A stretch of DNA of 64,000 nucleotides, taken from positions 30,920-94,919 of IMG/VR virus record IMGVR_UViG_3300046652_000008, one strand, 5' to 3'. Origin of the DNA: a virus. Under the pieces are notes generated by a model, which saw nothing but the letters and a program-made list of their open reading frames with translations, did no database searches and was not told where the DNA came from. Both the position numbers and the translations under genes were made by a program. How positions within the stretch are numbered: the stretch's first letter is position 1; the number at the start of each line of letters is the position of its first letter. Positions 1-64,000 of this stretch are shown here, one piece after another.

Positions 1-678
1 CACTACTCCGTCGATACGGCCCATAAACTCAGGAGAGAACCGCTTGCGAGCAGCGGACATCCCCGCTTTCTCTTTTCTTATGGTATGGTCTGCGTCGGTT
101 GGTAATCCAAGATGTCGATTGGTTGCCAGCCTATTCATCTCCGCAGATCCCAGATTAGAAGTCATAAAGATTAAGCTATTCTCGAAATTAACAACAGTAT
201 TATCGCCGAGTTTTAATTGTCCACGGTCTAACAGTCCAAGAAGTATCCTATCGAACGACGGAGCAGCCTTTTCTATCTCATCAAACAGGATGATGGATAG
301 TGGGGATGCTTCGGAAGTCACAGAAGTAACTCTAGCCATCGACAGTACCGCGTGGGTTTCCCTGTGGCCCAGGTAACCGGGTGGCGCTCCAATGAGCTTT
401 GCAACTTCGTGGTCTAGCTGGTATTCTCCGCAATCTATGCGGAGAACGTTCTTATCTGAGCCGTGGACAATTTTAGCTAAGTTATGTACTGTCTGCGTCT
501 TACCTACACCAGAAGGCCCAAGTAATAGAAAAACGCCAGCGGGACGGCCCTCTGGCGATAAACCGGACATTGATATTTTCAAGTAAGGAGCTAACTCATC
601 CAGCGCCGCGTCTTGTCCAATAATTAGACTTTTGAGTTCTGCTACTACATCCTTGTTTGCAAGTTCAGTCTGTGGCAA
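1..678 (-). CDS. ClpA/ClpB-type AAA+ ATPase, 3' end outside window
   Basis: The frame is open from a TTG at 676-678 to the window edge (226 codons seen). An AGGAG lies 7 nt before the TTG. Visible motifs are Walker A GPSGVGKT (about residues 54-61), the pore-loop block GAPPGYLG (97-104), Walker B ILFDEIEKA (130-138), sensor-1 TSN (173-175) and a PEFMGRID block near the edge. These are hallmarks of the second AAA+ domain of ClpA/ClpB/ClpC unfoldases. The protein begins only about 20 residues before IIGQD, so it lacks an N-domain and a first AAA+ ring and would be a single-ring unfoldase. Known role of the family: ATP-driven protein unfolding or disaggregation. Which client or partner the phage enzyme has is unknown. 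It is the last visible gene of the leftward cluster. Confidence 0.9.
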   Translation of the reverse strand, partial: MPQTELANKDVVAELKSLIIGQDAALDELAPYLKISMSGLSPEGRPAGVFLLLGPSGVGKTQTVHNLAKIVHGSDKNVLRIDCGEYQLDHEVAKLIGAPPGYLGHRETHAVLSMARVTSVTSEASPLSIILFDEIEKAAPSFDRILLGLLDRGQLKLGDNTVVNFENSLIFMTSNLGSAEMNRLATNRHLGLPTDADHTIRKEKAGMSAARKRFSPEFMGRIDGVV

Positions 679-696
679 TGGCGTACTCCTAACTTA

Positions 697-705
697 ATGG
701 TAGCA
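697..705 (-). promoter_or_regulatory. Extended -10 promoter candidate TG-C-TACCAT
   Basis: On the minus strand this reads TGCTACCAT, matching the extended -10 form TG-N-TANNAT seen in other gaps of this window. It lies 18 nt upstream of the TTG start of the AAA+ gene, with an AGGAG between. No convincing -35 was found. Confidence 0.4.
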
Positions 706-717
706 CGCCACGCTGAC

Positions 718-1104
718 TTAGATGGTTAATTCTCCGGCTGCGCCCCATGGACCTTGATCTTCTACGGGTAGGGGAAAGACAGACAGTGCTAGCGCCTCTG
801 CCGCCGCTGCGACGACATAAACGTTCCTGTCGTTCAAGACCTTTCCGCTGCTCGCGGCCTGTAGTCCGAGAGACCTTACTAGATCACTCTGTAGCTCTTG
901 GCGTTCGTAGAGCCATCGGTCTGGATTTACTACCGCCTCATTGGCCAAAAGAGATCCATTCTCTGCCTTCTGATCTTCTAGGTCCTGTTGCATGGCTTCT
1001 ACTAGATCAGCCAATTCGTCATTCATTTCTTTTAGTTCTTCTATATGACTCTCCGTTTCTGGATCTAGCTTATCAGCCAACCAAATTCTAAATGTGTCAA
1101 ACAT
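718..1104 (-). CDS. Hypothetical coiled-coil protein
   Basis: 128 aa with an AAAGGAG ribosome site before the ATG. Residues about 15-55 are charged and heptad-like (Glu/Leu/Asp rich), predicting a coiled coil. The C-terminal half is Ala/Leu rich. I do not recognise a family. It is the gene immediately upstream of the AAA+ ATPase on the same strand. Confidence 0.75.
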   Translation of the reverse strand: MFDTFRIWLADKLDPETESHIEELKEMNDELADLVEAMQQDLEDQKAENGSLLANEAVVNPDRWLYERQELQSDLVRSLGLQAASSGKVLNDRNVYVVAAAAEALALSVFPLPVEDQGPWGAAGELTI

Positions 1105-1116
1105 GTTATTACTCCT

Positions 1117-1326
1117 TTACTTCTTTACTATCTTGTCTCGCGCTTCCCAGTAGGCGAAGCTTTCTTCTTTGTCGCTTTCTGATACTAAGTGCGGCTCAGA
1201 CGTGTAATGCTCACACCATTCCGAATGCTGTCCGCTTTTGAAAATGCACTTAAAACAGCACTTCTCTGGGCTAGGCTTAAACCTTCCAGTCCTAATAGGG
1301 TGTGTTGTTTGCTTCGGCTTCTCCAC
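1117..1326 (-). CDS. Small Cys-rich hypothetical protein
   Basis: About 69 aa. The start is probably a GTG at 1326, six nt after GGAGG, rather than the TTG two codons earlier, which abuts that site. Residues around CCFKCIFKSG...WCEHY give a C-x2-C plus C/H arrangement that could bind zinc. The 5' end overlaps the 3' end of the preceding gene. Function unknown. Confidence 0.7.
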   Translation of the reverse strand: MEKPKQTTHPIRTGRFKPSPEKCCFKCIFKSGQHSEWCEHYTSEPHLVSESDKEESFAYWEARDKIVKK

Positions 1327-1642
1327 TTGCAACCTCCACCTTCTTTAGCTCTTTTTCTGCAAACCAAATTGGGCCATCAGGATAGAACGAGAACTCAACA
1401 GCATAGAGTGTTCGCCCTTCTTCGCCAGTGGTTGTCGAAACCACCTTCCCCATCTTACCAGAAAACATCGACCAAGGTGTGTTTACTTTCGCGTTGTTGC
1501 CTACCGTAAACGCATCTTCCCGTGTCACGTCCCACGTCTCGCCAGCAGATGTAACAACTACGAATGAGCTTTCGTCGGATTGGATGGTAGCGGCAGATGG
1601 GTTATTTTTTACGCTTGGCTTTGGGTTTCTCTGCTTTGCCAT
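1292..1642 (-). CDS. Hypothetical protein, possible SH3-like beta fold
   Basis: 116 aa with an AGAGGAAAG upstream. The N-terminus is basic and Ser/Asn rich. The core (GETWDV, MFSGKMGKVV, YAVEFSFYPDGPIWFAEKEL) looks like a small beta-barrel of the kind seen in KOW/SH3-like phage proteins, but this is only a resemblance. It overlaps its neighbours at both ends, indicating translational coupling. Confidence 0.7.
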   Translation of the reverse strand: MAKQRNPKPSVKNNPSAATIQSDESSFVVVTSAGETWDVTREDAFTVGNNAKVNTPWSMFSGKMGKVVSTTTGEEGRTLYAVEFSFYPDGPIWFAEKELKKVEVASGEAEANNTPY

Positions 1643-1952
1643 CGGCTTTCCTCTTTCCTATGTGTAACTTTCCGGGCGCGTCTCTAACGATTATTGGATC
1701 TTCGGCTAGTGCTAATTCCAGTTGACCGCGCAATAGTTCATTTTCCGCAAGTGCTTCCAGCCTCTGGGCGTCTAGCTTACGCGCCAGCGCTTCCCACACA
1801 TCCAGCTTCTGCCAGAAGTCTTTCTGGTTATGGTCGTATGTCTCGCGCCATAGCTGGATTGTGTTCCGAAGGCGTGAGTTTTCCCGAATGCTTAGGCATA
1901 GTGGAACCAGCAGCATCAGTACCATTGCAAGAAACGCAATTATAGTAATCAT
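1602..1952 (-). CDS. Membrane-anchored coiled-coil protein
   Basis: 116 aa. Residues 1-21 form one transmembrane segment, followed by about 70 residues of charged helix and a Lys-rich tail. This topology resembles inner-membrane spanins and other small anchored phage proteins, but there is no o-spanin or lysis gene next to it, so the function stays open. Its ATG overlaps the TGA of the upstream gene, and its 3' end overlaps the next gene by 41 nt. Confidence 0.75.
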   Translation of the reverse strand: MITIIAFLAMVLMLLVPLCLSIRENSRLRNTIQLWRETYDHNQKDFWQKLDVWEALARKLDAQRLEALAENELLRGQLELALAEDPIIVRDAPGKLHIGKRKADGKAEKPKAKRKK

Positions 1953-2167
1953 TCGTGATACCCTAAATCCTTTACTTCTTCCGTAACGTCGTACTCGTCT
2001 ATGATTCTGAAGACGTTAGCGTTGAATTCGTCAATAGCCAACCCATTATTTAGCTCCGGGTATGTATCTTCAACCGCCTTCGCGTGCAGAAGCGTATTCA
2101 TCTTTTCCTGAATATCATGCACGGTATCCAGAATTTCTCGCATGTCTTTGTATTCGTTATAGTTCAT
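1949..2167 (-). CDS. Hypothetical acidic protein
   Basis: 72 aa from ATG 2167; the longer GTG start five codons upstream is disfavoured because the Shine-Dalgarno-like GGTGG sits there. The protein is helical and acidic. No family recognised. It is the first gene after a short gap holding an extended -10 motif at 2188-2196. Confidence 0.7.
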   Translation of the reverse strand: MNYNEYKDMREILDTVHDIQEKMNTLLHAKAVEDTYPELNNGLAIDEFNANVFRIIDEYDVTEEVKDLGYHE

Positions 2168-2187
2168 TGGTTCACCACCCACCTTCC

Positions 2188-2196
2188 ATCATAACA
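2188..2196 (-). promoter_or_regulatory. Extended -10 promoter candidate TG-T-TATGAT
   Basis: The minus strand reads TGTTATGAT about 20 nt before the ATG at 2167, in the gap after the gene ending at 2199. It fits the TG-N-TANNAT pattern seen repeatedly in this window. Confidence 0.4.
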
Positions 2197-2198
2197 CG

Positions 2199-2420
2199 TT
2201 AGTCCCGCCCGTTGTCTAGTTCCGGTTCTGGGAAGTGATCGTGCACTTGGCATATGCTCATTTGTGGATCATCGTCCGTTTCGTCTACTGCCCACTTAGC
2301 CGGGAACCAAAACTCGCAGAATGGGCACTTAATAATTTGATCTACGATGTCCTCTTCGCACATGCCCTGAATGCAGCATAGATCGGAGCCGAAACAGAGC
2401 GATTTATCCTTGTTGTCCAT
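2199..2420 (-). CDS. Cys-rich small protein, putative zinc binding
   Basis: 73 aa from ATG 2420, chosen because AGGAG lies 8 nt before it. It contains eight cysteines, including a CPFCEFWFP zinc-ribbon-like pair. The C-terminus is acidic. No family recognised. Confidence 0.7.
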   Translation of the reverse strand: MDNKDKSLCFGSDLCCIQGMCEEDIVDQIIKCPFCEFWFPAKWAVDETDDDPQMSICQVHDHFPEPELDNGRD

Positions 2421-2431
2421 ACCGAGTGCTC

Positions 2432-2677
2432 CTAGTATGCTGACGGAACGTACCACTTAAACCACTTGCAGTGGTTGTCTGCGTTTATTGCCGAAGGATT
2501 TTCCCTCACGTTAGTCTGCACCTTCGTTTCTGGATGAATTGGAGAGGCTGGAATTATCGTATAGATAATATTATCCGGGTAATTGCAACGATACTCGCGC
2601 TTCCCATTCAGCAGCAAAGTACTTTCACAATAATCACAGTTTATGCAATAGACCTTTTTAGGCTTAAACCACTTCAT
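2432..2677 (-). CDS. Small zinc-ribbon-like protein
   Basis: 81 aa from ATG 2677 (GGGAGA upstream). The N-terminus carries C-x2-C-x2-C (CINCDYC), then an RCNYP and an HCKWFKWY further on, consistent with a small zinc-binding fold. Function unknown. It sits 2 bp after the MazG-like gene. Confidence 0.7.
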   Translation of the reverse strand: MKWFKPKKVYCINCDYCESTLLLNGKREYRCNYPDNIIYTIIPASPIHPETKVQTNVRENPSAINADNHCKWFKWYVPSAY

Positions 2678-2679
2678 AG

Positions 2680-2982
2680 TTAGTCTCCCGCGTCCAGCGT
2701 ACCGCATTTCTCCGAATATCTAAGGTATTTCTCTATCTTCTCGCGCTTTCCCTTAAAGGATAAGGGCCGAATACCGTACAGCCCAGTCAGAGAACCCTCT
2801 TCAATGAGCATCTGGGTGACGGTCAATAGGTCTTCCATCTCCTGGATGATGCGTTGAGCATTGGTGCTTTTGTGCAGTGGCTGCGTTTCGTCTAGCCCAA
2901 AGCGTAAAGCCTTGCTTGCCCGGTGGGCTACCTCGGCGCATTCTTCGGCCATAATTGTAAAAAGGTGCTCTGTCCTATTCAT
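2680..2982 (-). CDS. MazG-like nucleotide pyrophosphohydrolase
   Basis: 100 aa with AAGGAG upstream. It is all-alpha with an EECAE motif near residues 13-17 and an EMEDLL motif near 47-52. This is the EExxE...ExxD pattern of MazG-like NTP pyrophosphohydrolases, which hydrolyse (d)NTPs to monophosphates and in phages have been linked to nucleotide pool or alarmone control. The length suits a single-domain member. The start codon overlaps the upstream stop (ATGA). Assignment rests on motifs only. Confidence 0.6.
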   Translation of the reverse strand: MNRTEHLFTIMAEECAEVAHRASKALRFGLDETQPLHKSTNAQRIIQEMEDLLTVTQMLIEEGSLTGLYGIRPLSFKGKREKIEKYLRYSEKCGTLDAGD

Positions 2983-3299
2983 ACTGGTTTCTCCTTTTGC
3001 TGTATCGTGAACTTTAAGGTAGATAGATCGTATCCGCGTAACTCAAGCTCTCGTAAATATCCAGAAAAGTGAGACTCGTGGACGTGGCCGTAGATCATCT
3101 CGGACAGCTTGGGGGGATCGTCTTTAACCACGTGGCCGTATCCAGAGAACATCATATTTAGGAGTGAACCATCGCACTTGCTGGCCCCACCACCACCCCA
3201 GTTATAACAAATATCTGGGCTATCGCCATCAACGCGGCCCCAGTAAACTATCAACTGTCCAGGTTTTACTTTCGGCTTACGGAAACGCTTTGTTTTCAT
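2979..3299 (-). CDS. Hypothetical protein, possible leaderless start
   Basis: 106 aa from ATG 3299. A longer reading to 3362 would overlap the preceding gene by 46 nt and has no better ribosome site. The extended -10 motif TGCTACTAT ends 6 nt before this ATG, with no clear Shine-Dalgarno, hinting at a leaderless message. Residues include a Gly-rich loop (YNWGGGGASKCDG). No family recognised. Confidence 0.65.
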   Translation of the reverse strand: MKTKRFRKPKVKPGQLIVYWGRVDGDSPDICYNWGGGGASKCDGSLLNMMFSGYGHVVKDDPPKLSEMIYGHVHESHFSGYLRELELRGYDLSTLKFTIQQKEKPV

Positions 3300-3305
3300 A
3301 AGCCT

Positions 3306-3314
3306 ATAGTAGCA
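3306..3314 (-). promoter_or_regulatory. Extended -10 promoter candidate TG-C-TACTAT
   Basis: The minus strand reads TGCTACTAT, in the gap after the gene ending at 3317, with the -10 hexamer only 6 nt before ATG 3299. At that spacing transcription would begin at or next to the A of ATG. Confidence 0.45.
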
Positions 3315-3316
3315 CG

Positions 3317-3601
3317 TTACGCGAGTTTGTATAGTTCGATTTGGCGAGTCATTGCGTGCCATGCTGAAGCGGGTTGAGGATCAGGCCCAGGCCATGCATT
3401 AGTCGTTCGGCAGTGATAGGTCTTCAACTCTTCTTCACTTGGGTTGTTGCACAGGTCGGGATCTTCCGCCTTCTCGATGCCATAGGGCCAGCAGGAGGAA
3501 TGATAATATTTAATTACGTGCTTGCGGCGTAGTAGATTACGTCGTAAGCCATGATTGACGGCTTCGCGGTCCAGCCATCGCTTCATGCCATCGGAAATCA
3601 T
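3317..3601 (-). CDS. Hypothetical protein
   Basis: 94 aa, with AAGGGA upstream of ATG 3601. The N-terminus is basic and Arg rich; Cys, Trp and His occur in the middle (SSCWPYG, TYHCRTT). No family recognised. It overlaps its upstream neighbour by 4 nt. Confidence 0.7.
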   Translation of the reverse strand: MISDGMKRWLDREAVNHGLRRNLLRRKHVIKYYHSSCWPYGIEKAEDPDLCNNPSEEELKTYHCRTTNAWPGPDPQPASAWHAMTRQIELYKLA

Positions 3602-3960
3602 TGTGGTCCCTTGTGCCGCGCTGCCATTGCAGCAGCCGCCTCGTCTCCGTTTATCGTGTCAAACGTCAGGGGCATGGTAGTAGTAGTTAGCACAGGCCAA
3701 TTGCCTCTTTTATAGTTCACCGCATGCCCACGACTGCATCGCATAGCGGCGCTACAGGTATTGCAATCTGGAACATACACGTATTTTCCGGTTGTATCAT
3801 AGTAGCTTGGCGAACAGGCCATGAGCGTACAGGTTACAGTCATGTTAACGGTAACCGTAGACGTTACGCCGAAACGATGACATACGGAGCATTTACCGTT
3901 TTCTAGGTAGGCTGGTTGTGACCACAACAAGGAGAGTACTAATATAAAAATGCTATTCAT
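3598..3960 (-). CDS. Secreted Cys-rich hypothetical protein
   Basis: 120 aa from ATG 3960, which overlaps the upstream TGA. Residues 1-20 form a Sec-type signal peptide (hydrophobic FILVLSLLWSQPA). The mature part has many cysteines (CSVCHRFG, CNTC, RCSRGH), suggesting disulfides or metal binding outside the cytoplasm. A longer start would bury the signal peptide and is rejected. Unknown function; exported small proteins of phages often act at the cell surface. Confidence 0.7.
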   Translation of the reverse strand: MNSIFILVLSLLWSQPAYLENGKCSVCHRFGVTSTVTVNMTVTCTLMACSPSYYDTTGKYVYVPDCNTCSAAMRCSRGHAVNYKRGNWPVLTTTTMPLTFDTINGDEAAAAMAARHKGPQ

Positions 3961-4169
3961 TGCTTTCTCGCTTTCTTGTATACCAACATTCGCAATACAT
4001 CCTCTAGCAGCTTGACGCAATACCCAGTCGTCGGTTTTCCTGAGGTATTGTAAATCTCCACTTCGTTCTTATAGTATGCCACGGCCACATTGATATCGTG
4101 GACGTTTGCGCCTGTTGTAATTCGCCGCGCATCAGCAAGGAGTTGTGCGTCAATGGGAAATCTATGCAT
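3957..4169 (-). CDS. Hypothetical protein
   Basis: 70 aa, mostly helical with a basic C-terminal end (VYKKARKQ). No family recognised. Its start overlaps the 3' end of a 31-codon membrane ORF, and its stop overlaps the start of the secreted protein gene. Confidence 0.65.
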   Translation of the reverse strand: MHRFPIDAQLLADARRITTGANVHDINVAVAYYKNEVEIYNTSGKPTTGYCVKLLEDVLRMLVYKKARKQ

Positions 4170-4257
4170 GAAAGTGTATTACGGTTGTAAGGATGGCGAT
4201 TTGGAACATGATTAGAATAAGCATTGCGGTTAACGCGTTAAATTGTTTATCGGTCAT
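4162..4257 (-). CDS. 31-aa single-pass membrane miniprotein
   Basis: AAGGAGC precedes the ATG at 4257 at good spacing. The product is almost entirely one transmembrane helix (about residues 8-27, rich in Leu/Ile/Met). It fills the gap between its neighbours and overlaps the next start. It is one of about ten such miniproteins in this window. Confidence 0.6.
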   Translation of the reverse strand: MTDKQFNALTAMLILIMFQIAILTTVIHFHA

Positions 4258-4260
4258 AGC

Positions 4261-4434
4261 TTAGCTCCTTCCACCGATCAACCAACTGGCCAGCGTGATC
4301 CAAGAATAAAGCACGAACGATGCGCCGAGGCCAGCAAGCATACACCCCCAACCGAGCGCCTCCGCAACCGCGACGAGTGCGGGTAATATCAGGACTGCGA
4401 ACATAGACCACCCGCAGATTTTACGTATCGTCAT
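4261..4434 (-). CDS. 57-aa membrane protein
   Basis: Start at ATG 4434 because GGGAG precedes it and it forms an ATGA overlap with the upstream stop; the longer reading would run far into that gene. Two hydrophobic helices (about 9-27 and 29-53) predict two membrane passes. Function unknown. Confidence 0.65.
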   Translation of the reverse strand: MTIRKICGWSMFAVLILPALVAVAEALGWGCMLAGLGASFVLYSWITLASWLIGGRS

Positions 4435-4793
4435 GGCTTGGCTCCCACGGCAGCTAAAAGGGCCTCGCAGCGTTGCGTGGGCGTGAGGCGGATGCACCAC
4501 AGCGCGAATTCCATCCATCCATACTCGTCGCGGATTTCCGGCGTGCCTGTTTTTGCTTCAAAGCCAGCTTCGACGTGGTGCATATATTCACCGCGCAGCC
4601 CCCGCCGGTCAATCTCTTCCTCCGCGACGGTACAAGCGTCGAGGGATCGCGCGAAGTCGGGAATCTCGTCTCGATGCTTTGTGACGTCGTTTGTGCAGAA
4701 GCAGCGTCGTATTGGGCTACCCCAGCACCGCGGGCAGAGTCTCCACCCCATCACATCGACCGCGATTCTCGCGTTCGTGTCAGTCGGCGGCAT
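4431..4793 (-). CDS. Phage ABA-sandwich-type hypothetical protein
   Basis: 120 aa with AAGGAGG before ATG. Its layout (AVDVMGW near the N-terminus; SLDACTVAEEEI in the middle; WCIRLTPTQRCEALLAAVG at the end) matches the pattern I know for the phage ABA-sandwich family, common in phages and prophages and without a known function. It carries a Cys pair (CPRCW). The family call is by pattern memory only. Confidence 0.6.
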   Translation of the reverse strand: MPPTDTNARIAVDVMGWRLCPRCWGSPIRRCFCTNDVTKHRDEIPDFARSLDACTVAEEEIDRRGLRGEYMHHVEAGFEAKTGTPEIRDEYGWMEFALWCIRLTPTQRCEALLAAVGAKP

Positions 4794-5082
4794 TCTCGGC
4801 CTCCTTGATGCTGCGTTTCAGCCTGCGAATGGCCGCGCGGATGGCCGACTGATGCCGGTCATGGCCCCAGTCAATAGCCTTTGAGGAGTTAGAATACGAG
4901 GGCACGTCTCTAACCATGTCTTTGATTTCAGCCGCCGCCCGCATCCCGGCGATGAAACCCTCTTCTGCCGCCCTGTTTAGTAAAGACAACGTTCTATCTT
5001 CTGCCGCAAAGTACGCTACTCTGTAAGGCTTCGCGATCTTGTCTGCGATGTTTCGCACTTTTTTTAGCGTCAGGTCAGACAT
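4780..5082 (-). CDS. Hypothetical basic helical protein
   Basis: 100 aa from ATG 5082 (GGGGGCGAGA ribosome site); the longer start would overlap the preceding gene by 80 nt. Ala/Arg/Lys rich, with a basic C-terminal helix (IRAAIRRLKRSIK). No family recognised. Confidence 0.7.
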   Translation of the reverse strand: MSDLTLKKVRNIADKIAKPYRVAYFAAEDRTLSLLNRAAEEGFIAGMRAAAEIKDMVRDVPSYSNSSKAIDWGHDRHQSAIRAAIRRLKRSIKEAENAAD

Positions 5083-5827
5083 TCTCGCCCCCTTGCGCTG
5101 CCATGCGGTCGAGTTCGTCGGCGCAGTCGCGATATATTTCCCTGTCGGGGTCACCGACCATCAGCGCTGTAAGCCGGAACTTCGTCGCCGCTTTCGCCAG
5201 CCCCTCGGCCTTCGCGCGGGCTTTGAGGGCGGCCAGGATGGTCTTTGCATCTCCGCGATGATCCGAAGTCAGCCAACATCCGAGGGCATCTTGCGGACGC
5301 TGGCCCATCATTAAGGCACTGGCTACTCGGCGTGCGAACTCAACTGATTCGTCCAGCGCCGCCGCCAGCCCCTCGGCCTTCGTGCGCCAGGAGTCGCGCT
5401 CCTCGGCCAGCCACGTGCAGAGATCCGCATGATCGGGCCAAACCAATTCATTGCCCGGATGCGCTGCCTGCCATGTCTTGATTGCCCGCATGTCCGCTTT
5501 CCAGCGAAGATCGAACGTGGCTTGTAGTTCGTCGCGATCCTCACCGCATGCAATCAGCGCCTTCTGCGCCTCCACTGGCCAGCCTGTGTGCATGGCGACG
5601 TTGCCCGCCGCGAAACTGAGGGCTTGGCGCTCACGGAGCAACCCGTCGCGCTCGGTCGTCCGCGCCGCCAATTCGGCGATGGCGGCATCCCTCGCTCCGG
5701 TCAGGACGTAGATTTCTTTCCGTTGATTGTGGACGCGCATCACGGAAGACGCGAGTTCGGCGGTCAGTCGGGCGACTTCGGCCTTGAGGTTATCTCGGCC
5801 AGTAAGATAATCGCCTAGTTCGTTCAT
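5075..5827 (-). CDS. Coiled-coil hypothetical protein
   Basis: 250 aa. Residues about 10-75 are heptad-like (coiled coil) and the remainder is Ala-rich and helical. GC content and Ala/Arg codon use are visibly higher here (about 4.4-6.4 kb) than in the genes on either side, which may mark a separately acquired block. No enzyme motif seen. Confidence 0.75.
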   Translation of the reverse strand: MNELGDYLTGRDNLKAEVARLTAELASSVMRVHNQRKEIYVLTGARDAAIAELAARTTERDGLLRERQALSFAAGNVAMHTGWPVEAQKALIACGEDRDELQATFDLRWKADMRAIKTWQAAHPGNELVWPDHADLCTWLAEERDSWRTKAEGLAAALDESVEFARRVASALMMGQRPQDALGCWLTSDHRGDAKTILAALKARAKAEGLAKAATKFRLTALMVGDPDREIYRDCADELDRMAAQGGENV

Positions 5828-5991
5828 TCCCCGCCACCTGCTACCGCTGTTTTCTGGTCGTTATCCCGCTCTGTACTATCCAGCATGGATGCCCTAACCC
5901 GTTCTTTCCAGAGGGCCTCCGCTTCCGGTGTGCCCAGACTCTTGCGCAATCCTTCAACTATCTCGCGTAGATCGTACTCGGCTTCGCTCAT
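5824..5991 (-). CDS. Small acidic hypothetical protein
   Basis: 55 aa from ATG 5991, which overlaps the upstream TGA (ATGA). Helical, Glu/Arg rich. No family recognised. Confidence 0.65.
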   Translation of the reverse strand: MSEAEYDLREIVEGLRKSLGTPEAEALWKERVRASMLDSTERDNDQKTAVAGGGE

Positions 5992-6431
5992 TCGTTGCCG
6001 CCTTTCGCCGCTTTGGCTGGCCTCATGCAATCAATAGCCTCCCGTAATGTGCGCTGCCCTTGGAGCAGCCCGAGACCTCGCAGGTGCTGTGAGAAGTGCT
6101 CGCCGCCAGCCAGATTGTGCAGCAGCAGCGGCTCACTCCTCATCTCCGCTTCAAGTAGGTCGATTCGTGCAGAGTCGGCAGCGTGCGGGCAGGCTTGCGA
6201 GGCGGAGAGAGCGTCGCCCGCCGCATGGAAGGCATCATAGAATCGGTTCAGAAGATCGGGTTTTGCGGCTTGCATATCTGCGGGCATAACCGCTCGCAAG
6301 ACATGAGCAACGCTGCGCATTTCGGTCAAAAGTTCCCGCATCCGGCACTCCCGCGACTGGGAGGCCGCGAGTTCGGTACGTTGCGCGTCTAGCTTGGTTT
6401 CGTACTCATCTATTTCTTTTTGGCTTATCAT
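5988..6431 (-). CDS. Hypothetical coiled-coil protein
   Basis: 147 aa with AAGGAG upstream. The N-terminal 35 residues are a likely coiled coil (KEIDEYETKLDAQRTEL). The remainder is helical and Ala/Leu rich. It starts the GC-richer group of genes and is preceded by an extended -10 motif. Confidence 0.75.
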   Translation of the reverse strand: MISQKEIDEYETKLDAQRTELAASQSRECRMRELLTEMRSVAHVLRAVMPADMQAAKPDLLNRFYDAFHAAGDALSASQACPHAADSARIDLLEAEMRSEPLLLHNLAGGEHFSQHLRGLGLLQGQRTLREAIDCMRPAKAAKGGNE

Positions 6432-6447
6432 GTTTTCTCCTTAACCC

Positions 6448-6456
6448 ATAATAGCA
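6448..6456 (-). promoter_or_regulatory. Extended -10 promoter candidate TG-C-TATTAT
   Basis: The minus strand reads TGCTATTAT, 16 nt before ATG 6431 with an AAGGAG between. It is in the 76-bp gap between the radical SAM gene and the coiled-coil gene. Confidence 0.5.
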
Positions 6457-6507
6457 TGGATGATCAATTATTTGGCGATTCTTCCCACTCTCCACCCATT
6501 GACTCAA

Positions 6508-7170
6508 TCACACCTTTTGCTTCCCTGTCTGCCACAAACCAATCGTGCCCACCCTCCCAATCTCAGCCAGCGAACAGGCATTCCCATTAAACATGGACTC
6601 CCGCTGGTCGTCTCTCGTGCTGTTAATGCTTATCTGTAATCCAGCCTCTCCATGGTATAGCCTGTTCTTCATTCGCATCCATGTATGCACAAACGTCTTT
6701 AACCACTCATTTCTCTTCGGCATCATCGTAGATACCACCGGATGTACGTTATATGTATCGTTCATGTGCGTGTGCAGCCACTTTCCTAAATCCAGCACAA
6801 CCGGATTCCATGTCGGCTCCCCCATTCTAGCCACATGCACGTTTAGCCGCCTTGTCTCTGTCACTTCTGGGTGCAGTCCCACAGCCGCCAATACCTGTCC
6901 GGTCAAATCATAGAACGTTGCATTCTTCCCAGGCCCTACCCTCGGCACATCGCAGAACCCGCACCCCATCGAACATCCATACTGGCTGCTAATTGTTACC
7001 ACCCACTTCTCGCTCAGCGGCATACACGCCTGATGCCTTACCGCTCTATGCTGGTTCAGGTTAATGCCCTTGCCATAGTCTCCCAGAGACAAGAACTCCA
7101 GCGAGCCCTTCTCGCCTTTTCCTATACAGATGTCTCCAGTAGGTACACTCAACCTGCGCGTTATCTCCAT
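6508..7170 (-). CDS. RlmN/Cfr-like radical SAM protein, short at the C-terminus
   Basis: 220 aa from ATG 7170 (AAGGAG 9 nt upstream; the ATG three codons earlier is too close to it). SSQYGCSMGCGFC carries the CX3CX2C iron-sulfur motif; ARMGEP matches the GMGEP motif of RlmN-type rRNA/tRNA methyl synthases; LQISINSTRDDQRESM matches their AISLHAP region. Known family members are about 350-400 aa and use a C-terminal cysteine for methyl transfer. Here the ORF stops right after that region, so roughly the last 100 residues and that cysteine are absent. Only 76 bp separate it from the next gene, so no remnant is present. It may have another substrate or be inactive as a methylase. Confidence 0.75.
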   Translation of the reverse strand: MEITRRLSVPTGDICIGKGEKGSLEFLSLGDYGKGINLNQHRAVRHQACMPLSEKWVVTISSQYGCSMGCGFCDVPRVGPGKNATFYDLTGQVLAAVGLHPEVTETRRLNVHVARMGEPTWNPVVLDLGKWLHTHMNDTYNVHPVVSTMMPKRNEWLKTFVHTWMRMKNRLYHGEAGLQISINSTRDDQRESMFNGNACSLAEIGRVGTIGLWQTGKQKV

Positions 7171-7230
7171 ATGCGCCATCTCCTTAATGCTTATCGTACC
7201 ATAGTTGCGCTCTCATCTTGCTGGCTCATC

Positions 7231-7449
7231 TTACCCGAAAGCTCCAATGCTTTTTAAAATCTCACTCGCGCATAGTCTGTACTCCATAGCTAAACCAGCG
7301 TACACCAGTGCCTTCGTCACATCATCATGTAGCCCAAGTTCATCGTTGATCCTAGCTCGGATGTCCATCTTGTCTGCAATCTCTAGATATAACGCAGCAT
7401 TAGCCACAGAGCGAGTTCTAAGCATTGCGTCAAATTCTTGCCTTGTCAT
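7231..7449 (-). CDS. Hypothetical helical protein
   Basis: 72 aa with AAGGGG before ATG 7449. Entirely helical, Ala/Leu/Arg rich. No family recognised. It is the first leftward gene after the divergent control region and has a TGTTATAAC motif 16 nt upstream. Confidence 0.7.
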   Translation of the reverse strand: MTRQEFDAMLRTRSVANAALYLEIADKMDIRARINDELGLHDDVTKALVYAGLAMEYRLCASEILKSIGAFG

Positions 7450-7465
7450 TGCTTACCCCTTAATC

Positions 7466-7474
7466 GTTATAACA
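7466..7474 (-). promoter_or_regulatory. Extended -10 promoter candidate TG-T-TATAAC
   Basis: The minus strand reads TGTTATAAC ahead of the first leftward gene. This is the most upstream promoter candidate for the leftward cluster. Confidence 0.5.
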
Positions 7475-7941
7475 CGGATTCGTTTTTTATTTTTTATCAA
7501 AACCAGTGGAGGGGGTAGCCCCAATTTAAGCCTCCGCAATCATGCCACCACCCCTTTCGCCTTCCTTTCGCCGTTCGCCTTTCCTTCACACCCATCATAA
7601 GATAGGACAGATATCTATGTAATGCGTTCGTATGGGGAACAAACGGCAAAGACGAAGAAAAAGCGATATCGCCTTCCCTTCTCCCTATGCTTCCCACCCT
7701 CCCGCTTTCGCCTGTGCTTCGCACTCACTAGTGCATTCATAGTAGTACTCTTGGGGGGCGAACAAAAGGCGAAGCGACAGTACGAGTACTATGTTTTACA
7801 TACTAATACGTTTCAGTATTTCACTTATGCTTGATTCTGTACGGTGAGCATACCTGCCTATGTGTATGATTCGACTATGGTTTCATTATTTTCCGCTTCT
7901 TTCGGTATGCAAACAGAACGCGATGAGGGCAGCCCATTCCA

Positions 7942-8003
7942 GGTATTAGGGTACAATAGGGTTGAATTCGAGTGTCAGCCTGGGGTATTAGCGTACAATA
8001 GAG
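7942..8003 (+). promoter_or_regulatory. Two tandem promoter-like 20-mers
   Basis: 7942-7961 and 7984-8003 match at 18 of 20 positions: GGTATTAG, then G or C, then GTACAATAG, then G or A, then G. Each holds a TACAAT -10-like hexamer (7952-7957 and 7994-7999), 42 bp apart. A third GGTATTAG stands at 8113-8120. No -35 is visible, so a phage or activator-dependent promoter is possible. GTACAATA also precedes the gene at 44171. Confidence 0.5.
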
Positions 8004-8246
8004 AGAGAAGCAATAGTATGGCCTAAGGCTATTGGTATGAGTGACATGCGAAGCATAGCAGCTCGAAGTGAGTGCATGAGAACAAAGGGCGAAGGTCACA
8101 GGCTAGCATAAAGGTATTAGCATGGGGGTACTGCGAAGAGACGGAGAACACGAACAGACGACGAAACGAGCATAAGCTTGTGCACCTATATAAGTAGATA
8201 CAAGTGATGCAGCAGAGTGAGAGCGGGATTGACTCCAGACGCCTCG

Positions 8247-8261
8247 GTCTAATAGTTAGAC
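8247..8261. promoter_or_regulatory. Palindromic operator candidate GTCTAA-TAG-TTAGAC
   Basis: A perfect 6-bp inverted repeat with a 3-nt centre. The identical 15-mer recurs at 34115-34129 next to a strong -10, and a diverged copy is at 18073-18087. It is nested between ACGCCT (8239-8244) and AGGCGT (8278-8283), so it could also form a two-layer hairpin. Confidence 0.5.
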
Positions 8262-8372
8262 AAGAGATAGGCACCCAGGCGTAATATACTTGGACAGGCA
8301 CGGCATGAGAAACTTGGAGCACCACGAACAAAAAGCGAACAGGGAAGATAGCCGAACAGATGGCGAAAACCC

Positions 8373-8416
8373 GGTAACGCTTACCGCATGGTAAATCTTA
8401 CCCGGTAAGTATTCCC
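8373..8416. repeat. Three tandem GGTAANNNTTACC dyads
   Basis: 8373-8385 GGTAACGCTTACC, 8390-8402 GGTAAATCTTACC, and a third copy at 8404-8416 with one mismatch (GGTAAGTATTCCC). Centres are 17 and 14 bp apart. Spaced dyads like these are typical of cooperative repressor, activator or initiator binding. An AAGATA-GT-TATCTT dyad follows. Confidence 0.6.
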
Positions 8417-9214
8417 GAAGATAGTTATCTTGAAGGCATAGCGTATCAATAGAATCAACAGCTTAGGGAGTGGCAACAGCATTGCTCTTATCATACCGTC
8501 CGACGAACTCACACGGACCCGCGAAACGACTGGACAGCCAGAAAAGCCAAGCGCGGATTGACAAAAGAATCAGACCGGACCCCAAACGCGATAGCAGGAT
8601 CTAGATTGGGTTTCATGGGAAGCCGAGAGAATCACCCGCAGACATCCCCGCCGTCAGCCACTCCGCAAAGAGACCAGCAATGGTTCAGGCAATAGGCATA
8701 GTGGATCAACAAGCCGAGTGAAGATCAGAGCCAGCCCACACCGCACGAGTAGGAACGAAATCCCCCGAGCGGCAATGAAATGACAGGGTTAAACGCAGGA
8801 TACCCTAGTGGTACAGTAAGCCGATACCCGAGATGCCAGCACGATGCAATAACAGCATCGAAACATCGCACGCCAGCAGCACAGGACTAAGCCCCTGCTA
8901 GCGTCCTACCAAGAGGATACATGGATACCACCGGAACGCATGGAAACGCGGAGAAACGATCCTAGACTCAGCACGACCCCACACAGGAGACGAGCAGATT
9001 CTAACCGAGACACAAACCGATCGAACAAACGAAAACGACTTGACGAGCCAACACGTTAACCATTAAAGAGCGGACAACGGCATACGGGTAAACTCCGAAT
9101 TGCACGCGCCTATCAATAATGCTAAATCGCAACGCGCCCAACGTGTTAGCCCGTCCAGTCTATTAGCTGCATTCAAACCGAGTACAGCTTATAGGCTGAT
9201 AAGGACAGCCCACC

Positions 9215-9496
9215 GTGAAGAACAAGAAACGTAACGCAACGCTTCAGGCCGTAGTAGATAAGGCCAACGAATTCATGAACGAATCCCCCGATAGCGACAG
9301 GCCAGCACGCAAGATGCTAGCTGTATTCGTTGACTCCCTGTTATTCGAGGCCCGATGCTACAACGGATATAATTATCTGTATTGGCTTGAGACGGGCTAT
9401 GATCAATGGGTTAAAGATGGAAGACCAGACTTCCTTGAGAAAGACCCGTATATCTACGGACCCACGGGAGACGATTCACGCGTTAGATTCTACTAG
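9215..9496 (+). CDS. Conserved small phage protein
   Basis: 93 aa from GTG 9215 (AAGGA about 10 nt upstream). The N-terminus (KRNATLQAVVDKANEFM) and the YNGYNYLYWL segment follow a pattern I recognise from many small phage and plasmid proteins of unknown function. It is the first rightward gene after the control region. Function unknown. Confidence 0.75.
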   Translation: MKNKKRNATLQAVVDKANEFMNESPDSDRPARKMLAVFVDSLLFEARCYNGYNYLYWLETGYDQWVKDGRPDFLEKDPYIYGPTGDDSRVRFY

Positions 9497-9504
9497 ACAC
9501 CATA

Positions 9505-9534
9505 GACGCCTAATGATTAAACCCGTTAGGCGTC
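9505..9534 (+). terminator. Hairpin GACGCCTAA/TTAGGCGTC
   Basis: A perfect 9-bp stem with a 12-nt loop immediately after the first rightward gene. There is no T-run, so it may be a processing or attenuation hairpin or an operator rather than an intrinsic terminator. Confidence 0.4.
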
Positions 9535-9604
9535 CAGTCTATAGATAGCCTAGTATTAACGTATTAGACTATGCATAGGCTACAACGTCCAATAGGGAGA
9601 AAGT

Positions 9605-9835
9605 ATGTTTATCCGAATCAGTAAGAGAACCGCACGGAAGATGTTCACCGAAGGCAAGTCCTTCTATATCATCGCTCACAAGATGCGCCCCGGTTATCCT
9701 TTCAGTATGGGAATGACCGTCTATCCCACGGAATACACCGAAGGCCAGTCATTCGATTACATGCTGAACAATTGGAACTTCTACAATTCCAGTTGGGAGA
9801 CGGGATACTACCCCGCGTTCTATCTGGAACGGTGA
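9605..9835 (+). CDS. Conserved small phage protein
   Basis: 76 aa with AGGGAGAAAGT before ATG. Starts with IRISKRTARKMFTEGKSFYIIAHKMRPG and ends with a YYPAFYLER block. This layout is familiar from small proteins of phages and gut mobile elements, all without known function. Confidence 0.75.
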   Translation: MFIRISKRTARKMFTEGKSFYIIAHKMRPGYPFSMGMTVYPTEYTEGQSFDYMLNNWNFYNSSWETGYYPAFYLER

Positions 9836-9839
9836 CGCC

Positions 9840-10022
9840 ATGCAACCAGCACGATACAGACTCACCCAAGCATACGGAAAACACGTTACACTCATAGGTG
9901 TATACGCCCACTTCAAAGACGCACAGCGCGCAAAAGAGCAGCACTGCTCCGAATTCACAAACCAGGGATATGGACTCTACACCATAACCGAGACGACTAC
10001 GCCCGAACCACAGGAGAGATGA
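9840..10022 (+). CDS. Small hypothetical protein
   Basis: 60 aa, starting 4 nt after the previous stop. It ends with a Thr/Pro/Glu-rich tail. No family recognised. Confidence 0.6.
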   Translation: MQPARYRLTQAYGKHVTLIGVYAHFKDAQRAKEQHCSEFTNQGYGLYTITETTTPEPQER

Positions 10023-10025
10023 GAA

Positions 10026-10913
10026 ATGGACTTCAGCAGCTTGTTCAAAAAAGGGATAACCTTGATATCTGTCAAGACATCTCAAGTAATGGGAACCAGT
10101 AAAAAACTTTCAGACGCGGGCAAAACAGCCATTGCCGAGCGTAATGACATGGCCCCCGAACGCTTGAACGCCACGAAGGTTATCGCTAAGAGTGAGAATC
10201 TGAAGAAGCTAACCTCTGAGAAAACCGCATTCATGGCATGGATCACAGAACATTGTGTCCCGGCCACGGAATTCTTGCGGAGTGGCTGCTACTTTATTGA
10301 TCGTAGCCTACTCGAAGACTTAGAAAACCAGCACGCCCAAACACTTCAAAATTGCGACTCGCTGTTAGTCGCACTCAAAGAAGAATGGTCCAGTATCCGT
10401 GAAGCTTCGCGCCGTGAATTAGGTCATGAATGGTCTGAAGACCTGCTACCCGAGACGCCGGACGCCTTGATCGCTCAATTCGGCATCACCTATCAGGCTT
10501 TCGAGCTTAGCATTCCAGATGGCATGGACCCTGCAACCCACCAGCGAGAACTTGACAAGGCCAACGGAGCATTGAAAAGCGCCTACCGCGAAGTAGAGTT
10601 AACCTTGCGCGATGAGATGATCAGCGCAGGCAACCCCAACGGGTTACTGGTAGCGCTAAAGAAGCGCCTTGATTCATTCGGGCAGACCAAAGGAGACCGT
10701 TTCCGCGAAGCACTGCTAACCAACGTGCTTGACTGGTGCGCCCGAGTACCACAGCGCAACATCTCAGAGAATCCGCAAATTGCACAGCTTGCAGACCTAG
10801 TGTATGCCAGTGTGTCAAGCTGGAACGTTGACCGCTTCAGAGACGACGCGAAAGAACGCGAGCAAGCGAGTGAGAAGATAGCGGAATTTATCCGCGAATT
10901 CGACAGGGTGTAG
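10026..10913 (+). CDS. DUF3150-like partner of the CobS-like ATPase
   Basis: 295 aa with AGGAGAGATGAGAA before ATG. A long helical protein without catalytic motifs. Its size, composition and position just upstream of a CobS/MoxR-like ATPase fit the DUF3150 proteins that accompany such ATPases in phages. Their role is unknown; the general model for MoxR-type AAA+ systems is an ATPase working with metal-binding or scaffold partners to remodel other proteins. The family name is inferred from context and appearance. Confidence 0.6.
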   Translation: MDFSSLFKKGITLISVKTSQVMGTSKKLSDAGKTAIAERNDMAPERLNATKVIAKSENLKKLTSEKTAFMAWITEHCVPATEFLRSGCYFIDRSLLEDLENQHAQTLQNCDSLLVALKEEWSSIREASRRELGHEWSEDLLPETPDALIAQFGITYQAFELSIPDGMDPATHQRELDKANGALKSAYREVELTLRDEMISAGNPNGLLVALKKRLDSFGQTKGDRFREALLTNVLDWCARVPQRNISENPQIAQLADLVYASVSSWNVDRFRDDAKEREQASEKIAEFIREFDRV

Positions 10914-10993
10914 TACTGTGAAGACAGGGCGATATCTAACCGGGTATTGACCCTGTATTGACCGCACTAGACCACATCCAACAATTGGACATT

Positions 10994-11194
10994 ATGACCA
11001 CACTATCAGACATTCACGAACCCGCAGCCGTAAGGATGCGACACCCACAACGCGAGAACTCCAGAGCACGCCACGAGCGCAACGCTAGGACAGACAAGAC
11101 CGAGCGCACCTGTAAGACCTGTAACGCGACCATAGATCAGACGGACGCGCCATTTGTGCGCATGTATTGCGACACTTGCAACGCTGGACAATAG
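10994..11194 (+). CDS. Small zinc-ribbon protein
   Basis: About 66 aa from ATG 10994 (a TTG at 10958 is an alternative; neither has a good ribosome site). The C-terminal half holds CKTC...CDTC, a four-cysteine zinc ribbon. The N-terminal part is basic, suggesting nucleic-acid binding. Confidence 0.6.
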   Translation: MTTLSDIHEPAAVRMRHPQRENSRARHERNARTDKTERTCKTCNATIDQTDAPFVRMYCDTCNAGQ

Positions 11195-11204
11195 GAGACA
11201 TGAA

Positions 11205-12428
11205 ATGTATCGGCCCTGTACTTCGAGATTCAAAGGGACCACTTGCAACCGATGCGGTAAGGTTATCGGACTTGGCACTACGATATACGTGGATTCTAAC
11301 GAAGCCGTAAACAAGAAAGCCCGTTGCTATAGCTGCTACGAACAGACCAAAGACGGACAGAACAAAGACGGACAGAACCCGCAACCGCCAGATGCCCCTA
11401 TGCCAAAAGACATAGCCGATGCAATCACGGCACCTCAACCCGTTGACGAGTCACGCATTCGAGATATCGCCAAAACCGAATCCCTCAAGACGATCAAATC
11501 ATGGGGAGACGAGAAGTGTACGGAGATCAAAGACCACGTTTTGACCCGCACCGAGGATATCATTCGGAAGACAGCCGAAAAGGTATTCAGGGACGAAGCG
11601 AGTAGGACCGTTATACTCCAGACCTCAGACCGGAAGATAAAAATCAATGGCGCACACTGCCAAACCGCCGACCTTGCACAGCTAATAGCAGCACGACGCC
11701 ACACCTACATATACGGTCCACGCGGAACGGGAAAGACCCACGTAGTGCTACAACTATGCGCGGCCCTTAACCTCCGAGTCTATATGGAATCTGGTAACCC
11801 ATTCTTTACTCCCCACGACTATAAAGGTTATATGAATGCAATGGGAAGCTACACAGCTACTGCCCTGTATCGTTTCCTCACTTGCGCCGAGCCTTGCGCC
11901 CTGTTTATTGACGAATTCGATAGACAGCGAGTAGATGCGCCCAGCGTACTCAATAGCCTATTGGCCCAAGGTCATATAACATTTCCCAATGGGGAAACCC
12001 ATCACCTCCGCACCGATGGAACACAGGTTATCATCGCGTCAGGCAACACCGCCATGAGAGGTGGTTCTACCGCCTACGCCGCAGCCAGCAAACAAGAACT
12101 ATCCACGATTGACCGCTTTTTCTATCTCTACTGGCAGATAGACGAGAACTTAGAATCTAATATCGCTCAGGGTATCAGCCCGAAACACAGCGCGACTTGG
12201 GTATCGTGGATTAGAGCGATACGCGCATGGTACAGCAAGCCCGAGAATCGCAACATGGAAGAAGATGCACCCAGCCCCCGCGCGACATTTGACGGGCTAA
12301 CCGCACTCGAAACTACCACGCTACCCGTAACCTTGATAGCAGATGGCGCAGTGTTTAAGGGAATAGCCCAAGAGGTTAAAGCTAAGGTCCTGGCAGCCTG
12401 CCCACTACCCCGCTTGATTGGACGCTAG
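11205..12428 (+). CDS. CobS/MoxR-like AAA+ ATPase with N-terminal zinc-binding motif
   Basis: 407 aa from ATG 11205 (AGGAGACATGAA upstream). Residues 14-44 contain C-x2-C...C-x2-C, a zinc knuckle. A linker and helical region follow. The AAA+ core has Walker A GPRGTGKT (171-178), Walker B ALFIDEFDR (about 232-240) and a sensor-1 region VIIASGNTA, as in MoxR/CobS-type ATPases. CobS proper is an ATPase subunit of cobalt chelatase, but phage CobS-like proteins are generally found without the chelatase and are thought to remodel other proteins. The flanking DUF3150-like gene and the following gene probably form its module. Confidence 0.85.
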   Translation: MYRPCTSRFKGTTCNRCGKVIGLGTTIYVDSNEAVNKKARCYSCYEQTKDGQNKDGQNPQPPDAPMPKDIADAITAPQPVDESRIRDIAKTESLKTIKSWGDEKCTEIKDHVLTRTEDIIRKTAEKVFRDEASRTVILQTSDRKIKINGAHCQTADLAQLIAARRHTYIYGPRGTGKTHVVLQLCAALNLRVYMESGNPFFTPHDYKGYMNAMGSYTATALYRFLTCAEPCALFIDEFDRQRVDAPSVLNSLLAQGHITFPNGETHHLRTDGTQVIIASGNTAMRGGSTAYAAASKQELSTIDRFFYLYWQIDENLESNIAQGISPKHSATWVSWIRAIRAWYSKPENRNMEEDAPSPRATFDGLTALETTTLPVTLIADGAVFKGIAQEVKAKVLAACPLPRLIGR

Positions 12429-12446
12429 CAGCAATACGACGAGCTT

Positions 12447-12477
12447 AGAGCATAGCTGCACACCGCCGTTATGCTCT
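12447..12477 (+). terminator. Hairpin AGAGCATA/TATGCTCT
   Basis: A perfect 8-bp inverted repeat with a 15-nt loop, followed by TTT, in the gap after the CobS-like gene. It may attenuate read-through into the next gene. Confidence 0.4.
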
Positions 12478-12515
12478 TTGCTGATCGGATTAAGGATACA
12501 ATAAATGGAGAGGAT

Positions 12516-13397
12516 ATGAGACCCACCGAGCACACCGCCGAACAGATAAGATACTGGCGTAGCTTCCACGAACTCTTAGGCTTTGTAAGAGACGCTAGAC
12601 CACCAGCAGACGCCACCTGTAGCCACGACCCGGAATTTAATAGCTGGGGAGAAGGCAACTGGTACAATACTAAGGACTTTAGCGAAGCAGTTAACCTTGC
12701 TACGAACGGTTGGGGCGACGGAGCTAAGCGCAGTATGCCCATGGTCAATGCCATCACTGCCAGCGTAGCAGCAAGAGTGGTAAGAGAAACTGTTATCACA
12801 CAAGACTATCCAAGCTCACTTGGCTTTAGCGTTCCCGCTCTTTTGTCTGGTACGCCTGATTATTGGTATGCTTTCAATCAGATAGCATCAGACAATCGCC
12901 AAAGCCCACAGGTTAAACTAAGCATTTCATTATGCCAGTCATGCGGAGTACCCGCTAAAGTGATGGAACTCAAGGGTGCAGCACTCGCGGCCATCGCTAA
13001 CGCCCTAGAATTGAGCGGCAAGAGCGTGCAGATTCAAGCGGACTATACCACGACGGGATATGGTGGTGGATACATGAGCGATGTATTCATTGTTAAGGAG
13101 TACGGCCAGCCCTTAGACTTAACCGCTATCATCTTTGCAATAGGCCACGCCAGCAGCCTAAGACGTATCGGTTTTGCAGCTTGGGAACAATCCCCGGTTG
13201 AGATCAGACATAAAACCGGAGTAGGTAACGGTGCATATGGAAGCCCGACCGACTGTAAAGAGACTGAACGCGGAAGCATTCACATCCCGTCCTCATACCT
13301 GTATGATGGAGAGGCAGATTGGAACAATCGCGGCAGTGTCGAGAAATGGATAGCCGCCAAGCTGGAATCATGCGGAGTGATTCTAGCCCACGAATAA
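12516..13397 (+). CDS. Putative CobT/VWA-like partner protein
   Basis: 293 aa from ATG 12516 (GGAGAGGAT upstream); longer starts have no site. No clear motif, though the region DYWYAFNQ and a conserved-looking C-terminal half resemble phage proteins annotated as DUF7192, which commonly follow CobS-like ATPases. I cannot see a complete MIDAS (DxSxS) motif, so a VWA fold is only a guess. Confidence 0.55.
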   Translation: MRPTEHTAEQIRYWRSFHELLGFVRDARPPADATCSHDPEFNSWGEGNWYNTKDFSEAVNLATNGWGDGAKRSMPMVNAITASVAARVVRETVITQDYPSSLGFSVPALLSGTPDYWYAFNQIASDNRQSPQVKLSISLCQSCGVPAKVMELKGAALAAIANALELSGKSVQIQADYTTTGYGGGYMSDVFIVKEYGQPLDLTAIIFAIGHASSLRRIGFAAWEQSPVEIRHKTGVGNGAYGSPTDCKETERGSIHIPSSYLYDGEADWNNRGSVEKWIAAKLESCGVILAHE

Positions 13398-13467
13398 CAA
13401 CGAACTCGGAGCGGGATAAGAACCGCTCAACCCAATAACGATTAGAGACACTCAGGAGAGCAAAGCT

Positions 13468-14280
13468 ATGTATAACGCATACGTCCAACCCCGGACACCA
13501 GAAGAAGAAGCAGCCGCCCAAGCCGCATATAATGCACGCTACGCCGAAGAGCGCAGGGTACTAGCCGCTAAGATCCAGGCCACTACCCAGCTTATCGCGG
13601 ACATTGGAGAAGCCTTGACCGCAGATCCAGACTCCAATGTACCAGTAGTCTATCTTAAAATCCGCGAAGGCAACGAACACGGGAATAATCTCCCGACGCT
13701 GGAAACCCAAGGAGACACCTATGGTCTACACTTCAGCTATGCCCGAACCAAGCCGGAAAAGCTTCACATATCTGGTACTTCATGGCCGACCTATACCAAC
13801 CGACACGGCAACGTCGAAATCATGTTCCCCTATCAGGCAGGAGCCGAATCCCCGACTATCACCGTAACCGAGAGCAGGGGAGCCGCCAAGATCGCCCAGG
13901 AGATCAAACGCCGACTCTTACCAGACCTTATGAAAGCATGGGAGACCTGCAAAGATAAGGTCGACTCGACAAACGCAACCAACAGCCAGATGTATGCAAC
14001 AGCCGCAAGCGTCGCCCAGATTCTAGGCGAGAAGCCGCCATCACGATCTAATAACGGTTATGAAGATGGGGTTATGGTGTACGGCAACGCCGCAACTGTT
14101 AACGTATGCGGCCAGTACTCCACGTTCACCATCCGAACCACGGACCCCGACCACGCCGCCATTGTGGCACGCCACGCAGCCGCAGCCCATGCGGAGTATA
14201 TTGCATTTATGAAAGAGCGCAAAGCCCAGACCGAACTACACAAGGAGACCACACTATGCATAGTGCCGCACGCCTTTTGA
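13468..14280 (+). CDS. Hypothetical protein
   Basis: 270 aa with CAGGAGAGCAAAGCT before ATG. N-terminal Ala/Glu-rich helix (PEEEAAAQAAYNARYAEE), then a mixed region. No family recognised. In the gap before it lies a GAGCGG/CCGCTC hairpin (about 13411-13430). Confidence 0.7.
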   Translation: MYNAYVQPRTPEEEAAAQAAYNARYAEERRVLAAKIQATTQLIADIGEALTADPDSNVPVVYLKIREGNEHGNNLPTLETQGDTYGLHFSYARTKPEKLHISGTSWPTYTNRHGNVEIMFPYQAGAESPTITVTESRGAAKIAQEIKRRLLPDLMKAWETCKDKVDSTNATNSQMYATAASVAQILGEKPPSRSNNGYEDGVMVYGNAATVNVCGQYSTFTIRTTDPDHAAIVARHAAAAHAEYIAFMKERKAQTELHKETTLCIVPHAF

Positions 14281-14381
14281 TCCTTTTGACGTCAGCCCTG
14301 TTGTCATGGGCTTTCATCTACTTTTGCGTAGGCTTCGGCCTATGCTTCGCGGGAATCTTTATCCCAGGCTTTAACCATTAA
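14256..14381 (+). CDS. 41-aa membrane miniprotein
   Basis: AAGGAG 9 nt before ATG 14256, overlapping the 3' end of the preceding gene. Almost wholly hydrophobic (RLLILLTSALLSWAFIYFC...), predicting one or two transmembrane helices. Function unknown. Confidence 0.6.
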   Translation: MHSAARLLILLTSALLSWAFIYFCVGFGLCFAGIFIPGFNH

Positions 14382-14391
14382 GGAGCACAGT

Positions 14392-14517
14392 ATGCCAATT
14401 TTCGCGCCAGCCCTTTTGTATATTTGGACCGCATGGTACTACTACCACGCGCCCCGCGTATGGCCCACCACGCCCCCACCACGCCATCACCATGCTATGA
14501 CGGCAGGAGAGCGCTAG
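14392..14517 (+). CDS. 41-aa Pro/His-rich miniprotein
   Basis: AAGGAG 8 nt before ATG 14392. The N-terminal 18 residues are hydrophobic and aromatic (ALLYIWTAWYYY); the rest is Pro/His/Arg rich. It may be a membrane-anchored peptide. No homologue known to me. Confidence 0.5.
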   Translation: MPIFAPALLYIWTAWYYYHAPRVWPTTPPPRHHHAMTAGER

Positions 14518-14565
14518 CCCAATCAACAACGACGAGCCGGGAGACCACCGAAGGAGTAAACGATT

Positions 14566-15312
14566 ATGGCATATACAAAATTCACGAGCATTGCCCATTC
14601 CGTAAAGTTTGGGTACGCATACGACACGGGCTATCACAACCAATCCCCAATCAATGATCATTTTCGCATGTTCGAGACGTATGGAGATGGACTCTGCCAG
14701 CATTCCGGCGATTGGGGAGTTGACCATGAGTTTCTTGCAGACTACCTGCTATCACTCGCCCAGGCCATGCTTGCGGACCCCGAGCTTTTGGAGACTGTCC
14801 GGTATCAATTCGACAGACCCGAGCGCAGCAAGATTGAATTCGCGGCCAGCATCATATTCAAAGCCGATCCAGACTATAGCTGGAGAGAGAAGAAGACCCG
14901 CTATTTCTCCATGCAAGAGCGGAAGATTAGCACAGCCCCCGGCAAGGAATACGATAAACGCTATGAGAAGGTAACAGACATCCACACCGGCAAGCCACTT
15001 GCGATCTATAATCTGGTATTGAGTGGCTACTCAAACGGACTCGAAAAGCTACAAGCCGCCATCGCAATATATGATTGGGTCTGTGAGGATGGATCGCATG
15101 GATGGATGGAACGCCCTGCCCAGTTTTGCGGATTCACCAAGAGCACCGCCGACGCTTGCGCTATCGAGAACGCATACGAGACTTGCGAATGGATCTTGAA
15201 GGCCGCATTCTTGAATGACCGCGCCAATTCAACCATTAAACGAGCCGTAGAAAACGCCAAGCCGCCATGCTGTGAGATCATCCCCGACGACACCCAGGAG
15301 GCTACCGCATGA
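14566..15312 (+). CDS. Hypothetical protein
   Basis: 248 aa with GAAGGAG upstream. Aromatic-rich, mixed alpha/beta. No catalytic motif found. Its stop overlaps the next start (ATGA). Confidence 0.7.
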   Translation: MAYTKFTSIAHSVKFGYAYDTGYHNQSPINDHFRMFETYGDGLCQHSGDWGVDHEFLADYLLSLAQAMLADPELLETVRYQFDRPERSKIEFAASIIFKADPDYSWREKKTRYFSMQERKISTAPGKEYDKRYEKVTDIHTGKPLAIYNLVLSGYSNGLEKLQAAIAIYDWVCEDGSHGWMERPAQFCGFTKSTADACAIENAYETCEWILKAAFLNDRANSTIKRAVENAKPPCCEIIPDDTQEATA

Positions 15313-15521
15313 GCGGGAAGCAACCCACCACGACGATACCGACAGAACTCCTTATGGCGCTTGTCAAATTGTTAGACATCGCCCCACCTATCCTGCTAGA
15401 CTGGATTCAGACCACGGGATACGGCGAGATCCACGATAGGGACTTGTCGGCCCTATTCGACTTTCAACGCGCCATAGACTTACACCATGAGTTTATGAAA
15501 GAGAACGGAGTACAGGCATGA
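15309..15521 (+). CDS. Small helical hypothetical protein
   Basis: 70 aa with AGGAGG before ATG. Helical; no family recognised. Coupled to both neighbours by ATGA overlaps. Confidence 0.7.
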   Translation: MSGKQPTTTIPTELLMALVKLLDIAPPILLDWIQTTGYGEIHDRDLSALFDFQRAIDLHHEFMKENGVQA

Positions 15522-15946
15522 AGCGCACCATGTTCGATAACCTTTTGGAACTCGCAGTGGAATGCCGAAAGATCGCGGCCCTATGGGTCCGTTACTCTCG
15601 CTACGCTACAGATACGGGAGTAATCGCAGACATCCAGAACGCACTACGCCAAGGCGCTTTTGTGACCCTGCGCCAGTCTATCGACGGCAGCATGAACCAA
15701 GAAAAGCTATGTAACGCTGGAAGTGGGCATAGACATTGGCGCAATAGGCCCGTGTTAGCAGCAAGGACAAAGAAGGGACGAGCCCAGGTTAGGATAAACC
15801 TTAGCGATGGTATGCCAGCCCCCTCATGGGTTCACGTATATGACCGAGACGTTATAACCATTAGCGAGAAGCCGCTAACCACGCCAGCGGACTACACGCC
15901 AGCAGAGCAGACCGCAGCCATGAACCGCGTTAAGGTAGTACTATAA
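15518..15946 (+). CDS. Hypothetical protein
   Basis: 142 aa. Basic in the middle (GHRHWRNRPVLAARTKKGRAQVRI). The segment after it looks like a beta-rich domain. No family recognised. Confidence 0.7.
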   Translation: MKRTMFDNLLELAVECRKIAALWVRYSRYATDTGVIADIQNALRQGAFVTLRQSIDGSMNQEKLCNAGSGHRHWRNRPVLAARTKKGRAQVRINLSDGMPAPSWVHVYDRDVITISEKPLTTPADYTPAEQTAAMNRVKVVL

Positions 15947-15965
15947 GGAAAAGGAGCAATCAACC

Positions 15966-16244
15966 ATGATGACACGAAAAGGACCGCAATACACACCCGA
16001 ACGGGACGCAGCTACCGAAGCCGCAACTATCACATATGCTGAAAAACACGCCACGGCAACGGCGGAATACATTAAGGCATGTGCAGCCGTTTACCCCGAA
16101 GACGCTAAAGGAGATGTCCTGCCACCAGGAGAAGTTATTTGGCGAGGTTGGGCATTCTCTGGATTCGTTAAGACTGAATTCGATAGCGCCAGTTACGAGA
16201 AGATCAAAGCCGCCTTCGTAGCAGCCTACGATGCCGCTATATGA
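15966..16244 (+). CDS. Hypothetical protein
   Basis: 92 aa with AAAGGAGCAATCAACC upstream. Ala/Glu-rich, helical, ending AFVAAYDAAI. No family recognised. Confidence 0.65.
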   Translation: MMTRKGPQYTPERDAATEAATITYAEKHATATAEYIKACAAVYPEDAKGDVLPPGEVIWRGWAFSGFVKTEFDSASYEKIKAAFVAAYDAAI

Positions 16245-16363
16245 TTAAGGCGATTCTGCATCTCGCTTTGATCCTATGTGCCTTTTTGTGCGCCATCCCA
16301 TTCATTATCATCGGCGCTATTGCATGTGCCGTACTACCAGCACCGCAAGATATAGGAGACTAA
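16241..16363 (+). CDS. 40-aa membrane miniprotein
   Basis: ATG overlaps the previous TGA. Strongly hydrophobic (LHLALILCAFLCAIPFIIIGAIACAVL), one or two transmembrane helices. Function unknown. Confidence 0.6.
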   Translation: MIKAILHLALILCAFLCAIPFIIIGAIACAVLPAPQDIGD

Positions 16364-16365
16364 CA

Positions 16366-16647
16366 ATGCAAGACGACTTCGCTAAGATGGCAGGGTCTAC
16401 GTTCAAGCTGGCGATTTTGGGAGTTGTGGCCGACGTTGTACTGGGCAGCCTTGCGCTCTGGTATACGCTCGCCCATGTGCTCACGCCCTATCTGAGCCAA
16501 CAGGGAACCAGCTTCACCGCGCCGTACCTGCTTTGCCTTTCGGCCTACACGTCAATCCGTATTAGCTTGCGTATTCCCATCTTCGCAGTATGTACGCTTG
16601 CCGCCACTATCACTTTTCTCTTGACTCACGTAGTCAATGGGTTATAA
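16366..16647 (+). CDS. 93-aa membrane protein
   Basis: Start at ATG 16366, preceded by AGGAGACTAAC; a longer reading would overlap the previous gene. Two or three hydrophobic segments (about 12-38, 45-65, 70-90). Holin-like in size and topology, but no lysis partner is nearby. The promoter at 16621-16648 lies within its 3' end. Confidence 0.6.
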   Translation: MQDDFAKMAGSTFKLAILGVVADVVLGSLALWYTLAHVLTPYLSQQGTSFTAPYLLCLSAYTSIRISLRIPIFAVCTLAATITFLLTHVVNGL

Positions 16648-16648
16648 T
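16621..16648 (+). promoter_or_regulatory. Sigma70-type promoter TTGACT-16-TATAAT
   Basis: TTGACT at 16621-16626, a 16-nt spacer, and TATAAT at 16643-16648. Transcription would begin near 16655, in a leader containing ATTAACAGAT (16650-16659). The same ten-mer follows the -10 region upstream of parB (20186-20195). It drives the gene at 16701. Confidence 0.7.
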
Positions 16649-16700
16649 CATTAACAGATACGAGATGCCGAGCGAAGCACGGCAGAGGAGCGAGGCGACT

Positions 16701-17237
16701 ATGGCGAATAAAGGATTGATGCCCGGATTGAAGATGACACTGAACGAACTGGAAAAGCACCCCATCTCCCCAGACCAGCATGATTATTACAATTACGCAG
16801 TAGCGAAAACACACGTGATTCTGGATGCCGCAGGGGTAAACGACACGGATCTTCCGGCAGGAATCCCCCTAGAGGCCCAGGTCTTATTTGCCGGGTTTAT
16901 GTCTGGTTTGACGTTCGCAACGCAGATGTTCAAGACGCCAGAGCTTGCTTCTGCAACTGCTGAGTCATTCCAAACAAACCCGATGATTTTTGTTTCCAAC
17001 ATGGCCGACGTTTTGGCAAAGGCCATTCAACAGAGATACAACGGAGAGCGTCAGCCGCAACTTGTTGTGCTGCCTAAGGATCTTTTTGACACAATGCAAG
17101 CCCTAGGGTTCAGCCCGGCAGACTTTGGATGTGAGTCGGAGCCGAAAGGGAAGGCCCAAGCCGCACCGCAAAAAACCCCCACGCTTGACGACTTGGAAAA
17201 GCTTTTCAGCCTGAAAGATGACAGACCCAAGAACTAA
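16701..17237 (+). CDS. Hypothetical protein
   Basis: 178 aa from ATG 16701, 46 nt downstream of the predicted transcription start; a GAGGAG lies upstream. Mixed helical protein with an extended acidic and basic tail. No family recognised. Earlier starts would lie within the promoter region. Confidence 0.7.
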   Translation: MANKGLMPGLKMTLNELEKHPISPDQHDYYNYAVAKTHVILDAAGVNDTDLPAGIPLEAQVLFAGFMSGLTFATQMFKTPELASATAESFQTNPMIFVSNMADVLAKAIQQRYNGERQPQLVVLPKDLFDTMQALGFSPADFGCESEPKGKAQAAPQKTPTLDDLEKLFSLKDDRPKN

Positions 17238-17251
17238 GGAGATGCCCAACC

Positions 17252-17623
17252 ATGAAAAATGATAAATTACCGATGCCCATCATGTTCCAAGAGCTTTTAG
17301 ATAAAACCCCGCAGACCATTTACGCTGAAGGCGCAGAGGAGGACCTGAAGGTGTTTAACGCTGGAGTGGCGACCTACGGCGAGGCTCTAGCTTGTATCGA
17401 GCAGGGATACGCGCATGGCCCGCTCTCGGATCGCGATAGGGAACTTGTGGCGGCTGGAGCAGTTGCCGCGATTGGGGCCTTGGTCACCATCTTGTCAATT
17501 GATCTGGCTACTCTTTTGGTGGTCACCACTGACCCCGGCTTAGTTCTCGCTGCCCATGCTACGATGGTCGCGCACGCCATCAACGAGTACGGCCAGCCGA
17601 AGTCTAACGGCACAGTTAACTAG
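17252..17623 (+). CDS. Hypothetical protein, Ala/Leu-rich helices
   Basis: 123 aa with AAGGAG before ATG. A central hydrophobic stretch (AAGAVAAIGALVTILSIDLATLLVV) could be a membrane or core helix. No family recognised. Confidence 0.7.
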   Translation: MKNDKLPMPIMFQELLDKTPQTIYAEGAEEDLKVFNAGVATYGEALACIEQGYAHGPLSDRDRELVAAGAVAAIGALVTILSIDLATLLVVTTDPGLVLAAHATMVAHAINEYGQPKSNGTVN

Positions 17624-17662
17624 ACAGTCGAGGGAGGCGAGATGGGCAACGCCTCTCACCGT

Positions 17663-17809
17663 AAATGTATTTTCTTGAGCCGATTTGTATGTTGCCGATC
17701 CGACAGCAGGGTATAAGTCCGAGCGCAGCCCCGGTACGGCAAAGTAGCTTCTAAACTACGGAGATAGACGTATCTCCTGCGTATAAAGTCGGCTCACGAA
17801 AATACATTT
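17663..17809 (+). ncRNA. Long-stem structured RNA or MITE-like element
   Basis: Arms 17663-17686 and 17785-17809 pair as a 24-bp stem with one mismatch and one G-U wobble, and a shorter continuation inward. Inside, three local hairpins can form: TTGCCG (17692) with CGGCAA (17737), GTAG...CTAC, and GGAGATA-GACG-TATCTCC. The right arm ends just before the AGGAGG of the gene at 17824. It does not match any riboswitch I can recall. TA-like ends and long terminal inverted repeats also allow a small inverted-repeat transposon. Both readings are inference. Confidence 0.55.
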
Positions 17810-17823
17810 TAGGAGGATGCGAA

Positions 17824-18069
17824 ATGAACGCTTTTGAGAGATTCGCGGCGTTTTGCGAGACGCGCAGCGCGGATTGCCCACCGACCCTAACTATATTCCC
17901 GAAGTACCATAGCGATGGACAGTTTACGGTAGTGATTAACGCTGATAACCAGCCAGGAGTAGCAGGAACCTTTCCCGATACGGCAGGATTTGACGCGAAG
18001 GTAAAACAGATTTGCGATAGGTTAGACGCAGACAAAGCATGGCGAGGAGGCGTTAAGCCGGAAGTTTAG
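17824..18069 (+). CDS. Hypothetical protein downstream of structured element
   Basis: 81 aa with AGGAGGATGCGAA before ATG; that ribosome site immediately follows the right arm of the long stem, so folding could influence its translation. No family recognised. Its 3' end overlaps an opposing gene at 18053-18235. Confidence 0.7.
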   Translation: MNAFERFAAFCETRSADCPPTLTIFPKYHSDGQFTVVINADNQPGVAGTFPDTAGFDAKVKQICDRLDADKAWRGGVKPEV

Positions 18070-18235
18070 CTTGTCTAACTTCTAGACGCATGGCCCGGTC
18101 TATTTGTTTGACAACCGATTCTAACACGGTGATTCTTGCCTCTGCTTTCGATAGCCTAGTACGAACGTCAACTACTTGTCTTTTCTTTACTTTGTCTTGC
18201 GTGTCTGTATTCATGTCTAACACTTTGATGTCCAT
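18053..18235 (-). CDS. Leftward coiled-coil miniprotein in a rightward block
   Basis: 60 aa, heptad-like (RTRLSKAEARITVLESVVKQIDRAMRLEVRQA), with an extended -10 TGCTAATAT ending 6 nt before its ATG and GGAG in between. It converges on and overlaps the end of the rightward gene by 17 nt. The coiled-coil pattern, own promoter candidate and start context support it as real; no family recognised. Confidence 0.55.
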   Translation of the reverse strand: MDIKVLDMNTDTQDKVKKRQVVDVRTRLSKAEARITVLESVVKQIDRAMRLEVRQAKLPA

Positions 18236-18241
18236 AACTCC

Positions 18242-18250
18242 ATATTAGCA
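18242..18250 (-). promoter_or_regulatory. Extended -10 promoter candidate TG-C-TAATAT
   Basis: On the minus strand TGCTAATAT, 6 nt upstream of the leftward ATG at 18235. Same pattern and spacing as at 3306-3314. Confidence 0.45.
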
Positions 18251-18292
18251 CGAAAACACTAGCCGCGCAAGATACGAAACAAAGGAGAATAT

Positions 18293-18433
18293 ATGCAACA
18301 CTATTGCGCTTTAATGAAGCTCACAATTGAAGCCCTTTTCCTCACCGCAATTGGCGTCTTTTTGGTTGGCGCGATATGTGGTATGATCTACGCCATCCAC
18401 CGGATGATTGTCAATGGGGAATGGGCGCGATGA
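18293..18433 (+). CDS. 46-aa membrane miniprotein
   Basis: AAAGGAG before ATG 18293. One long hydrophobic stretch (TIEALFLTAIGVFLVGAICGMIYAI). Its stop overlaps the start of the radical SAM gene by ATGA, so the two are probably co-translated. Confidence 0.65.
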   Translation: MQHYCALMKLTIEALFLTAIGVFLVGAICGMIYAIHRMIVNGEWAR

Positions 18434-18993
18434 CACAGACTCCCGACACTATCCGCGTGCTGGTAGACTGGAAGTGTAACTTGAAGTGTAGCTACTGCTG
18501 CAACGAGCAAGACCGATTCCGCTCCCAGTTTACCCACATCCAGCTATCCGCCATTGACTTTTCCAGGTACGAGACGACATGCATATCTGGAGGAGAGCCG
18601 CTAATGTTCATGAATCGTGTGGTTGCTGTATCAGAACGCGCTAGGCTAGCCAAGTCTTTCGTCGTCCTGTACACTAATGGGATTCTGCTAACTCCAGCCA
18701 TCGCAGACATGCTGATGATGTGCGGCATCCAGGCTGTAAACGTAGGGTTGCATTACGCCGCTATGTTCCCCGTCCTGATACCGAGGATCACCGAGGCGCT
18801 AGTCGATACGGGCATCAGCCTAAGATTCCACGCAAACGAGGAGTACTCAGCCATCCAGCAAGCCCACCCCGATAACGCATTTAGACTCTGGAAAATGGAT
18901 GATTGCGACCGGGAGAACGAAGAACGGGTTATACTGGACTGGAAGGAAAACCAGCAACAGTCGAGCAAGAGCCGATGGAAATCAGACATATAG
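18430..18993 (+). CDS. Radical SAM protein
   Basis: 187 aa from ATG 18430 (the longer start runs through the membrane miniprotein). VDWKCNLKCSYCCNEQ carries CX3CX2C for the 4Fe-4S cluster, and ISGGEPLMF is the SAM-binding GGE motif. It then continues with the alternating strands and helices of a partial TIM barrel (VVLYTNG, AVNVGLHY, ISLRFHANEE). It is shorter than most radical SAM enzymes, comparable to QueE-size proteins, but I cannot assign QueE or a substrate. No nearby preQ0 gene. Confidence 0.75.
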   Translation: MTQTPDTIRVLVDWKCNLKCSYCCNEQDRFRSQFTHIQLSAIDFSRYETTCISGGEPLMFMNRVVAVSERARLAKSFVVLYTNGILLTPAIADMLMMCGIQAVNVGLHYAAMFPVLIPRITEALVDTGISLRFHANEEYSAIQQAHPDNAFRLWKMDDCDRENEERVILDWKENQQQSSKSRWKSDI

Positions 18994-19001
18994 GGGGCTT
19001 T

Positions 19002-19433
19002 ATGAATCTTAAACAAGTGAAAGGTCTGATGCAACTGGAGATTGAAAACTCTAGGAAGATGCAGTACGGGTTTGACGATAGAAGCGCAGGATATGCCGAT
19101 GGGCTTGAGGCGACACTTGAGCACGTATTGGAGTTGCTCAATACCATTGACGAATGCGTTATCATCACCAAGAAGGAAGCCAAGCTCATTGCCGCTCTGC
19201 TGGAAATGGCTCACGACCAATTTGCGAACCACGGTTGCAACGACACGCCCCAAGAGGTTTTGGATGCTCCAGGTTTTACCGACGAAGAGAAGTGTACCTT
19301 CCACAACGAGTACGAGATATACAACTCAGGCGACTCCGAGGAGATACCGCACACCGTAGAAGAATATAACCGCTTGCCGGATTACGCCCTCATGGGATAT
19401 TTCGCAGCCAAACTGGAGGGAGAGAGCCGATGA
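19002..19433 (+). CDS. Hypothetical protein
   Basis: 143 aa from ATG 19002 (GGGGG upstream). Acidic and helical, with Cys and His scattered through the middle. Its stop overlaps the kinase start (ATGA). No family recognised. Confidence 0.65.
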   Translation: MNLKQVKGLMQLEIENSRKMQYGFDDRSAGYADGLEATLEHVLELLNTIDECVIITKKEAKLIAALLEMAHDQFANHGCNDTPQEVLDAPGFTDEEKCTFHNEYEIYNSGDSEEIPHTVEEYNRLPDYALMGYFAAKLEGESR

Positions 19434-19885
19434 GAACTTTAATCATTATGAGAGGCATCCCCGGAAGCGGAAAGACCACCCACGCGCGCAGTCTGCAAAA
19501 ATGGCAGTGGAGCGAGGGGAAGAGTTGCACCCTTTCTAGCGCAGATTTCTTTTTTGAAGCTTACGGCGATCACGTCTACAGATTTGACGCTTCGAAGCTG
19601 AAGTATGCCCATGCGGAGTGCATTAACGACTTCGCCGGGCTCGTGCTTGACCCAAGCGTAGATACAATTATCGTGGACAATACGAATACCCAGCTCTGGG
19701 AGTTTGTCAAATACTTGGACTACGCCCATAAGCATGGCAAGTTTCACGTTGACGTGTTTCGCATGGAGGCTCCACTTGACGTATGCCAGAAGCGATGTGT
19801 CCACGGAGTACCGCCCGACAAGATTCAGCAGATGCGGGACCGCTTTGAAGACTTTCCCGGAGAAGAAATAATAAATAATATGTGA
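19430..19885 (+). CDS. P-loop polynucleotide 5'-kinase-like protein
   Basis: 151 aa. IIMRGIPGSGKTTHAR carries a Walker A near residues 8-16; SSADFFFE follows and TIIVDNTNTQ is the second nucleotide-kinase motif. This is the pattern of small AAA_33/polynucleotide-kinase P-loop proteins, such as the 5'-kinase half of T4 Pnk. The matching 3'-phosphatase is a separate gene at 34161, so a Pnk function appears split. The kinase substrate is inferred. Confidence 0.75.
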   Translation: MRTLIIMRGIPGSGKTTHARSLQKWQWSEGKSCTLSSADFFFEAYGDHVYRFDASKLKYAHAECINDFAGLVLDPSVDTIIVDNTNTQLWEFVKYLDYAHKHGKFHVDVFRMEAPLDVCQKRCVHGVPPDKIQQMRDRFEDFPGEEIINNM

Positions 19886-19896
19886 AGGAGAAAAAC

Positions 19897-20145
19897 ATGG
19901 TGACTTTCAGCGTTACGGTAAGAGATCCAAATTCGTGGAACGCCCGAACCGGGATTCACGAGGAACGTAACAGTTGTGGGCATAGGCACAAAACCAGCGA
20001 AGCTGCCAATAAGTGCTGTGCCAAGCTAACCGAGTGGCGTTGCCTTTGCGGTCGCACGGCCAAGGGCTATTGTGGAAGCTGCCACACGCCCAACAACAGC
20101 ACTAGCGCGGCATGGTGGGGCGCGGAAGTTGAAGAGAATATTTAA
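19897..20145 (+). CDS. Small zinc-binding protein
   Basis: 82 aa from ATG 19897 (AAGGAG upstream; GTG 19882 is less likely). Cys/His-rich: SCGHRHKT, KCCAKLTEWRCLCG, YCGSCHTP. Probably one or two zinc sites. No family recognised. Confidence 0.65.
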   Translation: MVTFSVTVRDPNSWNARTGIHEERNSCGHRHKTSEAANKCCAKLTEWRCLCGRTAKGYCGSCHTPNNSTSAAWWGAEVEENI

Positions 20146-20156
20146 TCATTATTCTC

Positions 20157-20185
20157 TTGCTTTCGTGAGAGAATGCGAGTAACCT
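20157..20185 (+). promoter_or_regulatory. Promoter TTGCTT-17-TAACCT with overlapping dyad
   Basis: TTGCTT at 20157-20162 and TAACCT at 20180-20185 with 17 nt between; the following ATTAACAGAT repeats the leader of the 16643 promoter. An ATTCTCT/AGAGAAT inverted repeat (20151-20174) overlaps the -35, as an operator or as the end of the previous unit. Drives parB. Confidence 0.5.
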
Positions 20186-20234
20186 ATTAACAGATCGAGA
20201 CGAGAAGAACGAACGCAACGAAGGAGTGTGAGAA

Positions 20235-21299
20235 ATGGCATCAACATTCGATATGGAAACGAAGCCCGTTAAGCGAGACCTTTGGCTCTTTGACGTTAAC
20301 GAAAACGATGTGATCGTGGATCACTCATTTAACGGACGTTTTCAACAGCGCGACGTGACCGCCCTTGTGGATTCGATTCGCACAGAAGGCCAGAAGGTTC
20401 CCGGCTTAGTGCGCCGCGCCCCAGGGGGCAAGGTGTTTTTGGTGGCTGGTTTTGGACGGTGGGACGCGATCAAGAAGCTGAACGCAGAGAACCCCAAGAA
20501 CCCCATCAAGTTCAAGGCCACCATTGTCGAAGGCAACGACACGGACGCATTTCTCTCAAACGTCACAGAAAACTTCGTGCGGGATAACCCGACCTACATG
20601 GACAAGGCTTTTGTGGTATCTCGCCTGACGGACCAATACGGAAAGGGCGATGCCGAGATTGCCAAGATCCTTAACTTCAAGTCGGTGTCTAGCGTCAGCC
20701 AATATCGCGCCCTGATGCGCCTGTCGGATGAGAACCGCCTAAAGCTCCACAGCGGAGAACTCCAGCTTTCCAATGCGCTTTTGCTGGTCGGGCAGACCGA
20801 AGAGGAGCAGAAGGAAGCCGTACAAGCCGCCACAACACCAGAAGGTAAGGTCGATTCTGCCAAAGTGCGCGAGAAGGTGCGGGAAATCCGAGAGCGCAAG
20901 GCCACGCCCAAGGTGGAAGCGCCCAAGACCGACGATGAGCGAGTTGACGAAGCTATTGCCAAGGGAGAAGTACCGCCCAAGGGCACAGGCCAGAGTGAGC
21001 CGAGCTATCGCCGGGAAGTCCTCAACATGCTCAACGACGGGGAAGAAGAGGCCGCTATTGCCAAAGCAATCAAGGCCGAGCCGACCAAGAAGACTAAGGG
21101 AGAGAAGGCGCTTGAGCGGACGATGCGCGACGTGAAGCGCTTCCATGAGAATCTGTCAAATACTAACCGTGGTGTATTTTTGTTCGCCTCCGCGCTTACT
21201 CGCTACATTTCAGGCGAGTTGTCGGACGAACAGTATTACTCGGCGCTGGAGTTGGCCGCGAACGCGAATGCAACCAAGGCGAAGAAGGTTGGCGTATAA
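20235..21299 (+). CDS. ParB/Spo0J-type protein without ParA
   Basis: 354 aa with AAGGAGTGTGAGAA before ATG. Residues about 20-115 form the ParB N-terminal nuclease-type domain (GRFQQRDVTALVDSIRTEGQ, VFLVAGFGRWDAIKKL, VTENFVRDNPTYMDKAF). A helix-turn-helix-like part follows (GDAEIAKILNFKSVSSVSQYRALMRLS). The C-terminal half is charged and low in complexity. Known roles of ParB proteins are centromere binding and, in phages, segregation or regulation. There is no parA in the window, so regulation or nuclease activity is as likely as partitioning. A palindromic hairpin follows the gene. Confidence 0.85.
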   Translation: MASTFDMETKPVKRDLWLFDVNENDVIVDHSFNGRFQQRDVTALVDSIRTEGQKVPGLVRRAPGGKVFLVAGFGRWDAIKKLNAENPKNPIKFKATIVEGNDTDAFLSNVTENFVRDNPTYMDKAFVVSRLTDQYGKGDAEIAKILNFKSVSSVSQYRALMRLSDENRLKLHSGELQLSNALLLVGQTEEEQKEAVQAATTPEGKVDSAKVREKVREIRERKATPKVEAPKTDDERVDEAIAKGEVPPKGTGQSEPSYRREVLNMLNDGEEEAAIAKAIKAEPTKKTKGEKALERTMRDVKRFHENLSNTNRGVFLFASALTRYISGELSDEQYYSALELAANANATKAKKVGV

Positions 21300-21327
21300 T
21301 CATTCATGAGCTTTCGTAGAGGAGAAG

Positions 21328-21353
21328 CCCCAATACGCGTATCAATTTTGGGG
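21328..21353 (+). promoter_or_regulatory. Hairpin enclosing palindrome ATACGCGTAT after parB
   Basis: CCCCAA (21328-21333) pairs with TTGGGG (21348-21353); the loop holds the perfect 10-bp palindrome ATACGCGTAT (21333-21342). It could be a ParB binding site or an end-of-transcript structure. A TATAAT (21295-21300) overlaps the parB stop codon. Confidence 0.35.
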
Positions 21354-21440
21354 ATATCTGACTACGGCGGCACCGCTACTGACTGACGGCGCTACTGGCA
21401 AGTGAGCGAGATCGCCTGCCTTCATCTCCAAGGAGGCCCC

Positions 21441-21638
21441 GTGCGAGACAGGAAGAAATTCTACATTTACAAGTCCTACCTGGGCCAATGGTACGGTGGA
21501 TGGTGTGTCATACTCCCCGATTCCCTTTGGGGGGAAATCGGGAATACCCATTGGTGCGCCACTTGGCGCGAGGCTATCCGGTTTGTAGATGACCTCATTA
21601 GGAGACGAAAGAACCAGCTTAGGGGAGAAACAATATGA
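21441..21638 (+). CDS. Small hypothetical protein
   Basis: 65 aa from GTG 21441, chosen because AAGGAGG lies at correct spacing. Trp/Tyr-rich (YLGQWYGGWCVI, HWCATWREA), with a basic end. No family recognised. Confidence 0.7.
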   Translation: MRDRKKFYIYKSYLGQWYGGWCVILPDSLWGEIGNTHWCATWREAIRFVDDLIRRRKNQLRGETI

Positions 21639-21802
21639 TTATTTTTCAATGGTATTTTTTGGTTACGGAACTGATTACGATATTGATTTACGTAGCCAAC
21701 CTATTAACCGCTGAGAAGCCCAGCGATGTTGGGAGTAACCTTGTTTACCTGCTGTTAGCTGGCGCGCAACTTGGATTTTTCTGTTATCTTTACTGGAGGT
21801 AG
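21635..21802 (+). CDS. 55-aa membrane miniprotein
   Basis: GGGGAGAAACAAT before ATG 21635, ATGA overlap with the previous gene. Two hydrophobic helices (about 5-23 and 33-52). Function unknown. Confidence 0.6.
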   Translation: MIIFQWYFLVTELITILIYVANLLTAEKPSDVGSNLVYLLLAGAQLGFFCYLYWR

Positions 21803-21807
21803 ACCGC

Positions 21808-22137
21808 ATGAAACATCGCGTAATATACACATTTACGGTAGTAGGTGGAGATCCTAGAAAAGATCGGATGCGCTCTCGCGTATGGGGCTACACGTTCGAT
21901 AGGGGCCAAGCCGAGCACATCATCGAGACAAATAGTACAGACCTAGCCGAAAATGGGTATTACGGCTATGCTGTTCTTGGTGAAGTTGGAGAAGGACCGG
22001 GTGCAATCCCAACCGAACTACAATGGTATAGGATGAGCTTTTGGGAGAGAACGAGCGGGACATTCCGCACTTTCCTTGGCGCTGAAAAAATCAGCAAGCC
22101 AGACATTTACAAAAAAGTCTTTTTTGGAGGTATCTAG
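21808..22137 (+). CDS. Hypothetical protein
   Basis: 109 aa with TGGAGGTAGACCGC before ATG. Probable alpha/beta fold with many aromatics. No family recognised. Confidence 0.7.
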   Translation: MKHRVIYTFTVVGGDPRKDRMRSRVWGYTFDRGQAEHIIETNSTDLAENGYYGYAVLGEVGEGPGAIPTELQWYRMSFWERTSGTFRTFLGAEKISKPDIYKKVFFGGI

Positions 22138-22138
22138 T

Positions 22139-22357
22139 ATGGCATGTAAGATTCACGGTTGCAGCGAGACGAACATGAGGCGGCGCGAAGTGGTGTGTTT
22201 TAAGCACTGGGCCAAACTGCCCAAGGAGCTTAGGTCTATCATCCGCGAAGGCGCAGGGCATGACCAGACGCTCCGCGCCAAGCCTAGCGATGAATGGCTT
22301 CGCAAGGCCAATGAAGCGGTAAGGCCGAGAACGCAGGTTCAGGTTAATCCCGAGTAG
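22139..22357 (+). CDS. Small zinc-finger-like protein
   Basis: 72 aa from ATG 22139 (GGAGGTATCTAGT upstream). The N-terminus has C-x3-H-x-C spacing (CKIHGC) and VCFKHWAK, suggesting a C/H zinc site. The rest is basic and helical. This CKIHGC...CFKHW layout is common in phage-encoded small proteins of unknown role. Confidence 0.65.
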   Translation: MACKIHGCSETNMRRREVVCFKHWAKLPKELRSIIREGAGHDQTLRAKPSDEWLRKANEAVRPRTQVQVNPE

Positions 22358-22393
22358 GAGAGCGTTGCCGAGAAACATAGGACGTGGTGATAT

Positions 22394-22846
22394 ATGACGC
22401 ATGAAGAAGTTGTAAGACTAGCAGCACAGGCACGAGAGTTATCCCAGAACATCCAGGCGGTAGCCGACTCGCACGCTATTGAACTCAAGAAGGCGCAAGC
22501 CGCCCACAAGAAGATCACAGCAGAGATCACAGAAGAAACGGCTTTTGACGCAGCCGAACTAACGATGGCAAAGGCAGAGATCCTCAGCTATCACTTATCA
22601 GTTAGCGGAGCACATGAGCCAATCCCATACGTCTCTTTTCGAGGGGCCGGGAAGCTGGCTTGTATTGGTGTAGACATGGACGCACTACTGGAAGACTGTC
22701 GTAAAAATCCAGAACTCACACGATTCATAACGCTTGACGAGACCATAGTTAACTCTAGACTGGAATCAATGGGGATGGCTCATGGCCTACCTGAATCTAT
22801 AATCATCGACAAAGCGCCCGAGACGGTAGTTATAGCCAAGAAATGA
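22394..22846 (+). CDS. Hypothetical protein with N-terminal coiled coil
   Basis: 150 aa. Residues 1-55 are an Ala/Glu/Lys-rich helix; the remainder is alpha/beta. Overall size and layout recall phage host-nuclease-inhibitor (Gam-like) proteins, but no defining motif is visible, so function is not assigned. Confidence 0.65.
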   Translation: MTHEEVVRLAAQARELSQNIQAVADSHAIELKKAQAAHKKITAEITEETAFDAAELTMAKAEILSYHLSVSGAHEPIPYVSFRGAGKLACIGVDMDALLEDCRKNPELTRFITLDETIVNSRLESMGMAHGLPESIIIDKAPETVVIAKK

Positions 22847-22852
22847 GATATT

Positions 22853-23047
22853 ATGGACAACGAGAAAACACCCGTATGTTGGCCAACCGACAGATGTGAG
22901 GAGTGGGGGCCGGATTGGACGTGCTGGAATTGCAAGACCGTCAATTACGGAATCCGCGAGAAGTGTAGATCATGTGGGTACGATTCCAATACCGGAGAGT
23001 TCCCTTGGTATAACCCGCTGCCGCCATATGAAGGGCTAGGGGAATGA
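22853..23047 (+). CDS. RanBP2-type zinc-finger miniprotein
   Basis: 64 aa. The block WTCWNCKTVNYGIREKCRSC has the RanBP2 finger layout W-x-C-x2-C-x3-N-x6-C-x2-C. In other proteins such fingers bind single-stranded RNA or protein partners. No good Shine-Dalgarno sits before ATG 22853. Its partner in this phage is unknown. Confidence 0.75.
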   Translation: MDNEKTPVCWPTDRCEEWGPDWTCWNCKTVNYGIREKCRSCGYDSNTGEFPWYNPLPPYEGLGE

Positions 23048-23337
23048 CGCAAGATGAGTGTGATTCCATTAACGCTTTCCAGAATTGCGGAGTAGTCCAC
23101 CCGTTAACCTGCGTAACCCACTCGCAGCTAGAGCCGCTGGAGGCCCGTCAAGACGGGTTTCTGCATTGCCTGCATTGTGATTATCGTCAATTCACGCCGG
23201 GAGGATATTTAGCTGACTGGCATTGGAAGAAGGTCTTTGGGGCAGGGACGATGGCGAAGATAATGGAGCATAACCTTAACGATTATCACGAACGAACAGG
23301 AAGGCCGATAGGCCCAAAGGAGAACGAGCATGTTTAG
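23044..23337 (+). CDS. Hypothetical protein with Cys/His motif
   Basis: 97 aa. CLHCDYRQF in the middle plus earlier Cys/His residues (NCGVVHPLTCVTH) suggest a zinc-stabilised fold. No family recognised. Confidence 0.65.
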   Translation: MTQDECDSINAFQNCGVVHPLTCVTHSQLEPLEARQDGFLHCLHCDYRQFTPGGYLADWHWKKVFGAGTMAKIMEHNLNDYHERTGRPIGPKENEHV

Positions 23338-23545
23338 TTGCCAACAGAAACGAGACATTGCAGACGCAGTGCAGAAGGTGTTACGCGCAACGAACCATCC
23401 AGAACTGCCAGAAACGGAAATCCAATTCACGCTTTGCGTAGATGGTGCAGCGCCTTGGAGCTACGCCAGAATCCTTAACAATGGCGCGGCACAAACCCCA
23501 GGAATCAATCCGTGGAACGAACGACAGGACAACCATGAAACTTGA
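23330..23545 (+). CDS. Small hypothetical protein
   Basis: 71 aa with AAGGAGAACGAGC before ATG. No family recognised. Overlaps both neighbours slightly. Confidence 0.65.
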   Translation: MFSCQQKRDIADAVQKVLRATNHPELPETEIQFTLCVDGAAPWSYARILNNGAAQTPGINPWNERQDNHET

Positions 23546-23711
23546 ATTTGTGCGAAAATACCCAGGGTTCAAGCTAGCCCTATGGTTTGGGAAATACTAT
23601 CGCCATTGCGCTGGCTTCGATGGGTACCTATATCGCGGAGAATGGTGCGTTTACGCTGGGACCCACTCTCATCCTTGGCATAGGCCAAAGTTCTATTTTT
23701 TCTTGAACTAA
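23535..23711 (+). CDS. Small aromatic-rich protein
   Basis: 58 aa from ATG 23535 (AGGAC upstream). Tyr/Trp/His-rich (WFGKYYRHCAGFDGYLYRGEW). No family recognised. Confidence 0.6.
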   Translation: MKLEFVRKYPGFKLALWFGKYYRHCAGFDGYLYRGEWCVYAGTHSHPWHRPKFYFFLN

Positions 23712-23715
23712 CCCA

Positions 23716-24117
23716 ATGCGGCCTATAGACAAACTCTTGAAGTCTGCTGGCGACATCGTTCTGTCATCTCCGCAGATGCGCTATAACCACATAGCTTGGA
23801 TTATGCGCAAAGATCGAGTTGTATCTATCGGCGTTAATAGTTATCGAACGCATCCGATAGCGAAACGGCTCAAGATCAAAAAGCTAGCCGAGGGCCAGTG
23901 TGCCGAGCTAAACGCATGTCTAAAAGTTGGACTATCGCATCGTGATGGGCTACCTGACTTCTCCCGGCTGGATATGCTTGTAGTCAAGATTAACAAGGAT
24001 GGATCTTTTGGGAACTCGCTGCCTTGCGCTGGGTGCAGAGAGCTAATAAGGCAGTGCGGCTTCCGCAAGGTGTGGTACTCTAGCTCAGAAGGGGAAATTA
24101 CGCAGTATGAAATTTAA
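23716..24117 (+). CDS. Cytidine deaminase-like protein
   Basis: 133 aa. GQCAELNAC (Cys62, Glu64) and SLPCAGCREL (Cys104, Cys107) give the C-A-E...P-C-x2-C zinc motif of tetrameric cytidine deaminases, rather than the H-A-E of dCMP deaminases. Expected reaction: hydrolytic deamination of cytidine or deoxycytidine to uridine, feeding pyrimidine salvage. It could also act on another (d)C-containing substrate. Nearby nucleotide genes are the class II RNR at 41247 and the MazG-like protein. No clear Shine-Dalgarno. Confidence 0.75.
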   Translation: MRPIDKLLKSAGDIVLSSPQMRYNHIAWIMRKDRVVSIGVNSYRTHPIAKRLKIKKLAEGQCAELNACLKVGLSHRDGLPDFSRLDMLVVKINKDGSFGNSLPCAGCRELIRQCGFRKVWYSSSEGEITQYEI

Positions 24118-24424
24118 TATCGGCGGACGCGTTTACACCGTGAAGTTCGTCCACTCCACCTACGCTCCGAAAGTAGGAGAAGATCGGAAAGAAATCACCA
24201 CTTGCCAACTAAGGGAATACCGATATGGCGAATCACAGCCGCCAGACTTTGTGGATAACTTCGGCGCTGTTGGCCGTTTTTGGCTGGACATGCCCAGTGA
24301 AGTCACGGCGCACAAGAAATCCCTAGCGCGAGCCATGAAGAACGCCGGATACGGAAAAGAACTACGCGAAAAGCTGTGGACTGCGTATTTCAGTCGGCGC
24401 AAGCACAACAGCAGATACGAGTAG
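24107..24424 (+). CDS. Hypothetical protein
   Basis: 105 aa, overlapping the previous gene. Basic C-terminal end (WTAYFSRRKHNSRYE). No family recognised. Confidence 0.65.
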   Translation: MKFNIGGRVYTVKFVHSTYAPKVGEDRKEITTCQLREYRYGESQPPDFVDNFGAVGRFWLDMPSEVTAHKKSLARAMKNAGYGKELREKLWTAYFSRRKHNSRYE

Positions 24425-24439
24425 AGGAGCGAGACAACT

Positions 24440-24814
24440 ATGATACGGAAAACAATGTGGATGGAAAATACTGGTTCATGGCTCTGGGAGGTTCCTTGTA
24501 CCTATACCAAAATGCGCCAGAATTACCCAGGAATCTGTAAGGCCAAGACAACTCGGCTCTTCGCCGTTCCATATAGCGCAAGTAGGGTCCGGCTCTTTGC
24601 TAGCGATGTGGCGGTAAGAGGGGCACTCCCCGTATGGCTTGATGCTGATGCCAGATTGATTAACAATACATGCGGCGTGTATCTTGGCAGGAAGGATGGT
24701 AAGCTCAAGGGGCACATTGAGATCCTGTATAGGCTTTGGGTGACTATTTTCAACAAGTTCGAGCTCCCCGGCAAGCATACAAAAGTCTGGGTTTGGCTGG
24801 AGTATTACGACTAG
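24440..24814 (+). CDS. Hypothetical protein
   Basis: 124 aa with AGGAGCGAGACAACT before ATG. Trp-rich, probably alpha/beta. No family recognised. Confidence 0.65.
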   Translation: MIRKTMWMENTGSWLWEVPCTYTKMRQNYPGICKAKTTRLFAVPYSASRVRLFASDVAVRGALPVWLDADARLINNTCGVYLGRKDGKLKGHIEILYRLWVTIFNKFELPGKHTKVWVWLEYYD

Positions 24815-24863
24815 ACGGCCAAAAACGCTTGACTACCGTGTAAAATAACTAGAGAGGATCAAT

Positions 24864-25652
24864 ATGGACGACCAAACAGCACAAGATTACGGAATTCCGA
24901 CCGTCTCGGACTTTGAGACAAGCCCACAACTGAACGAGCTTTTCGCGGCACTTGCCAAGGCTCAAGGCGAGATGGACTCAGCCAAGAAGTCGAGCGATAA
25001 CCCATTTTTCAAAAGCAAGTACGCTGACCTAGCGGAGGTCTGGGAAGCTATTCGAGGGCCACTCTCCAAGAACGGGCTATGCCTTACGCAGTACCCGCTA
25101 GGGCCAGAAGGCGTAATTAGCATCTTGGGCCATTCATCGGGCCAATTCATCCGCAGCGTCATTCACTTGCCAGCCGACAAGAAAGGCCAGATGGACGCCC
25201 AAACTATCGGGTCTATGATTACCTATGCGCGCAGGTATAGTGCATCGGCCATCGCTGGAATCGCGCAGGACGACGACGATGGGAATGCTGCCAGCGGGAA
25301 GCCATCACCAGCCCGTCAGCTACCAGCGCCGCGAGTAGCTAACCCCGCCCCTGTGGCCGCAGTAGAGACCCCAGAGCCGCCAGAAGCGCCAGACACGCCA
25401 GATCAGGCGGAACGTAAGAGACTTCGCGCTATTGTAGTTAAGACCATCGGAAATACGAATCTGATGAAGTTCTGGCTTGGGTATTTCGGAAAGAACCAAC
25501 AATCAGAACTGCCAACAGACGTGGCCGTGTATCTTCCGGGGTATCGTTACCTAGTCGAACAGGCCGACCACGTTAAGAAGGAATTAGCTGAGAAGGTTCC
25601 GGCAGACAAACTAGGGGCCGAAGTCGCCAAGCTGCAAGAGGATTTGAAGTAA
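24864..25652 (+). CDS. ERF-family single-strand annealing protein
   Basis: 262 aa with AGAGAGGATCAAT before ATG. Residues about 20-135 match the ERF recombinase core: LNELFAALAKAQGEM, FFKSKYADLAEVWEAIRGPL, GLCLTQYPL, SMITYARRYSASAIAGI. A Pro/Ala-rich linker and a C-terminal domain follow. Known role: annealing complementary single strands during phage recombination. The RecB-like nuclease at 26160 is the expected exonuclease partner. A strong terminator follows this gene. Confidence 0.9.
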   Translation: MDDQTAQDYGIPTVSDFETSPQLNELFAALAKAQGEMDSAKKSSDNPFFKSKYADLAEVWEAIRGPLSKNGLCLTQYPLGPEGVISILGHSSGQFIRSVIHLPADKKGQMDAQTIGSMITYARRYSASAIAGIAQDDDDGNAASGKPSPARQLPAPRVANPAPVAAVETPEPPEAPDTPDQAERKRLRAIVVKTIGNTNLMKFWLGYFGKNQQSELPTDVAVYLPGYRYLVEQADHVKKELAEKVPADKLGAEVAKLQEDLK

Positions 25653-25680
25653 GCGCACGAGCCTTTCGAGTAACGGCGCT

Positions 25681-25714
25681 TAGGGGATAGCAACGGCTGT
25701 CCCCTATTTTTTTG
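25681..25714 (+). terminator. Intrinsic terminator after ERF gene
   Basis: About 11 bp pair (TAGGGGATAGC with GGCTGTCCCCTA, including one G-U pair) around an AAC loop, followed directly by a run of seven T. It is the clearest intrinsic terminator in the window and abuts a promoter. Confidence 0.85.
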
Positions 25715-25715
25715 A

Positions 25716-25724
25716 TGCTATAAT
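25716..25724 (+). promoter_or_regulatory. Extended -10 promoter TG-C-TATAAT
   Basis: TGCTATAAT directly after the terminator T-run; AAGGAG and ATG 25745 follow. No obvious -35, as expected for an extended -10 promoter. Starts the replication operon. Confidence 0.65.
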
Positions 25725-25744
25725 GAATCACAAGGAGAAACAAT

Positions 25745-25861
25745 ATGACGATACATCTAGGGCTTCAAGATTTGGTTGTATTTTTGGTTGGTGGGCTCTT
25801 CGGCAGAATTGCTTCCGCCATGCTAGTGTACGGATGGGAATCATGGAAGTATGGCAAATGA
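25745..25861 (+). CDS. 38-aa membrane miniprotein
   Basis: AAGGAG before ATG 25745. One hydrophobic helix (LQDLVVFLVGGLFGRIASAMLVY). First gene behind the new promoter; stop overlaps the next start. Confidence 0.6.
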   Translation: MTIHLGLQDLVVFLVGGLFGRIASAMLVYGWESWKYGK

Positions 25862-26163
25862 CACGCGAAGATAAACTACTTGTCCACTTGGAATTGGTTA
25901 TTTTTAGAGACCTGCCGGAAGGTACGTCCGTAACTGGTAAAGACATGGAATACCGGATAGAGAAAGCCACCCAGTTGCAAAAGATCAGGGCATATTATAG
26001 GTCAAGATATGCTATCCCGCTATTACTGCCAGATGAGCGGGAGCCCATACCTTCTACCACTGGCTTAGATATGAACAACGCAAATGTGTTCATATTGTCA
26101 GATAAGGTGGCGTGGCTTGAGCATAAGCTACGATTACTGGGAGATCGGGTAGAATCTTTATGA
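25858..26163 (+). CDS. Hypothetical protein
   Basis: 101 aa from ATG 25858 (ATGA overlap). Mostly helical. Its stop overlaps the nuclease start. No family recognised. Confidence 0.65.
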   Translation: MTREDKLLVHLELVIFRDLPEGTSVTGKDMEYRIEKATQLQKIRAYYRSRYAIPLLLPDEREPIPSTTGLDMNNANVFILSDKVAWLEHKLRLLGDRVESL

Positions 26164-26753
26164 TACACTTTGACGAAGACACGCACACATACACCAACGA
26201 CGATGGAGAAGTTATCTCATCAGTCACTCAGATTCTCCGTACTATGGGCTTTGGTGGATTCTACAAAGACACGGGAGCCAAAGAGCGCGGAACCGAGATC
26301 CACAACGCCATTGAGTTAGAGCTAAAAACCCCAGGTGGATATGAAGGCGACAACAAGTACATCCAATCCTGCATTAATCGGCTGATTGAGTTTCGGCTTG
26401 CTGGAAACCTCAAGGTCATTAAGTCAGAGGATCTGGTATACTCTGTTAGTTTTAGATATGCAGGGAGATATGACGTTCTATTTGAAGACAGAAATGAAGA
26501 CCGTTTCCTGTGCGACTTTAAGACAGGGACGAGCGTAGCGTCAGAGACTAAACTACAGCTTGCCGCCTACGACATAGCTTCTGGTGCTACTATATACCGT
26601 AAGCCCTATAAGCGCATGGCGCTCCACCTAACCGACAAGAGATGTAAGCCCGTAAACTATGACGTTATGGGTGACTACGATGTTTGGAAATCGCTTGTGA
26701 AGAAGTATCATGAGAATGTAAGTCAATATAGTTCCAGTTTGGAAAGGAATTGA
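26160..26753 (+). CDS. PD-(D/E)XK (RecB/Cas4-like) nuclease
   Basis: 197 aa. The GRYDVLFED...FLCDFKTG block (about residues 97-121) carries the Asp and the D-x-K of the PD-(D/E)XK motif; TKLQLAAYDIAS is the RecB-type QxxxY motif. An early AKERGTEIHNAIE helix adds the conserved His. Known relatives act as 5'-3' exonucleases that pair with annealing proteins; the ERF protein just upstream is the likely partner, although a terminator and promoter separate the two. Confidence 0.85.
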   Translation: MIHFDEDTHTYTNDDGEVISSVTQILRTMGFGGFYKDTGAKERGTEIHNAIELELKTPGGYEGDNKYIQSCINRLIEFRLAGNLKVIKSEDLVYSVSFRYAGRYDVLFEDRNEDRFLCDFKTGTSVASETKLQLAAYDIASGATIYRKPYKRMALHLTDKRCKPVNYDVMGDYDVWKSLVKKYHENVSQYSSSLERN

Positions 26754-26757
26754 CATC

Positions 26758-27054
26758 ATGAAATGCCCCAAATGCAAAGAATGCGATGTTTGCGTAGAGT
26801 TGGAATTGACTGGCGGCTGTAGCGGGCATGATAATGACGAGTACTGCTACTGTGATGCGCAAGAGGCTGCCCTGGTCTTACGATGCGCTGGCAGACAATT
26901 GCGTAAAGGCCAAAAGCCATGTGGGTGGAAGCATCGTCCATACGATTTACAGGACTCTGGCTCTATCGAGCGGTTTATTTGTAGTATACTAAAGCCAGAA
27001 GACTGCGAGGTTATACTTAATATGAATCACAAAAAAGAGAGGTGGGAACGATGA
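26758..27054 (+). CDS. Cys-rich putative zinc protein
   Basis: 98 aa with GGAAAGGAATTGACATC before ATG. CPKCKECDVC at the N-terminus plus several further cysteines (GGCSGH, YCYCDA, LRCAG, KPCGW). Likely binds two or more zinc ions. No family recognised. Confidence 0.65.
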   Translation: MKCPKCKECDVCVELELTGGCSGHDNDEYCYCDAQEAALVLRCAGRQLRKGQKPCGWKHRPYDLQDSGSIERFICSILKPEDCEVILNMNHKKERWER

Positions 27055-27503
27055 CAGACAAAGAAGAAATCCTGCTCCGCGCAGAGCTAGCCGCAGCCAT
27101 CAAAGAACGAGACAAGGCCATCTCCAGCCGAAAAAGCACATGGACCTGGATTGAGAGCAAGTATGGCAAGGCTCACGATTGGGCGCGAAAGACACTTCCC
27201 GAGCCGTGGCGCACTCAATACTTTGGCTGTATAGCCAATGGCCTAGCGACATGGGATGACCACGGCGAAGCCTATATGTGCAAGGCTGGTTTCATGGTCA
27301 CTCCCGGCAATTACTTCAGCATGGGAGCACAAGAACAATTACTGTTTGACCTATGCGAACGAGCGGAGGATGCAGAGGTAGCATTGGCTGAGGCCAGAGA
27401 GCTATGCGGCGAGGCTTACTATCATATAAGCGAAGAAAAGTACCCGGATCTATCTATTCAGCTTCGAGCACAGGGGGCAAAGAGAGATCGCAATAATGAG
27501 TAA
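27051..27503 (+). CDS. Hypothetical protein
   Basis: 150 aa from ATG 27051 (GAGGTGGGAACG upstream; ATGA overlap). N-terminal helix, then an aromatic-rich domain. No family recognised. Overlaps the helicase start. Confidence 0.65.
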   Translation: MTDKEEILLRAELAAAIKERDKAISSRKSTWTWIESKYGKAHDWARKTLPEPWRTQYFGCIANGLATWDDHGEAYMCKAGFMVTPGNYFSMGAQEQLLFDLCERAEDAEVALAEARELCGEAYYHISEEKYPDLSIQLRAQGAKRDRNNE

Positions 27504-29274
27504 TCGCCCATACCAAGACGAATGCCTGGATACAATCAAGTCTAAGATTGGGCTATCTATCAATCGCCAGCTAATCGTTATGGCGACAGGCAGCGGTAAG
27601 GGTTCTATCCTTGCGTGGCTCCCGGAAAAGCTAGGAATGGTTCGTGGCGTCGAGCAGATGCTTGTTCTTGTCCATCGCAACGACTTAGTAGACCAACTAG
27701 CCAAACGTATCCGACGCTACAACCCGAAGCTCATGGTATCTGTCGAGCAGGGGATCAACAAGGCCAATAAGTTCTCTGATGTTGTGGTGGCGTCCATCCA
27801 GTCTATCTCTAGCGGAACACGCCTAGATAGATTTGACCCATACGACTACAAATACATCGTTATAGATGAAGCTCATATTGCCCCAGGCTCCCGCGCTTAT
27901 GATAAGGTTCTTTCCTATTTCGGCGTAGTTAAAGATTCCCCTACCTTTGATCCAACCAAGATCAGTATTGGTTTTACGGCCACCCCAGACCGACCAGACG
28001 GCAAGGGCTTAGACTACCTATACGATGAAATTTCTTTCACGCGAGATGCCGTTGACTTGATGCGCGACGGGATTTGGCATAACGGGAAGTTCCTTAACTA
28101 CCTGCTAGAGCCGAAATGCTACCGCATTAAAACTACGGTAGACTTGGACAAGTTAAAGAAAGAGGGCGGCGACTTTAATATCACCGAGCTTGAAAAGACT
28201 ATCAATAATCCGTATCGTAATGATATTATCGTAGAAAATTACAAGCTGTACGGTGAGGGGCTTCCCGCTATCTGCTTTACGTGCGACATCCAGCACGCTA
28301 AAGACGTAGTATCGGCCTTTGAAAAGGGCGGCTTGGTTGCCAGCATCGTTACAGGAGACACCCCCCACGAAGAACGTCAGCGGCTCTACGCAGCCCTGGC
28401 TGCCAAGGAGATTAACTGCCTGTGCTCTGCTGGCGTCCTGAACGTCGGCTTAGACATCCCAGAGGCTACAGTAGCCCTTATGGCACGTCCCATGCTCTCC
28501 CCACTCATGTATCGCCAGTCGGTTGGCCGCGTGTTCCGGCCATTCCCATCCCCCGAGGAAATCATGGGCGGATTCGTCCCATCTTGGTTCAAGCAATACT
28601 CTATAGTTTTAGACTTTGTAGATGTTACCAGCAAGCATAGGCTTGTGACTACGTCTACCCTATATGGACTACGGGCAGACTTCGACATGAAAGGCAAGCG
28701 GCTTGTCCAAGAATTAGACAAGATAGAGGCAATCAAAACCAAGCACTCCTTTGAAGATATGGGAGAGTTTAAGGATCTTGACGCTATCCAGTCTTTTGCC
28801 CAAAAGGTAGACTTACTTCAAGCGCCGAGAATCCCGGCAGAGATCCAAAAGCTAACTAATATCGTCTGGCACAAAGAGGGACAAGGCTATGCAGTTAATA
28901 CGAAATGCGGAAAGCATATAGAGATTAAGAAGAATCAGCTAGGACAGTGGGATGTCTATACTTCAGAGCGCGGCGTCCGTAAGTTTGCCGGATCGGCCAA
29001 GGAGCTAGGAGAAGGCGTCAAGCTAGGCGAAGCCCAAATACCAATAGAGTCTAAGCCGTTACTGGACGGGCAATCGGGCTGGAGAAACAACCCGCCGACC
29101 CCAAAACAAATAGCAACCGTCAAGAGATTCTTGCCTTCTGCCGTGAAAAATGCGTATAATGAGAAAGAGTTGGAAGACTTTATACTTACTAAATTCCCGA
29201 CCTCTGGAGATGCGAGCAATTTCATCGCTAAGAAGTTTGATAGGTTTACGGGAAAGAAGGAATGGAAGCGATGA
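27496..29274 (+). CDS. SF2 DEAH helicase with unusual Walker A
   Basis: 592 aa. Motif I MATGSGKGS (about residues 29-37); motif Ia LVLVHRNDLVDQ; motif II VIDEAH; motif III FTATPDRPDG; motif IV region AICFTCDIQHA; motif VI QSVGRVFRP. This is the layout of XPB/RadD-type SF2 helicases common in phages, which unwind or translocate on branched DNA. The conserved Thr/Ser right after the motif-I Lys is Gly here (GKG), with a Ser one position later; this may reduce or alter ATP-Mg binding. The C-terminal 150 residues hold an extra phage-specific domain. Confidence 0.85.
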   Translation: MSNRPYQDECLDTIKSKIGLSINRQLIVMATGSGKGSILAWLPEKLGMVRGVEQMLVLVHRNDLVDQLAKRIRRYNPKLMVSVEQGINKANKFSDVVVASIQSISSGTRLDRFDPYDYKYIVIDEAHIAPGSRAYDKVLSYFGVVKDSPTFDPTKISIGFTATPDRPDGKGLDYLYDEISFTRDAVDLMRDGIWHNGKFLNYLLEPKCYRIKTTVDLDKLKKEGGDFNITELEKTINNPYRNDIIVENYKLYGEGLPAICFTCDIQHAKDVVSAFEKGGLVASIVTGDTPHEERQRLYAALAAKEINCLCSAGVLNVGLDIPEATVALMARPMLSPLMYRQSVGRVFRPFPSPEEIMGGFVPSWFKQYSIVLDFVDVTSKHRLVTTSTLYGLRADFDMKGKRLVQELDKIEAIKTKHSFEDMGEFKDLDAIQSFAQKVDLLQAPRIPAEIQKLTNIVWHKEGQGYAVNTKCGKHIEIKKNQLGQWDVYTSERGVRKFAGSAKELGEGVKLGEAQIPIESKPLLDGQSGWRNNPPTPKQIATVKRFLPSAVKNAYNEKELEDFILTKFPTSGDASNFIAKKFDRFTGKKEWKR

Positions 29275-29555
29275 AGAAAGTTTGTGCGGTGTGCGACTTG
29301 GAGTTTGAGGCGTATCTAGGGAAGCCGGGTCTAGCTACGCAGTGTCGCTGGTGTGGGGAAGACCACGAACGAGACACCGGAGTAATTGTTTATAGGGCCG
29401 AGCAGTCGGAGGATGAAAGCGGATCTGATTTTTCTATCACAAACTCTCCTGCAACCCTGTCATACTTAAACGGGACGCCGAGAAGCCGAGGATTAGAACG
29501 AGAGATATTAGCCGAGGCCAAGCGAGAAGATACATACGGGAAATTGCCGATCTAA
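29271..29555 (+). CDS. Small zinc-ribbon protein
   Basis: 94 aa from ATG 29271 (overlaps helicase TGA). CAVCDLEFEAYLGKPGLATQ then CRWCG give a four-Cys zinc ribbon. The tail is acidic and Ser-rich. Unknown function. Confidence 0.65.
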   Translation: MKKVCAVCDLEFEAYLGKPGLATQCRWCGEDHERDTGVIVYRAEQSEDESGSDFSITNSPATLSYLNGTPRSRGLEREILAEAKREDTYGKLPI

Positions 29556-29566
29556 GGAGAATAACC

Positions 29567-29857
29567 ATGACCTGGGAACAGAAACTTGAAGCAATTGAGG
29601 CGCTATGTGGCATAACCACCGTTAATCTACAGATGAGAAAGCCGGGGGATTGGTACGTTAGCGCCGGGATGAGCATATCCAAAGACGGAATATCCACTAG
29701 TTCTTATGGTAATGGGAAAACTCCAGAAGAGGCGGTGAACGACCATTGGAATATCTATGCCGTTAATCTTCCGCCAGAGCTTAGCATAATCCTGGGATAT
29801 ACAGCAGATAAGAAATACCGCTGGAATGGATTTATGTGGCGCGAGGTACAAATATGA
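29567..29857 (+). CDS. Hypothetical protein
   Basis: 96 aa with AAGGAGAATAACC before ATG. The segment ISTSSYGNGKTPEEAVNDHW is typical of small phage proteins of unknown function. Overlaps the next start (ATGA). Confidence 0.65.
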   Translation: MTWEQKLEAIEALCGITTVNLQMRKPGDWYVSAGMSISKDGISTSSYGNGKTPEEAVNDHWNIYAVNLPPELSIILGYTADKKYRWNGFMWREVQI

Positions 29858-30369
29858 AACGATACAAGCAACAGTCATTTATGGCAGACGACGGGACTCC
29901 ACTAGATGCCAAGACGGAAGACCAGGAATTCTGCACTGCCTTAATGCTCATTTACCGGAGCGCTAACATTCCGCGCAGGGCGCATCCCCAGTCGGTTAGT
30001 CGCCTGTCCCGTGATTGGGCAGACAAGGTAAAGAATGCACTACGATCATCTGAACCGGATGAGTTGCTAGCGCAGATGGAGAACTTTACCAAAGACCCCT
30101 ATTGGACGGAACGCGGTTGCCCTCTAAATGCTTTCTTTGCCAAGAAGCCCAAGGAAGAACCCGAGCCGGAACCAGAGCCCAAGCGCGAAGTGATAGCTGC
30201 TAGCGACTTCCAGAAACGCAAGGCCGCTCTAGTTGAAAGGATCATTAAGGCGTCCAACGGCAGGAACGTCGAGAAACTCGAAAGAGAAGTATACGCGCAA
30301 CTATTGAAGGACATCAACTCGAAAGAGTGTACCCTGAAGACTATAGAGGTTGCGGAGGCGGCGTTCTGA
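29854..30369 (+). CDS. Putative replication accessory protein
   Basis: 171 aa from ATG 29854. The N-terminal helices and the segment DPYWTERGCPLNAFFAKKP resemble the C-terminal parts of phage replisome-organiser (O-like) proteins, and it stands directly before the primase and DnaB genes. A Pro/Glu/Lys linker divides it in two. The assignment is weak and rests mostly on position. Confidence 0.5.
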   Translation: MKRYKQQSFMADDGTPLDAKTEDQEFCTALMLIYRSANIPRRAHPQSVSRLSRDWADKVKNALRSSEPDELLAQMENFTKDPYWTERGCPLNAFFAKKPKEEPEPEPEPKREVIAASDFQKRKAALVERIIKASNGRNVEKLEREVYAQLLKDINSKECTLKTIEVAEAAF

Positions 30370-31178
30370 AGATCACGCTCAAGGAACTACGCGCCCTTGC
30401 AAAAACGAACCTAGTCGTCTCTAATTACTTATCGCCGGTCAGTAGAATAGGCGACAAGATAGTCTATTATCATTGCCCCGTTCATGACGACAAGAAGGCA
30501 AGTTTGCGCGTAAACCTGAAGGATAACCTCTGGTCCTGCTATCCGTGTGGCAAGTGGGGAGACGCGGTAGAATTCGTTAGACACGTAGAGAACGTAAATC
30601 ACTCGGAAGCTGTCAAGATTGTGGTGGACATCTGTGGACTGGACGGCATAGAAGAAGACAAGAGCCGGGCTAGAGCCATAATCTCGGAGAGGGAGAACGC
30701 GGACAGGATGCTTGGTGATATACGTTATCGCCTATTTAACATAGAATCAGCAATCGAGAAGAAGCTGGAGCGCCTGTACTCTATGGCAACTGATAGATAC
30801 GAAGACATACTTAAAGGAGAGCGGATCTTGTTTGATACAAAGTCATTGCTAGATAAATCATCCCATCTCTCAATAGATTCCATCATTACGCTTTACAACA
30901 GTGGGACAGACAATGAATACTATAGATTTCTGATACCGAACTACAGCCTAGAGCAAAAATGCGAAGAGTATAGGCGCGTCGATGATGTGAACCGAGCCGT
31001 TGCGTTCCTTTCAAAGCGTGAAGACTGCTACGACGTGATTGCGGCGTATATCGGCGGGACTCCCAGCATTAAGAAATGCGCAGAACTTCTAGTGAATTCT
31101 CCCGTAGACGCTGATAAGATAATTAACGGACTTCTGGACATCATAAAGGTTAAGGCGGCGGCAAGTGGAAAAGACTAG
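30327..31178 (+). CDS. CHC2 zinc-finger primase-like protein without polymerase domain
   Basis: Up to 283 aa from GTG 30327, overlapping the previous gene by 43 nt. No other ATG/GTG/TTG is available near the domain; a CTG at 30366 that follows GGAGG at good spacing is an unusual alternative. YYHCPVHDD...NLWSCYPCGKWGD (C50, H53, C71, C74) is the DnaG zinc-binding domain. No TOPRIM motif follows. The remainder is helical. Known function of the domain: recognising primer initiation sites. The catalytic half may be elsewhere in the genome. Confidence 0.75.
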   Translation: MYPEDYRGCGGGVLKITLKELRALAKTNLVVSNYLSPVSRIGDKIVYYHCPVHDDKKASLRVNLKDNLWSCYPCGKWGDAVEFVRHVENVNHSEAVKIVVDICGLDGIEEDKSRARAIISERENADRMLGDIRYRLFNIESAIEKKLERLYSMATDRYEDILKGERILFDTKSLLDKSSHLSIDSIITLYNSGTDNEYYRFLIPNYSLEQKCEEYRRVDDVNRAVAFLSKREDCYDVIAAYIGGTPSIKKCAELLVNSPVDADKIINGLLDIIKVKAAASGKD

Positions 31179-32628
31179 CCAAGAGAAGCTGGAACTAGAA
31201 ATAGTTGCCTACTGTTTCACCCACCATTCCTCAGTGGGAACGGTATCCCGCATTATTGGGACACGACACTTTACAAATAAGTGCTATAAATATATCTTTG
31301 ACTGTACGGTGGATTCCTATAACCTGGAAGATAAGGCCAGCCGAGCAACTATAGTTCAGCGAGCCGTCAAGCGTAGTAAGTTAAATTGGGACGCTACCCC
31401 GATACTGAATGAGATTGCAGCCGTAGATACACGAGACTACGATGTTGACTCAGCACTCAAGACAATGAACGATTCGTTTCTCTCTAGGCAGCTTGTAAAG
31501 CTAGCTGAAGATATCAGCAGCCAAGTGAGTGGTGGCGACTCGTCCATCTCGGTGATAGATAGTGCGCGGCATGGCCTAGATAATATAGCCGATGGTATAG
31601 TAACGGACGATTGCTACCATACGCTTGGGGATATCATCGAAGGCTCAGAGCAGAAACACGCAAACATCTATGATGGAACCCATGGCACTTCCGGCATACC
31701 GTCTCCTATCGCAGCTATTGACCTAATCACTGGAAAGTTCCGCAAGGGCAGATTCTATGTAATTGCGGCCAGACCATCCACCGGGAAGTCTGCGCTAGTT
31801 ACACAGATTGCATATAAAGCCGCAAGTCTCGGTTTCAAGGTGCTGATGTTCAGCTTTGAGATGGACTCCGACTCCATATGGCGCAGGATTCTTTCCGCCG
31901 AGACGGGAATCATGGCTTGGGATATGGAAACCGGATTCCTATCAGAAGAAGAAAAAGCACAAGCAACCGAATGGCTGGATACGCACAGAGATATACCACT
32001 GTATATCGTCCCGCGTAAAACCGGGAAGACCATGGCATCTATGAATGCCGTGATTCGCGGATTTACGACTAAATATGGAGCGCCTGATCTTGTGATTGTG
32101 GACTATATCCAGCTAGTTAAGGCGGGAGTTAGAACCACCGGAAGATACGAAGAGATGACCTATGTCTCTAATGCTTTAATGGATATTCCCTATGAGCATT
32201 CCACTGCGCTAATAGCTTTAAGCCAGATGAGCCGAGCGATGGAGAAACGCGACTATTCCAGGCCGCAACTTTCTGATTTGCGCGAAACCGGGGCGATTGA
32301 GCAGGATTCTGACTGCGTTAGCTTTCTATGGCGTCCAGACATGCACCAGAACAGCAAGGATGGAGGAGGAGGCCGGAAGGACCAGGAGGATTATCCACCA
32401 GGGTATACCGAGTTGATCTTCGAGAAAAACCGCCAAGGACGAACTGGATGTGTTAAACTAAAGTTCGATGGGGCGCATACGAAGTTTACCGAGCTACCAG
32501 AAGGAGAATACGATGGCACTTCCGAGAGATCAACGACTAACGCCGCTCCGAGAGACCCTTCAGGAACTAATCGGGCAAAAACTGGTAAAGGCAAACAGAC
32601 ATCCCAGACTTCCTTTAACCCTGTATAA
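31165..32628 (+). CDS. dnaB: DnaB-type replicative helicase
   Basis: 487 aa from GTG 31165. N-terminal helical domain, then a RecA-like core: Walker A ARPSTGKSA (about residue 208), FSFEMDS, Walker B LVIVDYIQL (about 310), ALSQMSRAMEKR, and a C-terminal ETGAIEQDSDCVSFLWR region. This is the standard DnaB arrangement for a hexameric 5'-3' helicase at the fork. The C-terminal tail (about 40 residues) is Ser/Thr-rich and overlaps the following gene by 116 nt. It stands directly after the primase gene. Confidence 0.9.
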   Translation: MEKTSQEKLELEIVAYCFTHHSSVGTVSRIIGTRHFTNKCYKYIFDCTVDSYNLEDKASRATIVQRAVKRSKLNWDATPILNEIAAVDTRDYDVDSALKTMNDSFLSRQLVKLAEDISSQVSGGDSSISVIDSARHGLDNIADGIVTDDCYHTLGDIIEGSEQKHANIYDGTHGTSGIPSPIAAIDLITGKFRKGRFYVIAARPSTGKSALVTQIAYKAASLGFKVLMFSFEMDSDSIWRRILSAETGIMAWDMETGFLSEEEKAQATEWLDTHRDIPLYIVPRKTGKTMASMNAVIRGFTTKYGAPDLVIVDYIQLVKAGVRTTGRYEEMTYVSNALMDIPYEHSTALIALSQMSRAMEKRDYSRPQLSDLRETGAIEQDSDCVSFLWRPDMHQNSKDGGGGRKDQEDYPPGYTELIFEKNRQGRTGCVKLKFDGAHTKFTELPEGEYDGTSERSTTNAAPRDPSGTNRAKTGKGKQTSQTSFNPV

Positions 32629-33739
32629 TTACACAAATGCCGCGTATGGTATAAATCCAGCCGATTGGCCGCTTGAACTTTCGCAGGCGCGTGGCCTTGT
32701 CTTAGACGACAATGGAAAAGTTATTTCTCGCGGATTTGGCAAGTTCTGGGAGCTAACCCCATCTACTGTCCAGAAGATAGAAGAAAACAAAGAGAAGGCG
32801 TATACCATCAGCGAAAAAATGGATGGAGTGCTCATCTGCGTATTCGGTTATCGCGGAGAGATTATCGTCCATACTCGCGGATCTTGGGGTAACGAGTTTA
32901 TTGACGAGGCCATAACCCTCTTTGAAGACAAGTACCCGGAGTATTGGCATAATCTATTAGACGACCCCCATGAGTATAATGAAGATGGACATGGATATGG
33001 TATAGACTATGGACGCACCGACTGCTTTGAGCTAATCTCGCCAGTCAGCCGGATTGTCGTAGACTACATAGGGAGGCGTGGTCTTTCATGGCTCCAGTCT
33101 TTCTGGATCTATAACCAGTCGGGAGAACTTAACGGAGCGGCGCTGCATCCGCTGCGCGACATGAGCAACCATTTGTATCTATGCGATGCTGACGAGGTAG
33201 CCGGATGGACCCTATCTGAACATACCCCGAACCTCACGCTAGATAGTTTTACCTCCAAGGCCAGCAACGACCAGGAGGGATACGTTATCTACCTTCCATG
33301 GTGCAACGAGTATTACAAGTTCAAGTTTGCAGACTACAAAGCTAAGCACCGAGCGGTATTTAATACGTCCGATATGTCGGTTTGGGATACATGGCGCTAT
33401 GGCGATAATATAGCCCAAGACTTGATCGACTGTACGGCCAAGATTGACATCAAGCTTTCCGGCTGGATATCTGAACAGGTCGGTTGGCTTTCGCTGCGCC
33501 GTGCTAACTTGCTAAATGAGGCTAACTATGTATACAAAAAATGCATCCTCAACGGTGAATCAGCACGAGCAGACTTCGCGCGTAGGGTCTTAGCCGAAGC
33601 TAAAAGACGCACGCCATGCATCAAGAGCATGGTCTTTGCCCTGTATGACGGCAAGGAACAAGAGGCTGAGTCTATCGCAGCCAAGGCGCTGAAACCGGAT
33701 AAGACTGCGTTCTACCGTCAGGAGGATATAACCGCATGA
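32513..33739 (+). CDS. RNA ligase 1-like (T4 Rnl1 family)
   Basis: 408 aa from ATG 32513 (AAGGAGAATACG upstream), lying 116 nt inside the dnaB 3' end in another frame. SEKMDGVLI is the KxDG adenylation motif (Lys near 101); DCFELISP, DQEGYVIYLP and YYKFKFADYKAKH are the later nucleotidyltransferase motifs. Known reaction: ATP-dependent joining of 3'-OH and 5'-phosphate RNA ends, in T4 to repair cut tRNA. The nearby phosphatase (34161), kinase (19430) and second ligase (39194) complete a repair set. Confidence 0.85.
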   Translation: MALPRDQRLTPLRETLQELIGQKLVKANRHPRLPLTLYNYTNAAYGINPADWPLELSQARGLVLDDNGKVISRGFGKFWELTPSTVQKIEENKEKAYTISEKMDGVLICVFGYRGEIIVHTRGSWGNEFIDEAITLFEDKYPEYWHNLLDDPHEYNEDGHGYGIDYGRTDCFELISPVSRIVVDYIGRRGLSWLQSFWIYNQSGELNGAALHPLRDMSNHLYLCDADEVAGWTLSEHTPNLTLDSFTSKASNDQEGYVIYLPWCNEYYKFKFADYKAKHRAVFNTSDMSVWDTWRYGDNIAQDLIDCTAKIDIKLSGWISEQVGWLSLRRANLLNEANYVYKKCILNGESARADFARRVLAEAKRRTPCIKSMVFALYDGKEQEAESIAAKALKPDKTAFYRQEDITA

Positions 33740-33963
33740 GCTTCTATAGACAATGCGAGCTAATGAAGGGCGCGACTAAACAGGTAGCCTGGGTTCCTGT
33801 AGCCTTTTGTAAGGTAGGAACTAATGTGGAGTTGCTGAATGAGACCAGCCAGTTTGAAAAAGGATGGAAGATAGCTAATGTGTTTACGCTACGTCAGGAC
33901 GGAGACTACCTGAAAGAGCACGAGCGGGATTGGAAGACGCAACGGAAGGCGTCCGACCTATGA
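33736..33963 (+). CDS. Conserved small phage protein
   Basis: 75 aa with AGGAGGATATAACCGC before ATG. VAWVPVAFCKVGTNVEL and NVFTLRQDGDYLKEHERDW follow a pattern common to many phage hypothetical proteins. Function unknown. Confidence 0.7.
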   Translation: MSFYRQCELMKGATKQVAWVPVAFCKVGTNVELLNETSQFEKGWKIANVFTLRQDGDYLKEHERDWKTQRKASDL

Positions 33964-34112
33964 GTAAGCTTATGTGGGTCATCGGAGAATGGCAACGATA
34001 TGGCGGAATCTCAGAACTGGTGGCGTTCATTATGCTGCTGATTATGTGGGTAGCTATCGGGATGCTGCTCTTTCTATGCTGGCGAGACGCATTCCTTTGG
34101 TATCTAAATTGA
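33960..34112 (+). CDS. 50-aa membrane miniprotein
   Basis: ATG 33960 overlaps the previous TGA. A single long hydrophobic helix (LVAFIMLLIMWVAIGMLLFLCW). Function unknown. Confidence 0.6.
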   Translation: MSKLMWVIGEWQRYGGISELVAFIMLLIMWVAIGMLLFLCWRDAFLWYLN

Positions 34113-34113
34113 G

Positions 34114-34143
34114 CGTCTAATAGTTAGACGAAGCTGCTATAAT
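34114..34143 (+). promoter_or_regulatory. Promoter TG-C-TATAAT with palindromic operator
   Basis: TGCTATAAT at 34135-34143. The palindrome CGTCTAA-TAG-TTAGACG (34114-34130) overlaps the -35/spacer region; its 15-bp core is identical to 8247-8261. A protein binding there would block or recruit polymerase. Serves the phosphatase gene at 34161. Confidence 0.6.
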
Positions 34144-34160
34144 GAAAGAAGGAACCAACC

Positions 34161-34589
34161 ATGAAACCAAGAGCCATCATCTGCGATCTTGACGGAACGC
34201 TAGCGCACAGCAACGGGAAACGATCTTTCTACGACGAGATGAAGTGTTATGGAGATAGCATTGACTCCGTGGTTTCTTACGTTCTCTCATTGCTGGCGGA
34301 AGACGGAATCACCATCTTATTCACAAGTGGGCGCAAGGAAAAATCCAGGGGCGAGACCACTCGATGGCTCGATGATTATGCGCCAGAATCGGTGGTGGGT
34401 AGCTGGAGACTATTTATGCGAAAAGATGACGACAATAGAAAAGATTGCATCGTCAAGGAAGAAATCTACCGCAACGAGATCGAGCCTAACTACCGTGTGG
34501 TGCTGGTGCTTGACGACCGTGATTCGGTTTGTGCGAAATGGCGCGAACTTGGGCTGAAGTGCTTTCAGGTGGCCCCAGGAGACTTCTAA
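34161..34589 (+). CDS. HAD-family polynucleotide 3'-phosphatase-like protein
   Basis: 142 aa with GAAGGAACCAACC before ATG. CDLDGTLA is the DxDGT motif, ILFTSGRK the second HAD motif, and LVLDDRDSVCAKW the acidic motif IV. This is the size and layout of the 3'-phosphatase domain of T4 Pnk and related enzymes, which removes 3' or 2',3'-cyclic phosphate from RNA ends. The kinase half is separate (19430). It sits behind its own promoter and a palindrome, 0.4 kb downstream of RNA ligase 1. Confidence 0.8.
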   Translation: MKPRAIICDLDGTLAHSNGKRSFYDEMKCYGDSIDSVVSYVLSLLAEDGITILFTSGRKEKSRGETTRWLDDYAPESVVGSWRLFMRKDDDNRKDCIVKEEIYRNEIEPNYRVVLVLDDRDSVCAKWRELGLKCFQVAPGDF

Positions 34590-34670
34590 TAGGATGGGTT
34601 GTGCTAATCGCTTGCATTGTGTTCTTTCTGTCCTTTCTGGGGCTTGGTTGTGATTAGCGGAGGAGCTAAT

Positions 34671-34739
34671 ATGTGGATATACTTCATAGTAGCGGCTATT
34701 TTCGTTTTGGCCGTGTGGATAGGGTTTGGAGACTTCTAA
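34671..34739 (+). CDS. 22-aa membrane micro-ORF
   Basis: GGAGGAG 7 nt before ATG 34671; the product (hydrophobic, ending WIGFGDF) is one short transmembrane helix, and its stop abuts the next start. A similar 17-codon hydrophobic reading starting with GTG lies just upstream (around 34603) but is weaker. Confidence 0.5.
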   Translation: MWIYFIVAAIFVLAVWIGFGDF

Positions 34740-35471
34740 ATGGAAATCATCAAAACAGATTCTTCGTTGGCAAGCCGAGACATGAGCGAAAATGAGAAGT
34801 TCTTGCTCGACGGCCTGCTGGCTGATGACACGGCCAGGATTGACGTAGTGCTACGTGGCGACTCATCCCCAGAAGATATAGCGGCAGCGCTTGACGTGTG
34901 CTCCAAGGTCCACGGAACGCTATACAAGGCCAACATGCGGCTCAAGCCAATCATCGGTCGCATCCTTGAGCTAGCGCAGGATAAGCCGGAAGTCTTTAAG
35001 CTGTGCGAATGCAAAACCTTCAATGAATTTGCGTCAGAGTATATCCCAAAGTTAACCGGAATGACACGCGCCGAAGCCTACCAGTGTAAGCGCATTGTCG
35101 AAAAATTCCCATCAGTGACCATCAAGGACTTTGAAGACATCGGGTACGTTAATCTTGGGCTACTGTGTAAGGTAACGCAAGAAGGCGCACCCTCCAAGGA
35201 TAAGTGGTTTAAGGAAGCTAAAGAGAAGACGGTAGACGATTTCAAGGTATACATTGCGGAGCGTGGCTACGGCGACAAGGGAGACTTAGATACCGTAGTG
35301 TTGGAGGTGGTTATGTCCAAAGAGACGGCCAAGCAGATCAAGGAATTTTGGAATAACCGAGCGTTTCAAGAATACGTTGGCTCCAAGGACCACGGAGAGA
35401 TGCTGAAGGCTGCAATTGGGGAGGTGGCCATACAATGGACAATCGACGCAAGCCGACAGGCGAACAGCTAA
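34740..35471 (+). CDS. Hypothetical protein, possible DNA-binding
   Basis: 243 aa. The middle (KTFNEFASEYIPKLTGMTRAEAYQCKRIVEKFPSV) looks like a helical DNA-binding region. An acidic N-terminus and a helical C-terminus flank it. The layout recalls phage regulatory proteins, but no named family is certain. Confidence 0.65.
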   Translation: MEIIKTDSSLASRDMSENEKFLLDGLLADDTARIDVVLRGDSSPEDIAAALDVCSKVHGTLYKANMRLKPIIGRILELAQDKPEVFKLCECKTFNEFASEYIPKLTGMTRAEAYQCKRIVEKFPSVTIKDFEDIGYVNLGLLCKVTQEGAPSKDKWFKEAKEKTVDDFKVYIAERGYGDKGDLDTVVLEVVMSKETAKQIKEFWNNRAFQEYVGSKDHGEMLKAAIGEVAIQWTIDASRQANS

Positions 35472-35635
35472 AGTGGTTTATCAGAACCCCCACGGGTGAG
35501 CTTATCCCATACAAGCTGTCCGAGATACAGGAATTGATCTTAGCGGAAAAGGCTAAAAGTGAACAAAAGCACGTGCGAGAGGCTGACGGAGTGCGAATTA
35601 CGCCAGCACGAGAAGACATTCCTCCTGGTTCGTGA
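35435..35635 (+). CDS. Small hypothetical protein
   Basis: 66 aa with GGGGAGGTGGCCATACA before ATG. Basic and hydrophilic. Overlaps its neighbours on both sides. No family recognised. Confidence 0.6.
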   Translation: MDNRRKPTGEQLKWFIRTPTGELIPYKLSEIQELILAEKAKSEQKHVREADGVRITPAREDIPPGS

Positions 35636-35882
35636 TGGGAATCAGATACTATTCATTGAGAGCGGGAAGAAGGCCATTGCGATACTCAATGACAACTTCT
35701 GGAAGGTGCGCCGACAAGAGGCGCTAGAGAGAGACAATTATACATGCCAACAGTGCGGGGCGCAAAGGGATCTGGACGTACATCATCAGCTACCGAGGGG
35801 CAAGGGCGGAACACACAACCTCAAGAATTTAGTGACTTTGTGCAGGAGATGCCACGATGCCCAACACTCAAAGCGCATATAA
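35559..35882 (+). CDS. HNH endonuclease
   Basis: 107 aa from GTG 35559, overlapping the previous gene by 77 nt. ALERDNYTCQQCGAQ, DVHHQLPRGKGG, NLVTLCRRCHDAQH give the HNH fold with two CxxC zinc ligands (His-His of the DVHH motif, then Asn and His). Known range: phage packaging-linked, homing or restriction nucleases. Alone, next to a RusA-type resolvase, it could be a free-standing homing or recombination nuclease. Confidence 0.9.
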   Translation: MNKSTCERLTECELRQHEKTFLLVRDGNQILFIESGKKAIAILNDNFWKVRRQEALERDNYTCQQCGAQRDLDVHHQLPRGKGGTHNLKNLVTLCRRCHDAQHSKRI

Positions 35883-36247
35883 CACTTAAAGGCATTTCCC
35901 CGTCGAAGAAAAACCGCTACCTCCCGATCATTCGCGGAGGCCACGCCACAATGATTAAGGACAAGAAACTACAGGGAGAACTTGACTTGCTGGAGTTGCA
36001 AATACCGTTATATTCCAGAACACTGAAGCTACAGCATCCCCACATCGTAATGCAATTCTACGTGGACAAAACAAACGGGACTAGCCGAGACCGTGACAAT
36101 ATGGCACAGATGACGATGGATCTGCTCGTTCATGCTGGAGTACTGTATGATGATCGCATTAAGCGAAACAACGGCTTTTTCTTGATGCCCCCTGCTGTCA
36201 TCGGAACAGAAAACAAGACAGAAGTTTACATTTTTGGAGACAATTAG
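35849..36247 (+). CDS. RusA-like Holliday-junction resolvase
   Basis: About 132 aa; the start is uncertain (ATG 35849 touches the AGGAG; a GTG nine nt earlier is possible). KGISPSKKNRY near the N-terminus and RDRDNMAQMTMDLLVHAGVLYDD are the RusA signature, with paired acidic residues for metal binding. Known reaction: cutting four-way junctions made by recombination. Overlaps the HNH gene by 34 nt. Confidence 0.75.
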   Translation: MPRCPTLKAHITLKGISPSKKNRYLPIIRGGHATMIKDKKLQGELDLLELQIPLYSRTLKLQHPHIVMQFYVDKTNGTSRDRDNMAQMTMDLLVHAGVLYDDRIKRNNGFFLMPPAVIGTENKTEVYIFGDN

Positions 36248-37717
36248 ATGTATTATTCACAACTCAAAGAGAGCATTAAAAAAGAGTTAGAGTCTGGAGG
36301 GTTGTCTCCGTTTGATGTTGGGCGTAGGAACCTAGCCAAGATATGGAAGATTACACCATACAAAGCGAGGACCATCTTGGAAGACCTACGGCTGGAGTAT
36401 TCGCAAACCCATCGCGGAGATCCACAGAAACCCAAGAGCGGCCAGCCGCTCAAGGAAGACTCCCCCTTCGAGGTCAAGGGCGAAGTCAACGGCGTTAAGA
36501 TGTTTACCGGCATTCTTCGTGATTCTGGCAAGCCACTCGGCATAGATGCCGTGAACATCAGTAAGCTAGTTGAGTCATACAATAATTTCCCGAATGGGAA
36601 ACAAAAGCTATCCGAGGAGCGCATACAAACTTCAGACAAATTAAGTCTTCACTTGCCGTCTACTCGTATCCATACGCTAGAAGACCTAATAGCGTTCTTT
36701 GAAGTAGATATGTCCGTCTGGGAAGTATCCAGGTTCGTGTGTAACAAGTGGGAGGTCGGCGCAAAAAATAAAGATGGTGAAATCGAAGTTTCTCCCCTGT
36801 ATCAAGTTAAGGCCGACTTCAAGCCAAAAGATGCCCAACAAGCAGATGCGATCAAGAAGGAAATTGAGGACCTGGTCGCCACATCCGAAGCTAGATTCAG
36901 GAGTGCCCCCCTCATCATCAAAGACACGGCCCTCAAACTCAGGACCGAAAACCTTGTTGAAATCTGTATTCCCGACCTCCACTTTAATAGACTCGTGTGG
37001 AATGGAGAAACTGGACACGGAAACTGGGATAGCAAGATCGCCCGATCCGTATTTGACAGAGCTACGTCGGATCTATTCCAGCAAATAAGTTTCTATAAGC
37101 CAGAAAAGATTGTATTTGTTATTGGGAACGATCTACTAAACGCAGACAACATCCAGGCAACCACGACTCGCGGAACCCCCCAGGTAAACGATACACGATA
37201 CCACAAAGCATTTGAAGATGTACGCAACATGAAGATAGCGGCTATCGAGAAGTTCCGTACACTCTGCCCAGTGGAAGTGATTACGCTCCCTGGAAATCAC
37301 GATAGGCTAGCAAGTTGGCATTTGGGCGACTCCATCAAGATGCTGTATTGCAAGACTCAGGATGTGACCGTAGATACATCGGCACTCCCGCGCAAGTATA
37401 TGAAGTGGGGAGACTGCGGACTATGCTGGACCCACGGCGACGAGATTAAGCGCCCAGACCTACCGCTCACGTTTGCCTCAGAACAGCGCGAGATGTGGGG
37501 ATCTACCAAGTACAACGAGATCCACTTAGGGCATCTACACCAGACCCAAGTTCAGGAGTTTCACGGAGTGCGCGTAAGAATTCTTCCAGTGCTGTGTAAA
37601 GTCAACGAGTGGGAGAACTCAAAGGGGTATACTGGGAATATCCGATGCGCTCAGGCGTATGTCTGGAACAAAACGAATGGGTTGAAGGCAATTTTGCACT
37701 ACAACGACCCAGACTAA
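36248..37717 (+). CDS. Calcineurin-like metallophosphoesterase with N-terminal extension
   Basis: 489 aa with GGAGACAATTAG before ATG. The first 60 residues look like a helix-turn-helix (GRRNLAKIWKITPYKARTILEDLRLEY). The catalytic part has IPDLHFNR, VIGNDLLNAD, LPGNHDR, THGDEI and LGHLH, the five metallophosphoesterase motifs. Relatives include phage-encoded exonuclease-like (SbcD-type) enzymes and phosphodiesterases. The substrate is unknown. Confidence 0.8.
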   Translation: MYYSQLKESIKKELESGGLSPFDVGRRNLAKIWKITPYKARTILEDLRLEYSQTHRGDPQKPKSGQPLKEDSPFEVKGEVNGVKMFTGILRDSGKPLGIDAVNISKLVESYNNFPNGKQKLSEERIQTSDKLSLHLPSTRIHTLEDLIAFFEVDMSVWEVSRFVCNKWEVGAKNKDGEIEVSPLYQVKADFKPKDAQQADAIKKEIEDLVATSEARFRSAPLIIKDTALKLRTENLVEICIPDLHFNRLVWNGETGHGNWDSKIARSVFDRATSDLFQQISFYKPEKIVFVIGNDLLNADNIQATTTRGTPQVNDTRYHKAFEDVRNMKIAAIEKFRTLCPVEVITLPGNHDRLASWHLGDSIKMLYCKTQDVTVDTSALPRKYMKWGDCGLCWTHGDEIKRPDLPLTFASEQREMWGSTKYNEIHLGHLHQTQVQEFHGVRVRILPVLCKVNEWENSKGYTGNIRCAQAYVWNKTNGLKAILHYNDPD

Positions 37718-37719
37718 GC

Positions 37720-37725
37720 TATAAT
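37720..37725 (+). promoter_or_regulatory. -10 promoter candidate TATAAT
   Basis: TATAAT just after the phosphoesterase stop, preceded by AGC, 22 nt before ATG 37748 with GAAGGGCGG between. No good -35. Confidence 0.45.
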
Positions 37726-37747
37726 CAATAACGAAGGGCGGTACAAC

Positions 37748-38584
37748 ATGGGTAAAGAAACCGGAATCTCGTGGACGCATAGCGTAAACCCAGACGGTAC
37801 GACAACTCCGGGAAGTAGCTGGAACCCCCTGCGCGGTTGTTCGCGGGTATCCACAGAGTGCGTCAACTGCTATGCCGAGCGGCTAATGGCTCGTGGGCTT
37901 CCCGGCCTCAAGTCACCAACCACCGGAGAGGACTTTGCCATCATGAAGAACGGAGATCCGCATTGGACGGGCAAGGTAGAGCTTATTGAATCAATGTTGG
38001 ATCTTCCAATAAAATGGAAGAAACCGCGTAAGATATTCGTTAACAGCATAAGTGACTTGTTCCACGAATCACTGCCGGATGAGGTAATAGACCGCGTATT
38101 TAACGTGATGGCGCATTGCCCGCAGCATACGTTTATTGTATTAACTAAACGCCATGAGCGCATGAAGCAGCACCTGAATAAATACTGGAAAGATCCACTC
38201 CCCAATTGCTGGATTGGCGTATCGGCGGGCAACCAGGAAATGTATAATCTGCGCGTCCCGTATCTGCTGGATACTCCAGCCGATGTAAGTTTCGTCTCAT
38301 GCGAACCGTTATTAGGCCCTATTGACATAACGCAAGTTAATGGATACCCGAATTGGCTTATACTTGGGGGAGAGAGTGGACCCGGAGCTAGACCGTGCGA
38401 CATCAACTGGATAGATGACATCTATATTGATTGCCTATTCCATAACGTGCCCACGTTCATTAAGCAATTGGGGGCTTACCCGACTTCATGCGGAGTACAA
38501 GTCAACCTGAAAGACCGCAAGGGCGGTAACATCGAAGAATTCCCATCAAGTTTGAGGGTTAGGGAATTCCCAAAGGAGAAATAA
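37748..38584 (+). CDS. Phage Gp37/Gp68 (DUF5131) family protein
   Basis: 278 aa with GAAGGGCGGTACAAC before ATG. ISWTHSVNPDG...SWNPLRGCSRVSTECVNCYAERLMARG is the N-terminal block of this widespread phage and bacterial family; cysteines C-x7-C-x2-C resemble a radical-SAM-like cluster. Other family blocks are VNSISDLFHE, TKRHERM, PNCWIGVSAGNQ, SCEPLLGPI, LILGGESGPGARP. The reaction is not established. It is the third protein in this window with a possible 4Fe-4S/SAM-type motif. Confidence 0.85.
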   Translation: MGKETGISWTHSVNPDGTTTPGSSWNPLRGCSRVSTECVNCYAERLMARGLPGLKSPTTGEDFAIMKNGDPHWTGKVELIESMLDLPIKWKKPRKIFVNSISDLFHESLPDEVIDRVFNVMAHCPQHTFIVLTKRHERMKQHLNKYWKDPLPNCWIGVSAGNQEMYNLRVPYLLDTPADVSFVSCEPLLGPIDITQVNGYPNWLILGGESGPGARPCDINWIDDIYIDCLFHNVPTFIKQLGAYPTSCGVQVNLKDRKGGNIEEFPSSLRVREFPKEK

Positions 38585-38586
38585 CT

Positions 38587-38886
38587 ATGACAGTTAGGCA
38601 AGTTGTTAAATTTTCAGAAGCATTCGAAGACGAATATGGCCAATTCGATAGGATCAAAGAAGACAAGCCATCGAGCCGAAAAGACCTATGTGCCTTCATC
38701 AAGTTAGACCATCTAGTACCACCAGCGTACAAATGGGAGGATATTGTTACAGGGTCCGAGCATGATGAGTTTTTCCTATCCCCAGACATGGATAAGTTTG
38801 CGAAAGTAGCAACAGAAACAGACGTTCTATATCTGGTAAGGTGCGGAGTAATGTTCTCCGAAGATGGCATGAGCATGTTTTCGTGA
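38587..38886 (+). CDS. Hypothetical protein
   Basis: 99 aa with AAAGGAGAAATAACT before ATG. Acidic. No family recognised. Confidence 0.65.
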   Translation: MTVRQVVKFSEAFEDEYGQFDRIKEDKPSSRKDLCAFIKLDHLVPPAYKWEDIVTGSEHDEFFLSPDMDKFAKVATETDVLYLVRCGVMFSEDGMSMFS

Positions 38887-38893
38887 GGCCATT

Positions 38894-39181
38894 ATGATAT
38901 ATCCAGTCGGAACGAAGTTTAGCCTATGGGTTCGAGAGTACGATATTGACGTGCGGGAATGGGTATGGGCGAAGACCCCAGTAACAGGAGTGCTTGAAGT
39001 AATTACAGAAGAATCCGTACATCCCAAAAATTGGGTTCCAGGTGGGCACAGGGCTGAAATCGGCGAGACGGTTATCCGAGTTAACTACGAAACGGGGAAA
39101 CCGTCCACACAATACGATATCCTGTTAAAGATGGACGCCAACCAAGAGCAATGGTTGACGGACGAAGAACTACCAGCATAA
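38894..39181 (+). CDS. Hypothetical protein
   Basis: 95 aa, beta-rich, with an early KFSLWVREYDIDVREWVW. Could be a small beta-barrel. No family recognised. Confidence 0.65.
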   Translation: MIYPVGTKFSLWVREYDIDVREWVWAKTPVTGVLEVITEESVHPKNWVPGGHRAEIGETVIRVNYETGKPSTQYDILLKMDANQEQWLTDEELPA

Positions 39182-39193
39182 GGAGAAACGACC

Positions 39194-40273
39194 ATGGCAT
39201 ATACCCACAAAGCCGAAGTATTCAAAATTAAAGAATTACACCCGCACCCAAACGCCGACAAGTTAGAGATTGTCAAGATTTTCGATGGCGAATGCGCTGT
39301 AAAGATTGGCGATTTCCACGTTGGCGACTTGGCTGTGTTCGTACAGCCCGACTCTTGCTTACCGGACATCCCAGAATACAATTGGCTCAAGGGCAAACTA
39401 CGCATCAGGGCGCAAAAGCTACGTGGGTATATTTCGGCTGGACTCGTCTTAAAGGCTCCTGAAGGGGCTAAAGAGGGTGACGACGTAGCCGAGCAGCTAG
39501 GCATTACGCATTACGATCCACCAGAGCCAGGACAATACCAATCAGGCCCTAAGAAGAACCGCCGCTTTGTGCCACGCTCTATGGCTCCGCAAGCCAGCGT
39601 GAAGGTCTATGACGTGGAGCCTTGGTTCCGTTACGCAGACTGCATCCCAGAAGGGACGCCAGTAGTAGCAGAGGAAAAGATCCACGGATGCAATACTCGC
39701 GTACTTTGCGAAAACGGCAAGATATTCGTAGGTAGCCGCCAATATTGGTTAGGCTATCGCTACGTGTCCAAGTTTAAGAAGTTGGTAAATAAGTATACCC
39801 ACGGTTTACTTTTTGCCGATAATGTAAACGATTCCGATTGGTGGGAGACGTTAGACGCTAATCCTAAGATCCTAGCGGTAGTAGCGCGGCATCCTGGATT
39901 AGTCTTCTTTATGGAGATGTACGGAGCGGTACAGGACTTGCGCTATGGCGCTATAGGGAAACAACGGTGGCTGGCCATCTTCGACATATACAATACAAAG
40001 ACCGGATCATTTATGACTCCAGCCACCAGGAATTTTCTGCTAGAATTAGAGGGTCTATTTGAGTACATGGTCCCAGTGGTGAGACTTTTCGACTACCATA
40101 AGGATCAAATCAAAGATATGGTTAGCGGAAAGTCTTTTGTGGCGACAGCGCCGGAAGGCCATATTCGAGAGGGAATCGTTATCAAACCGTTCTATAATGA
40201 GATATACGATTCACGACTAGGACGAGTAATCGTTAAAGCCGTATCTCCAGAATATCTATCAAGGGGGAAGTGA
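39194..40273 (+). CDS. Second RNA ligase, DraRnl/Rnl5-like
   Basis: 359 aa with AAGGAGAAACGACC before ATG. The N-terminal about 90 residues form an OB-like domain (HPHPNADKLEI, VKIGDFHVGDLAVF). VVAEEKIHGCNTRV is the KxHGxN adenylation motif (Lys near 160); REGIVIKP and GRVIVKAVS are motifs IV and V. This pattern is that of the Deinococcus-type Rnl5/DraRnl ligases, which seal RNA (often 3'-OH) nicks. It is distinct from the Rnl1-like ligase at 32513. Together with the kinase and phosphatase it points to RNA repair. Confidence 0.8.
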   Translation: MAYTHKAEVFKIKELHPHPNADKLEIVKIFDGECAVKIGDFHVGDLAVFVQPDSCLPDIPEYNWLKGKLRIRAQKLRGYISAGLVLKAPEGAKEGDDVAEQLGITHYDPPEPGQYQSGPKKNRRFVPRSMAPQASVKVYDVEPWFRYADCIPEGTPVVAEEKIHGCNTRVLCENGKIFVGSRQYWLGYRYVSKFKKLVNKYTHGLLFADNVNDSDWWETLDANPKILAVVARHPGLVFFMEMYGAVQDLRYGAIGKQRWLAIFDIYNTKTGSFMTPATRNFLLELEGLFEYMVPVVRLFDYHKDQIKDMVSGKSFVATAPEGHIREGIVIKPFYNEIYDSRLGRVIVKAVSPEYLSRGK

Positions 40274-40274
40274 C

Positions 40275-40496
40275 ATGAGTTTCAGATCGCTAGAAACCGA
40301 AGTCTTGGCCGAATTGCGAACCGTTGCTGGGAAAAAAGGAATAAGGCTGAAAGATATCATGGAATGGTCAACTGGAGATGTAAAGACGATCCCCGGAGAA
40401 GCACATTTCTTCCTGCCCAACCTTGAGGTTAACGTTGCTGTAGCTACAGAAGCACTCGGGAAGAAATTCAAGGCGAAGGAGTCAAAAGATGCCTAA
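40275..40496 (+). CDS. Small hypothetical protein
   Basis: 73 aa with GGGGGAAGTGAC before ATG. No family recognised. Overlaps the next gene by 8 nt. Confidence 0.6.
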   Translation: MSFRSLETEVLAELRTVAGKKGIRLKDIMEWSTGDVKTIPGEAHFFLPNLEVNVAVATEALGKKFKAKESKDA

Positions 40497-40707
40497 AATC
40501 GAATCCGCTATTCAAAGTTTGCTGTCGGGGAAGCACACGAAGCACTGGAATATGTCCGTAGCTGATGGGCTTGTCCATATCACCGTCTTTTGGGGCGGCA
40601 AGGATGGGCGTGAGTTTAATCGTATGCATATCGGGAAAGACCCAGAGCTAACCGCCGTTCGCGCACTTGAGGCGCTAAAGGAAGCAAAGGCGGCTGCAAG
40701 GCCATGA
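40489..40707 (+). CDS. Small hypothetical protein
   Basis: 72 aa with GAAGGAGTCAAAAG before ATG. Mixed alpha/beta; Ala-rich end. No family recognised. Confidence 0.6.
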   Translation: MPKIESAIQSLLSGKHTKHWNMSVADGLVHITVFWGGKDGREFNRMHIGKDPELTAVRALEALKEAKAAARP

Positions 40708-40940
40708 GCGTAAACATGGATAACTGCCAATGGCGTCCAATCTCCGAGATCCACGAGGATTTTGGAGATTGCATCCTGATGAACATATACGATCCTGGGG
40801 ATATTCAGGTTGGCGGGAATCTTGATAACGACTGGGATGAAAATCTATGGACCCACTTCTCTAAACTTCCGCCATTGACCGAAGAGCAGGCGGAAGAACT
40901 AATACGAAGGATGGAGGCTAACGATGATGAACTTCTGTAA
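40704..40940 (+). CDS. Small acidic hypothetical protein
   Basis: 78 aa. CQWRPISEIHEDFGDCILMNIYDPGDIQVGG and a following WTHFSKLPPL block match the general look of DUF551-like small phage proteins (W-x-P-I-x-E at the start), but the family is not certain. Confidence 0.6.
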   Translation: MSVNMDNCQWRPISEIHEDFGDCILMNIYDPGDIQVGGNLDNDWDENLWTHFSKLPPLTEEQAEELIRRMEANDDELL

Positions 40941-41196
40941 AGACTGCAAACATTTACTAATTAGCGAGCCTCCGATAGGGTCTCACGATCCTGTTGTATA
41001 TTTATGTCACCATCCAGCAGAAGCGAACCCGAATTATATCACTGGACATGTTTTATTTCCACGCTGCTACGATGTTAGATTTAATTACCCAGTATGCGAA
41101 CAATTCGAGTCTATCTTGCCGAAGTCAACCGCATGGGCGCGTTTTAAGCGTTGGCTCAGTAACCCACCACATCACATCCCAGGCTCCAACCTTTAG
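40924..41196 (+). CDS. Zinc-binding small protein
   Basis: 90 aa. MMNFCKDCKHLL, then YLCHHPAEA, and later FPRCYD and YPVCEQF give a Cys-rich pattern seen in small phage proteins (C-x2-C-x-H...C). No named family. Its 3' end is 50 nt before the RNR start. Confidence 0.65.
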   Translation: MMNFCKDCKHLLISEPPIGSHDPVVYLCHHPAEANPNYITGHVLFPRCYDVRFNYPVCEQFESILPKSTAWARFKRWLSNPPHHIPGSNL

Positions 41197-41206
41197 CCAT
41201 TCGCGC

Positions 41207-41212
41207 TATACT
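41207..41212 (+). promoter_or_regulatory. -10 promoter candidate TATACT
   Basis: CGCTATACTGAAG, 35 nt before the RNR start. A small TGCGC-TTCT-GCGCA hairpin lies between it and the start. No clear -35. Confidence 0.4.
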
Positions 41213-41246
41213 GAAGTTATGCGCTTCTGCGCACAGGACTACAAAA

Positions 41247-44159
41247 TTGCACTCATATGATATGCCCACAGACTACCAGAAGTTTATTGCGCTCGCAATG
41301 TATTCGCGCTGGGACGATTCCAAAAAGCGCCGGGAAACTTGGGAAGAAACGGTAGAACGCTGGTATAACTTTTGGGTTAAGAGAATCAACAAGATCGCAG
41401 CAGAGACGCCGCTAGACGCCACGGCGACCAAAAACCTGCAAGATAAGCTAGTAGAAGCCAAAGACTACGTTTTACGCCAGGAGGTTATGCCTTCTATGCG
41501 GTCGCTAATGGCGGCTGGCAAGGCGCTGGAAACGCATTCCTTATCTGGTTTCAATTGTAGCTATATTTCTATAAATTCTCCAAAGTCCTTTGATGAATTA
41601 CTCTACTCTAGTATGTGCAGCGTCGGAGTTGGGTATAGCGTTGAATCTAAATACACAAGTCAACTGCCAGAAATTCCTACCCTTTACCCCACAGACACTA
41701 CAATCGTAGTTGCTGATAGTAAAATTGGTTGGGCGTCTTCGCTTAGAGAGTTGACCACTCTCTTATATGTTGGGAAAATACCAAAATGGGATCTCAGTAA
41801 GTTAAGGCCAGCAGGGGCAAGGCTCAAGACTATGGGTGGGAGATCTTCGGGAAGCGGGCCACTCAACGAAGTGTTTGAGTTTGTGGTGAAGACCTTTAAG
41901 AATGCACAGGGTCGAAAACTCAAGCCCATCGAGTGCCACGACATATGCTGTATTATTGGGCAAGCCGTAGTCGTGGGGGGGGTTAGACGTGCCGCGTTGC
42001 TGAGTATGTCAGACTTAGATGATGACGAAATGCAACACGCTAAACATGGCAGATGGTACGATGACTTTCCGTACCGTGGGTTGGCTAACAACTCGGCGGC
42101 GTACTACAAGCGCCCGAATGTCGCAGAATTTATGCATGAATGGACATCGCTGTACCGTTCAAAGTCTGGGGAGCGGGGAATAATCAATGTCGAAGGATTA
42201 CGAAAGACAGCGCCAGAACGCAGAGAAAAATCTAAACTGGCTGGCATGAATCCGTGCGTAGTCGGAGAAACTTTGCTGCTTACCGAGTTTGGGTATTTCA
42301 AAATTAAAGACCTAGTGGGGAAAGACGTGAATGTGTGGAATGGCACAAACTGGTCTTCGGTAACTCCGTTCTCTACCGGGACCAATGAAGTCTACGACGT
42401 TAAGTTTAGCGATGGGGCGGCTATGTCCGTAACCCCATACCACAGGTTTCCCGTGAAATCGGGATATTCCTCACCATGCCGGATGACAGAACTGATAGAT
42501 ATGAACATTGGCGATAAGTTAGAAAAGTTCCCAATGCCAGTTTGCGGAGACGTAACCCTAAGTGACGATGAATCTTACCGAAAGTCTGCGTATAGCCAAG
42601 GGTTTTACGCTGGAGATGGGAATGACGGATATGAGAATTCATGGCTATATGGAGAAAAGTATTACAAATGCCAGGATAGACTAGTTGGGCGTATTGGAAA
42701 ATACAATGAAGACTATGGAAGGGGTAACTGGAACCATGGCCCAATGTTTGACAAGCGGTACGTCCCCGTTAACGAGCCGATTAGTTATCAAATAGAATGG
42801 CTAGCTGGCCTATTGGACTCCGATGGGGTTATGACTTCAGACCTCCACGGGAACGGGTTGCAAGTTGTGTCTATCAATAATCAGTTTTTGCTAGACACCA
42901 GGCTGATGCTTTCCCGGATGGGCATAAGATCAAAGATAATCTTCGCGTGCTCAGAGGAAATGCGTCCCATGCCAGATGGGAAGGGCGGATCTAAACTATA
43001 CCTATGCCAAGCGGCCAATCGGCTATTGATTGGCAATGCTGAGTCGTTTTGCTTATGGGAGCTAGGCTTGAGGACTAGCAGGCTTGGGCTGTCGGGTAGA
43101 TCGCCACAGCGGAGCGCTGGACAATTTGTTAAGATCGCCTCTATCGAAAAGACAGGGAGAGCAGAGGAGACATTCTGCGTAACCGAAAAGGAATTCGGAC
43201 TGGTTACATTTAATGGAATAGTAACGGGAAATTGCGGTGAAGTGCTCCTTCGTGACCGAGAAACGTGCAACTTGTCTGCCGTGATCTGCCGCCCCACGGA
43301 TACAGCTATAGACATACTCGAAAAAGTAGAAATCGCGTCATTTATCGGAACACTCCAATCTACCCTCACTGACTTCAAATACCTGAGCAAGAAGTGGAAA
43401 GAGAATTGCGACGAGGAGCGGCTATTGGGAGTTTCTCTGTCTGGTATCATGGACAACCCACTACTCCATAACGTAAGTAATCTCAACCCGGATCTGCCAA
43501 CGCTACTTGAAACATTGAAGCGCGAAGCCGTAGAGACGAACGAGCACTACGCAGACATGCTGAAGATCAATCACTCAGCCGCCGTTACTTGCGTTAAGCC
43601 TGATGGGAATACGTCTCAACTCGTGGACTCATCCCCAGGTATCCATCCACGGTTCTCTAAGTATTATATGCGCACCGTTAGGCGCGACAAGAAAGACCCA
43701 CTCTCCATCCTGCTAAAACAGCAAGGAGTCTACCACGAAGACGATGTATCACGTCCAAAAGATACGGATGTACTATACTTCCCAGTTAAGTCTCCAGAAG
43801 GCAGCGTATTCCGTAAAGACGTTACAGCCATCCAACAATTAGACTTGTGGCTCATCTACAAGCAGCATTGGTGCGAGCATAACCCGTCCACGACGATCTA
43901 CGTCCGTGAAGACGAATGGATGGAAGTAGGAGCATGGGTCTACCGCAACTGGGACTACGTTGGCGGCTTGTCATTCCTGCCCTACTCAGACCACATCTAC
44001 AAGCAAGCGCCCTACCAAGAGATCAGCAAGGAAGAGTACGACGCGGCGGTAGCGGCCTTCCCTAAAATCGACTTTTCTAAGCTCTCAGATGTTGAGCTAG
44101 ACGACGGAACCACGGGCTCAAAAGAGCTTGCTTGCTCTGGCGGCATGTGCGAACTATAG
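41247..44159 (+). CDS. Adenosylcobalamin-dependent ribonucleotide reductase (class II, monomeric type) with intein
   Basis: 970 aa precursor; TTG 41247 has an AGGAC 8 nt before it (ATG 41262 is an alternative). The extein total is about 644 aa. FNCSYI (Cys104), C663-G-E665 and C674-NLS fit the L. leichmannii RTPR pattern Cys119/Cys408/Glu410/Cys419 with identical 11-residue spacing, and the C-terminal CSGGMCEL holds the shuttle Cys pair. Reaction: NTP to dNTP using cobalamin radical chemistry, independent of oxygen. The intein (residues 337-662) sits directly before the thiyl Cys663, which is its +1 nucleophile. Cobalamin must come from the host. Confidence 0.9.
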   Translation: MHSYDMPTDYQKFIALAMYSRWDDSKKRRETWEETVERWYNFWVKRINKIAAETPLDATATKNLQDKLVEAKDYVLRQEVMPSMRSLMAAGKALETHSLSGFNCSYISINSPKSFDELLYSSMCSVGVGYSVESKYTSQLPEIPTLYPTDTTIVVADSKIGWASSLRELTTLLYVGKIPKWDLSKLRPAGARLKTMGGRSSGSGPLNEVFEFVVKTFKNAQGRKLKPIECHDICCIIGQAVVVGGVRRAALLSMSDLDDDEMQHAKHGRWYDDFPYRGLANNSAAYYKRPNVAEFMHEWTSLYRSKSGERGIINVEGLRKTAPERREKSKLAGMNPCVVGETLLLTEFGYFKIKDLVGKDVNVWNGTNWSSVTPFSTGTNEVYDVKFSDGAAMSVTPYHRFPVKSGYSSPCRMTELIDMNIGDKLEKFPMPVCGDVTLSDDESYRKSAYSQGFYAGDGNDGYENSWLYGEKYYKCQDRLVGRIGKYNEDYGRGNWNHGPMFDKRYVPVNEPISYQIEWLAGLLDSDGVMTSDLHGNGLQVVSINNQFLLDTRLMLSRMGIRSKIIFACSEEMRPMPDGKGGSKLYLCQAANRLLIGNAESFCLWELGLRTSRLGLSGRSPQRSAGQFVKIASIEKTGRAEETFCVTEKEFGLVTFNGIVTGNCGEVLLRDRETCNLSAVICRPTDTAIDILEKVEIASFIGTLQSTLTDFKYLSKKWKENCDEERLLGVSLSGIMDNPLLHNVSNLNPDLPTLLETLKREAVETNEHYADMLKINHSAAVTCVKPDGNTSQLVDSSPGIHPRFSKYYMRTVRRDKKDPLSILLKQQGVYHEDDVSRPKDTDVLYFPVKSPEGSVFRKDVTAIQQLDLWLIYKQHWCEHNPSTTIYVREDEWMEVGAWVYRNWDYVGGLSFLPYSDHIYKQAPYQEISKEEYDAAVAAFPKIDFSKLSDVELDDGTTGSKELACSGGMCEL
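42255..43232 (+). mobile_element. Intein with LAGLIDADG homing endonuclease in the RNR
   Basis: 326 aa, from Cys337 (CVVGETLLLTEFG, block A) to Asn662 (FNGIVTGN). Block B is SVTPYHRF with T396 and H399. Endonuclease motifs QGFYAGDG (about 450-458) and LAGLLDSDG (519-527) are the two LAGLIDADG helices. The penultimate residue is Gly instead of the usual His, which may slow Asn cyclisation. It is inserted in the NP|CGE site of the active centre, the most conserved place in the gene, as is typical of homing inteins. Confidence 0.9.
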
Positions 44160-44165
44160 TACAAT
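44160..44165 (+). promoter_or_regulatory. TACAAT element 5 nt before a start codon
   Basis: GTACAATA, as in the two control-region 20-mers, with only AAGGC between it and ATG 44171. Suggests a leaderless transcript. Confidence 0.4.
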
Positions 44166-44170
44166 AAGGC

Positions 44171-44752
44171 ATGGTAGACGCTTACGAGATTGTATTCGTG
44201 GACCGGAACGGGATATTCCATACGTTTCCGCTCTCTTGGGCGTCTACTATTCTCTACGACGATAGGTGTATGCGTGACGAAGTAGTGTACGCGAATCCTC
44301 CAATGTCTCTCCATGCGTCCCTGTATCATCTCTACGCTGGAAAGTGTGAGATGTTCTCCAGCGGACCAATGACGCTGTATACCAATTCCAGCACAGCATA
44401 CGATAAGTACACCGCGCCCTATGCCTTTGGCGGCAAGGTGAAGCTCCAGGATCGGCCATGCTCGCAGCTTCGCTACCAGGAGCAGGATAGAGCAACAATC
44501 AGGACGGTGGAGTTCGACTTCGGCGGTAAACATAAGACGATCTACGGATGTACATATAAGGCGGGGATTGAGGAATATTATGCTAGGGTTGCAGATAACG
44601 GCTGTTACGCATATATATGCCCGAGTCACCTTAATAGACAGGGTAAAATCAATGACCTGAATATGGGGCCATCGTGCTGCCCAAAATATCAAAAACAAGA
44701 GCTTCGGACGGTAGCCACCTATGGAGATTACGCGCTCGTGGAAGTATTTTGA
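44171..44752 (+). CDS. Hypothetical protein
   Basis: 193 aa. Mixed fold with scattered Cys (YIC, SCCPKYQ). Possible leaderless start. No family recognised. Its end abuts the TnpB unit. Confidence 0.65.
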   Translation: MVDAYEIVFVDRNGIFHTFPLSWASTILYDDRCMRDEVVYANPPMSLHASLYHLYAGKCEMFSSGPMTLYTNSSTAYDKYTAPYAFGGKVKLQDRPCSQLRYQEQDRATIRTVEFDFGGKHKTIYGCTYKAGIEEYYARVADNGCYAYICPSHLNRQGKINDLNMGPSCCPKYQKQELRTVATYGDYALVEVF

Positions 44753-44760
44753 TTAGCATG

Positions 44761-44789
44761 TTGACTTTTATGGATTATTGCGATAATCT
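44761..44789 (+). promoter_or_regulatory. Sigma70-type promoter TTGACT-17-TAATCT
   Basis: TTGACT at 44761-44766 and TAATCT at 44784-44789 separated by 17 nt, 12 nt before the TnpB ATG. The spacer and -10 also form the hairpin GATTAT-TGCG-ATAATC (44773-44788), which could be the left-end hairpin of an IS200/IS605-type unit. Confidence 0.65.
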
Positions 44790-44801
44790 ATAAGTATAGA
44801 G

Positions 44802-46010
44802 ATGGTGCGCGGATTCAAATATCGAATATACCCAACCAAGGGCCAGAAGGAGTCGCTGGCTAAGGTGTTTGGTTGCTGCCGCTATGTCTATAATTGGGCA
44901 CTTGGCATGAGAACCAAGGCGTGGAAAGAGCGCGGTGAGCGTGTTAACTATTACCAGACAAATAAGGCCCTTACACAGTTAAGGCATTCCCCAGAAACAG
45001 CATGGCTATCTGGATCAAGCGCAGTCGCAGAACAAATGGCACTGATGTCCCTTCAGGATTCATTTTCTAATTTCTGGGACAAGAATTCAAATTATCCAAA
45101 ATTCAAGGAAAAGAGAAACAAGCAGTCCGCTAAATTCGTAGGAAATGGGTTTTCACTGCATTCATGCCGACTTATGATTGTCAAGGTTGGCGTGCTGAAA
45201 GTGCGGTGGTCTGGTAGATTATTGAATGAACCAACCAGCGTTACCATATCTAAGACATCCTCTGGGAAGTATTATGCGTCGTTTACGGTAGACGAACCGT
45301 TGCGAGAGATGCCAGCCGCTACAAAGAGCATCGGGATTGACGTTGGGATTGAGACGTTTGCGACGACCAATGAGGGCTCTAAGTACACTGCTCCGCGTCC
45401 ATTACGCAAGAAGATGGCGCAACTGAAGAGAGCGCAGAAGTCGTTGAGCCGAAAGAAGAAAGGCTCAAAGAACCGAGAGAAGCAGAGAATCCGCGTAGCG
45501 ATTATTCACGAGAAGATAGCAAACATACGAAAGGACTTCATCCACAAGTTAACCACTAAGCTGGTACGTGAAAACCAAACGATTGTGACTGAAGACTTGA
45601 ACGTGCGCGACATGATGCAGAATCACAAACTAGCCGGATCTATCGGGGATCAGGGCTGGGGAGAATTCTTCCGGCAACTAGACTATAAATGTAGGTGGTA
45701 CGGCAGAGATTACGTCAAGATTGACAGGTTCTACCCATCGTCCAAGATGTGCTCAAACTGTAGCCACATTGTAGAACGACTGCCGCTAGACAAGCGAACA
45801 TGGAAGTGTGAAAAGTGCGGAACTGTCCACGACCGCGACGTTAACGCGGCGAAGAACATTTTAGCGGCGGGGTACGCCGTTTTAGCCTGTGGAGATGGTG
45901 TAAGACCCAAACGCTCGAAAGAACGCAAGGGCAACTGTCGGCGAAGCAGGAACGCGAACTTTACTAATATTGGCTCTAGTGATAGAATAGTATTAGTGGA
46001 AGAGAATTGA
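44802..46010 (+). CDS. tnpB: TnpB, RNA-guided nuclease-type, without TnpA
   Basis: 402 aa. RuvC residues Asp180 (SIGIDVGIE), Glu264 (IVTEDLNVRD) and Asp346 (DRDVNAAKN), and a zinc finger C317-x2-C320...C336-x2-C339 are all present; N-terminal GFKYRIYPT and WNRCL-like helices (YVYNWALGM) fit the family. Known function: DNA nuclease guided by an omega-RNA transcribed from the element's right end. No tnpA is nearby, so this is an IS1341-type or captured gene. A promoter and hairpin precede it; the 3' ACTAATA...TATTAGT dyad may be its right end. Confidence 0.9.
   Translation: MVRGFKYRIYPTKGQKESLAKVFGCCRYVYNWALGMRTKAWKERGERVNYYQTNKALTQLRHSPETAWLSGSSAVAEQMALMSLQDSFSNFWDKNSNYPKFKEKRNKQSAKFVGNGFSLHSCRLMIVKVGVLKVRWSGRLLNEPTSVTISKTSSGKYYASFTVDEPLREMPAATKSIGIDVGIETFATTNEGSKYTAPRPLRKKMAQLKRAQKSLSRKKKGSKNREKQRIRVAIIHEKIANIRKDFIHKLTTKLVRENQTIVTEDLNVRDMMQNHKLAGSIGDQGWGEFFRQLDYKCRWYGRDYVKIDRFYPSSKMCSNCSHIVERLPLDKRTWKCEKCGTVHDRDVNAAKNILAAGYAVLACGDGVRPKRSKERKGNCRRSRNANFTNIGSSDRIVLVEEN
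45963..45997 (+). repeat. Inverted repeat at TnpB 3' end, candidate right end/omega-RNA
   Basis: ACTAATA (45963-45969) pairs with TATTAGT (45991-45997) within the last codons of tnpB. The omega-RNA of TnpB systems typically overlaps the 3' end of the gene and ends at the element boundary, so its scaffold may be here. The boundary itself is not visible. Confidence 0.35.
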
Positions 46011-46034
46011 TACCAGGAGCCTTTAATCAAGTAA

Positions 46035-46364
46035 ATGCCAAACGTCTATACCGCAAGAAATTGCAATGCGCCAAGTCTAACATATCAGACGAAAACTCCG
46101 CTCCAGCCAGCCCCTACGGTTAATACTCAGTTCCCGCTTGTCGATGTTGACTTGCTCGGCCTAAGTGTGACAAACACCACTGGAGCCGGAATCACTTTCA
46201 TAGTAACAGACGGGCAATCTACCCCACAAACCTTCATCTCTGCCACCATTCCGGCAAACTCTGTCTATGTGGTCAATTCCCCATACGGAGTCTATATGGC
46301 TGGAGGTTTTTGGATCATCGCTGGGGGAGTCGGCTTGATTTTCGGCGCTAAGTGGGTACAGTAA
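46035..46364 (+). CDS. Putative virion or surface protein
   Basis: 109 aa, Thr/Pro/Val-rich and beta-rich (VTNTTGAGITFIVTDGQSTPQTFI); its end is hydrophobic (GFWIIAGGVGLIFGAKW). Its stop overlaps the next start. Looks structural; no family recognised. The nearest AGGAG (46014) is 16 nt from the start. Confidence 0.65.
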   Translation: MPNVYTARNCNAPSLTYQTKTPLQPAPTVNTQFPLVDVDLLGLSVTNTTGAGITFIVTDGQSTPQTFISATIPANSVYVVNSPYGVYMAGGFWIIAGGVGLIFGAKWVQ

Positions 46365-48316
46365 TGCCAATGAAATCCTTAGTTTCTCTATTCATTATAG
46401 CTTCGTCTCTACTGGCGCAGACGCCGAATCAGCCATTGTCAGTGACTAAACTATACAATGTAACTACCTACATTGACAACAGAAGCCAATCTGCGCGCAT
46501 GAATAATCTGCATACATTTCAGTGCGTAGGTTCTGGGGCGTATTCTTGTACTATTCAGTACGCAGACGGAACACCATCCGCATGGTCTAACTTTCCAGAT
46601 ACGGGAGTTACGGTTGATCAGGCTAGTGCTGCCAATAGATCGCAAGTATTTGGTTATCATGACTATATCCGGTTCGTGTTAACTGGAGGAGCTATTGTCA
46701 ACTATAGCGGGACGAGAGACTTATATACCTTCAACACTACTACCGTTACCACAAGCTCTACCGCATTGACCTATACTCCTCCGTTTACGGGCGGCGTGGC
46801 GCGCACGCAGTCAGCCAAGAACGCAGATGTGCTCAGCGTCAAGGATTTCGGGGCTTGCGGGAACGGGATTTGCGACGATACCGCAGCAATTCAATCGGCG
46901 ATCACTGCGGCTTGTTCCAGCGGCTACGGTCTGTTTTTCCCGTCCGGTGCCTACAATGTAAGCGGGATTACGAACCCATGCGGGGCCAGCATGGTCGGAG
47001 TGCGCGGAAGAACAAACATCGCCGGCTTGAATGCCGACGTTGTGAGAATCAATCCAGTCGGGGCACTCGGGCCAATATACATGCAAGACCTGACAATCAC
47101 TCATCAGGCTGGATCAACCTCGGGCGATGGTATCCATATTTTAGGGCCTAGCGACGGAACGAGCCAGAATTCAAACGTGTCGCTGGTCCGAGTCACGGCA
47201 TACAACGTGCCAGGGACGGCGATTCACGTCCACAACGCCATCAACGGTACGTGGACGGACGTGCAAGCCAACAACAGCCTTAACGGTCTATGGTTGGATG
47301 GGAGCACCGCAGGGGTAGGGAATCAGCCGGTAAACGGGCTTACTTTTGTAGGGTTTACTGCCGATGGTAACACGAACCGGGCAGTATTGCTCAACGGCGC
47401 TAACTTCAATACATTCATTTACCTAGACATTGAGGCCAATACTGGATCGTCTGTCGTCCAGGTGGACCATGGATACAATAATCATTTTATCTCTGGAGAC
47501 TCAGAGGGCAATGCGGCGGCCACCAACGGTGTTTTTAATTTCTCTTGCACGTACGGATCTTGCCGAGGAAATAGCGTCGAGAAGTTTACCTTCATTGGGC
47601 CGATGTCCAACTACGCGACCCCGATAATCCACGTAGGCGGCGTCGCCAACTATACAATCATACGCGACAATTACTTCGCGATATACACTGATTTGCAAAA
47701 GTGCATAATACTAGACACAGGCTCACTCTTGACGCAACTATCCAACAACTTCTCGAACAACACAACCTTCGCAAACTACATCACGGACAATGGAACGAGC
47801 ACTACTTTTAATCAAGAGCCCCAACTGCTTGCGATTTCCAGGACAATCCTTCCACAACTTGGGTTGATCGCATATGCGACTCCGCTGCTTAAATTCGGAA
47901 GCAACTACATACAAGACAACGGATTCAATTTCTACAGCGCGGCGAATCCAATTACATTTGCCACGCAGTCATCCAACATCTTGCTCGCCCCATCAACGAA
48001 ACTGACGCTCTATTCAGGGCACATGGCCTCGCAGGGGGTATCTCTTACCGTAGCTTCAGGATTCGGGACGTCCCCCTCCGTTACAGGATCTGACTCGGTT
48101 GGCAGGGTGACGGTCGGAAGCGGGGGAATTGCTCTTACTGGCGTGGTGAATTTTGCAAAGACGTGGGATGGACGTCCCCCGGTGTGTTTCGCCAAGGATG
48201 AAACGACGGGCGCTATGATCAACGCCGTACCCACCTACACCACGTTGACGCTGAGCCAGTCTGGAGCGTTTGGAGCAGGCGACATATTGGCGTGGAGTTG
48301 CCAGGACTGGTACTGA
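46364..48316 (+). CDS. Pectin-lyase-fold tailspike-like protein with signal peptide
   Basis: 650 aa from ATG 46364. Residues 1-19 (MKSLVSLFIIASSLLAQT region) form a Sec signal peptide with cleavage after LLA. SVKDFGACGNGICDDTAAIQSAI is the N-terminal signature of pectate-lyase-3-type beta-helix proteins, followed by repeated strands (GTWTDVQANNSLNGLWLDG etc.). Phage tailspikes with this fold bind and cut polysaccharides. A signal peptide is unusual for a tailspike and suggests export from the host. Catalytic residues cannot be fixed by eye. Confidence 0.8.
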   Translation: MPMKSLVSLFIIASSLLAQTPNQPLSVTKLYNVTTYIDNRSQSARMNNLHTFQCVGSGAYSCTIQYADGTPSAWSNFPDTGVTVDQASAANRSQVFGYHDYIRFVLTGGAIVNYSGTRDLYTFNTTTVTTSSTALTYTPPFTGGVARTQSAKNADVLSVKDFGACGNGICDDTAAIQSAITAACSSGYGLFFPSGAYNVSGITNPCGASMVGVRGRTNIAGLNADVVRINPVGALGPIYMQDLTITHQAGSTSGDGIHILGPSDGTSQNSNVSLVRVTAYNVPGTAIHVHNAINGTWTDVQANNSLNGLWLDGSTAGVGNQPVNGLTFVGFTADGNTNRAVLLNGANFNTFIYLDIEANTGSSVVQVDHGYNNHFISGDSEGNAAATNGVFNFSCTYGSCRGNSVEKFTFIGPMSNYATPIIHVGGVANYTIIRDNYFAIYTDLQKCIILDTGSLLTQLSNNFSNNTTFANYITDNGTSTTFNQEPQLLAISRTILPQLGLIAYATPLLKFGSNYIQDNGFNFYSAANPITFATQSSNILLAPSTKLTLYSGHMASQGVSLTVASGFGTSPSVTGSDSVGRVTVGSGGIALTGVVNFAKTWDGRPPVCFAKDETTGAMINAVPTYTTLTLSQSGAFGAGDILAWSCQDWY

Positions 48317-48348
48317 GCGGCGGCGTGATTATACACCAAAGGATTCCC

Positions 48349-48507
48349 ATGAAACACTTTCTCTACCTTCTCGTCTTCTCAGCCGTCGCGCTTGCGCAGG
48401 GCGGGGGAATCAGCGCAGAGCAATTCCGCTGCTGCCGCAGTCCCGTCATTTACGCCAACCGCCTTGACTGTAGTTGTTCAATAAGACCATCAGCGCTGAA
48501 TGCGTGA
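48349..48507 (+). CDS. 52-aa secreted small protein
   Basis: CAAAGGATTCCC before ATG 48349. Residues 1-17 (MKHFLYLLVFSAVALAQ) are a Sec signal peptide ending ALAQ. The mature part is Cys-rich (RCCRS, DCSCS). Function unknown. Confidence 0.6.
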   Translation: MKHFLYLLVFSAVALAQGGGISAEQFRCCRSPVIYANRLDCSCSIRPSALNA

Positions 48508-48613
48508 TAGGCACAAACGATGCAAGCTAACGCCATCACCGAATCGCTGCATGTAGATGTAAAGCGATGTAGCCAATGCAAGGAATTGAAATACAAAACC
48601 ATGGGGCCACTAA

Positions 48614-48979
48614 CTATTTGTTCCTGGCCTTTGCTATTCCAGGCATATCGACAGTTGGACCTTGTTGGCTCTTGCTGGATTCGCCAGTAATGGAATCATC
48701 TTTGGTTTCTGGCATCTTTGGTGGGGCTACGGAAGTCTTTACCTTGCTTGAATCAATGTAGGCTTGCGCGGCCTTCTCGCCACCAGAAGCGTAAGCGCCA
48801 GCTAACTTAATCAGACGGCCAAACCCAGCCTCTTCGGGCATTCCTTCGTCCATCGCTCCGCTCGGCTTAGCGCCCTTGGGAGCCTTGTCCATTTCCTTCT
48901 CCATCATGTATTCCTTGAAATACTTAGTGAAACTATCATAAGACGACGGGGATTTTCCAGGGCCTATTTTATTTGCCAT
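48614..48979 (-). CDS. Virion-region hypothetical protein
   Basis: 121 aa, hydrophilic, Lys/Ser/Gly/Pro-rich. Last gene of the leftward virion cluster, convergent with the secreted proteins. Start ATG 48979 has no Shine-Dalgarno but a TATAAT ends 5 nt upstream. No family recognised. Confidence 0.7.
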   Translation of the reverse strand: MANKIGPGKSPSSYDSFTKYFKEYMMEKEMDKAPKGAKPSGAMDEGMPEEAGFGRLIKLAGAYASGGEKAAQAYIDSSKVKTSVAPPKMPETKDDSITGESSKSQQGPTVDMPGIAKARNK

Positions 48980-48984
48980 AATTG

Positions 48985-48990
48985 ATTATA
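48985..48990 (-). promoter_or_regulatory. TATAAT 5 nt before a start codon
   Basis: On the minus strand TATAAT-CAATT-ATG, in the 14-bp gap between two virion genes. If real it drives a leaderless message for the downstream gene only. Confidence 0.4.
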
Positions 48991-48993
48991 AAC

Positions 48994-51900
48994 CTAATCG
49001 CCAAAGGCGAGTTTCATATTCACGGGAGGCGAGGTTATGCCTGGAGCCTTAGCCTTCTGGGATTGCTTAACGTGCCTAAGCGCGTCAACTACCTTTTCAG
49101 GCCCATAGTGATCAGTGAGTGCCTTTACGAAAGAGAGCGCAACCTTGTCAAACAATCCCTTGGTGGATTCGGGAGCGTTAGCAACTTTCGTCCCAGACAC
49201 CGAGACCCCAAGCTTGTACTGCTGACTTTCGCTAGCCCCAGATCCCCAATCTGCAAGTATCTCATGCAATATGGCGTTGTCTCCAGAATATCCAGACCTC
49301 TCGTAGAAGTGCCTCAAGACGCCGAATTCGTTATTCGATAACACCTTATTGACGACGCTTCTGTAGTCCTTACCACCCATGAAATCCATTAGATTCCCAA
49401 GTGACGTAAATACGTCAGAATGCACGAGTTCATGGTTTAGCGTACCTCGCGTTCCTCCTGGATTCCTTGAGACAACATCCACGAATACAATCCCGCGCTT
49501 ATTTCCTAGATTGTCGCGTACACTTCTAACAAGATCCAATACTGGAGCATGGGCCTCTGCCGCTAAATTAGGAAGAATTGAGCCCATGATTGTTCTAGTC
49601 AGGTTAGCAGCAGCCGCTTGGTTTACCCTAACCCCATTAATTCTAGTTCCAGGCTTAAATACACCGAGGGCCACATATGCTGCGCATACCATGGCATTTG
49701 TCGCGTTATTCATGTATATCCTGGTAGGCATATCCTTGCTGTTGTATACGCGATGCGCCATTTCCGCCACAACCTCGTCAATTGGCCTAGTCTTACCTTC
49801 GGCGTCTTGCATCGCTACGGGCTTAACTAACCCCTTGCTGGACCTGTCGAATAGTGTGGTCTGCTCTGGGTCGCTTAATTCTGGAAACTTCTGCGCATCT
49901 TCACCAGCAAAGTCAAAACCGCCCTGTGCTTTACCAGCACGCATAACCTTCAGGTTATCTAGTATCTTATGCGCTAACGCAGCCCCCTCTTCGGGCTCAA
50001 GCTCAAACTCGCCCTGCCCCGGATTCTTCTCAGGCTTGTAGTTAAACATATCCATAGACTTTGGAGGGGCATTCTTTTTTCCTCCGCTCATCGGGGAATT
50101 AAAAGTGTCCTGCATCTTCTGCTTCAGGTTTTTAGCGTCTATGTCGTCCTGAATGGCTTTAGCCTTCGCGCCTGCAACTTGCCGCTCGTTCTCTAGGTCT
50201 TGCTCGTACTTAGACCTTGCGGACTTGTCCTGTTGCTCAAACCCTTCGTCTATCAGCGACCCTTGCATACCAGCAGGAGTCTTCTCATAGCGCACTGGTT
50301 GAGATGCCGATACTTCACCAGCACCAGCGGCCATAGCCTTGTCGCCCTTATCCGCTATTTTCTTAGCTTCCTTGTCGGCCTTAGCCTTTGCTCGATCTTC
50401 CGCTATTTTCTGGTCTACGAACTTAGAGGCTTCCTGAACCAACTCTAACTTAGTTTTCGGCACGAACGGATCGCCACCCATGGCCGCGTGCATCGGGCTA
50501 TTAGCAGCGTCTTCGCTGTTCTTTTCATCCAGCACGAGCGAAGCATACTTCTGGATAAATGCCTGTACGTTCACAGCAGAGTTTTTGTTGTTTAATAGCG
50601 TCTTTGCTACTTCCGTAACTACTTTATTCTCGGCAAGGTCGCCCTGGACGTTTAACTCACTCGTCATCCTAGCTAGCGACTTACCCTTGAAATTCTTGAT
50701 CTTCGCTACAGCTTGCCCTATGTCGTCGCTAGTTACATGGTCACCTTCTGCCGTCAGCCCAAGCGACAATCCATTAGCCTCAGCGTACTCACGGGCCTGC
50801 CCCATAGCGGGAGCAGCAGCAATCAGCCCATTAGTGATCCTCTTAGTATTATCTTTCGTGTTCTCCGATGCACGCTCTGCTAACTCTGCACCATTATACG
50901 CCCATCGAACTACGCCTAACGTAGCACGACGCATCATGTCTTGGTTCGGATCGTTTGTTCCCTCGATATTCCACTTACCCTGTTCGTCAATGGGAAGCTG
51001 GTCTCTTAGGTTTCTCGCTACCTTATCCATACCTGTTACGTTTCCATCTTCGTCTGTGGATAGTTCCCCTATAGCTTTTGGTATTCTACTGATAGCGTCA
51101 TACGCTGCCACCTCAGCGTCTTTTCCAGGGCGAGACGTAGGGGCATTGGCCTCTGATAGCATATTCCATTTCTGCTCGTTGTCGAGCGCTGTCTTCCGTA
51201 CAGTGACGAGTAATGGTAGCCTTGTGTCTGTGCTTGGATCTTTAGCATCAGCAATCAGCTTTTCTACCTGAGCACGACTCATCCCAAGTTTACGAGCCCG
51301 GCTTGGCAATTCGTCAATAAACTCAGAGTATAGCTTCGCCATCGGAAACTGCTTCAGCGTTCCCTTAGCGTCGAGCATCTTCTGATACTGTTCGCGTGAC
51401 TGTAACATCGCCTCGGACTTGTGGTTTCCTAGCTCAACAACTCCGCGCTGATCTATTCCAGGGACGCCCTCTCCGTTCCATACGCCTTCCTGTAAGAATT
51501 GCTCAACCACTGGTTCTGTCTTTATCTTATGGATTAAGCCATTAGAATAGTTGGAGTCGTTCATTCTTGGCTGAGAGTCGGATTTGTATCTGAATGAATT
51601 AAATACATCCTGGACTAAGGCCATTGCATGGTCAATTTTGTTCTTCGGATTCACCTTACTGGGTAGACTTACATCTTTACCAACGATGAAATTATCTGTA
51701 GACCTTTCTGGATCATATTTCACGTCTGGCGGATTAGGTTTCTGAAACGATAATCCATTATCACCGTCAGCCTTGACGCCAGGAATATCCATAGCTCCCG
51801 GAGGGGCCGCTATTTGCCTAGGCTTCATAAAGTCAGGCAACGGCATCCCGGATTGCTTAAAGCCGATAACTGCCTTAACCGCGTTCAGCGCAGTTTTTGT

Positions 51901-53322
51901 AGCCTGAATAGCTTGCGGAGCAATTGGATGATCTGAATCTCCCGCTTGACCGATAAAATCCTCAAGTTGCTTCCCAATATGCGCTAGTTCCGTATTGTTC
52001 TTAGTTAGTAGGTCCAGCGTATAGGCCGGATCTGCGTTCCTGGACGCCTGTAGGTGGCTCACGACAGCGGCAGCATCCTTGGTGTCGTCTACGATCCTCT
52101 GATGCTCTGGTGCCAGCGGTGGGCGCACAGGGCCGCTCTCCATGTCTCCAGAAGGCGGCGTAAACTGCCCAGCAAGCGGAGGCTTGATCGGCCCAGCCGT
52201 TTTCGGGGTAGATGGCGACCAATCGCTAGCCGTAACCACGTTCGGGGGAGGTACGGGTTGCCCCGGCATCGGGCCATTAAGTGGGGTAGTGGCAGGAGCC
52301 AATGGTGGTCGGATTGGACCCATCGGCATATCACCATTGGGCGGTCCGTATTGTCCAGCAAGCGTCGGGCGTATCGGCCCATTCTGGGTAGGTGCAGAAG
52401 GCGTCCACTTACCAGGATCTACGAAAGTTGGCCCAGATGGAATTTCTGACACTGGCGCGGGAGGAGCGTTCGGCTTATCAGGCTCAAGCGCCGATGCGTA
52501 CTTGCCCTTCGTATCCGTCGAGAATAATCCGTTATTGTTCGCGGTATTCATCTCGCTCTTTGGGCTAGATATGTTCTTCGCGTGGTTGAATGAATCTACC
52601 GCAATCTTGGCAGCTACGCCCATCTTCCCGAATAAGTACCCGGCCTTAGAGTAGTCACCATCAGACCACGCTTGCTTTACTTCCTTAGAACTATTGATTG
52701 CATCGGTTAGGGACAAATACCCAAATCCGATAGAGGCTCCGAGACTAACTAGCTTGCCAACCGTAGCTCCAGCAGGGCCAAATGCAGAACCAGCCACAGC
52801 CGGAATAGCTGTCATCGCACCCATTAAGCTTACTTGGCCGGGAGTGGTGAAGCTGGTAAGCTGATCGGCGGCTCCGGTTGTCATTCCCTCCGTGAAATCG
52901 GAGACTTTCCCCTGTTTCTTGGGATGCATCCCAAGCCATTGTTCTTTTAGCTTGTCAAACGTTGATGCGTATGTGTCATAAGCTCCGCGAACGTTGACCA
53001 TGCCTTCCGGCGTGGCCCCATAATCGTTCTGCGTCCCATACGGGATCATGTCTTTGGAAGACGTTCCTAGCTTCGTTGCTGGTCCGTTAAGCTGCGCTCC
53101 GCGCATACCAGGAATATCTCCCGCTACCGGAGGAGCATTAGATTTTACAAACGTCGGAGCCTTTAGGTCATATAAGTTAGCCTTAACTTCATCGGGTAGC
53201 TTCAGTTTGTCTAACTTTTGGACAAACTCATCCCGCGTCCGTGAGCTGTCGAATGCCTGCGCGGCAGCGCTCGCGTCGGGCGAGGAGGCATATGGGCCAA
53301 GGATATTAGTTAGGTCTGCCAT
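48994..53322 (-). CDS. 1442-aa internal virion (ejection/polyvalent) protein with zincin motif
   Basis: The largest gene of the window. N-terminal half Ala/Pro-rich with a repeated Pro-rich unit (GPIRPTLAGQYGPPNGD / GPIKPPLAGQFTPPSGD). Long helical middle. At about residues 1297-1301 stands HELVH, the HExxH zinc-protease motif, with a Glu near 1354 (ILHEILADW) that could be the third ligand. Its order after other ejection-type genes suggests a protein injected with the DNA, as for T7/P22-type internal proteins; the protease domain could process proteins on entry. Expressed with the upstream genes by a TAATG stop/start overlap. Confidence 0.7.
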   Translation of the reverse strand: MADLTNILGPYASSPDASAAAQAFDSSRTRDEFVQKLDKLKLPDEVKANLYDLKAPTFVKSNAPPVAGDIPGMRGAQLNGPATKLGTSSKDMIPYGTQNDYGATPEGMVNVRGAYDTYASTFDKLKEQWLGMHPKKQGKVSDFTEGMTTGAADQLTSFTTPGQVSLMGAMTAIPAVAGSAFGPAGATVGKLVSLGASIGFGYLSLTDAINSSKEVKQAWSDGDYSKAGYLFGKMGVAAKIAVDSFNHAKNISSPKSEMNTANNNGLFSTDTKGKYASALEPDKPNAPPAPVSEIPSGPTFVDPGKWTPSAPTQNGPIRPTLAGQYGPPNGDMPMGPIRPPLAPATTPLNGPMPGQPVPPPNVVTASDWSPSTPKTAGPIKPPLAGQFTPPSGDMESGPVRPPLAPEHQRIVDDTKDAAAVVSHLQASRNADPAYTLDLLTKNNTELAHIGKQLEDFIGQAGDSDHPIAPQAIQATKTALNAVKAVIGFKQSGMPLPDFMKPRQIAAPPGAMDIPGVKADGDNGLSFQKPNPPDVKYDPERSTDNFIVGKDVSLPSKVNPKNKIDHAMALVQDVFNSFRYKSDSQPRMNDSNYSNGLIHKIKTEPVVEQFLQEGVWNGEGVPGIDQRGVVELGNHKSEAMLQSREQYQKMLDAKGTLKQFPMAKLYSEFIDELPSRARKLGMSRAQVEKLIADAKDPSTDTRLPLLVTVRKTALDNEQKWNMLSEANAPTSRPGKDAEVAAYDAISRIPKAIGELSTDEDGNVTGMDKVARNLRDQLPIDEQGKWNIEGTNDPNQDMMRRATLGVVRWAYNGAELAERASENTKDNTKRITNGLIAAAPAMGQAREYAEANGLSLGLTAEGDHVTSDDIGQAVAKIKNFKGKSLARMTSELNVQGDLAENKVVTEVAKTLLNNKNSAVNVQAFIQKYASLVLDEKNSEDAANSPMHAAMGGDPFVPKTKLELVQEASKFVDQKIAEDRAKAKADKEAKKIADKGDKAMAAGAGEVSASQPVRYEKTPAGMQGSLIDEGFEQQDKSARSKYEQDLENERQVAGAKAKAIQDDIDAKNLKQKMQDTFNSPMSGGKKNAPPKSMDMFNYKPEKNPGQGEFELEPEEGAALAHKILDNLKVMRAGKAQGGFDFAGEDAQKFPELSDPEQTTLFDRSSKGLVKPVAMQDAEGKTRPIDEVVAEMAHRVYNSKDMPTRIYMNNATNAMVCAAYVALGVFKPGTRINGVRVNQAAAANLTRTIMGSILPNLAAEAHAPVLDLVRSVRDNLGNKRGIVFVDVVSRNPGGTRGTLNHELVHSDVFTSLGNLMDFMGGKDYRSVVNKVLSNNEFGVLRHFYERSGYSGDNAILHEILADWGSGASESQQYKLGVSVSGTKVANAPESTKGLFDKVALSFVKALTDHYGPEKVVDALRHVKQSQKAKAPGITSPPVNMKLAFGD

Positions 53323-55238
53323 TATTCAGTTGCCTTGTTTGGAGGAGGAGCGTTGGGGTTATCTTCGGGAGTCTGACTTTGATAGTTAGCTATACTATGC
53401 CCAATCATATTCACCCATCTTAGCTTGCTAGAGTCAACCGGAACGGTAGATAGCGTATTTGCAAGTATCTTGGTGGTTAGCTTCCTGTTTAGCAATATGT
53501 TCTTAGTAAACACGTATAAATACTGCATGGCGGGAGGTTTCCCCTCTGCCGTTGCACCGATAACACGCGCATTCGTCAAATTCTCATATCCACTCCCAGC
53601 TTTGACAAGTGTACTTGCTTTCTGGCTGAGATTCATCTTTTGCACGTTCAATACATCTATCGCATCACTCTGCCCAATGCCATAGTTCCGCATTAGCGTA
53701 CCAACAGCCGCCTGTGGGTCTACTTTATTCATCAACATTTCCGCGCTGTCTTTGAATAGACTGCTGATGCTAGCAGCAACCGTGGACTTGAACCTATTGG
53801 CAACATCTGCAAATGCTCCACTAGTTTTAGATGCCTCATATAACGCCTTAGCGTTTCTATCTAATGACGTAGTTATAGGATATACCTTCTCTCCGTTCGG
53901 TCCACGTCTAACAGCCATCGTCTCGCCAACAGACAATGGAGAGCCCTTCTTGATGTCTCCCACTCCAGCATAATCACCTAACTTTTCGTTATACCTGCCT
54001 GTACTCGCGTAACGCACGGGGGGAGCGCCAGAAGGAGCAATGTTAGGATTGAGTAGATTGTCAACGGTATCCCCTACAATTGCTTCTAGCTTGGGCATGT
54101 CTGCTTTTTCTCCAGCATTGGCAGAGCGAAGATACTTAATATGGTCCTCTACGTCTTGCGGAAGAGTAGTAAGCCCAGCGTATCTAGGGTCATTATACGC
54201 TACCTGCCTAGCCTCTCCAGCCGCATTAACTTCATTCTGAAGGGTTGTCTGAGATTGCTTGCCAATGTATTCTACGTTTGGTTCTCCATATGGACGCCCT
54301 TCATCCAGGATGGGCCGAGTATGCAATCTACCAGAGGCGTCTTTAAGCTCTGTTTCTCCAGGTACAATCACGTTCTGCATTCTCGCTTTAGTGTACGGAG
54401 TCAATTCTTCAGTATCAATACCCCATGACTTGAATAGCATTTTCTTGGCAACTTCACGCGGCCACTTATACGCAGTACCTAAGGCATCTAGTGCCGTACT
54501 TGTAGCGTCAGCCGTTCTGCCAACAAACCCCTGCATTGACGGAGGAGCCTTAGCGGCTAGAGCATTACCCGTAGATTTCACCCAAGGAGCTACAACCTTT
54601 TTTGCAATCTCTCCAGTTTCAGCAGCAGCATTAGGATATGCTCCCAGAACTTTATTTACGGCAGTTAGCGGATTTAATATATCAGATGCGTAGCTAGTGG
54701 TATTAGCCGCCCTTGTCAGTGTATTCGCAGCATCAGTAAATTTGAGTGCCCTAGTCCCAGCGCTTACGGCTCGAAGCCCGGCAGTGCCAATACCCAATAG
54801 AGCACTCGCGTCTGCTATTGCACGAACCGGATCTTTCTTGAAATTATCCGCAAATCCATTTGTATAGTATCCCGCAAGCCCAGGATCTTTGTATCCCGTC
54901 CCGAAGTAATCAGGGTCAATCGGGCTTACTTGCAACGGAACGCCACCCGTAAAGCCTCCAGATATTGCCAGACTAGCGACAGCGGCGGGAATGTTGACGA
55001 CTTGCCTTGCCAATGATTCTGGCACGTTACCAAGCGTTTCCTTGACGTATTGCCCAGCCTTACCAAGCGAAGCCATGCCAGAAGACACGAGATTCTGGGA
55101 ACTTTCCTCAGATTTCGGCGGCGCATTAGGCGTAGATGCGGTTGATGGATCTCCTACCGGGACTCCACCATACTTAGACTTAAACTCCTGATCGTCAACA
55201 GGGACACCGCCGTACTTAGATTTGTATGGTTCCGCCAT
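53322..55238 (-). CDS. Ejection-type internal virion protein with SKYGG repeats
   Basis: 638 aa. The N-terminus has two copies of (K)SKYGGVPVxD (residues 6-29), a small repeat often found at the start of phage internal proteins. Then helical Ala/Thr/Leu-rich sequence. No enzyme motif seen. TAATG overlap with both neighbours, so translated as part of a chain. Family is inferred from position and composition. Confidence 0.65.
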   Translation of the reverse strand: MAEPYKSKYGGVPVDDQEFKSKYGGVPVGDPSTASTPNAPPKSEESSQNLVSSGMASLGKAGQYVKETLGNVPESLARQVVNIPAAVASLAISGGFTGGVPLQVSPIDPDYFGTGYKDPGLAGYYTNGFADNFKKDPVRAIADASALLGIGTAGLRAVSAGTRALKFTDAANTLTRAANTTSYASDILNPLTAVNKVLGAYPNAAAETGEIAKKVVAPWVKSTGNALAAKAPPSMQGFVGRTADATSTALDALGTAYKWPREVAKKMLFKSWGIDTEELTPYTKARMQNVIVPGETELKDASGRLHTRPILDEGRPYGEPNVEYIGKQSQTTLQNEVNAAGEARQVAYNDPRYAGLTTLPQDVEDHIKYLRSANAGEKADMPKLEAIVGDTVDNLLNPNIAPSGAPPVRYASTGRYNEKLGDYAGVGDIKKGSPLSVGETMAVRRGPNGEKVYPITTSLDRNAKALYEASKTSGAFADVANRFKSTVAASISSLFKDSAEMLMNKVDPQAAVGTLMRNYGIGQSDAIDVLNVQKMNLSQKASTLVKAGSGYENLTNARVIGATAEGKPPAMQYLYVFTKNILLNRKLTTKILANTLSTVPVDSSKLRWVNMIGHSIANYQSQTPEDNPNAPPPNKATE

Positions 55239-57127
55239 TACCGTTTTTGGAGCCTATGCCCATCCTCTATGTAAATCGCACCCTTTGGCAAGGCGTCAAA
55301 CTCGGCCTGACTGTTTACGGTTGGGACGGCAGGAGCCTGAGTGGGATTAGCCTCACCCTGCTTAATCCGTTGCCATCGAGACGGAGTAGTAACCACATTT
55401 TTTGGAGCAGCGGCGGAAACAGGTGGAGTGTTACTCTGCGATGGCGTGACCGTAGTCTGAGTATTCGACGGAATAAAGGGGACGCCCTTCTCGTCTGCCG
55501 CCTGCTTAGGCGTCATTCCCCAGTGGATAGTATGCGCTATTTCGTAATTGGTCTTACCCTTGAACTGTGGATCTTGATCGTTGCTGATCGTTGGATTCTT
55601 TGGATCATTCCATCCAGGATGTGATGCTTTCCAGTCGTCTGGGATGTTTTGGTTATAATGCTTACTAGAGAAGGCATGGGTAAACTCTCTTGGCTGTGGA
55701 TTCGGATTCTCTTTTGTCCACTCGCTAAGCTCTACCTGATGATCCGGAATCAACATCTCCATGTTGTTCTTAATCGTCGGCATCATGTTCAATTCCCTAT
55801 ACAGGGGATTCATGGCATACGCATTATACGCGCCCTGAATCACGCCATTGAGGTGGTTGCCTAATAGATTAACCTGCTCCGCTAGCTGATGTTGCAGGTA
55901 TAACCTAGCCTTTTCGGGTAGCATCCCTTGGCCCGTCCATTTAGACGGCAGCATTCCAGCTTTTTGTAATATGCCGATGCCGTCCTGGACAGCGTTATAC
56001 TTTTCGTTGGTAACGCCAGCGCCAGGATGCGATATGTTCGCAAACGCCGTAAGCATACGAGTATCGTCAAGATTATTCCATGTCTTTACGTTGCTCTCGG
56101 GAGTCCCTAGCGTGATCGCGGGACCAGCATTTGATCTGGCAGAGATATACGCAGCAACAGATGGAACCTTTAGTAGCCTGTCTTGGAAACTCCCCAGCCC
56201 CGTAGTTATAGCATTTAGCGCTTGCATCTTACGCGCTTCGCCTGTCATGGATGCTTGCACGTTTCGGTTATCAGCCGTGTCTCGGCTTAGTTGTGACGCT
56301 CTCCAATGCTCCGTAGCATCACCAACAATTTTATTAGCTAAAACCGGATCTCCCCACTTTAGGGCATTAGTCATTGCGGACATCTTAGCATCACGGAAGA
56401 TATTTGCTTCTTTTTCTTCTCGCTGCTTCTGTAGCCCAGTGACTCCAGCGCGTGGCCCTATGTTGTTTAGCGTCTCCTTAAACGTGTCGTAATAGGCAGC
56501 TTGCTGTTCTGGCGGTAGGTATTTTTTGGGAGGGGTTACGGCCCACTTCCAGCCCATAGCCTTTATAGCATCCTGATCCACTACCCTATTAGATTCAAGG
56601 TCTATGGCAAACCTTGCCCCAGGCTGAGTAGGGTCTGAAGATCCGATGCTGTAAGACGCCACCTTAATCGAGCGTCCAGTTTCTGGATCGTAATAGAACC
56701 CCTGCTGTGGATGCTTATTCTGAGAACTAATCTCATCCCAAAGGTCAGAACTGAATGGGGCTAGATTCTTATATGCTTTGTCTAGGGGAGCCTCAGTCTT
56801 CCCCGCGAATGGGTTTCCACCCGGAGCTACACTAGGGCCAACGCCCTGCGTAGCAGCCACGGCAGGAGGAGCCTTCGGTCCAGTAGTTGGACTTTGCAGT
56901 GTTGGATTGTCAACGCCAGCAGCAGCCGGAGGGGCTATTGGCGCAGGAGGAGCACTGGCATCCTGCAACTTGAACCCTTGACCGTTGTATCTCTTGATGG
57001 CATTTATGTAACCATCTTGGTCTACATTCGCTGCTATCGGATCTCCGTTAGCCTTAGCCTCTTGGTACGCCTGATCGTAGGATTTGGTTGTACCGTTGTC
57101 CAGTATAATTGACCCATTTTGCGGCAC
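55238..57127 (-). CDS. Ejection-type internal virion protein
   Basis: 629 aa. Pro/Ala-rich N-terminal region (residues about 55-115), a helical central part and a conserved-looking C-terminal end (SQAEFDALPKGAIYIEDGHRLQKR) resembling the tails of internal virion proteins of other podoviruses. No catalytic motif. Position: between 57131 and 53322 genes in the virion order. Confidence 0.65.
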   Translation of the reverse strand: MPQNGSIILDNGTTKSYDQAYQEAKANGDPIAANVDQDGYINAIKRYNGQGFKLQDASAPPAPIAPPAAAGVDNPTLQSPTTGPKAPPAVAATQGVGPSVAPGGNPFAGKTEAPLDKAYKNLAPFSSDLWDEISSQNKHPQQGFYYDPETGRSIKVASYSIGSSDPTQPGARFAIDLESNRVVDQDAIKAMGWKWAVTPPKKYLPPEQQAAYYDTFKETLNNIGPRAGVTGLQKQREEKEANIFRDAKMSAMTNALKWGDPVLANKIVGDATEHWRASQLSRDTADNRNVQASMTGEARKMQALNAITTGLGSFQDRLLKVPSVAAYISARSNAGPAITLGTPESNVKTWNNLDDTRMLTAFANISHPGAGVTNEKYNAVQDGIGILQKAGMLPSKWTGQGMLPEKARLYLQHQLAEQVNLLGNHLNGVIQGAYNAYAMNPLYRELNMMPTIKNNMEMLIPDHQVELSEWTKENPNPQPREFTHAFSSKHYNQNIPDDWKASHPGWNDPKNPTISNDQDPQFKGKTNYEIAHTIHWGMTPKQAADEKGVPFIPSNTQTTVTPSQSNTPPVSAAAPKNVVTTPSRWQRIKQGEANPTQAPAVPTVNSQAEFDALPKGAIYIEDGHRLQKR

Positions 57128-57130
57128 GAA

Positions 57131-58105
57131 TTACTTTGCTCCTGCTATAGTAGGCCATCCGTTTTTGTCAGTAGCCACGTCAAGACTTGGGGCTTGTATG
57201 GTTGGATCTGCCTGCGCTGGCTGTTGAGCAGTGGATGCACCAAAGAATTTAGCTGGACCCTCTCCAGGCCCATACTGCCCAGGCGCAGGAAGCGTAGGAG
57301 CCATTGACGGAGCAGCAGGAGTCGCCTGATTGGATGGAGGCGCAGTCTGCGGAGTAGTCGTCCCGTTGATTGCCGCTATTCCAGCGTTCAGTGCTCCAGG
57401 ATCTCCAGCTTTCAGGAAATTAACGCCCATTTCTTCTGGGTTAACTCGCCTAAGTCCTAGCCCTTCCCTAGTAGTATTGTAGTCCTGAAGATGCGGAAGT
57501 ATCTCCCCAATATGCGGAAGCGCTCCATGATTCTTGGTGATTATTTCATTGTACGCAGTGTGAAACTTTGCGCTAGCCTGTTGATCCAAGTACTGAACAG
57601 ACTTCGATTGGTCGCCAAGTTGAGCAACAACGTTCTGCAAAACATTCGGATCGAAGTTGTTTACTTGCTTGTTATTTATATTTCCACCAAGTAAATTGGA
57701 AGCGTACTGCCGTAACATCCCAACCACAGGATGACCACCAGCCTGTTCAGACTTTCCAGGCTTTTCCCCGGCGATTGTGTGCAAGAATGGCTGAATTAGC
57801 TGGCCCGTCAATTCCTGTTTATATTGCGGAGCAAGACTAGAGTTCTGCACAGCCTGGATTGCTGTATGATAAGCGGATTCCTGCCGTTCTCGCTCTTGTT
57901 CCTTCATCATGTAGTCTTGAATGCGATAGTTTCGTATATGTGCTAATACCGTGTTAGCTATAGATGCAGCGCCAGCGGCAGGACTAATCCCAGGCTGTGC
58001 TTGAGGAATCGGCTGCTGCGCGTATCCCTGTAGGTACTGAGTAAACGGCCCACGGTCTATGCCGTTCTGATATACTACTTGATTTCCGTTTTGATACTGT
58101 GGCAT
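57131..58105 (-). CDS. Virion protein, Gln/Pro-rich
   Basis: 324 aa, starts MPQYQNGNQVV; hydrophilic, helical middle, C-terminal half Pro/Ala/Gln-rich (APPSNQATPAAPSMAPTLPAPGQ). Probably a structural or ejection component. No family recognised. Confidence 0.65.
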   Translation of the reverse strand: MPQYQNGNQVVYQNGIDRGPFTQYLQGYAQQPIPQAQPGISPAAGAASIANTVLAHIRNYRIQDYMMKEQERERQESAYHTAIQAVQNSSLAPQYKQELTGQLIQPFLHTIAGEKPGKSEQAGGHPVVGMLRQYASNLLGGNINNKQVNNFDPNVLQNVVAQLGDQSKSVQYLDQQASAKFHTAYNEIITKNHGALPHIGEILPHLQDYNTTREGLGLRRVNPEEMGVNFLKAGDPGALNAGIAAINGTTTPQTAPPSNQATPAAPSMAPTLPAPGQYGPGEGPAKFFGASTAQQPAQADPTIQAPSLDVATDKNGWPTIAGAK

Positions 58106-58115
58106 ATACTATCCC

Positions 58116-58727
58116 CTACCCCGCAAAGTAATTAGTCCCGCCACCGCCGCCAGTGCTCTTTACCGGGAATAGACTCTTAGATAGCCCACCCGTAAACGGA
58201 GCAGCTAAACTGCCAGCAAGACCAGCAAATGCATTCGTAGTAGCGGCCTTCGCTTGTGTGTTTGCGCTCTGTTGCTGTAGGTTCGTCTGTGACGCCATAC
58301 CAGCCCCACTTAATGCCGCACCCTGTTGTTGTAGCCCGAGACTATCCAGCATTTGTCCGTAGTTTGCTAAGTTACCAAAAGATTTAGTATATGCATCATT
58401 CATGGCTCCAGCGTTTTGAGTAGCCACGCCGCGAGATAGTGAAGATAGCGCAAAAGTACGAGCCGCGCCAGCAGGGGCAGAATTATAGATATCCTGTCTT
58501 GCCGTGCCTGCCTGTTCTGCTATATTGGTAAGTTGGGGAGCTATAGCCTGAGTCATCTTAGACTGGTCGCCACCAGCTAACGCTTGATTGTATTGGATTC
58601 CAGGCTGGAGGATTGATGTTCCCTGTCCGATGTTCGATGTACCAGCAGCCGAGGACTGATTAGCGAAACCTTGCCCAAAATTGATTAAACTCTTTGATGT
58701 GTTGTTTCCGCTTGCTGATCCGCCCAT
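58116..58727 (-). CDS. Small internal virion protein
   Basis: 203 aa, Gly/Ala/Ser/Gln-rich with little charge. Such composition is typical of small ejection proteins of podoviruses. Preceded by a TGATATAAT motif. No named family. Confidence 0.6.
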   Translation of the reverse strand: MGGSASGNNTSKSLINFGQGFANQSSAAGTSNIGQGTSILQPGIQYNQALAGGDQSKMTQAIAPQLTNIAEQAGTARQDIYNSAPAGAARTFALSSLSRGVATQNAGAMNDAYTKSFGNLANYGQMLDSLGLQQQGAALSGAGMASQTNLQQQSANTQAKAATTNAFAGLAGSLAAPFTGGLSKSLFPVKSTGGGGGTNYFAG

Positions 58728-58754
58728 AGTTCCAGGTACACCCCGCCTACTATT

Positions 58755-58763
58755 ATTATATCA
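58755..58763 (-). promoter_or_regulatory. Extended -10 promoter TG-A-TATAAT
   Basis: TGATATAAT on the minus strand in the 61-bp gap upstream of ATG 58727. Confidence 0.5.
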
Positions 58764-58788
58764 GCGGAGGGAATATAAAGCAAATACG

Positions 58789-59289
58789 CTATGAAAGAGG
58801 GTAGCTAGATTTATCAACGTATGATATAACTGCGTCAGTAGTCACACCATTGTAGGCAACTAGGTTTGGGATAGTAGCGATGTATTGCATTCCAAGTAAC
58901 CTAGCGTATTGGATCGCTTTCGGGTTGCAGGCTGGCGTAGTGCCATAGAAATAGTCATACCCAAGCTCTTGGATAATAAGATCGAATGCCATTTTCCCGA
59001 GCCGGACGGCCTTAAATGGGGATAACCCAGGAAAACACACAAATCCTACCTCGCATCTCCACTTGCCGTCTTTTTGGTATTTTGCGTCATTAACGAAGCC
59101 AGCGCCGACTACCTTATCCTCGTCTAGCATGACCACCAGATTATTATTACCCGTCCTTAACCATTCCATGAATTCATCCTTCGTGGGGATATTCTGGTAA
59201 TAAATTACGGGAGCTAGCCCATACTCCACAATCGAATCGTAAAGATCGTACACTTCCTGCTCAGACCTTGCGCCACGCACCGTTAGCAT
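58789..59289 (-). CDS. GNAT-like acetyltransferase-fold protein
   Basis: 166 aa with AAGGAGGATACG before ATG. LVVMLDEDKVVGAGFVND, EVGFVCFPGLSPFKAVRLGKMAFDLIIQELG and YFYGTTPACNPKAIQYARLLGMQYI fit the strand/helix order of a GNAT fold. Such proteins occur among podovirus structural genes; whether it acetylates anything is unknown (the acetyl-CoA loop is weak). Confidence 0.6.
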   Translation of the reverse strand: MLTVRGARSEQEVYDLYDSIVEYGLAPVIYYQNIPTKDEFMEWLRTGNNNLVVMLDEDKVVGAGFVNDAKYQKDGKWRCEVGFVCFPGLSPFKAVRLGKMAFDLIIQELGYDYFYGTTPACNPKAIQYARLLGMQYIATIPNLVAYNGVTTDAVISYVDKSSYPLS

Positions 59290-59307
59290 ATCGTATCCTC
59301 CTTAACC

Positions 59308-59313
59308 ATTATA
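59308..59313 (-). promoter_or_regulatory. -10 promoter TATAAT
   Basis: TGCACTATAATGG on the minus strand, just before the AAGGAGG of the GNAT-like gene. Confidence 0.5.
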
Positions 59314-59326
59314 GTGCAAGAACGGA

Positions 59327-59785
59327 CTAATTCCAGCGAGTAACCAATGCCCCCTGCTGTAATGCGTAGCCTTGAGCACCAGCTAGTGCGGCCATACTGA
59401 TAGTGTCCGTGCCCGAGCAGGTCGCAGAACCATTTCCCAGCGTCGCCGTGGTTGAAACAGCCGTGTAGCCCGCCCCCGTGTTCGTGATTGCATAGGTCGC
59501 CGCCGCGAGCGTGTTGTCAGCCGCGTGCGCACACGCGATGTCGCCCGGCGTGTATGTGATCGTTGGGGCAACGGGCACGGCAACACCACCAGATGTGATT
59601 GTCTTGGTTATGGCAAGAGTACCGGCGAGAGCCACATTGTTCGATCCGTCAGTCTGAATAGAACAATTAGGTCCAGCGTTGCCCGCTGGACATAGAGAAG
59701 TTGCCGTTGCAGCAGCCCCAGGGATAGTATCAACTTGGGCCATCGCCATCCCACAAAACACTAAAAATGCTAGAACGAATTTCAC
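59327..59785 (-). CDS. Secreted hypothetical protein in the tail cluster
   Basis: 152 aa. Residues 1-16 (MKFVLAFLVFCGMAMAQ) form a signal peptide ending AMAQ. The mature protein is Thr/Ala/Gly-rich and beta-prone, with Cys pairs. Similar to the other A-Q signal proteins here. Function unknown. Confidence 0.65.
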   Translation of the reverse strand: MKFVLAFLVFCGMAMAQVDTIPGAAATATSLCPAGNAGPNCSIQTDGSNNVALAGTLAITKTITSGGVAVPVAPTITYTPGDIACAHAADNTLAAATYAITNTGAGYTAVSTTATLGNGSATCSGTDTISMAALAGAQGYALQQGALVTRWN

Positions 59786-59800
59786 TTTGTACCTACCTAT

Positions 59801-59809
59801 AGTATATCA
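59801..59809 (-). promoter_or_regulatory. Extended -10 promoter TG-A-TATACT
   Basis: TGATATACT on the minus strand, about 15 nt upstream of the signal-peptide gene start. Confidence 0.45.
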
Positions 59810-59810
59810 A

Positions 59811-61283
59811 TTACGCGGTTAACAGTCCATCCGTGAATGTATGTGCAGTTGCCCCGGAACTTATCCCAGTGGCCACGGTTGTCGTTTGTGTAGTGTATGT
59901 TTGCGCTACGAAGTCAATACTATCTATGTAGGTTATGCTGGTCGTGGCGGGAGTTACCGATGTCACTAGGTTTTCTGGCCCCCTATTGATTCCAGGAGTT
60001 CCGCTGGCCTTGAACCCAGTGGCGTCTATTGTCCCACTTGACACAACTGAGCCAACTACGTTTATAACCCCGGAAACATCCATGTTTATCTGTGTTCCGC
60101 CAGCCCCAGATATTTCCACTCCGCTAGTGTTGACGACAACCGACCACGCCCCCGTCCCATTGTCTATTGCGACTGACCCGCCTTGGAAAATAAGCTTAGG
60201 AGTGGCCGCACCGTTCGTGCTGTACGTGGTTGTAATCCCAGTGTAGTTTCCACCAGCCCCAACAGGAATAGTCACCAAGGTTAGCGTGGTATTGCCATAA
60301 ACGGCATTAGTCAAAGAATAGGACGTACCGAATTTGTCAGTTGAGAACCCCACCGCCGCAAAGTCAAACACTGGATATATAATCTTATTCGGCAGGGCCA
60401 ACCACCCAGATCGCAGGACATATAATGGAAATACGATTGCAGCGGCAGTATGCCCAGCCGCAGTGCTTCCAAATGCGCCCCTACCCCCGGCAGGTATGGT
60501 TAATGTATAGACTGCCCCAGCCACCGCAACACTTGACACTAGCATATATTCACTATCTATTTGAATGAAAAATGGGCCAATCGTGGGGAATAGGAAATTA
60601 GTATCCGTGCCTGCATAATGAACGTCAAAAGAAAGTGTGCCAACTAGTATATTTCCGCTGAGTGCATATGTGGCATAACCAGAAGGGTAAAAAGATCCCT
60701 CTAGTGACCAATCCACATAGGGCGTTCCGCCAGTGTCAGCAGGCGGGTAACCAACCACTTGCGGTCTAGTGTTTGTACTCCAGGCTTGCGACCATACTTC
60801 AACATGGTCTCTGTTTGCGTCTATCGGTACGTACATGGTATAGATAAGGCTATACGATGTCTGCCCGAGGTTTGCCGTTCCAACTGTAGGTTGCCCAGCA
60901 TCCCCCTCTTTGACTACAACCACATTCAGGTTGCTTAAAGCTGACGCAACCCCACCCGTATTTACGGAAGTTCCAAAGGCCCCCGACCCGGCAAGATAAG
61001 TAACGGCCTGAGTGGTTTGTGTAGCAACAGATGACGAGCTAGTTGCGTTTTTCAAATCACCATAAGTAACTATCTGGTTATCATCAGTTAATCCACCCGT
61101 CCTGCTGATTCTCCCATCTGGCGCTGTGAATTCGTTGTGCATCTTGAATGGCCCAAGAGCGCCCTGGGAACTGGCCACTTGTTCTCCGAGCCTAGACAAC
61201 GCTTGGTTAAGCGCCGTCTGGTTCGGGTCTTTAAGGTCTTCAGCCGTAATTCGTAATGTTGATCTTTGCTGGAGATTATTCAT
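59811..61283 (-). CDS. Tail-associated protein
   Basis: 490 aa, Gly/Thr/Val-rich and beta-rich with a helical N-terminal 40 residues (NQALSRLGEQVA). Position after the stabilization-type and repeat proteins suggests a tail or host-specificity protein. No named domain visible. Confidence 0.65.
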   Translation of the reverse strand: MNNLQQRSTLRITAEDLKDPNQTALNQALSRLGEQVASSQGALGPFKMHNEFTAPDGRISRTGGLTDDNQIVTYGDLKNATSSSSVATQTTQAVTYLAGSGAFGTSVNTGGVASALSNLNVVVVKEGDAGQPTVGTANLGQTSYSLIYTMYVPIDANRDHVEVWSQAWSTNTRPQVVGYPPADTGGTPYVDWSLEGSFYPSGYATYALSGNILVGTLSFDVHYAGTDTNFLFPTIGPFFIQIDSEYMLVSSVAVAGAVYTLTIPAGGRGAFGSTAAGHTAAAIVFPLYVLRSGWLALPNKIIYPVFDFAAVGFSTDKFGTSYSLTNAVYGNTTLTLVTIPVGAGGNYTGITTTYSTNGAATPKLIFQGGSVAIDNGTGAWSVVVNTSGVEISGAGGTQINMDVSGVINVVGSVVSSGTIDATGFKASGTPGINRGPENLVTSVTPATTSITYIDSIDFVAQTYTTQTTTVATGISSGATAHTFTDGLLTA

Positions 61284-61287
61284 GGGA

Positions 61288-63111
61288 TTAGATTGGCAAC
61301 GGAAGTTGAGTGAATACTACCGTTTGGTAATACCCGTTCCGCTGGTCTCCGCTAATGTTCAAAAGCTCCATGCGGCTAGAGTCTCGATATAAATAGAATG
61401 GTTTCGTATTATCTGCCGACTCTATGGTTATCCTGTACCTCTGGCTCTTATTTAAGATGTTAGGAAGCATCCCATTGTCAGAATACATAGGAGGAAACAG
61501 CCGTATAGCGTCTCTAAAACCCTGTGGTCCGAAGTACCCGGAATATAGGAGCGCCCCGCCATCTCTGTATATACTAATGATTATTTGGCCAGAACTCTTA
61601 TATTGGACCCAAACCTGTTTCAATAGCCTATATCCAGCAGACCCAGAAAAGACCTCAAGCGAATCCCAGAAAGTGAGGGGACATGGTTCATTAGTATGAT
61701 CGAATTGTGGCTGCGTAAATACCTGAAACTTACCGCCAGTACCTGGAGCATGTACGGTTCTAAAGGCATATCCAATGATATTCTGTTCAAATGCAAATGT
61801 ACGAACCCTGCTATTGTACGTTGTGTTAATCGTGAATGGACCAGCCGAAAGGATGTCTCCATGCTGATTGCTATACTCTACGTTAAACGTAGCAGCCACG
61901 CCACCAGTGTCCACGTCCATCGTAATAGATCGACATATTTTTTCGCACTTGTAGTCCATTTCTGTCCAATTAGTTGCCAGCATAATATCTGCCGGATAAT
62001 TGGTTTTGTCAAAGGAATACTTGAATACCGTCACGTCTTGGGCATAAGAGTCTGGCCGCAAACGAACCATTTTTGCGACTGTATCTTTGGGGAGTGGGAA
62101 TTGTTGCATGGCTCGACCACTGGAGGCCCCAGAAGACTGCAATACTATCGTAGCCGCCCCAAGAGTTATCGTGCTCCCGTTCAGGCCGCTGATCGTATCT
62201 AGGTAGTAGGTAGACGCTACTCCACGAGTATCGCTCTCTACATAGATGGAGTGTAGCAGCTTATCATATGGATAATCCAAACTATCCCATTCTTCGTTAA
62301 ATGAAGCATCTGGGGGGTAGTCTATTTTATCAAAGTCTTGCTTGAAGATTAGTACGTCCGCACTAGATACGGTTGGGCGCAAACGCACCATCTTACAGAC
62401 CACATCGCCATTGATAGGAAACGTCTGCTTAGACCTTCCATTGCTATTTATGGTAAACGACTGCACAGCAAGATTCTGTGTAGTTCCGGAAATCCCGACC
62501 GTCATCGTATCCATATTGAGCGTATGGTCATTCCCGCGAGTATCAAACTCTAGCGTTAACGTCTTCAGGCGCTTCTCATACTGATGCCCTAGATCGCTCC
62601 AGTCGGCAATCTTACCGCGCTGAATTCCAGCGAGTGCGAAATAATCGAACGTCATCGAACATAGCTTTACGCCAGTCTTAGAGCTTCCGTAGAATTTGAA
62701 CCCGATGCAATAGGCTTCCTTACCAGTTGAAAATCCGCCAGATTGTCCAATCGGGACAGAGTAGCGCAGTCTTCCTGAACCAACTGGAATCGTATATGTT
62801 TCCGTAGCCGTTGTACTAAGATCGTATAATAGGTCTACCTTTAGCACGTCTCCGGTTGGGCATTCGTACTCTAGCACAATACTAGAGAATACCTTCTGGA
62901 TTGAAGCATCACCAAAGTTGTAGTACCCGGTCTGAACTACGAACGGAATGGCATACCCATCCGTTCCGGTTGTTAAGAACCCGTCCGTTCTCCCGGCAGA
63001 TCCGTACACCCACTCTTTGTAGATGTTGTACTTGGTGGAGTCGGTTACGGCAGTAATGAAGATGTTTGTGTCTTCTTCCACGTAAAAGGCTGTTGTCTTA
63101 ATGTTTGCCAT
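61288..63111 (-). CDS. Repeat-containing tail protein
   Basis: 607 aa. Three related about 110-residue units can be seen (for example KRLKTLTLEFDTRGN, KLLHSIYVESDTRGV, KICRSITMDVDTGGV, and KMVRLRP twice), each with a short acidic-aromatic linker. Beta-rich. Likely a tail or baseplate component; no catalytic motif. Confidence 0.7.
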   Translation of the reverse strand: MANIKTTAFYVEEDTNIFITAVTDSTKYNIYKEWVYGSAGRTDGFLTTGTDGYAIPFVVQTGYYNFGDASIQKVFSSIVLEYECPTGDVLKVDLLYDLSTTATETYTIPVGSGRLRYSVPIGQSGGFSTGKEAYCIGFKFYGSSKTGVKLCSMTFDYFALAGIQRGKIADWSDLGHQYEKRLKTLTLEFDTRGNDHTLNMDTMTVGISGTTQNLAVQSFTINSNGRSKQTFPINGDVVCKMVRLRPTVSSADVLIFKQDFDKIDYPPDASFNEEWDSLDYPYDKLLHSIYVESDTRGVASTYYLDTISGLNGSTITLGAATIVLQSSGASSGRAMQQFPLPKDTVAKMVRLRPDSYAQDVTVFKYSFDKTNYPADIMLATNWTEMDYKCEKICRSITMDVDTGGVAATFNVEYSNQHGDILSAGPFTINTTYNSRVRTFAFEQNIIGYAFRTVHAPGTGGKFQVFTQPQFDHTNEPCPLTFWDSLEVFSGSAGYRLLKQVWVQYKSSGQIIISIYRDGGALLYSGYFGPQGFRDAIRLFPPMYSDNGMLPNILNKSQRYRITIESADNTKPFYLYRDSSRMELLNISGDQRNGYYQTVVFTQLPLPI

Positions 63112-63113
63112 GA

Positions 63114-64000
63114 TTACAGCCCGTTATCCTTGTTGACTCTATGCCAGCGTCCGTGGTCTATGTCGAAAACCCAATAATAGTTATTTCCGTCCGTAGCCGT
63201 GTAAGCCATATACAAGTTGTTCTGGAAAAATGCACAAATGATGTCGTCTAGCTTGGTTCTGTCCATAGGATATAGGCCATTCACGACCCGATCACGGAAT
63301 ATCCAATCAATCTGCTCTGAAATCTTCTTAGACGCCCCGCCCTGCCATGCATATACTCCGTCAGTAGCAACATAGAATATCGCGTTTGCTCCCTTAGCCC
63401 AACCAAACGGAGCCATTAACCCACGCTGCGCCCCCGCCTTTACCGGAGCCTGCATGGTGCCATTCCATATTGGGACATCGTAAAATTCGCTTAGGTTCAT
63501 TGAGATCAACTTTCCGCCAATCTCGACTATATTCATGATTGGATTGCTGGGAGATCCAACGACAAGTTGATTCGCCGTGCCAGTAGCTTCCGTAATCACC
63601 GGGAAAGAGTCTGGACGCCCAGGCTTTGACATATATAAGATATGCGGGTTAAGTGTGTCGCCAGCATAAAAAAGAGAGCCATACGCCTGTGCGCTATATC
63701 TACACCCAACCCCAGCAGAGGCTTCACATTCTACAAGTTCGCCAGCATAATGCTTATTTTGCAAATATACGCCAATGGTCATTGTGGTTCCAAAGTTAGT
63801 CAAGCCTTGGATAATACAAGTCTCAATGCTACTAGATGTATTGCTTGTGCTCGCACTGTTCCATCCAACTTGTATCTCAGATCCAATAGATGGCGGATAG
63901 GTGAATCCCGCTGGTAAAGATCCAACCGTTAGTGTTACTTGCCCAGGTCCAAGATTTGGACTTCCACTCTGAATTTTACCTATCAGGGTTATTGGCAATG
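63114..64000 (-). CDS. Packaged-DNA stabilization/tail protein, 5' end outside window
   Basis: About 295 codons seen; the coding frame runs to the right edge, so the true start lies beyond it. Pattern GDTLNPHILYMSKPGRPDSF, GAQRGLMAPFGWAKGANAIFYVATDGVYAWQ resembles the beta-propeller-like stabilization (gp10-type) proteins of P22-like and other podoviruses. Position ahead of the tail and ejection genes fits. By pattern only. Confidence 0.6.
   Translation of the reverse strand, partial: LPITLIGKIQSGSPNLGPGQVTLTVGSLPAGFTYPPSIGSEIQVGWNSASTSNTSSSIETCIIQGLTNFGTTMTIGVYLQNKHYAGELVECEASAGVGCRYSAQAYGSLFYAGDTLNPHILYMSKPGRPDSFPVITEATGTANQLVVGSPSNPIMNIVEIGGKLISMNLSEFYDVPIWNGTMQAPVKAGAQRGLMAPFGWAKGANAIFYVATDGVYAWQGGASKKISEQIDWIFRDRVVNGLYPMDRTKLDDIICAFFQNNLYMAYTATDGNNYYWVFDIDHGRWHRVNKDNGL

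Follow-up and report, generated by a model that had tools for sequence, protein, structure and literature searches.

tRNA cutting is now regarded as a common anti-phage effector, and RNA repair by phages is a direct counter to it. The locus described here raises the question of whether four dispersed phage genes, each resembling a gene for an RNA-repair enzyme, work together as such a counter. They lie in a window of 64,000 nt—the whole stretch of DNA that was analysed—which corresponds to bases 30,920-94,919 of a 94,919-base phage record (94.9 kb). Our answer is that the four genes are likely to form a phage RNA heal-and-seal kit, which would reverse defence-induced cuts in tRNA or structured RNA. 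Heal-and-seal RNA repair is the best reading of the set because it brings together members of RNA-ligase families, a HAD of the T4 Pnk type and a kinase whose family is repeatedly found beside RNA ligases. This much of the interpretation in an earlier note on this DNA stands, while its view of a split Pnk and of two ligases as something special does not. All four ORFs are present in the window on the + strand, and the identities proposed for them in that note (kinase, HAD, Rnl1-like and DraRnl-like) are borne out by family matches far beyond chance, none of which is marginal in either Pfam or PHROG. The features are as follows.

19430..19885, + strand: predicted P-loop polynucleotide-kinase-like protein, 151 aa (phrog_2071 / AAA_33), proposed 5'-OH end kinase
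32501..32506, + strand: Shine-Dalgarno-like AAGGAG ahead of the Rnl1-type ligase gene, read from the sequence
32513..33739, + strand: Rnl1-type ATP-dependent RNA ligase, 408 aa (PF09511 / phrog_562)
34161..34589, + strand: stand-alone PNKP-type HAD 3'-phosphatase, 142 aa (PF25109 / phrog_505)
39194..40273, + strand: DraRnl/NgrRnl-type (Rnl5) RNA ligase, 359 aa (PF21189 + PF09414 / phrog_968)

The genes are spread across 21 kb, with 12.6 kb between the kinase and the Rnl1-type ligase. The start of the Rnl1-type ORF shares 116 nt with the 3' end of dnaB, but the ATG at 32513 is backed by the AAGGAG at 32501, and Shine-Dalgarno-like purine-rich sites also precede the ATGs at 19430, 34161 and 39194.

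Two RNA ligases and a Pnk-type phosphatase

Judged from its sequence, the protein encoded at 32513 is a full-length Rnl1-type RNA ligase, predicted to join ends resembling those of tRNA halves. It matches PF09511 above the cut-off (4e-14) and phrog_562 (1e-30, covering residues 20-368 of 377), and it displays the nucleophile Lys102 (EKMDG), motif III (FELISP), motif IV (E255-G) and motif V (K269-F-K271), with K102, E255, K269 and K271 invariant in 32 sequences. A profile of 32 Rnl1 relatives matches T4 Rnl1 (2c5u) at 6.6e-30 over T4 residues 35-369, a match that includes the C-terminal domain, although this domain aligns less well. Structure prediction, which the earlier note had proposed as a check, gives the same picture, since the three best PDB matches of the AlphaFold (AF2) model (mean pLDDT 80, with a poor region at 201-235) are all T4 Rnl1 entries.

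The second ligase, encoded at 39194, matches PF21189, the N-terminal OB domain (4.3e-16), and PF09414 (5.5e-21), both above the cut-off, as well as phrog_968 (1.6e-34). The OB domain, which is the mark of the DraRnl/NgrRnl clade, occupies approximately residues 8-86, and the nucleotidyltransferase domain approximately residues 156-350, with the nucleophile Lys162 (EKIHGCN), motif IV (R325-E-G) and motif V (K331 and K348). A profile of this protein and two phage relatives matches NgrRnl (5cot) from end to end at 8e-55. The title of PDB entry 5cot describes NgrRnl as a nick-sealing ligase, and it is chemically plausible that the Rnl5-type ligase has a second class of substrate, namely clean nicks in RNA duplexes. 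Single-protein pattern searches of IMG/VR found no close relatives of either ligase. The presence of two ligase classes, which had been taken as unusual, is in fact familiar, since T4 has both Rnl1 and Rnl2, and such parts are freely combined in phages (PMC3400036, PMC7824862).

The HAD phosphatase encoded at 34161 is, by sequence comparison, a Pnk-type C-terminal domain standing alone. It matches PF25109 (2.8e-45, 154 bits against a cut-off of 27.6), the C-terminal half of phrog_505 (3.7e-48) and, in the PDB, the phosphatase domain of T4 Pnk (1.2e-24 and 1.2e-23). Its catalytic set—DLDGT at residue 9 (D9 and D11), S56-G-R58, K99 and D118-D119—is shared with two other stand-alone copies. Nevertheless, its link to RNA is the least certain of the four, because its stand-alone homologues, which are common, usually occur without a ligase or kinase, and its kin are found among fused Pnk proteins. 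The closest sequence (50% identity) is a fused Pnk encoded near an Rnl1, and the window HAD groups with a fused Pnk domain (99/89) in a tree that is poorly resolved and has long branches. Rnl1 is present in 5 of 29 records with stand-alone HAD homologues, including the window and contig L061. In the 27 other contigs, many of such contigs being fragments, Rnl1 is carried by both of those that also have the kinase (G068 and G073) and by 1 of the remaining 25. A stand-alone HAD was considered as a general marker of RNA repair and rejected, ligase being absent from most such contigs.

The kinase and the company that its family keeps

The protein encoded at 19430 matches AAA_33 in Pfam (4e-11) and, in PHROG, phrog_2071 (1e-23) better than phrog_505 (9e-11). 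It and the HAD (151 and 142 aa) are the products of two genes 14 kb apart and not one polypeptide, but the description of the pair as a split Pnk is mistaken, since the kinase comes from another family, whose members normally stand alone, and the HAD is a lone Pnk-type domain. The Walker A motif (GIPGSGKT) is found at residue 9, Asp39 occupies the position of the general base of T4 Pnk (T4 D35), and G12, G14, K15 and D39 are invariant across 36 homologues. There are no residues matching T4 Pnk R38, which we take to be the acceptor-site Arg, and D85, which we take to be its partner Asp; the other catalytic motifs of the four proteins are intact. At or near these two positions the family has F42 (35/36) and N84 (36/36), F42 being an approximate counterpart because the exact R38 column falls in an alignment gap. 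When a profile of 36 family members was compared with the PDB, T4 Pnk came first (1.9e-7) and CthPnkp second (1e-6), with PSTK, Pnkp1 (8.7e-5) and mammalian PNKP lower down. The best folds for the AF2 model (pLDDT 93), again in line with the check proposed earlier, are PSTK, the tRNA(Sec) kinase (TM 0.80), and T4 Pnk (TM 0.69), and the model also resembles PFKFB and APS kinases. N4BP2 may be another protein resembling the window kinase. N4BP2 has been described with a polynucleotide kinase domain (PMC1947948). It is a fair claim that the window protein would work like a polynucleotide kinase, and membership of the T4 Pnk family is not claimed, because the family retains Walker A and the catalytic Asp but has a nearly invariant F42 and N84.

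The neighbours of this kinase family were surveyed by scanning IMG/VR with the kinase alone, blind to ligases, and then searching 46 kinase-bearing contigs whole. Rnl1 exceeds the Pfam cut-off in 26 of the 46. The two genes are no more than 3 kb apart in 23 contigs, in all of which they share a strand, when 2.5 would be expected for random placement. Another PF09414 ligase is present in 15 contigs (within 3 kb in 5, against 0.9 expected), at least one RNA ligase in 36, and both types in five. These counts are inflated by near-copies, and after clustering of the 80 kinase loci at 70% identity, Rnl1 is within 3 kb in 15 of the 39 clusters. The neighbours most often met within 2.5 kb are calcineurin-like phosphoesterases, at 35 of 80 loci, and, at 15 of 80, cREC domains, which have been proposed to process cyclic phosphates (PMC7824862). 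CCA-adding enzymes, present in 8 of 50 records, adjoin the kinase in two (G015 and G020), which points to tRNA. In contig L061, the kinase, one small ORF, a HAD and Rnl1 follow each other in a row. The pairing recurs in annotated cultured phages: Vibrio phage F88 and Aeromonas phage 2L372X have the kinase gene adjoining that of an Rnl1-type ligase, Raoultella Ro1 and Vibrio Thalassa have one small ORF between the two, and the ligase next to the kinase of Pseudomonas phage Pyxpy02 is annotated as "RNA ligase", with no class given.

The phrog_2071 family, which carries only the name "ATPase", keeps company with RNA ligases, calcineurin-like phosphoesterases and cREC domains, so that its members probably supply the kinase that heals 5' ends in many phage repair modules. 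A P-loop family that is widespread in phages and recorded as "ATPase" or "hypothetical protein" thereby gains a likely function. The branch to which the window kinase belongs is divergent and sparsely sampled, with approximately half of its members ligase-bearing and the ligase close to the kinase in only a few (L036, L061 and L016). The family-wide linkage of kinase and Rnl1, which is evidence from other phages, would therefore seem to carry over to the window only in part.

A putative repair pathway and its alternatives

From the families, domain layouts and catalytic residues seen in the four proteins, and from the kinase-ligase linkage seen in other phages, we infer the substrates, the order of the steps and tRNA as the target. 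A cut by a metal-independent nuclease would leave a 2',3'-cyclic or 3'-phosphate and a 5'-OH, after which the HAD phosphatase would clear the RNA 3' end, the P-loop kinase would phosphorylate the 5' end, and the Rnl1-type ligase would close a break of the anticodon-loop kind. For 3'-OH/5'-PO4 nicks held in duplex, the Rnl5-type ligase may do the sealing, with or without prior healing. That all steps are covered, as the earlier note had it, is right for kinase, phosphatase and ligases, although the set is complete only if the HAD shares with T4 Pnk the ability to open 2',3'-cyclic phosphates. Searches of the phage's own genome for a separate cyclic-phosphate enzyme (KptA/Tpt1, the cREC domain and the calcineurin-like family that neighbours the kinase elsewhere) found none, nor was a CCA-adding enzyme found there. 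The T4 precedent that the note had invoked is sound: T4 Pnk and Rnl1 mend tRNA-Lys cut by PrrC (PMC3400036, PMC12409363), whose cut ends are a 2',3'-cyclic phosphate and a 5'-OH (PMC3400036).

A more speculative version, which we regard as rather doubtful, gives the set two arms: kinase, HAD and Rnl1-type ligase would deal with "dirty" loop cuts of the PrrC type, with 2',3'-cyclic phosphate and 5'-OH ends, while the Rnl5-type ligase alone would deal with "clean" 3'-OH/5'-PO4 nicks in a base-paired stem. The idea arises because NgrRnl seals nicks and because the stem-nick ends made by AriB differ from those made by PrrC. The nick made by AriB of PARIS is in the anticodon stem, between positions 40 and 41, and has a 3'-OH end and, from the two-metal mechanism of the enzyme, a 5'-phosphate (PMC12409363). 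If the two-arm version is true, phages would have in a nick-sealing ligase a direct answer to defences that nick stems; in any event, with a second ligase of the Rnl5 type, the resealing of clean, PARIS-like stem nicks by phages becomes testable.

Among the alternatives, the one that survives best is that only the ligases, or only the Rnl1-type ligase, repair RNA, the kinase and HAD being engaged in other work such as nucleotide or DNA-end metabolism and present together in a 95-kb genome by coincidence. The scatter of the four genes, the many stand-alone HAD homologues with neither ligases nor kinase, the lack of matches to T4 R38 and D85 in a kinase whose fold also fits PFKFB and APS kinase, and the phage ParKuw1, whose kinase has no annotated RNA ligase closer than 6 kb, would all be compatible with this. 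However, the linkage of kinase and Rnl1 is strong over many phages, polynucleotide kinases lead the matches of the kinase profile, Rnl1 is carried, the window and L061 set aside, by 2/2 of the stand-alone-HAD contigs with the kinase as opposed to 1/25 of the others, and L061 clusters all three functions, so we consider coincidence unlikely. A kit for the phage's own RNAs, serving to mature its tRNAs or some other RNA and not to undo defence damage, is highly improbable. The search for tRNA genes elsewhere in the genome suggested in the earlier note did find four, at 24952-26872 of the record and outside the window, which itself has none in its 64,000 nt. These are Trp(CCA), His(GTG), Asn(GTT) and an ambiguous Ile/Tyr gene with an aberrant anticodon loop. 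Possession of tRNA genes, which also speaks for the heal-and-seal kit, would suit this alternative, as would the aberrant loop and the CCA-adding enzymes near the kinase in some relatives. Against it, no intron-containing tRNA was found in the whole record, and the T4 precedent is one of defence repair (PMC3400036, PMC12409363). Finally, a main role of the Rnl1-type protein in virion assembly (attachment of tail fibres, as for T4 gp63) instead of tRNA repair deserves hardly any credence, being suggested by the name of phrog_562, "RNA ligase and tail fiber protein attachment catalyst", which derives from T4 gp63, whereas dnaB and the HAD flank the gene in a block of replication and metabolism genes away from tail genes, every catalytic residue is kept, and Rnl1 relatives adjoin kinases, phosphoesterases and cREC genes.

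Comparison with known systems

The putative heal-and-seal kit has the same four predicted activities as T4 Pnk (PseT), Rnl1 and Rnl2 together (5'-kinase, 3'-phosphatase, Rnl1 and a second ligase), and its HAD and Rnl1-type ligase are homologous to their T4 counterparts, the ligase over almost the full length. Unlike in T4, the kinase and the phosphatase each have a gene of their own, the former belongs to a different family without equivalents of R38 and D85, and the second ligase is of the Rnl5 type, with an N-terminal OB domain, where T4 has Rnl2. That ligase shares with DraRnl and NgrRnl (Rnl5) the combination of an OB domain and a nucleotidyltransferase domain, and NgrRnl aligns full length by profile, but sequence against sequence the similarity is low, KIHG takes the place of the KLDG of NgrRnl in motif I, and nick sealing is a prediction for the window protein.

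The pairing of a phrog_2071 kinase with an Rnl1-type ligase recalls the modules of the Vibrio, Aeromonas and Raoultella phages. In these modules, however, the genes are clustered, the ligases are short (~300 aa) and the nearby phosphoesterase is calcineurin-like or unspecified, whereas the window genes are dispersed and include a HAD. The terminase and helicase have their strongest cultured-phage matches in Tunturiibacter phages (Acidobacteriota), which hints at an Acidobacteriota host. One of these, Tunturi_3, has Rnl1-like (25% identity) and Rnl5-like (28%) ligases and a related helicase (32%) in one region, and three tRNA genes have been reported for it (PMC11924767). It differs in that the proteins compared included no recognised member of the kinase family, and a search of its whole record found no PF25109 HAD. 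Its "kinase" ORF59 and its ORF72, in which no Pfam family was found, were considered as counterparts of the window kinase and HAD and rejected, having no similarity to them, and ORF90 was not accepted as KptA, a name that rests on a sub-threshold match.

The jumbo-phage RNA repair sets, with their mixture of ATP-grasp ligases, kinases, phosphatases and tRNAs, are similar in kind (PMC7824862). Unlike these sets, the window's record yielded no cREC, CCA-adding or KptA enzyme, and its HAD stands alone in a 95-kb genome, while the PNKP-type HAD of jumbo phages is "usually fused" to a kinase (PMC7824862). Rather than a new kind of system, the set is a reshuffle of parts known from other viruses.

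A dense repair cluster and the neighbours of the kinase family

The dense repair cluster of a metagenomic phage contig (L095 in G015, 3070-10839), in which an 8-kb span holds an Rnl1, a CCA-adding enzyme, the kinase, an ATP-dependent DNA ligase and an Rnl5-type ligase, is preferable to the window as a model locus for the proposed RNA heal-and-seal kit. Within 2.5 kb of the kinase, the most frequent neighbour among kinase-family loci (35 of 80) is a calcineurin-like phosphoesterase family, a candidate alternative 3'-end phosphatase that would act in place of the stand-alone HAD protein. One such neighbour and several genes of the window are as follows.

L058 (a compared sequence stretch) 5153-5809: calcineurin-like phosphoesterase, about 218 aa, a neighbour of the kinase
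Window 11154-12428: AAA_5 ATPase, adjoining the DUF7192 protein gene
Window 12471-13397: DUF7192 protein (match 6.4e-31)
Window 18376-18993: radical SAM protein of 205 aa, encoded close to the kinase gene
Window 37748-38584: DUF5131/phrog_2045 protein bearing a Cys-rich motif; its gene lies upstream of that for the Rnl5-type ligase

An odd tRNA-like gene

Record 26708-26784 (L003 6808-6884), - strand: tRNA-like gene, adjoining tRNA-Asn

Its anticodon loop is aberrant, and ARAGORN left it without an assignment (Ile/Tyr). Candidate readings are a degenerate tRNA, an unusual tRNA or a decoy.

Ribonucleotide reductase and an IS605-type gene

Window 41247-44159: large subunit of a ribonucleotide reductase, 970 aa, with weak matches to Ribonuc_red_lgC, RNR_Alpha and the class II insertion domain
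Window 44802-46010: IS605 OrfB/TnpB-type protein (OrfB_IS605, 2.6e-30; Cas12f1-like TNB domain)

The phage genome houses an IS605 OrfB/TnpB-type gene. Residues 514-599 of the reductase match a LAGLIDADG domain, and the insert that bears it and splits the subunit looks like an intein.
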